A stretch of 35,977 nucleotides of DNA, taken from positions 1-35,977 of the forward strand of contig JAOUMY010000020.1 in NCBI GenBank assembly GCA_029881255.1, written 5' to 3'. The notes beneath the pieces are model-generated. The model saw only the letters and a list, made by a program, of their open reading frames with translations. It did not search any database and was not told the origin of the DNA. Positions 1 to 35,977 of the stretch are shown in pieces. Origin of the DNA: Gammaproteobacteria bacterium (lineage in GTDB: Bacteria > Pseudomonadota > Gammaproteobacteria > S012-40). Within the stretch, counting starts at the first letter, position 1, and each line of letters opens with the position of its first letter. The position numbers and the translations under genes are program-made.

Positions 1-138
1 GTTGTAGGTAGTCATTATATTATTGTCGCTTATTCTATAAATGGGTGTGACAGTAGCTACTACAACATGTTTTGTATTAAGTGTTGCTTTAGTGGCAACT
101 TTTTGTCGTCTATAAGTAGACAATGAGGTTACTTTCAT
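1..138 (-). CDS. Leftward CI-like repressor, N-terminal fragment (partial, runs off left end)
   Basis: This is the 5' end of the same repressor gene that is seen complete at 35411-35761, here on the minus strand and cut by the window start. The likely start is the ATG at 15-13 (MTTYN), since the helix-turn-helix protein follows directly and the region upstream of it looks regulatory. An alternative in-frame ATG lies at 138-136 and has a good Shine-Dalgarno (GGAG, 8 nt away). If that longer form is used, the single mismatch between the repeat arms changes residue 13 from Asn (right copy) to Lys (left copy). Only five codons of the shorter form are in the window, so the identity of the rest is inferred from the repeat. 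It lies head to head with the Cro-like gene, as in lambda-type immunity regions. Confidence 0.5.
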   Translation of the reverse strand, partial: MKVTSLSTYRRQKVATKATLNTKHVVVATVTPIYRISDNNIMTTYN

Positions 139-139
139 C
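16..139. promoter_or_regulatory. Divergent repressor/Cro operator-promoter region
   Basis: This stretch lies between the leftward repressor start (15) and the rightward GTG start (140). It contains a 17-bp palindrome at 83-99, GTTGC-N7-GCAAC, of lambda-operator length, and a perfect 10-bp palindrome AGTAGCTACT at 52-61. A TATAAG (111-116) could be a rightward -10 element. On the minus strand TATAGAAT lies about 12-20 nt before the MTTYN start, which would give a nearly leaderless repressor mRNA, as known for lambda cI from PRM. Promoter calls are by eye and weak at the -35 positions. Confidence 0.55.
83..99. promoter_or_regulatory. Candidate repressor operator, 17-bp palindrome
   Basis: GTTGC-TTTAGTG-GCAAC has 5-bp perfect arms with a 7-bp centre. 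The same architecture recurs at 35327-35343 (the inverted copy), 35802-35818 and 35836-35852. The mismatch between the inverted-repeat arms falls one base outside this site. Confidence 0.55.
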
Positions 140-358
140 GTGGATTCTCCATTACAGGTTTTGCTCAAGAACATAAATAGCGAAACGCGGCGGCGGTTGC
201 AAGCGTTAGGCCTAAGTCGGTCCTCCATTTATCGTTGGACAACTGGCGAACAAGAGCCCTCGCCAGACAATGCACGGTTATTGATTGCCTTCTTTGCTGA
301 CGAAGGTTTGGACTTCAATGGCTGCTACCGTCGAGGTGATAATGACAAGGTGGCCTGA
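140..358 (+). CDS. Small Cro-like helix-turn-helix protein
   Basis: A 72-aa protein starting with GTG at 140; a TGAGGT Shine-Dalgarno-like stretch lies about 11 nt upstream. Residues about 15-50 read as a helix-turn-helix: LQALGLSRSSIYRW followed by TTGEQEPSPDNARLL, the pattern of Cro/XRE-type recognition helices followed by a dimer helix. It is divergent from the repressor across a palindrome-bearing region and overlaps the primase gene by 17 nt, so it is probably the first gene of the rightward early transcript and could act as the lytic-side regulator. The Cro role is inferred from position; the fold assignment is by eye. The first 22 codons are duplicated in inverted form at 35220-35286. 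Confidence 0.65.
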   Translation: MDSPLQVLLKNINSETRRRLQALGLSRSSIYRWTTGEQEPSPDNARLLIAFFADEGLDFNGCYRRGDNDKVA

Positions 359-3300
359 GCGCAAAGAAGACTATTTGGCACTGGCGCAGACGTTATGCGA
401 CCTGGTTGGCGGTCGCTCGGATGTTGCTGCTAGGCATCATGATTTTACCGATGACGCGGGGAATCGACATGTCGGCTGGGGACCATGGAAAGGCAGCAAG
501 GTTGCGCCTGACTATGCCGCTAAGCCCGGTGAATTGGTTAAGCCGTTTAAAATCCCGAAGGGCGGCGGGATTGAAACCAGACTATTGAAACCGTTGTCGG
601 CTGAAAATGTTGTCCGGCATCTTAGAGGTAAGGATCGTCTCGGTGTCTATGTCCTCGATCCCGATTGCCGGGTGAAGTTCCTTGCTGCCGACTTTGACGA
701 TCATTCGGGTAAATTGAATCCGGATGAAGTGTGGCAGGAAGTTAAAAAGTTTTGGGATACGTGCGATACGTGGGATTTTAAGGCGCATATTGAGCGCAGC
801 AAATCCGGGAGTGGATATCATGTTTGGGTGTTCTTTGACAGTCGTGTATCGGCGGGCGATGTACGATCGGTGGGGCGTTGGCTGTTCGAAGAATCGCAAA
901 CGCTACGTGATGATGATGATTTCAGTACCTTCGACCGGTTCTTCCCTGCGCAAGCGACTCTGCCAAAAAGCGCGAAGGGTTACGGCAACCTTATTGGACT
1001 CCCATTGTTTGGCTATGGCGAAGTTTCGCAGGGAAAGACTGCGTGGGTTGATCCGGAATCTGGAGCGACATTGGGTGATCAATGGGGATTTACACTATCC
1101 ATCCTTGAGAACGGGCGTAATACGGCAGCGCAGGTTAGTGAGTTTATGGTCGAACATGAACTGGAACCGGACACAGGTAACGCGCCTGAACGTGAGTACG
1201 AAGCCCGAACGGGTGAGGAACCGTTGGAGCCAGCGGAAGGTTTTGAGGAAATAAAAGCCCGGTGTAATTTCGTAACCTGGGTTGTTGATGAAAACAATTG
1301 GCCAAAAGATTGGCCTGACGTGTCTGAACCATTGTGGTTTGCGTGGTTAACCAACATTGCGCGATTCGATTCTGCCCGTGAGTGGGCGCATAAGTACAAC
1401 AGTTGGCATCCGAAGTATTCCGAACACGAAACAAACCGCAAATTTGACCACGCGCAAACCTCCGGCGCACCTCAGTCGTGTCGACTGATACAAGAGGAAG
1501 GTTTCAAGCGATGCCCAAAAGGTGGGTGTAAGTTACCGAATGGCAATCCCACAAAGTCGCCTGCGGGGCTGGCCGTGTGGGCTAGAAAGGGGAAGAAAAA
1601 GAAGCATAGCCGATCCGTGAAAGTCGAACCGGTGCGCTCTAATGTTGTTGAGTTTCCAAACGGCGCACCAAATAACCGGGCGGACGAACCGCCACCTTTT
1701 GGGGCGAGCGAGCCAGTTAATAACCCCTGGTCGGATAATGTACCGATCAATCCTGATACCGGATTGCCGTGGCCTTACATCAATGGGGTCTCAATCTCTA
1801 ACGACGGTGTGGAATATCTCGGCCAGGGGACTATCTGTTATCAACCGCTTTGGATTGACGCACTGACCGAAGACAATGCCGGGGACTCCGGTATGTTAGT
1901 TAAGTTCTTTGATACTCGCTGGCGGCTTCATTCGCTGGCGTTGCCTGCGAAAGCCTTGCACGCGCGTGCGGGTGATCTCGGCGAGTTCTTCGCCAATAAA
2001 CAATGCTTCTTCGTGCCCGGTAAAGAAAAATGGATGCAACGTGCATTGGCCGCTAATGCGGTGCAATGTACTCGTTACCTGCAATCGACATCTCGCTTGG
2101 GTTGGTTCTCAAACCGGGAAAGTCAGGGAATATTTGTGCTCCCGCGCACGGTGCTGGGCAACACAGAAGAAGAAATCGTTTATCAATCCGATATTCCCCT
2201 GAGCTATGCCGAAACTTTGCATGGTCGTGGCAAGCTGAAAGAGTGGCAATCGCATGTTGCCGCGCCTTGCCAGGGCAATCCGGTGCTAATGTTTGCGCTA
2301 CTCTGCGGTTTAGCGGGGCCGCTAATGAAACTGTGTGAAGTCGAAGGCGGTGGATTCCACTTGTACGGCTTGACCACGGGCGGGAAAACCACGGCGGCTC
2401 AAGTGGCGATATCGCCTTGGGGCTGTGCTGCTGATCCGGGTGAAGACTCGAGCTTGACTGCGGTGCGGACGTGGGACGTTACCGGCAATGCGTTGGAGGG
2501 CTTGGCCGAACTACATAACCATATGATTTTAGTGCTCGATGAAATTGGTAAGTATCCCGATAAGGACTTGGGCCGTCTGATTTACAAACTGTCTCATGGC
2601 AAGGGGAAGGAACGGGCGACGATATCGGGCGGCCTGCGCTCGCCGCGCGCCTGGAAAGTGTTTATTTTCTCAACCGGCGAACTCTCCACGGTACAGAAAG
2701 CCGCGGAATATGGCGAGACGCTAAAGGGTGGCCAACTGTCCAGGCTGCCCGATATCCCTGCTGATTCCTCGAGCGATGGTAGCCGGTCGGTGGTTGTCGA
2801 TCCCCACGGTGAGGACCCAAAAGAATTCGTTGAGAAACTGAAAGCGGGCTGTACTCGGTATTACGGGACGGCAGGCCCTACACTGGTGAGCTATCTCATT
2901 GCATGGTCGGACAAGCTACACTCAGACGATAACGGTGGGCTCGCTACGTTGTCGGGCGATTTGCGGGGCCGCTTAAAGCAACTTGAGGAATGGTTGAATG
3001 CGGACGAGCGATTGCCCGAAGAAGGACGCCGCGTGATCCGGCGTTTCGCCTTGGTTGCACTGGCTGGCTGGTTGGGCTATGAAGCGGGGATTATACCCTG
3101 GCAACTCGAGTACACCTTGGAGGCTGTTAAGGATGTGCGTGACCGTTGGCTGGCTGAACAGGGGAGTAATCGGTCGGAGATTGACCGCGGTCTGGCTCGG
3201 TTGCGCGATCAACTGGTACGCAATATTGGCAGGTTCAAAGGGGTTGATGCTGCACCTGCCTCGACGGACAAGGAACTATTGGGCTTTCGTGTGGATGATT

Positions 3301-3569
3301 TCTTTCTCATCACGGACGAGGGCATGCAGGAACTTTGTCGGGGCTATGATTTCAAAGTCATTCTAAAGGTTTTGAGCAAGCAAGGGTTTTTATGGGAGAC
3401 AGATTCCCCATCGCGAAAAGGGCTCAAGCGCAAAGCCCCTAAGATCAAGGCTTACGGCCAGTATAGACCATGGGTTTACTGGCTATCTTTACGGTTCATC
3501 GGTGACGTGGTTGATGGTGAGTCTGAGGAGGATATAGCTTTACGTGAGATTGAAGAAGGGATGGTCTAA
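342..3569 (+). CDS. TOTE-type primase fused to DUF927 helicase (replication protein)
   Basis: A 1075-aa protein from the ATG at 342, chosen because GAGGTG sits just upstream and the protein family begins near here; in-frame ATGs at 285 and 318 would add 19 or 8 residues. The N-terminal third shows archaeo-eukaryotic primase motifs: DxD in LAADFDD (D117, D119), SGYHVW (H160) and a third acid in STFDRFF (D198). A Cys cluster, C380-x10-C-x4-C396, resembles a zinc-binding element. The C-terminal part is DUF927-like, with a P-loop GLTTGGKTT (676-684) and Walker B VLDE (731-734). AEP-DUF927 fusions are phage and mobile-element replication proteins, so it probably primes and unwinds the phage origin. 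It is the main early gene behind the Cro-like protein. Its 3' end overlaps the convergent gene at 3566-3787 by 4 nt. Confidence 0.85.
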   Translation: MTRWPERKEDYLALAQTLCDLVGGRSDVAARHHDFTDDAGNRHVGWGPWKGSKVAPDYAAKPGELVKPFKIPKGGGIETRLLKPLSAENVVRHLRGKDRLGVYVLDPDCRVKFLAADFDDHSGKLNPDEVWQEVKKFWDTCDTWDFKAHIERSKSGSGYHVWVFFDSRVSAGDVRSVGRWLFEESQTLRDDDDFSTFDRFFPAQATLPKSAKGYGNLIGLPLFGYGEVSQGKTAWVDPESGATLGDQWGFTLSILENGRNTAAQVSEFMVEHELEPDTGNAPEREYEARTGEEPLEPAEGFEEIKARCNFVTWVVDENNWPKDWPDVSEPLWFAWLTNIARFDSAREWAHKYNSWHPKYSEHETNRKFDHAQTSGAPQSCRLIQEEGFKRCPKGGCKLPNGNPTKSPAGLAVWARKGKKKKHSRSVKVEPVRSNVVEFPNGAPNNRADEPPPFGASEPVNNPWSDNVPINPDTGLPWPYINGVSISNDGVEYLGQGTICYQPLWIDALTEDNAGDSGMLVKFFDTRWRLHSLALPAKALHARAGDLGEFFANKQCFFVPGKEKWMQRALAANAVQCTRYLQSTSRLGWFSNRESQGIFVLPRTVLGNTEEEIVYQSDIPLSYAETLHGRGKLKEWQSHVAAPCQGNPVLMFALLCGLAGPLMKLCEVEGGGFHLYGLTTGGKTTAAQVAISPWGCAADPGEDSSLTAVRTWDVTGNALEGLAELHNHMILVLDEIGKYPDKDLGRLIYKLSHGKGKERATISGGLRSPRAWKVFIFSTGELSTVQKAAEYGETLKGGQLSRLPDIPADSSSDGSRSVVVDPHGEDPKEFVEKLKAGCTRYYGTAGPTLVSYLIAWSDKLHSDDNGGLATLSGDLRGRLKQLEEWLNADERLPEEGRRVIRRFALVALAGWLGYEAGIIPWQLEYTLEAVKDVRDRWLAEQGSNRSEIDRGLARLRDQLVRNIGRFKGVDAAPASTDKELLGFRVDDFFLITDEGMQELCRGYDFKVILKVLSKQGFLWETDSPSRKGLKRKAPKIKAYGQYRPWVYWLSLRFIGDVVDGESEEDIALREIEEGMV

Positions 3570-3787
3570 TAATTCCCCCACCGATCAAGACGATACAGAG
3601 CGAGCAAGCGCATCGCGGTGCGTGGTGGTTCTGCTAGTCCCTGGTTCCAGTTCTTAACCGTGGTATAGGGGGTTCTCAGCCAGCGAGCCGTGTTCTTGAC
3701 TGACAAACCCAGGCGGCGGCGGCGCTTAGAAAATGCCGTGTTGTGTTCACGTATGCGGGTTTGTATAGTTGCTGCGGGGACTGGCAT
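3566..3787 (-). CDS. Helix-turn-helix DNA-binding protein
   Basis: A 73-aa basic protein. Residues 27-50 (LGLSVKNTARWLRTPYTTVKNW) match an XRE-like helix-turn-helix, followed by PPRTAMRLLALYRL, typical of small regulators that bind operators as dimers. The start ATG at 3787 follows an AGGA Shine-Dalgarno within the shared leader CTAACACAAACAGGA. It converges with, and overlaps by 4 nt, the primase-helicase gene, so it is transcribed antisense to the end of the early operon. Sharing its leader with the DUF932 unit suggests the two are co-regulated, perhaps by this protein itself; that is inference. Confidence 0.7.
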   Translation of the reverse strand: MPVPAATIQTRIREHNTAFSKRRRRLGLSVKNTARWLRTPYTTVKNWNQGLAEPPRTAMRLLALYRLDRWGNY

Positions 3788-3795
3788 TGGTTGGT

Positions 3796-3841
3796 TCCTG
3801 TTTGTGTTAGGACCGCCCTACCTTTGGCGAGGTAGGGCGGT
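3796..3841 (-). promoter_or_regulatory. Shared leader element, copy 1 (upstream of HTH gene)
   Basis: Read on the minus strand: a hairpin with loop CGCCAA, 7 nt of spacer or stem, then CTAACACAAACAGGA just before the ATG at 3787. A 15-bp identical block (3796-3810) recurs at 6666-6680. The hairpin core 3818-3833 matches 6696-6711 at 14 of 16 positions. The two differences (T3823/A3830 against G6701/C6708) pair with each other, so the stem is kept. Confidence 0.65.
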
Positions 3842-3848
3842 TTTTGTT
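3812..3848 (+). terminator. Intrinsic terminator of rightward early unit
   Basis: A perfect 12-bp stem, ACCGCCCTACCT (3812-3823) with AGGTAGGGCGGT (3830-3841), has a 6-nt loop TTGGCG and is followed on the plus strand by TTTTGTTT. It would stop rightward transcription from the primase operon before it runs into the leftward cluster. The minus strand has no T run after the stem, so termination of the leftward cluster here is less sure. Confidence 0.7.
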
Positions 3849-4051
3849 TACTCGGGGTAAATGATACCAACATTCTCGTCTAAGGTTACGATATATGGGA
3901 AAGGTTCTTCCATGTGCTCCAGTTTCAATGTGGGCAATCCGTCCTCATTTTCTCCAGCTTCCAATATTTCTACATCTTCGACGGTGATTTCTGACCCTTC
4001 CAAGTCCTTTGTCAGATACTCTACAAACTGCGTCATCTGTTTTAGATTCAT
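3848..4051 (-). CDS. Small acidic protein, unknown function
   Basis: A 67-aa, strongly acidic protein (runs such as EDVEILEAGENEDG) with no recognised motif. Its ATG overlaps the stop of the methyltransferase gene (ATGA), so it is translationally coupled as the last gene of the leftward cluster. The hairpin at 3812-3841 follows its stop codon. Acidic small phage proteins include DNA mimics and other inhibitors, but nothing here supports more than noting the charge. Confidence 0.6.
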   Translation of the reverse strand: MNLKQMTQFVEYLTKDLEGSEITVEDVEILEAGENEDGLPTLKLEHMEEPFPYIVTLDENVGIIYPE

Positions 4052-5364
4052 TCCGTGTACTCCCTATCAATCACTACCAGTTTGGTGCGTACTCCGGTTC
4101 CTGACTCCTTGAAAGCATTCTCAGGCAGGTCTATGACTTCGGTTGTCATTCCCTCAATCCATTCCCTGAACTCGGTCGCTTTCTTATCTGATCGGTAGAA
4201 TGGACCCGATGACATCACAGACACTAGGCGGCCTCCAGGTTTCAAGTGGCTGTATGCTTTGCGTATGTGGTCGATCTCTTGGCCGTTTTCAAACGGTGGA
4301 TTCATTAGTACACGGTCGTATTTCTCTTTTCCGCTATACTCCATGAAATCGCCTTGTTCTGTGTTGTATCCTTTCAACTCAAGAATATCAAAAAGACTCC
4401 AATTTTTTTCTATGCACTTCACCCCTTCACAATGTGGTTCAATCGCGTCCGCTATCGCGCCATGTCCTGCGCTGGGTTCGAGTACAACATGACCTTGTTT
4501 CAGTTCGGCATATTCCATCATGGTGTCGATCACGTTTTTCGGCGTTGGAAAGTAGCCGGGAATTTTCGAAAACTTTAGGGCGTCCAGTCTTTCGCGTAGT
4601 TTGTCCGCTTGTTTTTGGCCTTCTCTTTTGGTTCCGATCAATTCCCATAAGGCGAGGGCTTCGGGGCTAGTGTTATCTGGTTCGCCAGTGCAAGCATGAT
4701 AAGAATGAAACCCATTGCTTACGCCTGTTTTCCTTGTTCTCAATAAGCTATAGACAGCATTTATTGAGCGAATATCTTTTAAAACCTCGGGGACTTCTCC
4801 GGCGTCGTGTAGTTCGGCCAGTTTTAAAAGTGCCGTTTGGGTGCGTTGCAATTGCTCCCCCTCAATCCTCGCGCCTTGCGCTTGTTTCAATCGGCGCGGC
4901 GTGTTTGTTAGTCGGTCGGCTAGTTTGTGGTCGATCTTGCTCTGCATGTTGTCCGCTAGGCTGCGCAATTTTTCGGCGTGGGGGTTTGCGGGGCGGCTTA
5001 CCTTCTCGGGGAGTTGCTCAACGATAGGCGCGGGGATTTCATGCGGCTCAATTTTGCTGAGAAATTCCAGGGCGGCGGCCTCCTTCCGAAACGCAAAACC
5101 TCCCGGCGTGCCCTCCCATTGACGAGACCACCAACCGTCTAATTTTTTAGCCTCATGCAATAAATCTAGATATTCTTCCCGCGTCACTCGGTCGCGCATG
5201 ACGACCATATACATGTCAAAACGGCGCTTAGTGTGGCGGTGCTTTTCAATGTGTGCGACCGTCTCAGGTTCAGTGATCATCGGCGCGGGTTGTTTAATTT
5301 CCTGCGCGGGCTCTTGCTCTGTACCGAAGAAAAAATCAAGAAGTGATTGAGATTCGTTTCCCAT
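4048..5364 (-). CDS. DNA adenine-type methyltransferase with N-terminal accessory region
   Basis: A 438-aa protein. The C-terminal half has class I SAM-dependent methyltransferase motifs: YFPTPKNVIDTM (271-282) as usually seen just before motif I, motif I VLEPSAGHG (294-302) and the catalytic NPPF (355-358), typical of N6-adenine or related amino-methyltransferases. The N-terminal part contains HTKRRFDMYMVVMRDRVTREE (about 44-64) and GWWSRQWEGTPGGFAFR, a module found in plasmid and phage methylase or antirestriction-type proteins. The likely role is self-methylation of phage DNA against host restriction. A GGGGA Shine-Dalgarno precedes the ATG. It lies downstream of the 67-aa protein and is coupled to the acidic protein by ATGA. 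The target sequence cannot be read from the protein. Confidence 0.8.
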   Translation of the reverse strand: MGNESQSLLDFFFGTEQEPAQEIKQPAPMITEPETVAHIEKHRHTKRRFDMYMVVMRDRVTREEYLDLLHEAKKLDGWWSRQWEGTPGGFAFRKEAAALEFLSKIEPHEIPAPIVEQLPEKVSRPANPHAEKLRSLADNMQSKIDHKLADRLTNTPRRLKQAQGARIEGEQLQRTQTALLKLAELHDAGEVPEVLKDIRSINAVYSLLRTRKTGVSNGFHSYHACTGEPDNTSPEALALWELIGTKREGQKQADKLRERLDALKFSKIPGYFPTPKNVIDTMMEYAELKQGHVVLEPSAGHGAIADAIEPHCEGVKCIEKNWSLFDILELKGYNTEQGDFMEYSGKEKYDRVLMNPPFENGQEIDHIRKAYSHLKPGGRLVSVMSSGPFYRSDKKATEFREWIEGMTTEVIDLPENAFKESGTGVRTKLVVIDREYTE

Positions 5365-5375
5365 TGTCGTTCCCC

Positions 5376-5579
5376 TTATGCAAAACTGGCTAAAATGTTA
5401 TCAATCATTGGCGTGCGTTCTTCTGTTACCACATACCCTAGTTTTTTAATTTGGCTCATTACTTCCGGGGTAAGTGTCCGAGTTCCAGCGATCCGCGCAA
5501 ATGTTTGCGCGGCATTACAAACCGGATAAATTTTGTCTTGTCCGTATACATTTTTCACTTTGACTATTATTTGTTTCAT
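5376..5579 (-). CDS. Conserved small phage/plasmid protein
   Basis: A 67-aa protein beginning MKQIIVKVKNVYGQDKIYP. Its centre (AAQTFARIAGTRTLTPEVM) and end (KKLGYVV) match a pattern I recognise from small proteins that accompany DUF932 genes on phages and plasmids; no biochemical role is known to me. A GAGGATG Shine-Dalgarno precedes the start. It sits 11 nt before the methyltransferase gene and after the terminator-like hairpin at 5593-5618, so its expression may depend on readthrough from the DUF932 gene. Confidence 0.75.
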   Translation of the reverse strand: MKQIIVKVKNVYGQDKIYPVCNAAQTFARIAGTRTLTPEVMSQIKKLGYVVTEERTPMIDNILASFA

Positions 5580-5592
5580 GGTGCATCCTCAT

Positions 5593-5618
5593 AAAAGAGG
5601 GGCGGCAAAACCGCCCCT
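5593..5618 (-). terminator. Intrinsic terminator/attenuator after DUF932 gene
   Basis: On the minus strand an 8-bp stem AGGGGCGG/CCGCCCCT with a 5-nt loop is followed by CTTTTAT. It lies between the DUF932 stop and the next leftward gene and may reduce, rather than stop, transcription of the downstream genes. Confidence 0.7.
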
Positions 5619-5624
5619 GGTTGC

Positions 5625-6656
5625 TTAACCGTTCAAGTTAGGGAAAAGATCGAACACGTTTTCAGTCGGCGCGGGTGGCTTAGCGTCTACTAGCTCGGCG
5701 ACTCGTTGAAAGGCCTTATCCTTCAACGTCGCGCCCTTGCCAAACCATGCAGAGTTAAGGCGGTTGTCGTTGCTGCGTGAATTTGCCTTGTGATCAACAT
5801 AATAAGTTATGCCGTTAAGTAGCCCCCACGCTGTACCGTCCGCACTTTCGAGGCCTGCGCCTGGAGACCTTGCAACGCATGTCATCACTTCGCGCATGAT
5901 GTTTTTGTTTCGCCTGGATTCGTCGTCGATAGTTTTACTTGATGGGGATTTGAGCAAATCAAAAATAACTTCGGCGGCGTCTTTGGGAGTAACGCGGCAA
6001 CGGCTCATTTCGTCGATGATGTCGCCGAACTCGTCCCAACTGTTACGAACAATTCCCAGATCACTTTTAACCTGATCAGCGTTGAATTTTGTCGAGTGCG
6101 GTACTTTTATTGCGTTGTCAGCGTTGCGGAGTGCTGCGCTTAGCGTGTTATTGCATACGACTCTAACACTGGTGAACTGTGCGCGGGTCGCCATGCTGCC
6201 ATCGCAAGCGGTAGCCAACAATAAATAATTATTGATTTCATCGCGGCCTTTTAATGTTTTACCCATACCCGTTTTGGCTAGTGCCCATACTTTTTTGCCA
6301 TGGCCAAGACTTCCGGCGGTTTCAAGTTCGTATCCGTGGGCCTCTGTTAAGTCGCGGTAAAACTCGATAACTTCTTCGGGCTGAACAACTTTATACCGTT
6401 CGGATACCACAGAAAGCGGGGAATTATCATCGGAACGGTGTAATACAACTTGACCCGGCATAGTGTGGATTGTGCCGTATTGATCGGTATATTTTACGTG
6501 GGAGGCGTTGATCGTCCAATCGAGACCGGCTTGTATTTTCCAGGTCTCTATGTCTGCGCCTGCTTGCAATTGTTGCCCGAGTCCATGCCAGGGAGTTGCC
6601 CCAACGTAAGCCATAGGGATGCGACCAAAAACATTTCTATCTAGCATATGTGCCAT
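5625..6656 (-). CDS. DUF932 (phage/plasmid-like, TIGR03299-type) protein
   Basis: A 343-aa protein of usual family length. Family features are visible: the start MAHMLD..GRIPMAYVGATPWHGLG, then VSERYKVVQPEEVIEFY (about residues 84-100), LLLATACDGSMATRAQFTSVRVVCNNTL, and WGLLNGITYYVDH near the C-terminus. The molecular function is unknown; family members occur on plasmids, prophages and phages, often near antirestriction or RadC genes. It is the first gene of the leftward cluster. Its start has an AGGAG Shine-Dalgarno 8 nt upstream inside the shared leader, and a terminator follows it, so it is probably the most highly expressed gene of the cluster. Confidence 0.85.
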   Translation of the reverse strand: MAHMLDRNVFGRIPMAYVGATPWHGLGQQLQAGADIETWKIQAGLDWTINASHVKYTDQYGTIHTMPGQVVLHRSDDNSPLSVVSERYKVVQPEEVIEFYRDLTEAHGYELETAGSLGHGKKVWALAKTGMGKTLKGRDEINNYLLLATACDGSMATRAQFTSVRVVCNNTLSAALRNADNAIKVPHSTKFNADQVKSDLGIVRNSWDEFGDIIDEMSRCRVTPKDAAEVIFDLLKSPSSKTIDDESRRNKNIMREVMTCVARSPGAGLESADGTAWGLLNGITYYVDHKANSRSNDNRLNSAWFGKGATLKDKAFQRVAELVDAKPPAPTENVFDLFPNLNG

Positions 6657-6665
6657 TGTATTGAC

Positions 6666-6711
6666 TCCTGTTTGTGTTAGTGGGTTAGTGGGGTTCTACC
6701 GTTGGCGCGGT
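6666..6711 (-). promoter_or_regulatory. Shared leader element, copy 2 (upstream of DUF932 gene)
   Basis: The 15-bp block at 6666-6680 is identical to 3796-3810 and supplies the Shine-Dalgarno region of the DUF932 gene. A hairpin core at 6696-6711 (arms ACCG/CGGT, loop TTGGCG on the plus strand) matches the first copy with a compensatory pair change, but it lacks the extended 12-bp stem. Confidence 0.65.
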
Positions 6712-6849
6712 GTTATCAGCGCCCCACTTGAAGACAAGTCTAGGCCCATGTTGGGCCAATTGCAAGATTTATTTTCAATTGTTTTATTTGTTATTTTTAT
6801 ACCGTATTAGAATTACTTATGGATTCCCCGTTACCCTGTCTCTGCATTC

Positions 6850-6859
6850 GGGGGGGGGG
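6850..6859. repeat. Run of ten G residues
   Basis: An uninterrupted G10 tract in the non-coding region. Such tracts are slippage-prone and are also common sites of assembly error. Confidence 0.8.
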
Positions 6860-6927
6860 TGGCTCATCCCGTTCTATCCCCTTGTCCACTAGTAACTAAT
6901 TGAAATAAAAGAAATATAAAGCGGGCC

Positions 6928-7068
6928 GACTCACTGACTCACAGACTCAAGCGGGTTAGGCACAGTACACAAAGAGAAACAATACCCCACACATCGTATG
7001 CTGCACCCTCCCGACTGGTCCGGGGTTGCGCGTAATATTCGCTAGTTGAGTCAGTGAGTCAGTGAGTC
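6928..7068. repeat. 23-bp inverted repeat built from TGAGTCAG units
   Basis: The left arm at 6928-6950 (GACTCACTGACTCAC then AGACTCAA) pairs with 7046-7068 at 22 of 23 positions, separated by 95 nt. The right arm is itself a tandem of the 8-mer GAGTCAGT. A further copy, GTGAGTCAGT, lies at 7193-7202. This fits a protein-binding array or cruciform, for example for terminase or replication initiation. Confidence 0.75.
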
Positions 7069-7324
7069 ACTCCGGGACCTGGACACGGCAAAGTAGATGG
7101 CTATTTTATTCTTTCTCTATTAAAAACAACTATTAAACACTACCACAAGGGCCCCTAGCGGTTGTCTCGCTCTGTCTCAATCAATCCGCATTGTGAGTCA
7201 GTCCGCAAAGTTGCACCTAAAACAACGTTCTGCTAGCTTTTAAGCGGTGAAGCCCGCGCCAGGAGGTAGGCAGGCGCGAGCGGTTGAGTGTTCAAGTGCT
7301 TTCAAGTTTAGAGGAGCGGCTTAA

Positions 7325-7900
7325 ATGGGCTGGGGTGGTGCGCGTACAGGATCGGGACCAAAGACAGGAGGAGCGGCACAGATCCGGCGCGACATTGACA
7401 ACGCGATCCAGGCAGGTTTCGCACATGCGGCGGCCACAAAACACAGGCACTTAGCAACCGGCAATCTCCACGAGGACGCAAAAACGGCGGTGGCAATGGT
7501 TGTCAGTGATGCAATCCTAGCGGGCGACGGGCTCAAAGTGTTAGCGGTTTGGTCACAGTTCGCGCCCAAGAGCGACAAGGACCAGGGCGGCGACGCTGGC
7601 AAGACAGCACTTGAGACCGCAATCGGTAGGCTCGGCGGACTGAATACGTCCGAAGTCCACACCAAAAGCGACAATGAACAAGTAAAATCAACGGGTTACG
7701 GGCAAAGAACTACTGATAGCGAATCAGCAGGGCTGGGAAAAGGGCCGTTTTTCCTGCCTCAATTGCCGTTTGATCTACCCAGCCAGGACGCGCCCCAGGC
7801 CACCCCCGGCACCCCCCCAGCCGCCCCCACCCCTACTTACCCGGTAGGCGCGAAAAATTTTGATTATTTCCCAAATTCCGATTCGGGGGAAAACACATGA
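7325..7900 (+). CDS. Probable terminase small subunit
   Basis: A 191-aa protein with the N-terminus GWGGARTGSGPKTGG, the opening seen in many phage terminase small subunits and related DNA-binding proteins, followed by a helical region (about residues 20-80). The C-terminus is low-complexity and Pro-rich (APQATPGTPPAAPTPTYP). A GAGGAG Shine-Dalgarno lies 9 nt before the ATG. The assignment rests on the N-terminal pattern and on its place just ahead of the large terminase, downstream of a repeat-rich non-coding region. A small subunit would recognise the packaging site and load the large subunit. No Walker motifs are present, as expected. Confidence 0.6.
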   Translation: MGWGGARTGSGPKTGGAAQIRRDIDNAIQAGFAHAAATKHRHLATGNLHEDAKTAVAMVVSDAILAGDGLKVLAVWSQFAPKSDKDQGGDAGKTALETAIGRLGGLNTSEVHTKSDNEQVKSTGYGQRTTDSESAGLGKGPFFLPQLPFDLPSQDAPQATPGTPPAAPTPTYPVGAKNFDYFPNSDSGENT

Positions 7901-8136
7901 CCTGCCGGGTAGCTAACCATGCACTCGGGCGCTCTGAGCTAACCATGCCGGAGAATCGTTGTCAGCTAACCATGCTACAGGGGTCTAGGGATATCAATGT
8001 CCTGGGGAGGGCTACCCATGCCAGCCTTTCGTGTTTAATCCGGTCTCGGAGTGAGCGGCGACCGTGGGAAATCCAGGGTTGGCCGTGGGCCGATGCCACG
8101 GGGCGCATCTCTTTTGTGGGAGGGTGCGGGTCGTGA
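7897..8136 (+). CDS. Doubtful 79-aa open frame between terminase genes
   Basis: The frame begins with an ATGA overlap at the preceding stop and ends in a TGATGG overlap with the large-terminase start, a geometry that suggests translational coupling. The protein has no recognisable motif and an odd composition, and its first third is encoded by the AGCTAACCATG repeats, so it may instead be an open stretch of a DNA-site region. Confidence 0.3.
   Translation: MTCRVANHALGRSELTMPENRCQLTMLQGSRDINVLGRATHASLSCLIRSRSERRPWEIQGWPWADATGRISFVGGCGS
7911..8020. repeat. Spaced direct repeats AGCTAACCATG (terminase-binding candidates)
   Basis: Three exact copies of the 11-mer AGCTAACCATG lie at 7911-7921, 7937-7947 and 7964-7974 (26 and 27 bp apart, about 2.5 helical turns), with a degenerate copy GGCTACCCATG at 8010-8020. 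Iterated sites at the small/large terminase boundary fit packaging-initiation (pac/cosB-like) sites, though other protein binding is possible. Confidence 0.6.
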
Positions 8137-9968
8137 TGGATAATGTGGCAACTGCAACGGCACAAGAACCTACGTTAGCCGAATCTGCGCTTGCATCCAT
8201 CACGCATACCGCACGTCCTTTCACTGAAAAAGAGCAAATTGCGTGGCAATGGCTACTGCCCGCAAACATGAGCGCATACGATCATCTGGCTTGGCTAATC
8301 CTCCGCTGGCGACTCGATCCAGTTGCTTTCGGCATAGAGGCTCTGCGCATTGTGATCCAGCCTTATCAAGCACAGATCCTTCTAGACCTCGCCGACGCAC
8401 CACTGGCGTTGTATGAGTTTTATGGACTGAATCCGGCTAACGCGAAACGCCAAGTGATTGTCCCGTCAGGACACGGTTTGGGAAAGACGCGGGTATTGGC
8501 GATTGCGATTTGGTGGCATCTCATCACGCACCCGTTTTCAAAAACCATTTGTACGGCGCCAACGTCAGACCAGTTGACCGGGCAGCTTTGGGGTGAAGTC
8601 CGAAAAATGTACCGGCGCTTAAAAAAACGCTGGAGCATGATTGCGGCCGATTGGGAAATTCTCGGTTCTAGTATTACGCACCGGAATCCTGATAACGGCG
8701 ACTGGATGTGCATTGCGCGAACGGCTCGACCTGAGAAGCCTGAAGGTCTTCAGGGAGCGCACGCACTCGACGACGATGATCCGTTCGGTGAACTCGCCGA
8801 TTTTTTTGGTGAAGAATCCGACGATATCCCCTCGGGCGGTATTTTGATAATCGCGGAAGAAGCCAGTGGTATCGACGACGCTATTCGTGAAGTGCTAGAG
8901 GGGGCCTTGTCCGAAGATGGGGCCCGGTTTCTTGCGATGGGAAATCCTACGCGGCCCGATGGTTGGTTTGCGGAAGCAATGGACAACCCACAACGGTATG
9001 GCGTGGTGAATCTCGATTGCCGGATGTCGAATCGCGAAAATGTGTATGAGCTACCGTTTCGCCACATTCCACAACCGGGCAAACAAGCAGAGATACGACG
9101 CTATCGAATTCGAGGATTTGTTCAGCCGAAGTATTGGGAGAACTTATTGCGCGAATGCGATGGTGATGAGGACCATGATCGGATACGTGTGCGCGTGCGT
9201 GGAATGAAACCGCGAAGTGCATTTGAGCAATGTATCAAAACACACTGGATCGAAGATGCATTTAAACGAGAACCGGATCAAGCGAGCAAGTCGGAGTCTG
9301 TGGTACTTGGCCTCGATTTCGGGCTTACATCCGATAAGCATTCTATTGGCGCGAGACAAGGTTTTAATTGTCTCGATGGTGAAGAATGGTTGCCAAAAGA
9401 AAAGCCGGAAGAAATTACACTCGACGCGGCGCAACGCGCAATTGATTGGCAAGAATTGTATAGAGCGAAGTTCATTATTGGCGACGCTAACGGAGTTGGC
9501 CGGGGCGCGATGGAGTACCTTGCAAAATATTTTCATCAAGACCGTCCAGAACTTGGTGTGCGCGTTATCTTGTTTAACTCAGGCACGGGGGCCGCCGACA
9601 ATAAACGGTTTTATCGTCGGCGCGATGAAATGTGGTTTAAAGAAGGGCGCAAATTCTTTGCGAATCCGCGTTGCTATGCGCGCGAACTGCCAGGGCTAAA
9701 GGCGCAACTTACACAGCCTGGGTTTCATGAGGATGCCAGTCGGCGCATCAAGGTTGAAACAAAGAAGGAAATCAAGTCACGTCTGGGTGAAGAAAAGGGC
9801 GCTTCGGGGAATCTTGCGGAAGGCTTTCTACATACGTTAATGGTGCATGTGCCTGAGCACAAAGAAGCAAAAAAGAAACAGAAACCGGAGGAATTCTTTC
9901 ATCCGGCAATAAAGAAGCATTTTTCACGTTTGAGGGCGCGAATGTATGACGCCAACTTTATTCGATGA
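8136..9968 (+). CDS. Terminase large subunit
   Basis: A 610-aa packaging motor from the ATG at 8136, preceded by GGGAGGGTG; an upstream in-frame ATG at 8064 lies in the preceding open frame and is less likely. The ATPase domain has a Walker A-like SGHGLGKT (111-118), and Walker B ILIIAEE (236-242) ends in the catalytic acid. The C-terminal nuclease domain has an RNase H-type first acid in LGLDFGLTSD (D394) and a second in IIGDANG (D450). It translocates DNA into the prohead and cuts it. It follows the small-subunit candidate and the AGCTAACCATG array; the membrane-protein gene at 9965 overlaps its stop (ATGA). Confidence 0.93.
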   Translation: MDNVATATAQEPTLAESALASITHTARPFTEKEQIAWQWLLPANMSAYDHLAWLILRWRLDPVAFGIEALRIVIQPYQAQILLDLADAPLALYEFYGLNPANAKRQVIVPSGHGLGKTRVLAIAIWWHLITHPFSKTICTAPTSDQLTGQLWGEVRKMYRRLKKRWSMIAADWEILGSSITHRNPDNGDWMCIARTARPEKPEGLQGAHALDDDDPFGELADFFGEESDDIPSGGILIIAEEASGIDDAIREVLEGALSEDGARFLAMGNPTRPDGWFAEAMDNPQRYGVVNLDCRMSNRENVYELPFRHIPQPGKQAEIRRYRIRGFVQPKYWENLLRECDGDEDHDRIRVRVRGMKPRSAFEQCIKTHWIEDAFKREPDQASKSESVVLGLDFGLTSDKHSIGARQGFNCLDGEEWLPKEKPEEITLDAAQRAIDWQELYRAKFIIGDANGVGRGAMEYLAKYFHQDRPELGVRVILFNSGTGAADNKRFYRRRDEMWFKEGRKFFANPRCYARELPGLKAQLTQPGFHEDASRRIKVETKKEIKSRLGEEKGASGNLAEGFLHTLMVHVPEHKEAKKKQKPEEFFHPAIKKHFSRLRARMYDANFIR

Positions 9969-10282
9969 ATTGGATAGGCACCTGCCTATGTATTGTTTGC
10001 GTGGGTCTTATTTTCGCGATTCATTTGGGCGTTGGGTTGCTTAGTTGGGGAATTATGACCGATACAATTGTTCAAATACTGATTTTTATTTTCTCAGCTA
10101 GTGCCGTGTTTTTTGTCGGCAGTAAGCGGAATGAACTGAAACGCATCGGATTCATTTGTGGAATATTGGGTCAACCATTGTGGTTCTATACAACTTTTAT
10201 GAATGAGCAATGGGGGATTTTCTTGTTAAGTTTTTGGTACACGTTTGCGTGGAGCAGAGGACTATGGAATCACCGTCATTAG
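9965..10282 (+). CDS. Small multi-pass membrane protein
   Basis: A 105-aa protein with about three to four hydrophobic segments: residues 4-28 (CLCIVCVGLIFAIHLGVGLLSWG), 32-52 (TIVQILIFIFSASAVFFVG), 60-75 and 84-98. The ATG overlaps the terminase stop. The pattern of a short central KRNELKR loop resembles small phage membrane proteins of unknown function found near terminase or lysis genes. A holin-like role is possible but not shown. Confidence 0.65.
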   Translation: MNWIGTCLCIVCVGLIFAIHLGVGLLSWGIMTDTIVQILIFIFSASAVFFVGSKRNELKRIGFICGILGQPLWFYTTFMNEQWGIFLLSFWYTFAWSRGLWNHRH

Positions 10283-10590
10283 TTAATCGGAAATTTATCA
10301 GGACGCTATGCTGGGTTGTGCTATCGGGTGTAGTGCTTATCGCTGCTTTGAGAGCATCTTACGAAATCACAGTGGTGATTCACAACAAATTGCACGAATT
10401 GAATGACAAGCCTGTTTTGGAAGTCGGCGCGTATAAAGTATCAACCGTTCCATGTGAAACAATTACTCAGTGTAAAGACGAGGAAGTTGGAAACAAAATT
10501 CCACTTCCCCCTCTGTGCATTGGCGATTACATACCATTCATTGTGCAACATAAACCGAAAGGAGTAGAACATGAACGAGCAAGAGATTGA
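10264..10590 (+). CDS. Single-pass membrane protein, unknown
   Basis: A 108-aa protein from the ATG at 10264, chosen because GGAG lies 9 nt upstream; the in-frame ATG at 10210 has no good ribosome site. One hydrophobic segment spans residues about 13-32 (TLCWVVLSGVVLIAALRASY). The remainder would be periplasmic or cytoplasmic and has three Cys residues. It overlaps the preceding membrane gene and the following Gp49-family gene. No family was recognised. Confidence 0.55.
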   Translation: MESPSLVNRKFIRTLCWVVLSGVVLIAALRASYEITVVIHNKLHELNDKPVLEVGAYKVSTVPCETITQCKDEEVGNKIPLPPLCIGDYIPFIVQHKPKGVEHERARD

Positions 10591-10879
10591 ACGAGAGATA
10601 CAGGAAAAAGAACTGGATGCGCCTCGGCTTACGCCAGACGATATCGATAGCGTCATCAAGATCGAGCAATACCACGTCTTTGAGGGGACACAATTAACCG
10701 TGTGCTGCCTGACATTGCGCAATGGATTTACTGTAACGGGCGAATCTGCTTGTGCCAGCCCAGAGAATTTTAATGCTGAGCTAGGTCGCAATATCGCGAG
10801 AACGAAAGCGCGAGATAAGATCTGGGCGTTAGAAGGTTATCTGCTAAAACAGAAACTTTATGAACTAGGGAATGACTGA
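10571..10879 (+). CDS. Gp49-like phage family protein
   Basis: A 102-aa protein. The C-terminal half (54-92), TVTGESACASPENFNAELG followed by ARTKARDKIWALEGYLL, is the hallmark of the Gp49 phage family (Pfam Phage_gp49_66), small proteins of unknown function found in many tailed phages. The N-terminus is a charged coil (QEIEREIQEKELD). A GGAG ribosome site precedes the ATG. Its usual genomic neighbours are lysis or packaging-region genes, as here. Confidence 0.85.
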   Translation: MNEQEIEREIQEKELDAPRLTPDDIDSVIKIEQYHVFEGTQLTVCCLTLRNGFTVTGESACASPENFNAELGRNIARTKARDKIWALEGYLLKQKLYELGND

Positions 10880-10928
10880 TAGTTGATTCATAGAGGCGGC
10901 TACGGTCGCCTCAATTGAGGATGAGCGA

Positions 10929-11762
10929 ATGGATGATAAGAAAATTATTTGCATTTACCACGGAGGTTGCACGGATGGTTTCGGCGCGGCATTTGCGGTT
11001 TGGAAGAAGTTCGGCGATGCAGTGGAGTATCACAAGGGTGTGTATGGGTACGCTCCTCCTGATTGCACTGGCCACGATGTTTACATTGTGGATTTTAGCT
11101 ATAAACGCGATGTCATGGAGCAAATCGCTCGTGTCGCGAATAGTGTCACGGTTCTTGATCATCATAAAACGGCCCGTGAAGACCTGGAGGGACTACTGGA
11201 ATCTGGAGTGGTTCGAGGCGAGTTCGACATGGGTCGTTCTGGAGCGGTAATTACGTGGCAGTATTTGCATGATACCCCGGTGCCTCAACTACTCTTGCAT
11301 ATCCAGGATCGAGATTTATGGAAGTTTGAGTTTGAGGAAACGAAGAATATTGTTGCGGCGTTGTTCTCGCGTCCGTTTGAATTTACGGCCTGGGATTATT
11401 ACACAAGGCCCCTTGGAGAAAACGATTTGCCTTTACTTGCTCTGGAAGGTGACGCAATTAATCGTGCGCATCGTCAGTACGTCGAGAAACTGAAAGAACA
11501 TACCAGACATTTGGTTATCTGTGGTTACGCTGTACCAACCGTGAATTGCCCCTGGTGGTTTGCATCGGATGTTGCTGGCGAACTGTCAGAAGGCCATGCG
11601 CTGGGCGCAACCTATATGCAGATGAAGGACAATATTGTGTTTAATCTGCGCACGCGGCGCGATGATATTGATGTATCGGAAATTGCTAAGCGTTATGGCG
11701 GCGGTGGGCACGCGAAGGCGGCCGGTTTCGCCGTACGACATTTAGGGGAGTTGCAGGGATGA
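10929..11762 (+). CDS. DHH/DHHA1-family phosphoesterase
   Basis: A 277-aa protein with the motifs of DHH phosphoesterases: HGGCTDGFGAAFA (11-23) with a conserved Asp, VDFSYKRD (54-61), the signature DHH at 77-79 (VLDHHKT), HIQDRDLW in the middle, and the DHHA1 motif GGGGH (257-261) before AAGF. These enzymes hydrolyse phosphodiester or phosphoanhydride bonds of short oligonucleotides, cyclic dinucleotides or pAp using Mn2+. Close relatives of this layout occur in bacteria and phages. The substrate here is unknown; nucleotide recycling or removal of a signalling nucleotide are both possible. It is followed by an ATGA-coupled gene. Confidence 0.88.
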   Translation: MDDKKIICIYHGGCTDGFGAAFAVWKKFGDAVEYHKGVYGYAPPDCTGHDVYIVDFSYKRDVMEQIARVANSVTVLDHHKTAREDLEGLLESGVVRGEFDMGRSGAVITWQYLHDTPVPQLLLHIQDRDLWKFEFEETKNIVAALFSRPFEFTAWDYYTRPLGENDLPLLALEGDAINRAHRQYVEKLKEHTRHLVICGYAVPTVNCPWWFASDVAGELSEGHALGATYMQMKDNIVFNLRTRRDDIDVSEIAKRYGGGGHAKAAGFAVRHLGELQG

Positions 11763-12301
11763 ACGATTTGGTCGATATTCTAAGCGATTTCGGTGAAGTC
11801 AAAGTACTTTCTTCACCGGAAGATGGCATAAATGTTCATTCACGTTTTAAACGTAAAGTTTGGGCGTTTAGGAGTGATTTTACAGGGTCATTGGCGAAGT
11901 GGTTAGTAAAACAATCGCCGTATACTGTTCCCGATAACTTAGCGACTTGTATTGAGAAATTCGACAAGTTGGCGAGTGATACTTTCGGCTTTGACTGCAA
12001 TGAGATGATTGAAATAGAGCTTATCGGGTTGACAAAAACAATATATCAATTGTTAGAGCAAATTCCAGAAGTTATGGCACTTAATGAGAGAAAGAACGGA
12101 CGGGAAGGGCTCGGCGTTGTTTCGCGTTTTGGCAGTGATGCAATTAACCCTGATGATGATTTTATTGACATTCTGGCTGTTGCTCAAAACATTACATGCG
12201 ACTTTGCGACCGACGCGGATTGTCGAGCCTATCTGGATCAAAACCCCGACCTTTTTACAGAGCAAATGATTAAGGATCTTAGCGGAGGCGTAGACCATTG
12301 A
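11759..12301 (+). CDS. Hypothetical protein coupled to DHH gene
   Basis: A 180-aa, acidic, mostly helical-looking protein without recognised motifs. Its ATG overlaps the stop of the DHH phosphoesterase gene and its stop overlaps the TTG start of the phospholipase-like gene, so it is certainly part of the same transcript. Segments such as NPDDDFIDILAVAQNITCDFATDADCRAYL look like a compact globular domain. No function is assigned. Confidence 0.7.
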   Translation: MNDLVDILSDFGEVKVLSSPEDGINVHSRFKRKVWAFRSDFTGSLAKWLVKQSPYTVPDNLATCIEKFDKLASDTFGFDCNEMIEIELIGLTKTIYQLLEQIPEVMALNERKNGREGLGVVSRFGSDAINPDDDFIDILAVAQNITCDFATDADCRAYLDQNPDLFTEQMIKDLSGGVDH

Positions 12302-12714
12302 CGAAGACCGCAGAGCTTTGGGCACCAAAATCGTTTTGGGCAGCTAAACCATTTGTGCGAGATAGTGTTTGCAACGGGTGTGGAACAAAAGGCCTGGGCG
12401 GCTTACTTGTGCCGGATACGCTGTACGGTCTGTCGGTGACTGCGGCGTGCAACATTCATGATTGGATGTATCACCATGGCCAAGTTATCGCGGACAAAGA
12501 AGAAGCGGATCGTGCGTTTTTAAACAACATGATCCGCATTATTGAAGCCCATACGAAATACGGCTTTATTAAGTTTCTCCGTCGCCGACGTGCGTACAAG
12601 TATTATTTGTCGGTTAAGTTGTTTGGCGGGCCTGCATTCTGGGCTAATAAGAACCGCGCAGACGAACTCGCTGACGTGAATCTGGATTGGGATGTTGATT
12701 GGGATATTGTATGA
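12298..12714 (+). CDS. Phospholipase A2-like protein
   Basis: A 138-aa protein starting with TTG at 12298; GGAGG lies 9 nt upstream and no ATG is available, so the rare start is well supported. Residues 51-60, CNIHDWMYHH, match the catalytic CxxHD of prokaryotic and viral phospholipase A2 folds (H54-D55), with further Cys at 25, 28 and 51. Such enzymes hydrolyse the sn-2 ester of phospholipids. Set between a coupled hypothetical gene and the transglycosylase, it may help disrupt host membranes at lysis or entry. The family call rests on the motif and size; the essential Ca2+-binding loop is not obvious by eye. Confidence 0.65.
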   Translation: MTKTAELWAPKSFWAAKPFVRDSVCNGCGTKGLGGLLVPDTLYGLSVTAACNIHDWMYHHGQVIADKEEADRAFLNNMIRIIEAHTKYGFIKFLRRRRAYKYYLSVKLFGGPAFWANKNRADELADVNLDWDVDWDIV

Positions 12715-13211
12715 ACCTGAATACAGATATTCTAGATAGCGCAAAAGCGTATGCGGCACGGTACGAGATACCATCGACAATCGTCTTAGGTATTGTTCGA
12801 GCCGAAAGCAGCGGCGATATTTTCGCGATGCGCTATGAACCTGACTATCGTTGGCTTTGGGATGTGAAAGAAGGTGGGCCGATAAAACAAATTAATTTGT
12901 CTGGCGCGTTCCCTCACTATCCACATTCGACGTGGCAAACAGAAATCACGGGGCAGAAAACGTCCTGGGGGCCAATGCAAGTCATGGGTGCAGTTGCGCG
13001 TGAGTATGGGTTTAACGGGTACTTCCCGGAATTGTGTTCGGTTGACCTGGGTATTCTATACGGTTGTAAATACTTAGCGCGATTACGCGATTCGTTTATT
13101 GATTTACATGATTGGGCGGGCGTTGTGGCTGCGTATAACGCGGGTACGCCGAAATTCAATAACGATGGTACGTTTGCGAACCAGACTTATGTCGATAAAG
13201 TGTTTGAGTGA
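12711..13211 (+). CDS. Lytic transglycosylase (SLT domain), endolysin candidate
   Basis: A 166-aa protein starting at the ATG at 12711, which overlaps the preceding stop (ATGA). SLT-family motifs: the catalytic Glu in IVRAESSGD (E32), SWGPMQVMGAVAREYGF with the conserved GxMQ, and VAAYNAGTP near the end. It cleaves the glycan strand of peptidoglycan between MurNAc and GlcNAc. There is no evident signal peptide, so export would need a holin. It is followed by two small membrane-protein genes, making a plausible lysis cassette. A tail-associated role in entry is an alternative. Confidence 0.85.
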   Translation: MNLNTDILDSAKAYAARYEIPSTIVLGIVRAESSGDIFAMRYEPDYRWLWDVKEGGPIKQINLSGAFPHYPHSTWQTEITGQKTSWGPMQVMGAVAREYGFNGYFPELCSVDLGILYGCKYLARLRDSFIDLHDWAGVVAAYNAGTPKFNNDGTFANQTYVDKVFE

Positions 13212-13330
13212 TTTCATTACATATCGCAGATGTGTCCCCTCGCTCACTCAAGAAGCACACAAAAGAGGGGCGTATCCCTGCGGGTGAGGAGCGATCCGTT
13301 AATCTGCGTACAGTGCTCCGGGCGTAGTTG

Positions 13331-13364
13331 GATTGTTCGTGGTGAATAGGGGCCGCGAACAATC
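13331..13364 (+). other. 12-bp stem hairpin between lysis genes
   Basis: GATTGTTCGTGG (13331-13342) pairs with CCGCGAACAATC (13353-13364), with one U-G pair and a 10-nt loop. No T run follows, so it is not a standard terminator; it could be an RNA processing or stabilising structure ahead of the small membrane-protein gene. Confidence 0.5.
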
Positions 13365-13402
13365 TAGTCTCTCAACTTACAACCCCTCGGAGGCGGTTAA
13401 TC

Positions 13403-13582
13403 ATGTTAGACGGTAAAAAAACGCATTTGGCAGTGTTGGGCGGCATGCTATTTTTTGTTTCTCAATTTCTTCAGGGTGATATTGAACTAGGCAAGATGGT
13501 AGAACAAATTGTGTATCTTTTACCGTTTTCGACTATTCGTGTCGGCATCAGTAAGAGCAATAAGAAGAGCTACTTGCCGTGA
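13403..13582 (+). CDS. 59-aa membrane protein, holin-like candidate
   Basis: A short gene, ATG at 13403, with a GGAGG ribosome site 9 nt upstream. The protein MLDGKKTHLAVLGGMLFFVSQFL has one hydrophobic helix (about 8-23), then a second moderately hydrophobic stretch (EQIVYLLPFSTIRVGIS). Many phages have a similar 55-70 aa protein (start M-L-x-GKKT, end ..RxGIS) next to lysis genes. Its stop overlaps the GTG of the next gene. The holin role is inferred from place and membrane character. Confidence 0.65.
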   Translation: MLDGKKTHLAVLGGMLFFVSQFLQGDIELGKMVEQIVYLLPFSTIRVGISKSNKKSYLP

Positions 13583-13812
13583 CAGCGATGGAACCGATGG
13601 AAGTCATTATGTTGCTTTTTTCGCTGGGGCTTGGAGTCATGTTGCGAAAGGCGCTGAATGACGCCAAAGAGGCGAAAGATGATGTCGTTAAACTCCGCAT
13701 ACATATATCTGACAACTATATGCACAAAGATGATGTAGAAAATCGGCTCGAGAAAATCGACAACAAATTGGAGCAAATTTGGAAGGCCATTAATAAACGA
13801 GGTACTGATTAA
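13579..13812 (+). CDS. Membrane-anchored coiled-coil protein (spanin- or holin-region type)
   Basis: A 77-aa protein starting with GTG at 13579 (GTGA overlap with the previous stop). A hydrophobic N-terminal helix (EVIMLLFSLGLGVML, about 7-21) is followed by a charged coiled coil: ALNDAKEAKDDVVKLRIHIS and DVENRLEKIDNKLEQIWKAI. Small phage proteins with one membrane anchor and a YMHKDDVE-like element occur in lysis regions. It could be an i-spanin-like or holin-accessory protein. The stop overlaps the portal start (TAATG). Confidence 0.65.
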   Translation: MTAMEPMEVIMLLFSLGLGVMLRKALNDAKEAKDDVVKLRIHISDNYMHKDDVENRLEKIDNKLEQIWKAINKRGTD

Positions 13813-15692
13813 TGCAAGACGGTCCGATCGACACCAAAATGTGGCACAAGCGTATACAAGCCTCGCGTAGACGACGTGACAAGCGCGTAGACGATTGGGC
13901 CGGATATGCTATTTTGCACGCACGGTCTTACTCAGTTGAAAAGGGCGCTAACGATGACGAGTCTGTGCATCTGCCCAATGGCGATCAAATTCGCCTGAGT
14001 CTGGTGTATCGGAATGTTGAGCAAACCATGGGTATACTGGAAATGCCTAACGTCGGAATACGTGCTACTGCAAGTGATTTTACGCGCGAACTTGGTCCAA
14101 TGGATACTCACGCCGAACAAGTGGTAGAGCTGGGCGTTTTACGATCTATGTCGAGATCCGGTTTAATCAAGCACAAAGAAGAAGTTGATCCGGTTAAACG
14201 CGACGGTATTGTTATTGGGCACGGCATTACATACACGGGTTATCGAACAGTCACGGAACCCATGGAGAACCTTGTGCCGGTATTCCAAGAAGGCGATGGT
14301 GTGCTAATCCCAGTGCTCGATGAAAATACCGGGGAGCAACTATTGGAACCGGAAATGACCGATCAAGTCATTTGGGAGAATTGTTACGACAAACACGTAT
14401 CACCTATTCAATTTCTTTTCTCGTCCAGCGCAAAAACAATACCGTCATCTCCCTGGCACGGATTCGAGGATGTCGTCTCTCTGGAGGTGTTGCGATCCGA
14501 TCCGTTTTACAAGGAAAAATTGCCCAATGATCTAAAGGGCATGGCGTTTCGCATCCCGGATCTGTACGGTGATGTCGAAGATGACGAGCTGCTTATCGAG
14601 GATACAGTACGCATCATCAAGATATACAACAAGCTGACGCGAGAACTAATGGAATTTCTCGAGACAACCCCGCCGAATCTATCTGGCGAAAAAGCGAAAC
14701 GTTACAGTATTAACGATATCCCAGACTCCGAACTCATGCTGCTCGATGTGCAAAAAATCGGCGTTGCATTTGATAGCCCGATTGATGATTCGCCATTTAA
14801 TTTTTTCATTCCGATCCCTGCTAATGATAAATGGGATGGAATTAGCCAAGTCGAACATATCCGCAACCCGGCAGGGGAAGCGGACAAAACACGCACTCGT
14901 GCTGCAAACTGGGTGCGTGAACTGCGCCGTATTCCTTGGTTCAACAAGCGATTCGAAAGTCTGGAAGAAGCCCTATCCGTTGCGTATAACTCGGGCAGAA
15001 CGACGCCAATAGGACTAGATATTGATGACGATACGCCGCCCGAGAAGTTATTTGGTGAAATTCCAACGCCCAATATTCACCCTGAAATATTCCAGGGAGA
15101 GGCAAGGGCAAAAGAGGATGTGCGGGAAATATCGGGGATAGCGGAACGGCCGAGTAAAGGTGCCGATACTGCGACCGAAGCGGAAGTGATGAATCAGGTT
15201 GACGGTGCGAGACCTAATCGCAAGAAACGACTGTATTTGAAGTTTTTAACGGATGTCGCCAGGACGCACAAAGCGTTTCTGGCGCGGTTTGCACCAGAGG
15301 GGAAAATGGTCCAGCTCATTGGGTTGGACGGTGTGCCGGTTATGTACCCGTATGGCCGTGCTGCGTTTCAGCCCGAATTTGAACTCGAGGTAACGGCCAC
15401 AGGAGGAACAACCTCATTAACCCCGATCAAGCAAAAGTTGTTCACCGACGCCATGCCAATCATGCTAGATCGTTTCGGGCCGCGTGTGAATCTCCACTTG
15501 TTGCGCGAGTTTATGACCACGATGGATATGCGCAACATTAATCCGGTGCTTGCTATGGCGCGGGAAGATATGGGCGTTATCCCTGCCATGCCTAGCCAAG
15601 CAATCCCTGGGCAAATACCGCAAACGAATCTGAATGACATCACCAATGGGCAAGCACTTCGCAGTGCGGCGAATGTGGTGGTGGAAGGATAA
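13812..15692 (+). CDS. Portal protein
   Basis: A 626-aa protein placed between lysis/terminase and scaffold/capsid genes, with portal-like features: an N-terminal basic region (KRIQASRRRRDKRVDDW), a long acidic/helical wing, and in the last third a helical region with TEAEVMNQVDGARPNRKKRLYLKFLTD (the portal stem-crown pattern) ending in a QxxPxQ-rich tail. The portal forms the dodecameric ring at one vertex through which DNA is packaged. Its size fits podovirus portals (500-750 aa). The assignment is from gene order and general pattern, not from a single diagnostic motif. Confidence 0.8.
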   Translation: MQDGPIDTKMWHKRIQASRRRRDKRVDDWAGYAILHARSYSVEKGANDDESVHLPNGDQIRLSLVYRNVEQTMGILEMPNVGIRATASDFTRELGPMDTHAEQVVELGVLRSMSRSGLIKHKEEVDPVKRDGIVIGHGITYTGYRTVTEPMENLVPVFQEGDGVLIPVLDENTGEQLLEPEMTDQVIWENCYDKHVSPIQFLFSSSAKTIPSSPWHGFEDVVSLEVLRSDPFYKEKLPNDLKGMAFRIPDLYGDVEDDELLIEDTVRIIKIYNKLTRELMEFLETTPPNLSGEKAKRYSINDIPDSELMLLDVQKIGVAFDSPIDDSPFNFFIPIPANDKWDGISQVEHIRNPAGEADKTRTRAANWVRELRRIPWFNKRFESLEEALSVAYNSGRTTPIGLDIDDDTPPEKLFGEIPTPNIHPEIFQGEARAKEDVREISGIAERPSKGADTATEAEVMNQVDGARPNRKKRLYLKFLTDVARTHKAFLARFAPEGKMVQLIGLDGVPVMYPYGRAAFQPEFELEVTATGGTTSLTPIKQKLFTDAMPIMLDRFGPRVNLHLLREFMTTMDMRNINPVLAMAREDMGVIPAMPSQAIPGQIPQTNLNDITNGQALRSAANVVVEG

Positions 15693-15752
15693 CCCTGAGG
15701 CGAAGACGACCGCTTGTTGCAGGCAAAGGGCGGTGGAAGCATGGCAACGGAT

Positions 15753-15778
15753 GCGGGGCGGCCTGACATGAGCCCCGC
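15753..15778 (+). other. Hairpin between portal and scaffold genes
   Basis: GCGGGGC (15753-15759) pairs with GCCCCGC (15772-15778) across a 12-nt loop in the 149-nt gap between the two genes. No T run follows. It may process or stabilise the scaffold/capsid message. Confidence 0.4.
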
Positions 15779-15841
15779 CAATTAGGCAAAAGGTGTATCT
15801 CCTCCCTTGCCAATGAAATTATTTTTAACTAGGATGGTGTT

Positions 15842-17008
15842 ATGAGTGCAACAGCCGAAACAATGACGCAGACAATCGCCGACACTGGCAACCCTTCTCC
15901 TGGCGGCGACGCGGGAGTGGCTAGTGCGGGCAGCCCGAACTCTACTGACTTCTCCCAGTCGAGTGAAACCCCTGGAAAGGCGGGGGATACCCAGACCCCC
16001 GCCAAATTCCAAGGCCCGGCAGAACGGGCGTTAAATCGCGCACGCGAACGCGTTGCGGCAGCACAACAGAATTCTTCATCCCCCGACAGCAGTGGACAAG
16101 CAGCCACGGGCGAAGCGCAAGCCCAAGCTGGTGATAGCACCCATGAAGGCGGGGAGGAAGCAACGACCTCAGTAACCGATCAGGCGGCGACAAGCGGGGA
16201 AAGTAGCTCTCAAAGCAACGATTCCGACAGCACCGTGACGGCTCCGGAGAATTGGTCAAGCGATTGGAAAGCAAAATTTGATGCGCTTTCCGATGGTGCC
16301 TCTAAGTCTCTCGTTGTGGATTTCTACAAAGAGATGCAAGGGGGCTTGTCTAAATCTTTTGAGAATCTGGCCCATGAGCGAGCGTTAGCCAAAGAATATT
16401 CGGATATTCGTTCGCGATTCGATGCCAGCACGGATGACGCGAAAGCGGTACTCCAGGAACTTGCCGAAGCAAGGGGGATAGAAGTTTACTTCGATGCCCC
16501 TGCGCAGTCTGACGGTGAATTGCCTGAGTTTAATTCAACAGCGGAACTTACGGCGTACATGCGCAACGAGACGGAAAAGGCAGTTAAGAAAGCCTTGGCG
16601 GATCGGGATGCGCAGACTAATGCAAACGCGAAAGCGGAGGCAATGGTTAAGAATGTGCGCGAGCAGTTTTCAAGGCTGACTGAGACAAACCCGGATTGGA
16701 TGAATTATCGTGACGATATTATTAGTCGCATTAAAGCGTCCGAAGGGAAGATGAGCGCGGCAGATGCCTATGCACTCTCGACGTTGCCAACTCTCCGGGC
16801 AGAAGCCGCAAAGGTGTCCCAGTTAACTGCGAAGGTTAAAGCGCTTGAAACGCAGATTGAAAATGCGCAGAAGCGGGCCAGTAATACGGTCCTTGCTGAT
16901 AATGGCGCAGACTCGACCACGTTGAAATTGGACAAGAATTTGAGTACAGCGCAACGTGCGCATGCCCGTGCAAAGCAGCGAATGGCGAAGGCAAACGCAA
17001 GAAGCTAG
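15842..17008 (+). CDS. Capsid scaffolding protein
   Basis: A 388-aa acidic protein. The first 135 residues are low-complexity (A, S, T, Q, G, D rich) and disordered-looking; the rest is helical coiled coil (for example KVSQLTAKVKALETQIENAQKRA near 320-345), and the C-terminus is basic (AQRAHARAKQRMAKANARS). A disordered acidic start, helical middle and basic C-terminal end directly before the capsid gene is the standard scaffold design; the basic end would bind the capsid protein inside the prohead. The ribosome site is AGGATGG. Confidence 0.78.
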   Translation: MSATAETMTQTIADTGNPSPGGDAGVASAGSPNSTDFSQSSETPGKAGDTQTPAKFQGPAERALNRARERVAAAQQNSSSPDSSGQAATGEAQAQAGDSTHEGGEEATTSVTDQAATSGESSSQSNDSDSTVTAPENWSSDWKAKFDALSDGASKSLVVDFYKEMQGGLSKSFENLAHERALAKEYSDIRSRFDASTDDAKAVLQELAEARGIEVYFDAPAQSDGELPEFNSTAELTAYMRNETEKAVKKALADRDAQTNANAKAEAMVKNVREQFSRLTETNPDWMNYRDDIISRIKASEGKMSAADAYALSTLPTLRAEAAKVSQLTAKVKALETQIENAQKRASNTVLADNGADSTTLKLDKNLSTAQRAHARAKQRMAKANARS

Positions 17009-17028
17009 TGGGCCAATGAGGGCCTATC

Positions 17029-18033
17029 ATGTCAGTTAATAAAGATGGGGTGCAACTATTCGATGGAATAGCTGACACCGACGATATGTTCATCACCACG
17101 ATGGAGGAGATGGACAAAGAAGTAGGGGATGAAATCACCATCCCGCAACCGGTTTTCCGGTACTTGAAAGACGCTAATTTGATCCAGTACCGGAAGTCTA
17201 TCGGGACGCATGTGCCGGTCAAGTTGCTCGACAAAGAAAATTCCACCGTGAAGGACTTTGCGCACTATGACGACGTAGACAACACGCCGCAAGACGCGCT
17301 CAGTGAAGCGAAGTTTTCCTACGGGCAAACGGTCGGGACGCAAATGTATTCGCGCCAGGAACTTGTGCAAAACTCTGGCGAGGAGCAAATGATTGATCTC
17401 GTTGAAACCAAGACGGATCAATTGCTCAAGACCATGGCGAATAAGTTTGGCTCAAACTTGATGGGCAGCCAGGATGCAGATGGTCGCACGCCGATGGGCT
17501 TGGGCCGCGTGATGGCATATAACCAATCATGCGGCGGTATTTTGCCCACAACGGCAGGCTTTGAGTATTGGAATCCGCAACGTGGTTTGAAGTCGGACGG
17601 TGCAACGCAATACGCATTGGCCACAGAAATGCGAGACGGTATTCGCCGATTGACACGTCTCTGTACGTATCAAGGTGAAACACCGGACGTTTTAATCGCG
17701 GGTGAAGATCTTTACGATGAAATGCAGAAGTTTGCGGAAAGTAAACTCCAGCTTAGCATCAAGGATCTCAAAGACGAGAAGGGCTGGGGTGCATTTAATA
17801 TGTTCCCGTACAATTCGCAAGTTGTCATCTACGATGAATCAATGGACCCGAAAACGGGTTGGTTGATGAATTTCCGTGACTCGGTGAAAGTGCGCATCCA
17901 CTCGGGCACAAACTTTCAGTTCGAGAAGTGGCAGATGATGACTAACAAGGTCGCGAAAAAGCGCGATTGTTTGTTGTACGCTGCTGTGTTTGTGAAGAAG
18001 CGCAATTCTAACGGGTTCATCACTTTTACTTAA
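17029..18033 (+). CDS. Major capsid protein
   Basis: A 334-aa protein directly after the scaffold gene and directly before a very strong terminator, as expected for the most abundant virion protein. Residues 95-150 (SYGQTVGTQMYSRQELVQNSGEEQMIDLVETKTDQLLKTMANKFGS) resemble the spine-helix region of HK97-fold capsid proteins, and the C-terminal part has the mixed sheet pattern of the axial domain with DPKTGWLMN.. and TNKVAKKRDCLLYAAVFVKKR. The ribosome site is AGGG. No protease gene is apparent nearby and no N-terminal delta domain is obvious. Confidence 0.85.
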   Translation: MSVNKDGVQLFDGIADTDDMFITTMEEMDKEVGDEITIPQPVFRYLKDANLIQYRKSIGTHVPVKLLDKENSTVKDFAHYDDVDNTPQDALSEAKFSYGQTVGTQMYSRQELVQNSGEEQMIDLVETKTDQLLKTMANKFGSNLMGSQDADGRTPMGLGRVMAYNQSCGGILPTTAGFEYWNPQRGLKSDGATQYALATEMRDGIRRLTRLCTYQGETPDVLIAGEDLYDEMQKFAESKLQLSIKDLKDEKGWGAFNMFPYNSQVVIYDESMDPKTGWLMNFRDSVKVRIHSGTNFQFEKWQMMTNKVAKKRDCLLYAAVFVKKRNSNGFITFT

Positions 18034-18041
18034 TTCTGTGC

Positions 18042-18078
18042 GGGCGGGACCTGGAGACGGGGACCGCCCTTTTTTTTT
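18042..18078 (+). terminator. Strong intrinsic terminator after capsid gene
   Basis: GGGCGG (18042-18047) pairs with CCGCCC (18064-18069) with extra inner pairing, followed by nine T (18070-18078). It caps the transcript that includes scaffold and capsid genes; downstream genes need readthrough or their own promoter. Confidence 0.85.
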
Positions 18079-18095
18079 AATTCTGGAGATGTAGT

Positions 18096-18551
18096 ATGGC
18101 ATCTGGCTTTACTAATCGTGGTCGTTACAATTTACTCGCGGCGCGTTATCGGGGTGTCGCGCAACCGGCGACTTTTTACGCCGTGTTATTCACTAACACA
18201 ACGACGCCGACCGCAGATACAAACGTCAAAGGAGATTTGACGGAAATCAATGCCGGAAATGGCTATACCGGGAATGGCATGGCGCTTACGCCTGGGGCTA
18301 CCGATTTTGATGTTTTCACTGAGGACGATGCGAATGACCGAGCCTACATACAGACAAAAGATCTGGTGTGGTCTGCGGCGGGCGGGCCTATCCCGGCGAG
18401 TGGAACGGGCGCATATTATCTTGGCTTAACAGATAATAATGCGACAGTCGCGAATCGCGACGTCGATGCATTTTTTGACCTAACCGGCCCTGTATCTGTT
18501 TCTGACGGCCAATCACTTACCATTCAAAATCCAGAGTTGAGAATAGCATGA
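18096..18551 (+). CDS. Structural protein, head or tail accessory
   Basis: A 151-aa protein of small and polar residues (MASGFTNRGRYNLLAARYRGVAQPATFYAVLF at the start; GNGYTGNGMALT in the middle; a beta-rich C-terminus). Proteins with this start and a GY.G..L element occur just after capsid genes in several phages and are usually annotated as virion proteins. Ribosome site GGAGATG. The next gene overlaps its stop (ATGA). The exact role (decoration, head completion) is not resolvable. Confidence 0.6.
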   Translation: MASGFTNRGRYNLLAARYRGVAQPATFYAVLFTNTTTPTADTNVKGDLTEINAGNGYTGNGMALTPGATDFDVFTEDDANDRAYIQTKDLVWSAAGGPIPASGTGAYYLGLTDNNATVANRDVDAFFDLTGPVSVSDGQSLTIQNPELRIA

Positions 18552-18919
18552 TAGAAGGCTGCGCATTAACATCTGACGAGCAAGCAAACTTACCGACATG
18601 GGCAAGTTATAGTGAAGCGGACGAGAAAGTGCTGGTTGACGGACCGGTAGGCATTACGGAGTATCTTAACAAACTACGTACATTGGGGATTATGCAAAAA
18701 GACGCGCCAGCCGATCAATACTGGGTCACAGTCGCACGTCGCATTATGACATGCGATTTACGGTTTAATGTCATACAGCATCCGTTTAATCTGCGAATAA
18801 CTGATCCAAAAAAAATCATGAAGTTGAATAATTTTCCAAGAGGACTTGGCGAAGAAAAAGGTAGTTTCGATGCGACGCATAAGTGGTGGAAAGAAGTTGA
18901 TCGGATGTGTAGTGAATAA
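18548..18919 (+). CDS. Hypothetical protein in virion operon
   Basis: A 123-aa protein with two features only: an N-terminal segment LTSDEQANLPTWASYSEADEKVLVDGPVGITEYLN and a basic central KKIMKLNNFPRGLGEEKGSF. No family recognised. It overlaps its neighbours on both sides by a few bases, so it is translated as part of the head-tail operon. Confidence 0.6.
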   Translation: MIEGCALTSDEQANLPTWASYSEADEKVLVDGPVGITEYLNKLRTLGIMQKDAPADQYWVTVARRIMTCDLRFNVIQHPFNLRITDPKKIMKLNNFPRGLGEEKGSFDATHKWWKEVDRMCSE

Positions 18920-19257
18920 TGGTTCGCGGATACTTGTCAAAGTTATACGTTGATGGCAAAGAGGTAAGGCGCCCGCGAATTAGTAATTATCTGGATTACT
19001 GGAGCGGCATCTCAGTGCAAACAGCGAGCGAAAGACTAGCGGGTAATGGTTTTATTTATGTTGAGGCTGACACAAGCGACGTTTTGCACACTCAGATTAT
19101 TGCGGATGCAGACTGTATATATTTGCAGCCAGTATTAACAAAACAAGCGATCACAGCAATTATTGGCACAGCTAACACAGCCGGATTGCCGTTTGATGGA
19201 GCAGAATTAGGCGGAATTACGTCATTTATGCTTGCTGTTAATGAGGCACGTAGTTAA
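18919..19257 (+). CDS. Hypothetical protein in virion operon
   Basis: A 112-aa protein with a GISVQTASERLAGNGFIYVEADTSDVLHTQIIADADCIYLQPVL core that reads as alternating beta strands. No family recognised. TAATG overlaps at both ends tie it to the flanking virion genes; a head-tail completion or small tail protein is possible. Confidence 0.6.
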   Translation: MVRGYLSKLYVDGKEVRRPRISNYLDYWSGISVQTASERLAGNGFIYVEADTSDVLHTQIIADADCIYLQPVLTKQAITAIIGTANTAGLPFDGAELGGITSFMLAVNEARS

Positions 19258-20462
19258 TGGCTACGCCAACGACGTTACAGTTTAGCGCAGCATTTACTGT
19301 TGTATCCGATACTCCAATCACATCATATACTCCCGAAACCGGGTTAAATTTTACTGCATGTACTGGTAATCCCGGTGTGGACGCGACAGTAGATTTATCA
19401 ACATTGACGTTGTATCAAAAGTGGTTTGCTGCGGGAGGTTACAACGGATTTTTTGCAAATATTAATGGCACGTGGTCTAACGATCAAAAAGTAGAAATTT
19501 ACGGAGTTGTTGGCAGCTCAATTTATCACCAGGCTACAGCCCGTCTAAACGCAAACGGCACATCAGGTAAGCCCCAGGGTTACACTGTCTATTTTAATAC
19601 TGGCACAAATAAAATAACGATTGCACGATTTGACGATGGCGTGCCGACCGTTGTTGCAGAAAAATTAGACGCGTCTGTTGTAGATGCAGACAAGATTGAA
19701 TTGGAAGTTATCGGCACGGGGGCGAGCAATCTTACAGTCTATAAAAACAGCGTATCATCGTTCACGGGAAGTGATTCGACGTATGCTACAGGCAAGCCCG
19801 GCGTCATCACTCAACGTACCGGGACGGTAGGCTATTTTGATAATTACAAAGCATACGATGATGCAAGCGTCGGCGGCGTAAGTATCGCACCCGCAGCGGC
19901 AATAGTGTCAGCCGTTTGTCTTGCACCTACGGTAATTCAGGGTTCATTGATAATTTCGCCCGAACTAGCTCAATCATTGGCTACGGCTATTGCTCCAACA
20001 GTCATTCAGGGTTCATTGATAATTTCGCCCGAACTAGCTCAATCATTGGCTACGGCTATTGCTCCAACAGTCATTCAGGGTTCAATGACAATTTCTCCGA
20101 CGTTTGCAGCGGCTATTGTGACAGCATGGGACCCAGTTGCAACAGTTGTCGAGTTACTGTCAACAGCACTGGTGACGATAAAAAGTAATCTAGCTAACGC
20201 GATTGTATCGGCAGAACTGAGTAATACCGATAAAGACAATGGGCTCGTTTCTCCTAGTGAAAAATCATTACAATTGGACGCATCGGGCGTAGGCAGTATC
20301 GAATTGTGGCCAAACATTAAAGGCACTGAGCAATCGAGGTACATCTTTACGTTTAAGGATGCAGTTACCGGCGCAACATTACTGGTGCTGGATGCGAGTT
20401 TACCGGTGGGCGCGGTAAATCTCTGGGATGTAGCAACAATAGTCAGTGATAGGATGCACTAA
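19257..20462 (+). CDS. Beta-rich structural protein with tandem repeats
   Basis: A 401-aa protein. Residues about 1-200 look like a beta-sandwich of the LamG/concanavalin type (GYNGFFANINGTWSNDQKVEIYG, then IELEVIGTGASNLTVYKN and GTVGYFDNYKAYDD, the classic last-strand pattern). Then follow hydrophobic 23-residue repeats (229-251 and 252-274, unit VIQGSLIISPELAQS LATAI). The final 90 residues (LQLDASGVGSIELWPNIKGTEQSRY) resemble the N-terminal domain of the next protein. It is probably a virion surface or connector protein, possibly glycan-binding. Confidence 0.65.
   Translation: MATPTTLQFSAAFTVVSDTPITSYTPETGLNFTACTGNPGVDATVDLSTLTLYQKWFAAGGYNGFFANINGTWSNDQKVEIYGVVGSSIYHQATARLNANGTSGKPQGYTVYFNTGTNKITIARFDDGVPTVVAEKLDASVVDADKIELEVIGTGASNLTVYKNSVSSFTGSDSTYATGKPGVITQRTGTVGYFDNYKAYDDASVGGVSIAPAAAIVSAVCLAPTVIQGSLIISPELAQSLATAIAPTVIQGSLIISPELAQSLATAIAPTVIQGSMTISPTFAAAIVTAWDPVATVVELLSTALVTIKSNLANAIVSAELSNTDKDNGLVSPSEKSLQLDASGVGSIELWPNIKGTEQSRYIFTFKDAVTGATLLVLDASLPVGAVNLWDVATIVSDRMH
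19941..20078 (+). repeat. Two tandem 69-bp coding repeats
   Basis: Units 19941-20009 and 20010-20078 look identical by eye, with a partial, diverged third starting at 20079. The period is 23 codons, so the frame is kept. Confidence 0.9.
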
Positions 20463-20464
20463 TA

Positions 20465-21559
20465 ATGGTAGCAACAGCAAACGTAACAGTTAATCTAAAC
20501 GATCAAACGGGTGCTAAGTCGGCGTCTGCAATATTGTATGTGCAACTGGATAAATCAGATATCAGTTCGACGGACGGATTTATCTCAAGAGCGTTACAAT
20601 CGTTTTCGACAGATATTAACGGCCAAGTCACCATGGCACTCTGGCCGAATGATCAGGGTACACAGGGCAGTTTGTATCGCGTACAGGCATATAAATCGAC
20701 GGGGGAATTACTGTTCTCTGGGACGTTCTCTGCGCCTACGGTTGGCGGCGATTTGTTTGCGCTACTGACATTGGATGACGGAACAGGGTTACAACCATTT
20801 CCCCAGCCAAACTACGCCCGCGCTAAAAATCTCATGATCGAACTCGCAGAGATGACTAAAACAGAGGACGCACTAGACGAGTATGAGAACTACACAGCAA
20901 AAGGGGCGCGGATTAATCGTTGGATTACTCGTGTGTTGCAAGATATGAAAATCGTTAAGCCGCGTCTGTGGTTCCTTGAAAATTTCACGACATCTTACTT
21001 GGAAGCCGGGGCAGACGTGATCGATTTGCAAGGCGACATCGACAAAGTGATCGGTGTATATGGACCCAAAAAACTCGAACAGATATCACTACAAAAATTG
21101 ATATCAATGCGACAAGAGGCGAAAGCGGGTAATCAGTTATTAGGTGGTGAGCCGAAAGTCTACGCGACAGAAGCCGGTAAGCGAGTGCATCTGTTTCCGG
21201 CACCCGAAAAAGAATATTCCTTTGGCTTGCATTATACGCGGCCTCTCGTTATTGAAATCATCCCGGATGAATTTGAACTTGTCGTGTACTACGGGGTTAT
21301 CGGCTTATTTGCCGGTAGTTTTGATCGTGACAAGTTAGTTTACGAGCCTCGGGAGTATCGCGGGCTGTATCAAGACCGGTTGAACAATGCGCTGGTGCAG
21401 AATCTGGATGTGTTGCGCATTATCAGTGATTGGCGAATGGCGCGTGGCACAACAAGCGTGAATGCGGTATCGAGCACAGGCGGTGCGATGCGCAAAACGG
21501 TTCCCGCGTCATTAAGCGGGGTTGGGTACGAATCTGTCTATGTAATGCAGGTGATGTAA
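20465..21559 (+). CDS. Head-tail adaptor, P22 gp4-like, with N-terminal beta domain
   Basis: A 364-aa protein in two parts. Residues 1-105 form a beta domain (GQVTMALWPNDQGTQGSLYRVQAYKSTGELLFSGTF), also found at the C-terminus of the preceding protein. Residues about 120-330 match the adaptor family seen in P22-like and other podoviruses: RINRWITRVLQDMKIVKPRLWFLE, LQGDIDKVIGVYGPKKLEQISL and KRVHLFPAPEKEYSFGLHYTRP, then YYGVIGLFAGSFDRDK. Adaptors seal the portal after packaging and connect it to the tail. Place between head and tail genes agrees. Confidence 0.72.
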   Translation: MVATANVTVNLNDQTGAKSASAILYVQLDKSDISSTDGFISRALQSFSTDINGQVTMALWPNDQGTQGSLYRVQAYKSTGELLFSGTFSAPTVGGDLFALLTLDDGTGLQPFPQPNYARAKNLMIELAEMTKTEDALDEYENYTAKGARINRWITRVLQDMKIVKPRLWFLENFTTSYLEAGADVIDLQGDIDKVIGVYGPKKLEQISLQKLISMRQEAKAGNQLLGGEPKVYATEAGKRVHLFPAPEKEYSFGLHYTRPLVIEIIPDEFELVVYYGVIGLFAGSFDRDKLVYEPREYRGLYQDRLNNALVQNLDVLRIISDWRMARGTTSVNAVSSTGGAMRKTVPASLSGVGYESVYVMQVM

Positions 21560-23565
21560 TGAGATTTGACAAACACTATTTCATTTTTCTGTTGTTGGTT
21601 TTATTTTCTGGCGCAAGTATACCGATTTTCGCAGCAGCAGTTAGCGATACGACTCTTAAAAGCTACTTTGAGCCTGGAGACAGGCCAAAATCGACAGAAT
21701 TTCAAAATCTGATTGATTCGAAAATCAACGTAGACGGGTCAAATTTCCCCGATCCTCTCCCCGCAGTCGATGCAGCAGCCCTGTTAAATATCCCGATACC
21801 CGATCCCTTACCGGTTATTGACGGTCGGAATCTGACAAACATAAAGACCGACGAATGGCAGTCATTGCCGGCCGGCACAAATTGCAACTACGTTACAAGT
21901 ACGTCGCTGAATATTGCGCCCGGAGATTGGACAGGTGAGGCGGAAGCCGGTAGACGGTTTCTGGTTTCGTTCACGAACGCGACTCCTGATGAAGTTCGTG
22001 ACGTATCAAGTGCAATTTATGATTCGGGTAATGATCTAACGACTGTTGTTTTTTCGGCAACGATGACATCCGGCCTTATAGATACGTGTAAGTATGGTGT
22101 ATTTACGAGCTACCCAAACGGTGCGATTTCGGCTGCCAATATAGGAGCCGTGCCAGAGAATGGTGGCACTCTGACAAACGGGACGTTATCAAATCCCACG
22201 ATTACGGACATGTCATCAACGAACGGCACGTTGAACACTGCTACGCTTAACGATCCGTTCATCAACACAGTTAGTGGTGAACAATACTCAACAAAGATCG
22301 GCAAAGATGCATTGAATGCATTAGACACAAGCATCCCGCGTTATTCATCGGCGTTTGGGTCTTCTGCGCTTAAATATAGTACAACTGGCGTGGCAAATTC
22401 GGCTTTCGGGTATGCGGCATTAGTCGCGAATACGACAGGCCAGGACAACTCAGCATACGGATTTCAAGCCCTCGCATCAAATACGACAGGAAATTCCAAT
22501 ACTGCAATAGGATCGAGAGCGTTATTATCAAACACCGCTAGCGGTAACGCGGCATTTGGAATGGAAACGCTTACATCAAATACGACCGGGGCATATAACA
22601 CTGCGGTAGGTAATTATGCGCTAAAGAGCAATGTATCGGGGTTATATAATTCAGCGATTGGATATGCGGCACTGGAGAATAATTCGGCTAGCAATAATAC
22701 GGCGGTGGGTGTTTCAGCTCTTTCGTCTAATACAACAGGGACAGGTAACACCGCCGTAGCATCATCAATTACTGCAAATACAACAGGATCATATAATTCG
22801 GCACTAGGATATCAGGCCCTGGGATCTAATGTTATAGGCAACTATAATTCAGCGTTCGGTTATCAAGCGTTAAATGCGAGCACTGCGAGTTTTCAATCGG
22901 CGTTTGGTTATTTGGCACTGAAAAATAACACAACGGGGGCATGGGGATCTGCATTTGGGCACGAGGCATTACTATCAAACACGACAGGGGGCTATAACAC
23001 GGCTTTCGGTGCAACTGCGCTAAGGACCAATTCGACGGGATCGTCTAACACTGCGATTGGTCACGGCGCTTTGTATACTGTGAATAGCGACTATAACACA
23101 GCGGTGGGTTTCAACGCAGGCCTTGCGACAGCAACAGGGACAAATAATACATCCATTGGCTATAACGCTAATCCGTCATCTTCAAGTGCAAGCAACGAAG
23201 TTACTCTAGGAAATTCTTCTGTAACAGCAATACGCGCTCAAGTCACTACGATAACGGCGTTATCTGATCGACGGGACAAGACGAACATTCGTGATCTCAA
23301 TTTAGGCCTGGGCTTTGTTTCAAAATTAAGACCTGTGCGGTTTGATTGGGCGATGCGAGATGGCGGAAAATTTGGCATAGAAGATACTGGATTCATTGCG
23401 CAAGACCTACAGGCAGCACAATCGGATGGTGACTCATTGCCGGGACTGGTATACGCATCGAATCCCGAACGGCTTGAAGCTGGTTATGGAAAACTTCTGC
23501 CAGTACTGGTAAAAGCGATACAAGAATTGAGCGAAAAAGTCGAAGCATTGGAGACATACCACTAA
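21559..23565 (+). CDS. Trimeric tail fibre with S74 intramolecular chaperone domain
   Basis: A 668-aa protein from the ATG at 21559 (TAATG overlap, AGGTGA ribosome site). A hydrophobic segment, residues 8-27 ending AAAV, is like a cleavable signal peptide, unusual for a tail protein. Residues about 250-540 hold some 12 copies of a 22-24 residue repeat of the form GxxNTAxGxxALxxNTT, a trimeric adhesin (YadA-like) or fibre stalk pattern. The C-terminal 100 residues form an endosialidase-type chaperone (peptidase S74): LSDRRDKTNIRDL with the probable autocleavage between S569 and D570, then FDWAMRDG..GIEDTGFIAQDLQ and a coiled coil. This domain trimerises the fibre and then cleaves itself off. 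It likely binds host receptors. Confidence 0.88.
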   Translation: MRFDKHYFIFLLLVLFSGASIPIFAAAVSDTTLKSYFEPGDRPKSTEFQNLIDSKINVDGSNFPDPLPAVDAAALLNIPIPDPLPVIDGRNLTNIKTDEWQSLPAGTNCNYVTSTSLNIAPGDWTGEAEAGRRFLVSFTNATPDEVRDVSSAIYDSGNDLTTVVFSATMTSGLIDTCKYGVFTSYPNGAISAANIGAVPENGGTLTNGTLSNPTITDMSSTNGTLNTATLNDPFINTVSGEQYSTKIGKDALNALDTSIPRYSSAFGSSALKYSTTGVANSAFGYAALVANTTGQDNSAYGFQALASNTTGNSNTAIGSRALLSNTASGNAAFGMETLTSNTTGAYNTAVGNYALKSNVSGLYNSAIGYAALENNSASNNTAVGVSALSSNTTGTGNTAVASSITANTTGSYNSALGYQALGSNVIGNYNSAFGYQALNASTASFQSAFGYLALKNNTTGAWGSAFGHEALLSNTTGGYNTAFGATALRTNSTGSSNTAIGHGALYTVNSDYNTAVGFNAGLATATGTNNTSIGYNANPSSSSASNEVTLGNSSVTAIRAQVTTITALSDRRDKTNIRDLNLGLGFVSKLRPVRFDWAMRDGGKFGIEDTGFIAQDLQAAQSDGDSLPGLVYASNPERLEAGYGKLLPVLVKAIQELSEKVEALETYH

Positions 23566-24932
23566 TGCTAACGGTCCGCCAACGCCAAGGATTTCTCCGC
23601 AACGCGCGAAATCTTTTGCCAACGAAAGAAGGGGGAATGCGAACACGCCCTGGTGTTGTACAGCTACTCGGTGGCAATGTCACATCTGCGGTCGAATGGG
23701 CTGGACGATGGGTCGTAGAACAAGACGGGCGCATTGTTGTCGTTGAAGGTTCAGCAACAACGGATATCACATCGGTGGGTTGGTTTTTGCGCGGCGTGAA
23801 TTTCCAGGCGCTAACACAGAACGCTGAACGTGAAGACAGATTCTACGTGGCGGACGGGTTGCGGCGACTTTGGTATATTGCGATGCGTGGTGCCAACTTT
23901 GTTTTCGAGCCTGTCATTAATTCACTATTGGATGGTAGCAATCAGCCGTATGCTATCCCGATACCAACGTGCATTGAAACATGGAAAGGACGGTTGTTCA
24001 TCGGCTACGGTGAGAATCGTATCCAACATTGTCAATACGACAATCCGGGAGAATGGAATCCGTTATGGACATTGGAAGCACAAGGTGCGCAGAAAGACAG
24101 TGTTGAGGCTATACACGGCTTTGGCGACAGCTTAATCATTGGGTTGAGGCATGCTACTTATGCAACACAAGGGGATTCGCCTCTCAATTACTCGAAGCCC
24201 AGAATTATTTCATCGGTCGGTTGCGCGGGCGCGAATTCGATAGCGTCAGACGGGCAAGAAATGTACAGGCTTGCGGATAAAGGCGTCTTCACACTGTCGT
24301 CAACCGATCCAATGAGCGACGATATCGAGCCACTTTTTAATTCATCAGGGGTGCATTCGTCGATGGTTTTCGACGAGGCGCGTCGTCTGCTTTTCTTCGT
24401 GCTGCACGGCAGATTGTTTGTTATGCACGTGGACACAAAACGTTGTGGTGAAATTACCGGGTATCATGTGCGCGGCGTGGTCAAGAGCGACACTGCGATT
24501 TGTTTTTATGGTAACAGCGGACTATTCGCACTCGGTTCGGACGACTTGCCGGATCAATTTTTGGATGGTACGCAAAAAGATTATATTTGGTTGTTCGATA
24601 CGTGGTCCACGATACCGAATCCGTCCGGGGACGGTCGCGCATATTTGGGTGAGTCAATACTGGTTTGCAATGGTTCTCCGCGATCTGGTGTGACTTATGA
24701 TGTGTATACGGACGGTAAACAACGGTATTCACGAACAGTATCGACAAGCGACGAGACACAGGATACATGGGCAAGCATTGCAACCAGTCCTGGCGAACCG
24801 TATCCCGTGCCACCAGTTCGGCGCAGTTTTTCACCGGAATTTTCGGGCACGGTTTTTCGACACGTGTTATTCGGTAGTGCGTATTGTGAGATCGAATCAT
24901 TTACACCCAACTATCAGTTTGGAGGCGAATAA
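23565..24932 (+). CDS. Tail nozzle-like beta-propeller protein
   Basis: A 455-aa protein. The start MLTVRQRQGFLRNARNLLPTKEGGMRTRPG and recurring beta-blade-like segments (GWFLRGVNFQALTQ, EDRFYVADGLRRLWYI, CIETWKGRLFIGYGENRIQHCQYDNPGEWNP, IHGFGDSLIIGLRHA, DGQEMYRLADKGVFTLS) fit the long propeller proteins that form the tail nozzle of podoviruses, such as P22 gp10. It follows the adaptor and fibre genes. The nozzle role is inferred from the RPG start, tryptophan/glycine blade spacing and place; a search against gp10 would settle it. Confidence 0.7.
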   Translation: MLTVRQRQGFLRNARNLLPTKEGGMRTRPGVVQLLGGNVTSAVEWAGRWVVEQDGRIVVVEGSATTDITSVGWFLRGVNFQALTQNAEREDRFYVADGLRRLWYIAMRGANFVFEPVINSLLDGSNQPYAIPIPTCIETWKGRLFIGYGENRIQHCQYDNPGEWNPLWTLEAQGAQKDSVEAIHGFGDSLIIGLRHATYATQGDSPLNYSKPRIISSVGCAGANSIASDGQEMYRLADKGVFTLSSTDPMSDDIEPLFNSSGVHSSMVFDEARRLLFFVLHGRLFVMHVDTKRCGEITGYHVRGVVKSDTAICFYGNSGLFALGSDDLPDQFLDGTQKDYIWLFDTWSTIPNPSGDGRAYLGESILVCNGSPRSGVTYDVYTDGKQRYSRTVSTSDETQDTWASIATSPGEPYPVPPVRRSFSPEFSGTVFRHVLFGSAYCEIESFTPNYQFGGE

Positions 24933-25264
24933 TGCCGATCACGATTGATTATTTTGACGAGACAAACCCGATATCGACAGCGAAAGTTAATGCGAACTTT
25001 CAAAAAATCGCGGACTACATCAACTCCGTCGTAGGGTCCCAAGTCATCGACTTTTCGCCCGTTCCCTCCGGCGATGGGTCTGGCCACGTGAGTAAAGCGG
25101 GCGACACGATGTTGGGGCAGCTTGTGGTGCCGTCGCTAGTAATCGGCTCGCAACCAGGACTGCATAAAGGGGACTTTGCGGGTATCGCGTTACTGTCGGG
25201 GGATACGGTTGTTGCTAACGTGTCGGCAAAAATTGACGAAATTTTAGTAGCGGCTAAGCCGTAA
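24932..25264 (+). CDS. Small tail-fibre-like protein
   Basis: A 110-aa protein. SKAGDTMLGQLVVPSLVIGSQPGLHKGDFAG is the phage tail-fibre repeat pattern (KAGDTMxG..), and the N-terminus (YFDETNPISTAKVNANFQKI) resembles the attachment part of fibre proteins. It is too short for a full fibre; it may be a fibre collar or a separate short subunit. TAATG overlap with the nozzle gene. Confidence 0.6.
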   Translation: MPITIDYFDETNPISTAKVNANFQKIADYINSVVGSQVIDFSPVPSGDGSGHVSKAGDTMLGQLVVPSLVIGSQPGLHKGDFAGIALLSGDTVVANVSAKIDEILVAAKP

Positions 25265-25284
25265 CTTGGCACGGGGGTGTTGTT

Positions 25285-25497
25285 ATGACCGCAATGATTG
25301 TGTCCGATGTCGTTGACCTGTCTGTGACAGCAACTATTCCGGTCCAAGTGGGCCACGGCCTGGGGCGTGAGGTTGGATTCCTGTGTATATGGGCAGACGA
25401 CTATGTACAGTTTAAAGTGGACGCCAATGCCTCGGACCAAAATACACTGGTTTTGATTCCCGATGTGACTTGCAATGCGCGCCTAGTGTTGCTATGA
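25285..25497 (+). CDS. Short virion-operon protein, unknown
   Basis: A 70-aa beta-rich protein (VVDLSVTATIPVQVGHGLGREVGFLCIWADDYVQFKVDA). Ribosome site GGGGGTG. The VQVGHGLG.. pattern resembles small phage proteins near tail-fibre genes. No function assigned. Its 3' end overlaps the candidate promoter at 25489. Confidence 0.55.
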   Translation: MTAMIVSDVVDLSVTATIPVQVGHGLGREVGFLCIWADDYVQFKVDANASDQNTLVLIPDVTCNARLVLL

Positions 25498-25516
25498 GAG
25501 AAACTATCGCTATACT
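25489..25516 (+). promoter_or_regulatory. Candidate sigma70 promoter
   Basis: TTGCTA (25489-25494), 16 bp, then TATACT (25511-25516): 4 of 6 and 5 of 6 matches to consensus. It lies about 50 bp upstream of the gene at 25566, which has its own strong ribosome site (AAGGAG) and is followed by a strong hairpin. Confidence 0.55.
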
Positions 25517-25565
25517 TGGTATTGTCAATATTGATGTTTTGTACTTAGCTAAGGAGAACTAAGCT

Positions 25566-25982
25566 ATGCCAGATTATGATATGCGAGACGTGGTTGGCCG
25601 TAATCAACCGCAGTCTACACGGTTCCGTGAAGTTGTATTTGAAGTCGATTATGCGCAGCAAAACCTTGCAGTAGGCGACCGTGGGTACATCGGCGATCTC
25701 CCTGCGGGGTTTGTCCCGTTGGGGCTTGTGCCGATCAGTCTTAACCCCGAAGGCGAAGCGTGTACCTATGACATGGGCACGGGTGCCGATCCAGATGGTT
25801 TTGCCGTCGATCTAAACGCAAATACGGCCGCGAATGGCCAAATGGCCCCTGGTGCGGCAGCTTTGCTTGGCCAACGGTTGTCGGCAAATACAGCGGTATA
25901 CGTTGCGTTGAACGCGGCTCAACCGCTCATGAATGCCCATAAGGCCAAGTATAGCTTTTGGGGCTACATGCTCGATCTGTGA
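25566..25982 (+). CDS. Probable abundant small virion protein
   Basis: A 138-aa protein with no cysteine-rich or membrane features: an N-terminal MRDVVGRNQPQSTRFREVVFEVDYAQ, then a beta-rich body (GDRGYIGDLPAGFVPLGLVPISLNPEG) ending in KAKYSFWGYMLDL. The pattern is like head-fibre or decoration proteins. A near-consensus promoter, an AAGGAG ribosome site and a 13-bp hairpin just downstream suggest separate, strong expression. Function is inferred only from context. Confidence 0.65.
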   Translation: MPDYDMRDVVGRNQPQSTRFREVVFEVDYAQQNLAVGDRGYIGDLPAGFVPLGLVPISLNPEGEACTYDMGTGADPDGFAVDLNANTAANGQMAPGAAALLGQRLSANTAVYVALNAAQPLMNAHKAKYSFWGYMLDL

Positions 25983-26407
25983 TGTTTGAGCCTCGGCACC
26001 CACTAACAAAGCCCCTCACGACAATGTTTTGTCGTGAGGGGTCTTTGTATGAAGGGGCGGGGGATTTACACGCTCCCGTCATCGACTGGTTATTACAGAA
26101 TGACCAATGGTTAGCGTATGCGAATGGCGTCATTCATGGTTGGGTCGGCTGGTTTTTGCTAGACGACGATAGTCGAGCACTTTTCCGACACGATGGTTTT
26201 TTGGACGCACTAGGGCAGAGGTCTATCGAGTTAAGCAAGGGGCGGCACCTGTATATCGCGGAAGCAGTGGTTGCGCCTTGGGCTCCAAGGCAGTTGTTGT
26301 GGCAACTCAAAGCGCAGGCAATAAAAGCAAACCCTGGCGTGCAATCGGTATGTGCGCATGTGCGCAGTAAAGGCACTGTTCGTTGGTTAGAGCGGACTAT
26401 ACATTGA
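25982..26407 (+). CDS. Hypothetical virion-region protein
   Basis: A 141-aa protein from the ATG at 25982 (TGATG overlap); an in-frame ATG at 26024 lies in the loop of the hairpin and would be a post-terminator start. The body (WLAYANGVIHGWVGWFLLDDDSRALFRHDGFLDALGQRS, then HLYIAEAVVAPWAPRQLLWQLKAQ and a C-terminal basic segment) hints at an alpha/beta fold like an acetyltransferase, but no signature motif is clear. It precedes the internal-virion-type genes. Confidence 0.55.
   Translation: MFEPRHPLTKPLTTMFCREGSLYEGAGDLHAPVIDWLLQNDQWLAYANGVIHGWVGWFLLDDDSRALFRHDGFLDALGQRSIELSKGRHLYIAEAVVAPWAPRQLLWQLKAQAIKANPGVQSVCAHVRSKGTVRWLERTIH
26012..26041 (+). terminator. Strong hairpin terminator
   Basis: A perfect 13-bp stem, CCCCTCACGACAA (26012-26024) with TTGTCGTGAGGGG (26029-26041), has a TGTT loop and is followed by TCTTTGT. 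It lies just after the gene at 25566 and inside the 5' end of the next reading frame, so it either terminates that unit or hides the downstream start. Confidence 0.75.
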
Positions 26408-26415
26408 GGTGATAT

Positions 26416-27708
26416 ATGAGCTTTAGCGGTAGCAATACTGATTCAAGGTCGCGCGTTAGCTCTCCAGAAGAATTGCAAGAGTTTGTTGACGCGCTAGATA
26501 CCTACACCAACGGACGTATCAAAAACTTCGCCACCACTGCGACCGATGTACCGAACTACAGATGGTTGGGCGAAAGTGAATATGTAACACCGAAACAAAT
26601 ATTAGCACCCAATAACGTGGCGGCGAGTAGCATTGTCAAACCTTGGAATGTTGGGACAGATAAGATTGTGGCTCCTGCTTCGGTAACCGCTAGATCGGTT
26701 ACGAAGCCAAATAGCGTCAACGCACGGCGCATCAGTAGGCCAAACGATGTGTTTACTCAATCTCTCCAGACGGCAACGATAGACGGTGTGGGCGATGTCA
26801 ACTATGGCGGGTTCAACTATGATCGGTTGTCGCCTGATCAACTCCGTGCTGTCGGCGGTGCTGGAGCGACACGCGAACTAAAGGCGAACCGCGCGTTGGA
26901 CAGAGTGTTGAGTGAGATTGCGGGTGACGCGAGCCTAACAACCGCACAAAAAGCCAAAAGCAGGCAAGATGCGGGTTCCGAACACGCATCCAGTATTGAT
27001 GCGATAGCGAAAGAAACCGAAGCGGCAATTGCCTTGCTCATGGGCGATGAGCAAGGACGCTCGCTGGATGCCAGCAAGTTTAATGCGGGCAAGGCTTTGG
27101 AGGCGTCGCTAGCGAATCAAGGCAAGGATAAAGATATCAATATCACGCAAGCGGGCCTGGACTTAGACGCCAATAAAGCTAGTGCCAGCAATGCACTCAC
27201 GGCTGCTATGGCCAATCAAAGCACGGCTAAGGATATTAATATCCGGGATGTGGAAAATGAACTCGCCGCTGCTTTGTCCAATCAGAGCACGGCTAAAGAT
27301 ATTGGTATCCAGGAAGCATCAAACCGTCTGACGGCAGACTTGGCCAATCAGAGCACGGCTAAAGATATTGGTATCCAGGAAGCATCAAACCGTCTGACGG
27401 CAGACTTGGCCAATCAGAGCACGGCTAAAGATATTGGTATCCAGGAAGCATCAAACCGTCTGACGGCAGACTTGGCCAATCAGAATACGGCCAAGGACGT
27501 TAATATTCAAAATGGCATAAATCAGGTTGCGGCGGATTCAACCAATTTGAATGCGAAACTACAAGACAATATCGCGTTATTTGATTCGTTTATAAAAGGC
27601 CAGCAATTAAGTCTCGATGAAATTGATCAATTGCTAGGATTGTTCGGGCTCGGTAAAGGGCAGTATTCACAGACCTCTGGATACAGTTTTGGTGCTGAGG
27701 TTAAATAA
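26416..27708 (+). CDS. Coiled-coil internal/ejection-type protein with 22-aa repeats
   Basis: A 430-aa, helical, Ala/Asn/Asp-rich protein. The first part has short imperfect repeats (IVKPWNVGTDKIVAPASVTARSVTKPNSVNARRI, period about 10 residues, a beta-like pattern). Residues 289-354 are three exact 22-residue repeats (unit NQSTAKDIGIQEASNRLTAD LA) with degenerate copies on both sides, giving a long amphipathic helix. Long Ala-rich helical proteins just before a giant late protein are usual for podovirus ejection proteins (as in P22 gp7/gp20 or T7 gp14/15). Ribosome site GAGGTGATAT. Confidence 0.65.
   Translation: MSFSGSNTDSRSRVSSPEELQEFVDALDTYTNGRIKNFATTATDVPNYRWLGESEYVTPKQILAPNNVAASSIVKPWNVGTDKIVAPASVTARSVTKPNSVNARRISRPNDVFTQSLQTATIDGVGDVNYGGFNYDRLSPDQLRAVGGAGATRELKANRALDRVLSEIAGDASLTTAQKAKSRQDAGSEHASSIDAIAKETEAAIALLMGDEQGRSLDASKFNAGKALEASLANQGKDKDINITQAGLDLDANKASASNALTAAMANQSTAKDINIRDVENELAAALSNQSTAKDIGIQEASNRLTADLANQSTAKDIGIQEASNRLTADLANQSTAKDIGIQEASNRLTADLANQNTAKDVNIQNGINQVAADSTNLNAKLQDNIALFDSFIKGQQLSLDEIDQLLGLFGLGKGQYSQTSGYSFGAEVK
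27280..27477 (+). repeat. Three tandem 66-bp coding repeats
   Basis: Units 27280-27345, 27346-27411 and 27412-27477 appear identical by eye; diverged copies precede (from 27214) and follow (27478). Period 22 codons, frame kept. Near-identity suggests recent expansion. Confidence 0.92.
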
Positions 27709-28835
27709 TGCCATCGATCAACGACATCCTAAACCACGGGTTGCTTGGGTCGCTACAGCGAGATAAAAAGAAAACAGAACTAGTCAATCTACTGACTAAA
27801 AAACGCAATCGTGACGATGAGTTATCCGGCGACCTACAATTGCGTAATGCGTCCGAGTTGGGGCCAGAACTCCCTTATCTGACTGAGAAACTTACGCCGG
27901 AAGATGAAGTCGCCATGGCAATTGCCTATGACGTGCTGGGCATTAATCCCAACACTCAGGCATTGGCAGACGAAGCAGTGAGTCGAACGGCGGGCAATAC
28001 GGTACGCAATCGTATGCTAGAAAAGGGCGAACAGGCGACAAACGATCCTATCATGCTAATGAACGCGGGCAACAAGTTATCGGTGTCCCCACGTTTCAAG
28101 GCAAACGAAAACACGGTGCTCGATCAATATTCTGGCGAGATAGTTCAAGAAACACCTCTGGGCACTGCCCGAACTGCAAAAACTAGCCAAGAAGCCTTTG
28201 GTATCGGCTTGCGCAATGATGCGCTCAGCGATGTGCTAGATACCGTTACAAACGATGCGATGAAGGCTAATATCGCCAATAAGAACAGCGTCGTGCATAC
28301 CGGGCGTGCGAAAGTCGTGGATAAGAACGGCATACCTCGATATGCGGATTACAGTGTCGGGCTGGACGGACGTGCGCGTTATTCCATTGCTACTGATAGC
28401 GAGACCGGCGAACCATTGAAGGCATATAACTCGTCAAGCAGTGGTCGCAGTCATCGGTTAGATAAAAGCAAAAAAACGATCGAACTGGAAGCCTGGGATG
28501 CTGCATTAAAACAAGTGCATGACGAGCGAAAATTAGCCCGCAAGCTCGGCGAAAAATATGACAACGATTACAGTACACGCGCACTAAAAGTATACCGTGA
28601 CCGCTTGAACGATCCGACCGCATTGGCGCCAGGGATGAGCGAAGATCCGAGTATAAGTGAAGATCCAGGTATCGCTTCTCCATCGTCCACCGATATCGAA
28701 CCAGAAAATGATCCCAATATCACGAGCGCGAGAATCCGCGCGCACAATGACGGGTTTGGTGATCTTGGCCAATGGATACCGGGCAAAGGTTTTGAAGTCT
28801 ACGAGAACGGAAAACTAATCGGGTATTACTACTAA
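27708..28835 (+). CDS. Internal virion protein candidate
   Basis: A 375-aa protein with a helical N-terminus (MPSINDILNHGLLGSLQRDKKKTELVNLL), a mid-region DVLGINPNTQALADEAVSRTAGNTVRNR and a polar, acidic C-terminal stretch (SEDPSISEDPGIASPSSTDIEPENDPN). It overlaps its neighbours by single bases (TAATG). No family is recognised; the place between the coiled-coil protein and the giant protein suggests it belongs to the DNA-ejection set. Confidence 0.6.
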   Translation: MPSINDILNHGLLGSLQRDKKKTELVNLLTKKRNRDDELSGDLQLRNASELGPELPYLTEKLTPEDEVAMAIAYDVLGINPNTQALADEAVSRTAGNTVRNRMLEKGEQATNDPIMLMNAGNKLSVSPRFKANENTVLDQYSGEIVQETPLGTARTAKTSQEAFGIGLRNDALSDVLDTVTNDAMKANIANKNSVVHTGRAKVVDKNGIPRYADYSVGLDGRARYSIATDSETGEPLKAYNSSSSGRSHRLDKSKKTIELEAWDAALKQVHDERKLARKLGEKYDNDYSTRALKVYRDRLNDPTALAPGMSEDPSISEDPGIASPSSTDIEPENDPNITSARIRAHNDGFGDLGQWIPGKGFEVYENGKLIGYYY

Positions 28836-31800
28836 TGCCGTTTGTTCCTCTGTCGAATCGACAAGACGATGAGGAGGTTGTGCCTCAACGTGGCTTTACA
28901 CCGATCAGTTCGCGGCCCCCCTCTGTCTCCCCTCCTACGGTAGAAAGCGAGCAAGACTTGTTTGCGACGGAACCGCCCTATCCTGGTTTTATGCAGGGCA
29001 TAAAAACCCAAAATCGTGAGTATGTGGCATTAGATAGGCCGGGATTCTTTGATCGCACAAGCGCGGCGTTTGAAAGTCATGATGGGCTGAGTGCGAACCT
29101 GCTCAAATATGCGAGCGACTTTTTACCGCAGGTTGATCCCGTCACAGGCAAAGTCATGAGGCCCGACGAAAATCGTAAAGACCGGGTGTTGCGTGAGCTG
29201 GTTGCGAAACGGCAACTGGCGATGCCAGAGGCAGAAACATTCGGGGAAAAGGCGGCGGATTTCCTCGGTGCCGCAGGTAGTGAAATCGTGGACCCCACTG
29301 CTATAGCGGCAGGCGGTGTCGGTGCGACCCTCCGTGGACTTGCGCGACTGGCTACATTGTCGGGTGTTGGCGGTGCATATGAAGGCGCCAGTGCTATCGC
29401 CGAACAAATGGCCGATCATGGCGAAGTTGTTGATGCCGGTAATGTGGGTATACGCGCGGGGACAGGGGCGGTGGCTGCTCCTGTGCTGGATCTATTAATT
29501 CGGGTAGTCGGTACAGGTTTTAAGAAACTGTGGGCCTTACGCAGCAAGCAAGGCGCTGACACGGGCGCTATAGATGAGCAAATTGGCCAAGGCCTAAGTG
29601 CGGTTTTCGAAGAAGCAGACAAAACCGGCGTGGCGCGTACAGAAGCCGCTCAAATGCTGGCACGGGTGATAAAGACCCCCGAAGGTGACGTGGTTGCGCC
29701 TTCGTCCGATGTTATACGTGCTTTGCCGGGTGAATCTCCAATAGCGCCAACTGAGGCACCGTTGCGTACGAAAGAAGGCGAAGTGTTGCCCGTAGAAAAT
29801 GCACATCAACAGGAGCAAGGCAAACCCGCAGCGGACTATCAAAATCTCGCTAACGAGTATGAGCGACTGGCCAGAGCGACCAGTGACGAATCGGTGCGTA
29901 CCGATTTGCTCGCCCAAGCTGACCGGCTTCGCCGACAACGGGTTGCTGAGATTGAAGACGCAAAACCAAAACTAAGCGCAAAGGAAAGAGCCAGACAACG
30001 CGCACAACAGATGCGCAAAGTAGATGAGTCTCAAGACGATTTAATCACGGCGATCCGTAAGCTCGGTGGTATTAATGTCGCTGAGGATTCGGATTGGGCG
30101 GGGAGGCTAAAGCATCTCTCGAGGCGTGTTCCAGGGTTGCCTGGGATAGAACAAACTTCCGGTGCCGGCCGTTCGCTGGATGATTTGGCTGAATTGCTCT
30201 ATGGCCGTGGCTATCTCAAGAGCCGGGACAAAAAAGAACTGGAGGACTTGCTTTGGCGAGCCGAAAATGGTGAAAACTTTTATTCCTCTGCGCGTCAAAT
30301 GTCAGACGATGAGATTGCGCAAATGGACCCGAACTATGGTCGCCCGCCAGAGGATTCCAACTTCGGTAGTGACAGCGACTACACCTTCCACGACAATGAT
30401 GTTGCGATAGATGACACCGATGCGGAGTTTGTGATTCGCACGGATGCTGGCACTATTGTTCCGGCCCGACCTTTGGACGAGGACGACTTATTACGGATTG
30501 ATGCGGAGATACGCGCACATGAAGAACGAGAAGCAGAGCTTGACGCCTACTACGAACGAGAACGAGCACTCGAAGAAGGTCAAGGGGAGCGGGAAACCGG
30601 CGAGCCTGGACAAACTGAGGGATTTCGCTTATCGGAACGGAGTGAGGATCGAGTTCCGCAACGGGCTAGTATTGAACCCGGAACGGGAGCGGAAACAGAT
30701 TTCCTCCCAGGCATCGACAAACCCCGACCTGGAGAACAACAACTAGCCGATTTTATTCGCCAGAAAGAGGCGGCTAAGGCCCCTCAAGGCTATGTGGCAC
30801 CACACCAAGGTGAAGGGGATTTATTTAACCCACAAGCGGGTGCGCAGAAGGATCTCTTGCGTGATGGATTTAAAATCGAGTCGCCAGACGGATTTAAACC
30901 TTACTCGCCTTCATCGAACAGGCCGCTACTTTTTCTCCCCGCCGATGCTGACCTGCCTACGCGCAAGGCCGCATTGGATACATTTGGCCGCAAAGTAAAG
31001 CATGTGGAGACTGGCACCTTCCCGACCGGCATATCGCGGATTCGTAATAGCGCCGATCTCGCACATGTGATTGCGCCGATCCGCAAAGACGCACAGGAAT
31101 CCTTTGTAACGGTTGTAACGGATGATGCGGGCAATGTATTGCGCATCGCCAAACTACATAAGGGCAGCCAACGAGAGGCAAGCGTAGATCCAACATTGGT
31201 TGCTGGCGTGGCGGCGAATACGAAAGGTGCAAAGGCTGCGTGGATTGCACACAATCATCCCACGGGCGGCGTTTCACAAAGTGAAGCCGATAAAGTATTA
31301 ACCTCGAAGATCCATGATCTTCTCCGGGGCAGTGGTGTTGAGCTGAAAGGATCGGTTGCCATTGCTCCAGGCGGCAAGGTGCATAGCCTGTTTGGCGAGG
31401 GGGTTGAACTTAATAGCGTACCTACAAACGCACAAGCCCGTTCGGGCGTTATACCTGTCACTGAACGACGGTTGGTTGGGCAAGAAACGCCTCATGAACC
31501 GATAGAATCCGTAGACCAAGCCCACGCGGTTATGAACGAACTGGGTAATAATCAAGATGGTGTTTTATTGGTAGACGCACAGAGTCGCCCAGTCGGCTTT
31601 TTACCAATGACAGTGGATGAAATGCGCACCTTGCGCAGTGGCGAACAGGGCGGTTCTCAGCGGCTCTTACAGGCATTGGATGAGACACAGGCCGATGGTT
31701 TTTTTGTGCGGTCGGACTCTGAGGCGGTCGCTGGAAACATGAATGCGTTCGCGTCTGCAACAAAAAAACGCCTTGTTGATGTGGTTGACAGTTCGGGCAA

Positions 31801-34800
31801 GTCACACCAAACCAAAGAAGGCATCCCAGAACAATCCACGTTCTATTCAAATCCGTTTGGTGTGGCGGCTAAGGAAATTGCGCGGGATTTCGTGCGAGAA
31901 CCGGGTCGCAATCTCGCGGCGGCTATTGCTGGTGGAACGTATGCAGGCACAACGTCCGAACATGAGATGGGCAGCCCTGAGTGGTGGCTGGATGTAGGCA
32001 AAGGTGGAGGCCTGGGGCTGTTGATCTCTCAGGGCGGTCGTGCGGCAAAACTGTGGGGACCGGGGAGCATTGCGGATAAAGGGCGGGTAAAACTCGGCAA
32101 TGCGATTGAGCGACTACCGTTGATCGGTCGCGGTCCTGCTGAGGTGCGTGAGCTCAAGCGCAAGCAGCGATTGATGCGCCAGTTATTGGATCGGCAAACC
32201 GAGGAAGTGGGTAAGTTTTTGCTCAAGAACTTCAGCCCGAGCGAGCGTGCTCAAATGGCCGATCTCATTGAGAATCGCGGAATCATTCAGGACTTCAACC
32301 TAGTGCATCGTCAGGCCGCAATTCTCGACGATTATTTGGTGCAAGCGGGTGAGCGCATGAAAGAACTGGGTATGCTCCCAGAGGAATTAGAGACGGGCGG
32401 CTATCTGCATCGTTACTACGCAAAGCATCTTGGCTTGGATAAGGACTTTCGTTTGGCCAAAGGGCAAACACTGTCTGGATCGTATTCGATTGCACGCGGG
32501 AAAGATGAACTCATTGATCGCAATTACATGAGTCCTCGCGCTCAGTCGGTCATGAACCAGGTAGACGAGGTGCGCAGTGAAATCCAGACATTAGAAAAGT
32601 CACGGTCGGATTTATTGGGCGCCGATAATAATGCGCGGCTCAACGATCTGCGCGCCCAACTACGGGATCTGAAAAAGAAAGAGTTAGTGGAATATACTGG
32701 TGGCGAAAACGGGAAACTACGGTCGTTCTTTTTCCTGAAAGATGAAGTTGCAAGGTTGGCCCGTGAGGACGGGTCTATCGTCGGGTTTGAAGGTGGACCT
32801 GGACCCGGACTTGACCCGACTTTAGGGCCTGTTGCCAAGCTGGACGGTACATTCAGTCCTACGGAACGTGTATGGTCGATCCGTGGCACGCGTAAGGGGC
32901 AAGCGTTGTTGCATCGGGATTGGACGGATGCTGAGCGTCATGCCTGGGGCGAGATTAAAGACGCAGGTTATCGTTACGTTCGCGGCATGGGCGAAGTGTC
33001 GCATGACCTCAGTTTGGCTACGCTGTATAAGACGGTTGCTGATCGCAGTGCGTGGGCGAGTAAAGACCCGATACCGAACTGGAAGCAGGTGCCCGTCACG
33101 GCTGTTGGTGGTTCGCCAATGAAACGCTATGGCGCGTTGGCGGGGATGTATGTGCGCCCTGACGTGTGGAATGGCATAAGCCGTTACGGTCGCAATCTCA
33201 AAGTGTTGGGACCCGTTGGCGATACCAAGATTCCCGGCACTGGCGTTACGATAGACCAGTTTTATCGTGCGTCTGTCAACAAGTGGAAGTTATACAAAAC
33301 TGTCTATAACCCGGTCACGCATTTAAACAATGCCTTCTCAAATGTGGAAATGCTTTACATGGCGGGGTATTCCCCTTTCGATCTCGCCAAGGCGTTTAAT
33401 TTGGCGCGGCAAAATGAAAAATCGGATGTCTGGGTAGAGGCCAGAGAAAACGGGTTGTTCGGTGCGGATTGGTCCAGTTCGATCACGTCTGCGGACGGAG
33501 GTAACGCAAAAGCAATTGCAGATCTTGCCGACGAATTGTTAAAGCAACCGGAAATTCCGGACGCCATTCTTTCGACGGATATTATGATGCGGGCCAAAGA
33601 GTGGTATATCAATTCCCGCAATGCTGTGAGCGAAGCCGATGGTAAGTTTGCTAGCGGGGCGGCAATAGCGAAAGCGATGAGAGAGCCCGCTTTGAAGGGA
33701 TTGAAAGTCAGCCTGAAACCTGTGACTGCGGCAGGCAATGCAGCACAAAAACTGTACCGCTTCGAAGATGAAATATTTAAATTGGCGGTGTATCAAGCTG
33801 AGCGTGCGAAGGGCAAAAGCCCGGAACAATCGGTTACGACTGCGCAGCAATTCTTCTTTGACTATAACGATCTCCCTACCGTGGTGAAAGCAATGCGGGA
33901 CTTCCCGGTTGGATCGCCTTTTATCAGCTATACCTACCTTGCAATACCGGCAATTGCCCGCAATGTCGTACACCACCCAGAGCGTGTGTTGGCTCTGGTT
34001 GCTGCCTATGAGGGCATGAATTACGCGGCGCTGTCTGCCGATGGGGAAGCTGGCCCTGGGGAATATTGGGCGGCTGAGGAGGCGCAAAATACAGCCAGTC
34101 CACCTTGGGATAAAGGCCGCGCAGCCTGGGGCGCACGCAATACCGTAAATCTACCTAATGTGCCATATCTACCCTCCCTGGACGGTTATCGCTTGAGCAT
34201 GGCGCGTATGCACGCCATGGGTAATCCGTTTATGGCAGAGTCGGGTAATCGAGCGGCGTCTGTACCGTATGCGTCATGGTGGGGATCTGATTTGTTGGGA
34301 TCAAACCCGTCTCATGCGTTATACGATATCCTGATTAATGAGGATTGGCGGGGCAAGCCTATCTACAAGGAGGGTGCAACGGCAGAAGATAAGCGGGCCG
34401 CTTTGGCTAACTATCTGTACCAAGCATGGTCTCCGTCCAATCCACTAACTCCTGGCGGCTACCACCAGCAAAAAATCATCGAAGGGCTGGCAACGGACAA
34501 AGCTCGAGCCGAATCAGCGGGCGAAGATCCAGGGCTGGCAGGCTTTGTTGTGGAGACCGCTAACGGTGTTGCTGAGGCGTTGGGCATGCAGGGCTTCACT
34601 GGCATTGACGGCCTGGGTTACGAGATTGAAAGCCGGGATGCGATACTCGGTTCGCTCGGCGTTAAGTTGCGCCCTCAGCGTTTTGCTGAGTCGATTTCGT
34701 TCGAGAAACAGGACATCGAAAAGGCAATGAAGGACAAAGATCGGTGGCTAGATAGCAAAGCGTTATTGGCGAATAAAGGGCGACTTTCTGAGTCTCAGTT

Positions 34801-34900
34801 GGAAAAATATCGCGCTCAATATGAGCGCGATATCCAACGTCTGAATGATAGATTAAATAAGATCAACGAGGCTGAGGACTACTTAACCCCTTCCCCGTGA
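28835..34900 (+). CDS. Giant ejection/polyvalent-type protein with RadC-like JAB domain
   Basis: A 2021-aa protein. Residues about 145-200 hold Ala/Gly-rich hydrophobic helices, the middle (about 330-620) is charged and low-complexity, and residues about 690-840 form a RadC-like JAB/MPN domain: HNHPTGGVSQSEAD with H806, H808 and D819 as the metal site, preceded by AKAAWIA and followed by LRGSGVELKGSVAI. Later parts are helical; about 1670-1730 (FFDYNDLPTVVKAMRDF, then FISYTYLAIPAIARNVVHHPERVLALVA) look membrane-active. JAB domains are known in phage and conjugative polyvalent proteins injected with DNA. It is the last large gene of the ejection set. No peptidoglycan hydrolase motif was seen; that activity is in the separate gene at 12711. 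Confidence 0.8.
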   Translation: MPFVPLSNRQDDEEVVPQRGFTPISSRPPSVSPPTVESEQDLFATEPPYPGFMQGIKTQNREYVALDRPGFFDRTSAAFESHDGLSANLLKYASDFLPQVDPVTGKVMRPDENRKDRVLRELVAKRQLAMPEAETFGEKAADFLGAAGSEIVDPTAIAAGGVGATLRGLARLATLSGVGGAYEGASAIAEQMADHGEVVDAGNVGIRAGTGAVAAPVLDLLIRVVGTGFKKLWALRSKQGADTGAIDEQIGQGLSAVFEEADKTGVARTEAAQMLARVIKTPEGDVVAPSSDVIRALPGESPIAPTEAPLRTKEGEVLPVENAHQQEQGKPAADYQNLANEYERLARATSDESVRTDLLAQADRLRRQRVAEIEDAKPKLSAKERARQRAQQMRKVDESQDDLITAIRKLGGINVAEDSDWAGRLKHLSRRVPGLPGIEQTSGAGRSLDDLAELLYGRGYLKSRDKKELEDLLWRAENGENFYSSARQMSDDEIAQMDPNYGRPPEDSNFGSDSDYTFHDNDVAIDDTDAEFVIRTDAGTIVPARPLDEDDLLRIDAEIRAHEEREAELDAYYERERALEEGQGERETGEPGQTEGFRLSERSEDRVPQRASIEPGTGAETDFLPGIDKPRPGEQQLADFIRQKEAAKAPQGYVAPHQGEGDLFNPQAGAQKDLLRDGFKIESPDGFKPYSPSSNRPLLFLPADADLPTRKAALDTFGRKVKHVETGTFPTGISRIRNSADLAHVIAPIRKDAQESFVTVVTDDAGNVLRIAKLHKGSQREASVDPTLVAGVAANTKGAKAAWIAHNHPTGGVSQSEADKVLTSKIHDLLRGSGVELKGSVAIAPGGKVHSLFGEGVELNSVPTNAQARSGVIPVTERRLVGQETPHEPIESVDQAHAVMNELGNNQDGVLLVDAQSRPVGFLPMTVDEMRTLRSGEQGGSQRLLQALDETQADGFFVRSDSEAVAGNMNAFASATKKRLVDVVDSSGKSHQTKEGIPEQSTFYSNPFGVAAKEIARDFVREPGRNLAAAIAGGTYAGTTSEHEMGSPEWWLDVGKGGGLGLLISQGGRAAKLWGPGSIADKGRVKLGNAIERLPLIGRGPAEVRELKRKQRLMRQLLDRQTEEVGKFLLKNFSPSERAQMADLIENRGIIQDFNLVHRQAAILDDYLVQAGERMKELGMLPEELETGGYLHRYYAKHLGLDKDFRLAKGQTLSGSYSIARGKDELIDRNYMSPRAQSVMNQVDEVRSEIQTLEKSRSDLLGADNNARLNDLRAQLRDLKKKELVEYTGGENGKLRSFFFLKDEVARLAREDGSIVGFEGGPGPGLDPTLGPVAKLDGTFSPTERVWSIRGTRKGQALLHRDWTDAERHAWGEIKDAGYRYVRGMGEVSHDLSLATLYKTVADRSAWASKDPIPNWKQVPVTAVGGSPMKRYGALAGMYVRPDVWNGISRYGRNLKVLGPVGDTKIPGTGVTIDQFYRASVNKWKLYKTVYNPVTHLNNAFSNVEMLYMAGYSPFDLAKAFNLARQNEKSDVWVEARENGLFGADWSSSITSADGGNAKAIADLADELLKQPEIPDAILSTDIMMRAKEWYINSRNAVSEADGKFASGAAIAKAMREPALKGLKVSLKPVTAAGNAAQKLYRFEDEIFKLAVYQAERAKGKSPEQSVTTAQQFFFDYNDLPTVVKAMRDFPVGSPFISYTYLAIPAIARNVVHHPERVLALVAAYEGMNYAALSADGEAGPGEYWAAEEAQNTASPPWDKGRAAWGARNTVNLPNVPYLPSLDGYRLSMARMHAMGNPFMAESGNRAASVPYASWWGSDLLGSNPSHALYDILINEDWRGKPIYKEGATAEDKRAALANYLYQAWSPSNPLTPGGYHQQKIIEGLATDKARAESAGEDPGLAGFVVETANGVAEALGMQGFTGIDGLGYEIESRDAILGSLGVKLRPQRFAESISFEKQDIEKAMKDKDRWLDSKALLANKGRLSESQLEKYRAQYERDIQRLNDRLNKINEAEDYLTPSP

Positions 34901-35061
34901 ACAATGCACCCCTCCACTACATATAAAACTTCATGTAGCAGTTTCCCCACTGCTTGACATATATTTTGGTTTATAGCTTGATCCCTGCCTTTTAGGTAAT
35001 CGGCGACCATATTGAGCATGGAACAGGCTTCATGCGCAGTATATTGGTTATTTTCGTGCAT
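34879..35061 (-). CDS. Small leftward gene of unknown function
   Basis: A 60-aa protein (MHENNQYTAHEACSMLNMVADYLKGRDQAINQ, then CQAVGKLLHEVLYVVEGCI). A perfect GGAGG ribosome site 7 nt upstream of the ATG supports it. Its tail overlaps the tail of the giant gene by 22 nt on the other strand. Helical, no known motif; perhaps a small regulator. Confidence 0.65.
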   Translation of the reverse strand: MHENNQYTAHEACSMLNMVADYLKGRDQAINQNICQAVGKLLHEVLYVVEGCIVHGEGVK

Positions 35062-35143
35062 TTATTTCCCTCCATTAGAGTTGGACTAATATTTATATCA
35101 ATATAATTAGGGTATTTATATACTACTAAAGGAGTAGGTTTAT
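35062..35143. promoter_or_regulatory. AT-rich divergent promoter region
   Basis: This 82-bp stretch separates the leftward 60-aa gene and the rightward lipoprotein-type start. It has a perfect TATAAT (35102-35107) with TTGGAC 15 bp upstream, and a second TATACT at 35119-35124, in the rightward direction; several AT-rich -10-like stretches also lie on the minus strand. Exact start sites are not determinable. Confidence 0.45.
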
Positions 35144-35219
35144 ATGATTTATGTTGCAAGGTTATTGTATTCATTATGTTTATTAACGGTCGTTAGTTGC
35201 GCGACATCCACAAAATTAG
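35144..35219 (+). pseudogene. Lipoprotein gene start, interrupted by inverted-repeat junction
   Basis: The ATG at 35144 has a strong AAGGAG ribosome site 9 nt upstream. The product begins MIYVARLLYSLCLLTVVSC|ATSTKLDA: a signal peptide with the lipobox VVSC, like Rz1-type outer-membrane spanins or other small lipoproteins. About 25 codons in, the sequence enters the inverted copy of the left operator region, where the frame stays open and fuses with the repressor (205 codons in all). The natural remainder of this gene is not here. Whether the fusion exists in nature depends on whether the junction is real. Confidence 0.55.
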
Positions 35220-35286
35220 ACGCTTGCAACCGCCGCCGCGTTTCGCTATTTATGTTCTTGAGCAAAACCTGTAATGGAGAATCCAC
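35149..35286 (-). pseudogene. Truncated inverted copy of Cro-like gene
   Basis: The minus-strand GTG at 35286 begins the same 22 codons as the gene at 140 (MDSPLQVLLKNINSETRRR LQA), then the frame leaves the repeat and ends after 23 unrelated codons. The recognition part of the helix-turn-helix is missing, so it is not expected to function. Confidence 0.6.
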
Positions 35287-35425
35287 GATGAAAGTAACCT
35301 CATTGTCTACTTATAGACGACAAAATGTTGCCACTAAAGCAACACTTAATACAAAACATGTTGTAGTAGCTACTGTCACACCCATTTATAGAATAAGCGA
35401 CAATAATATAATGACTACCTACAAC
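35220..35425. repeat. Right arm of 206-bp inverted repeat
   Basis: Reverse complement of 1-206 with a single mismatch (35326 against 100). It carries the repressor promoter/operator region, the operator palindrome at 35327-35343 and the repressor start. The boundary at 35219/35220 is sharp, with no extended microhomology beyond the repeat itself. Confidence 0.97.
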
Positions 35426-35761
35426 CCCAACAACTTCGACGCCCCCGGTTCTACGGTCTTTCGCATGCGCGAAAAACTAGGCTGGTCTCAACGTCGATTG
35501 GCACAAGAGTGCAACCCAGAGATAGACCACACCACCATTCGACGGGTCGAACACAATAACGGCTACACCCAAGACACACTGGAACGTATCGCTTCAGCGT
35601 TCTCCCGTGGCTATGGACGCCGTTTAACCGTGGCCGACTTGTTCATTCACCCGAAAATAGCTGAGTTCAATGAGCTACCTGACGCCGTGCAAGATCGCAT
35701 TGCACAAGGGGTACACGAAGCGGCTATTGCCTATAGATTTACAAAACCCAAGGCTAGTTAA
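35411..35761 (+). CDS. CI-like XRE-family repressor
   Basis: A 116-aa protein from the ATG at 35411. A helix-turn-helix of the XRE/CI type is visible at residues about 14-62: VFRMREKLGWSQRRLAQECNP, DHTTIRRVEHNNGYTQDTLERIASAFS. A short C-terminal helical tail (LPDAVQDRIAQGVHEAAIAYRF) may dimerise. There is no Ser-Lys protease domain, so RecA-driven cleavage is not expected. Start choice: the 35411 ATG has no ribosome site but a nearby -10 (TATAGAAT) would give a leaderless mRNA; in-frame alternatives at 35288 (GGAG ribosome site) and 35144 (AAGGAG, lipoprotein fusion) share the stop. It probably maintains lysogeny by binding the 17-bp palindromes nearby. Confidence 0.75.
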   Translation: MTTYNPNNFDAPGSTVFRMREKLGWSQRRLAQECNPEIDHTTIRRVEHNNGYTQDTLERIASAFSRGYGRRLTVADLFIHPKIAEFNELPDAVQDRIAQGVHEAAIAYRFTKPKAS

Positions 35762-35801
35762 GGCCAATTCAATCCCCAAAAAGCACCCTAGATAAAAAAA
35801 T

Positions 35802-35852
35802 GTTGCGCTGAACGAAACATCATACTAAGCTAAGTGTTGTTTTCAACGCAAC
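35802..35852 (+). promoter_or_regulatory. Two operator-like 17-bp palindromes before partial gene
   Basis: GTTGC-N7-GAAAC at 35802-35818 and GTTGT-N7-GCAAC at 35836-35852 have the same 17-bp spacing as the site at 83-99. They lie between the repressor stop and the next gene and would let the repressor control it. The second extends to a 6-bp arm palindrome, GTTGTT/AACAAC (35836-35855). Confidence 0.55.
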
Positions 35853-35876
35853 AACTAAATAACCGTAGGTGTTTTT

Positions 35877-35977
35877 ATGGAAACAGTCAATGTATCTGGG
35901 ATCACAGTAACCCCGATTGTTGTACCCGATCACGGGCCGCGCATCATGGTGGATGGTAAATCTATGTCCCCAGAGCA
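35877..35977 (+). CDS. Partial gene downstream of repressor (runs off right end)
   Basis: The ATG at 35877 has an AGGTG ribosome site 5 nt upstream, and the frame is open to the end of the window. The visible 33 residues (METVNVSGITVTPIVVPDHG and on to VDGKSMSPEQ) are too few to name a family; the start recalls phage early or antirepressor-type proteins only loosely. The two operator-like sites just upstream suggest repressor control. Confidence 0.55.
   Translation, partial: METVNVSGITVTPIVVPDHGPRIMVDGKSMSPE

Follow-up and report, generated by a model that had tools for sequence, protein, structure and literature searches.

The immunity switch of this phage appears twice in the window, by which we mean the whole stretch of 35,977 bp that was analysed, once near each end and in opposite orientations. 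The second copy is attached through a suspect join at 35219/35220, where late-side sequence meets the inverted switch, and we give about an even chance to the reading that this join is chimeric or comes from a minority of molecules, in a phage with one ordinary switch. A joining error of this kind is somewhat more likely than a real rearrangement. The window is one entire contig (C20) of an assembly of 44 contigs and 4.97 Mb (G000), with bases 1 and 35977 as its contig ends. Among the first 80 of at least 596 rpoB matches, the nearest named ones reach 77% and 76% in their best segment (MAG Gammaproteobacteria N2M-Bin_1 and Ca. Thiodiazotropha), which puts the host in or near Gammaproteobacteria. 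Its terminase large subunit (8064-9968, + strand; phrog_2, E 6.1e-23) identifies the contig as phage, and a major capsid protein is encoded at 17029-18033 (+ strand; phrog_9953, E 1.3e-24).

The original prediction described a 206-bp inverted repeat with one mismatch at the two ends, and this is borne out: the left arm (1-206, + strand) and the right arm (35220-35425, - strand) are complementary at 205 of 206 bases. The sole mismatch lies at position 100, which is T in the left arm and A on the same strand of the right arm (window position 35326). Identity ends at 206/207 on the inner side, and the only other limit of the left arm is the contig end itself, which supports the earlier suggestion that the repeat may be longer than seen; as the contig extends no further, a repeat that reaches base 1 would seem to begin there whatever the cause. 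The right arm is not terminal and ends 552 bp before the contig end. No other inverted pair occurs in the window (exact seeds of 14, minimum 25 bp). Across the 1,054,569 unmasked bases scanned (about 1.05 Mb of the 4.97 Mb), other same-contig inverted pairs (60 bp or longer, 90% identity or higher) are scarce, namely one 75-bp self-palindrome and one 110-bp pair, which lies between the two ends of contig C4 and is also common to C22.

The contents of the arms are likewise as had been claimed, each holding the start of a Cro-like gene, an operator-like palindrome and the start of a repressor gene. On the left, the Cro-like helix-turn-helix (HTH) protein is intact (140-358, + strand, 72 aa; PF01381, E 8.1e-06), with a GTG start at 140 and 22 whole codons within the arm, and is followed downstream by a primase-helicase (AEP and DUF927; 285-3569, + strand). 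On the right, the HTH repressor is intact, with 116 aa from ATG 35411 (35411-35761, + strand; PF01381, E 1.9e-06) and five codons inside the arm. The left repressor is cut by the contig end and the right Cro-like gene by the join, the latter copy (35149-35286, - strand) running for its first 22 codons and then into an unrelated frame, 45 aa in total. PF01381 is found in both the repressor and the small Cro-like protein, as a divergent switch should have it. The predicted operator palindrome sits between Cro-like GTG 140 and repressor ATG 35411; a possible earlier in-frame ATG at 35288 would lengthen the repressor to 157 aa and place the palindrome inside its gene.

The operator-like palindromes span 19 bp, TGTTGC-N7-GCAACT in the left arm (82-100, + strand), whose outermost base is the arm mismatch at 100, and a perfect TGTTGC-N7-GCAACA in the right arm (35326-35344, + strand). 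Two further sites with one mismatch each (35801-35819 and 35835-35853, both + strand) lie between the repressor and an ORF that starts at 35877 in the repressor's direction and runs off the contig (35877-35977, + strand; no Pfam match for its 33 residues). Putative operators with at most one mismatch thus number four in the window against 0.18 expected by chance, a count that falls to three when the arms are taken as one and that comes from a search pattern derived from this same sequence. The likeness of the four sites ties both contig ends to one phage. Sigma-70-like promoter sites were not above chance in two scans (2 against 2.8 expected, and 1 against 0.5 expected).

That 35219/35220 is an odd point, as originally noted, is supported by two reading frames that are cut there, one after 25 codons of a lipoprotein-like gene and the other after 22 codons of the Cro-like gene. 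The former (35144-35219, + strand) is judged by eye to be the start of a likely lipoprotein gene, with a Shine-Dalgarno sequence AAAGGAG and a lipobox-like LTVVSC, and its frame stays open through the join into the repressor as a 205-aa ORF (35144-35761). The join lies 758 bp from the contig end, a closeness that speaks for a chimera.

The chimeric reading is favoured because two frames end at the join at once and because, without the join, the repressor, operators, Cro-like gene and primase fall into the standard divergent order. The phage would then have a single switch, made up of a leftward repressor, a shared operator region and a rightward Cro-like gene ahead of the primase gene, and the left contig end would interrupt it after the fifth repressor codon. 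An inverted join at 35219/35220, present in one molecule or in a minority of them, would link late-region sequence to the opposite strand of the switch slightly further on. The remainder of the lipoprotein gene would be left out together with a stretch not seen here, and the same repressor would in this way come to lie at the right contig end. We infer that the main phage genome lacks this join, and what the unseen stretch contains is inferred with it. The presumed form of the join fits chimeras of multiple displacement amplification, in which an inverted join likewise skips a nearby stretch, and this was the commonest amplification chimera, with 406 of 475 (Lasken and Stockwell 2007, PMC1855051). 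In addition, among IMG/VR contigs with terminal inverted repeats and a completeness estimate, 33.2% were more than 90% complete, compared with 90.0% for direct repeats (PMC8116208).

Several observations weigh against a chimera. The arms differ at one base, unlike what that amplification mechanism would give, and have no 127-mer in common; if a chimera had copied one and the same switch, its arms would be expected to be identical, unless the difference is a population SNP or a contig-end error. Other joins of this kind might also be expected, but inverted pairs are scarce in the 1.05 Mb examined. Moreover, an assembler would normally be expected to prefer the true path, if well covered, to a rare chimera. 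In local k=127 models with one switch and a chimera, the left unitig ends at 80 or -27 rather than at 1, and two of the three model versions also branch at 35219, a point that the contig runs straight through; a loss of coverage must therefore be assumed as well.

The choice of k follows from the assembly itself, in which 30 of 82 unmasked contig ends have exact 127-bp overlaps with other ends, a sign of assembly at k=127. The longest exact match between the two arms is 106 bp, and arms without a common 127-mer stand as separate paths, so the join is probably in the reads and plain confusion between the arms by the assembler is unlikely. One contig of the same assembly, C31, begins and ends with copies of a perfect 4389-bp direct repeat, which is why double use of an edge by the assembler was weighed for C20 too; it is disfavoured here by the one-base difference between the arms, unless later polishing made that difference.

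The same separation of paths agrees with a real, fixed inverted duplication of the control region, a reading that we consider possible but doubtful. The Cro-like gene and primase would be driven by the left copy and the repressor by the right one, from the far side of the genome; the truncated Cro copy would be a remnant, and both operators would answer to the same repressor. Such an arrangement would leave each neighbour with what it needs, since the operator is accompanied on the left by an intact Cro-like gene and on the right by an intact repressor; that so few other inverted pairs occur in the 1.05 Mb examined also speaks for it. Nevertheless, the lipoprotein gene and the Cro copy must then both be truncated, and because the graph model of a duplication predicts no nearby branch, the end of the contig at base 1 has to be explained in some other way. 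We know of no published phage with two inverted control-region copies so arranged, and the titles and abstract beginnings of the literature matches listed contain no report of one. A real join would make for an unusual layout, in which one operator region is present twice, in separate and inverted copies, one controlling the repressor and the other its lytic opponent, and recombination could possibly exchange these copies. In the case of an error, describing this contig as a two-switch phage would be wrong, and any account of the immunity region should assign the last 758 bases to the other side of the left-hand switch.

Posing two inverted copies against a chimera was the right choice in the original prediction, but inversion as a working switch is not supported so far, since a scan of 35 contig ORFs, many of which have no match at all, revealed no recognisable site-specific recombinase, and PF00239 had no match in the assembly (the control was found in 10 of 14 genomes). 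PF00589 has eight matches in the assembly, all on other contigs. This also bears on a related and unlikely reading, in which a temperate-phage population carries the repressor segment in both orientations, flipped by recombination between the arms, so that the repressor lies either beside Cro in the ordinary order or beside or behind the late genes, giving two forms of the immunity region. The arms are long enough for homologous recombination, and among seven local k=127 models the only one with a branch exactly at base 1 is that of a crossover on the inner side of position 100. However, the same model also branches at 35425, which the contig crosses, a crossover on the other side of position 100 predicts branches at 101 and 35325, and a repeat cut by the contig end would appear to start at base 1 whatever the cause. 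Furthermore, with operator and repressor start in both arms, flipping would hardly change repressor control. In Gin/Cin/Pin-type phage inversion, two inverted copies also flank a segment, as they do here, and those copies are short recombination sites; here, in contrast, the arms are 206 bp of control region and no invertase was recognised.

Far less probable still is a longer terminal inverted repeat, with the switch, the repressor and more at both ends of a linear genome. The left arm reaches the contig end, so the repeat could extend, but the right arm stops 552 bp short of the right contig end, where the ORF from 35877 runs off, and the model branches at -27 and 35453 instead of 1. Protein-primed linear phages of the PRD1 and phi29 type have terminal inverted repeats; the repeats here resemble them in lying near both ends and differ in that the right arm is internal to the contig. 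The 35 ORFs scanned yielded no recognisable protein-primed DNA polymerase, and the replication gene is the AEP/DUF927 primase-helicase instead.

The ordinary switch assumed by the chimeric reading has close parallels in layout in lambdoid and telomere phages (lambda, and the immB regions of N15, PY54 and phiKO2), where an HTH repressor and a Cro-like gene diverge around an operator region, as they would here; in contrast to them, this contig has two inverted copies, in one of which the Cro gene is cut. PY54 has a single operator reported between the two genes, with specificity set by the peripheral base pairs of that site (PMC4488713), and the only difference between the arms here is the operator's outermost base. 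An N15-like telomere phage was considered separately and dropped, as no protelomerase was recognised and the arms do not abut.

None of the searches for relatives found one close enough to show the intact region and decide the join. Window DNA 1-4000 had no match among phages, and scans that reach close relatives only, and from which records of this genome were possibly left out, gave no confirmed match for the terminase, capsid, 2021-aa protein and repressor in viral_contigs or for the primase in genome_contigs. With tblastn in phages, the protein at 13812-15692 and the repressor had no match, whereas the primase matched 22 records, the capsid 6, the terminase 168 and the 2021-aa protein 5, all below 60% identity. 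Among plasmids the repressor was without a match and the primase matched 169 records, again all below 60% identity. In whole genomes, with the window itself counted in each case, the protein at 13812-15692 was found in 1 of 369, the repressor in 4 of 274 (the three others weak), the capsid in 10 of 398 in the phylum, and the terminase in 1 of 56 relatives and 5 of 369 class members. Of the four further genomes that carry the terminase, stretches of three (G210, G166 and G113, but not G275) were compared with 34 window proteins; what they have in common with the window is limited to the terminase, portions of the 2021-aa protein and a single short piece, which makes them too distant to test the join.

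Positions 1-206 and 35220-35425 are, as the original prediction held, reverse complements of each other with a sole mismatch; this falls at position 100. They form the only inverted pair of at least 25 bp in the window (searched with exact seeds of 14), which is the complete contig C20 of the source assembly G000, from base 1 to 35977. The contig belongs to a tailed phage, encoding a terminase, a capsid protein, an SU10-type adaptor, a tail protein that includes an S74 peptidase domain, and a primase-helicase. Its G+C content is 0.498, compared with 0.471 in stretches from the eight largest contigs, and its tetranucleotide correlation with those stretches is 0.80. For comparison, the eight largest contigs, themselves included in the reference, score 0.93-0.98, and C21 to C41 score 0.70-0.92. 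A search for relatives close enough to show an intact switch region found none; the capsid protein has six matches among named phage records, at 24-31% identity over 37-70% of the protein, the phages concerned being Mx8, Mx9, ppBjS10J-1, BUCT555 and a faecal phage.

The Cro-like gene (140-358) starts in the left arm, and the primase gene (ORF from 285) comes next; the repressor gene, from 35411 or 35288 to 35761, starts in the right arm. Between the Cro-like start (140) and the repressor start (35411), each arm carries a 19-bp palindrome, TGTTGC-N7-GCAACA, which is perfect in the right arm and altered at its last base in the left. Because of the T at position 100, the left-arm palindrome also carries five T in a row, like a terminator (83-110); around the right arm, the search turned up nothing resembling a terminator. 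Two further operator-like sites with one mismatch, at 35801-35819 and 35835-35853, precede an ORF that begins at 35877 and is cut off by the contig end. Sites with at most one mismatch number four in the window against 0.18 in shuffles, and those with at most two number 11 against 2.13, in a generous test whose pattern was taken from the same sequence and in which the arms themselves account for two of the four sites. These motifs nevertheless tie the right-end sequence to the same regulatory system as the left. Matches to sigma-70-like promoters showed no excess over chance. The repressor frame is open throughout 35220-35410, as in 1.3% of 20,000 trials of a first-order Markov model for a given frame, so 35288, preceded by GGAG (by eye), may be the real start, which would place the palindrome inside the repressor gene.

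On the late side of the join at 35219/35220, a gene starting at 35144 shows, by eye, a good ribosome-binding site and a signal peptide that closes with a lipobox-like LTVVSC. It runs into the inverted arm after 25 codons; no stop codon interrupts its frame across the arm, and it continues into the repressor as a 205-aa ORF. The Cro-like frame, on the opposite strand, is interrupted after 22 codons, leaving an ORF of 45 aa. That a single point disrupts two reading frames suggests a join that arose after the genes did, as an artefact or a recent rearrangement.

The assembly was sampled at the two ends of each of its 44 contigs and across the whole of C16 to C44, 1,054,569 unmasked bases in total, with C1 to C15 covered for the outer 20 kb per side. 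Six of the 88 contig ends (C42-C44) are N, and 30 of the remaining 82 have an exact 127-bp overlap with, or prefix in common with, another end (at exactly 127, the tally is 18 fork and 18 dovetail rows, every pair entered twice); three more end pairs overlap by 99, 92 and 45. SPAdes-type assemblers leave overlaps of size k at contig ends, and these overlaps are the mark of de Bruijn assembly with k=127. Neither C20 end has sequence in common with any other contig end, and both are among the 47 of 82 ends without an exact partner of at least 20 bp; no contig is shorter than 2462 bp, so short neighbours had probably been discarded. Inverted joins are not common in this assembly, since the stretches examined hold only two other inverted same-contig pairs (at least 60 bp and 90%): a 75-bp self-palindrome and a 110-bp pair linking one end of C4 to the other, also present in C22. 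Contig C31 (L045) carries a perfect 4389-bp direct repeat at both ends (1-4389 and 6065-10453), with LysM-like sequence (by eye), explained either by tandem duplication or by the assembler having followed a loop.

A chimeric or minority-molecule join is the favoured explanation, at about an even chance, because the gene order is ordinary without the join, two frames are cut and the join lies close to a contig end. The choice of an artefact over a real structure is nevertheless narrow. A real duplication of the switch region is possible, if clearly less probable, and a population with two orientations is unlikely; both gain from the one-base difference between the arms and from the scarcity of such inverted pairs here. 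Moreover, exact identity between the arms extends over 106 bp at most, and they have no 127-mer in common, so at k=127 they form two separate paths and the right-arm join needs its own k-mers, which speaks for its presence in the reads. What probability remains falls to a longer terminal repeat, itself very improbable, or to some explanation so far unconsidered.

Both real structures also draw on small local k=127 graphs, built with random filler for missing stretches and every k-mer assumed covered; the first unitig ends that these predict, given left then right, are to be compared with the observed contig ends of 1 and 35977. One switch plus a chimera that matches it at position 100 gave 80 and 35219; a switch with T plus a chimera with A gave -27 and 35219, or -27 and 35453 with the true lipoprotein continuation uncovered. 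A fixed duplication of exactly 206 bp gave no ends near the arms, both orientations gave 1 and 35425 or 101 and 35325 (crossover on the inner or the other side of position 100, respectively), and a long inverted repeat gave -27 and 35453. Assemblers can extend across branches, thus a contig crossing a predicted branch is no contradiction, and coverage loss could alone set the left end at 1, in which case the repeat would merely seem to start there. As modelled, the graphs lend weak support to a real structure.

A flip of the segment would alter little for the repressor itself, since the same promoter and operator region is met on either side, which speaks against a designed switch. Of 156 mechanical ORFs of at least 60 aa, 35 were hand-chosen as likely genes and searched against PHROGs, Pfam or both; no site-specific recombinase was recognised among them, a weak argument against such a switch since many matched nothing. 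PF00239 has no match in the assembly (control positive in 10 of 14 genomes), and the eight PF00589 matches are all on other contigs.

Elsewhere on the contig, a 2021-aa protein (28835-34900) has a RadC-like JAB domain embedded at residues 737-852 and just five matches, all weak, among 50,697 phage records. The end of its gene is overlapped on the opposite strand by a 60-aa ORF (34879-35061, minus), which by eye has a good ribosome-binding site and which drew no match in a PHROG search. Two late-region genes contain tandem repeats with units of 66 and 69 bp, both whole codons, at 27196-27525 and 19921-20127. In addition, a DHH phosphoesterase-like gene (10929-11762) adjoins a gene at 11759-12301 whose product strongly matches Tad5 (Pfam PF25190, E 8.5e-33), which inhibits type I Thoeris defence.
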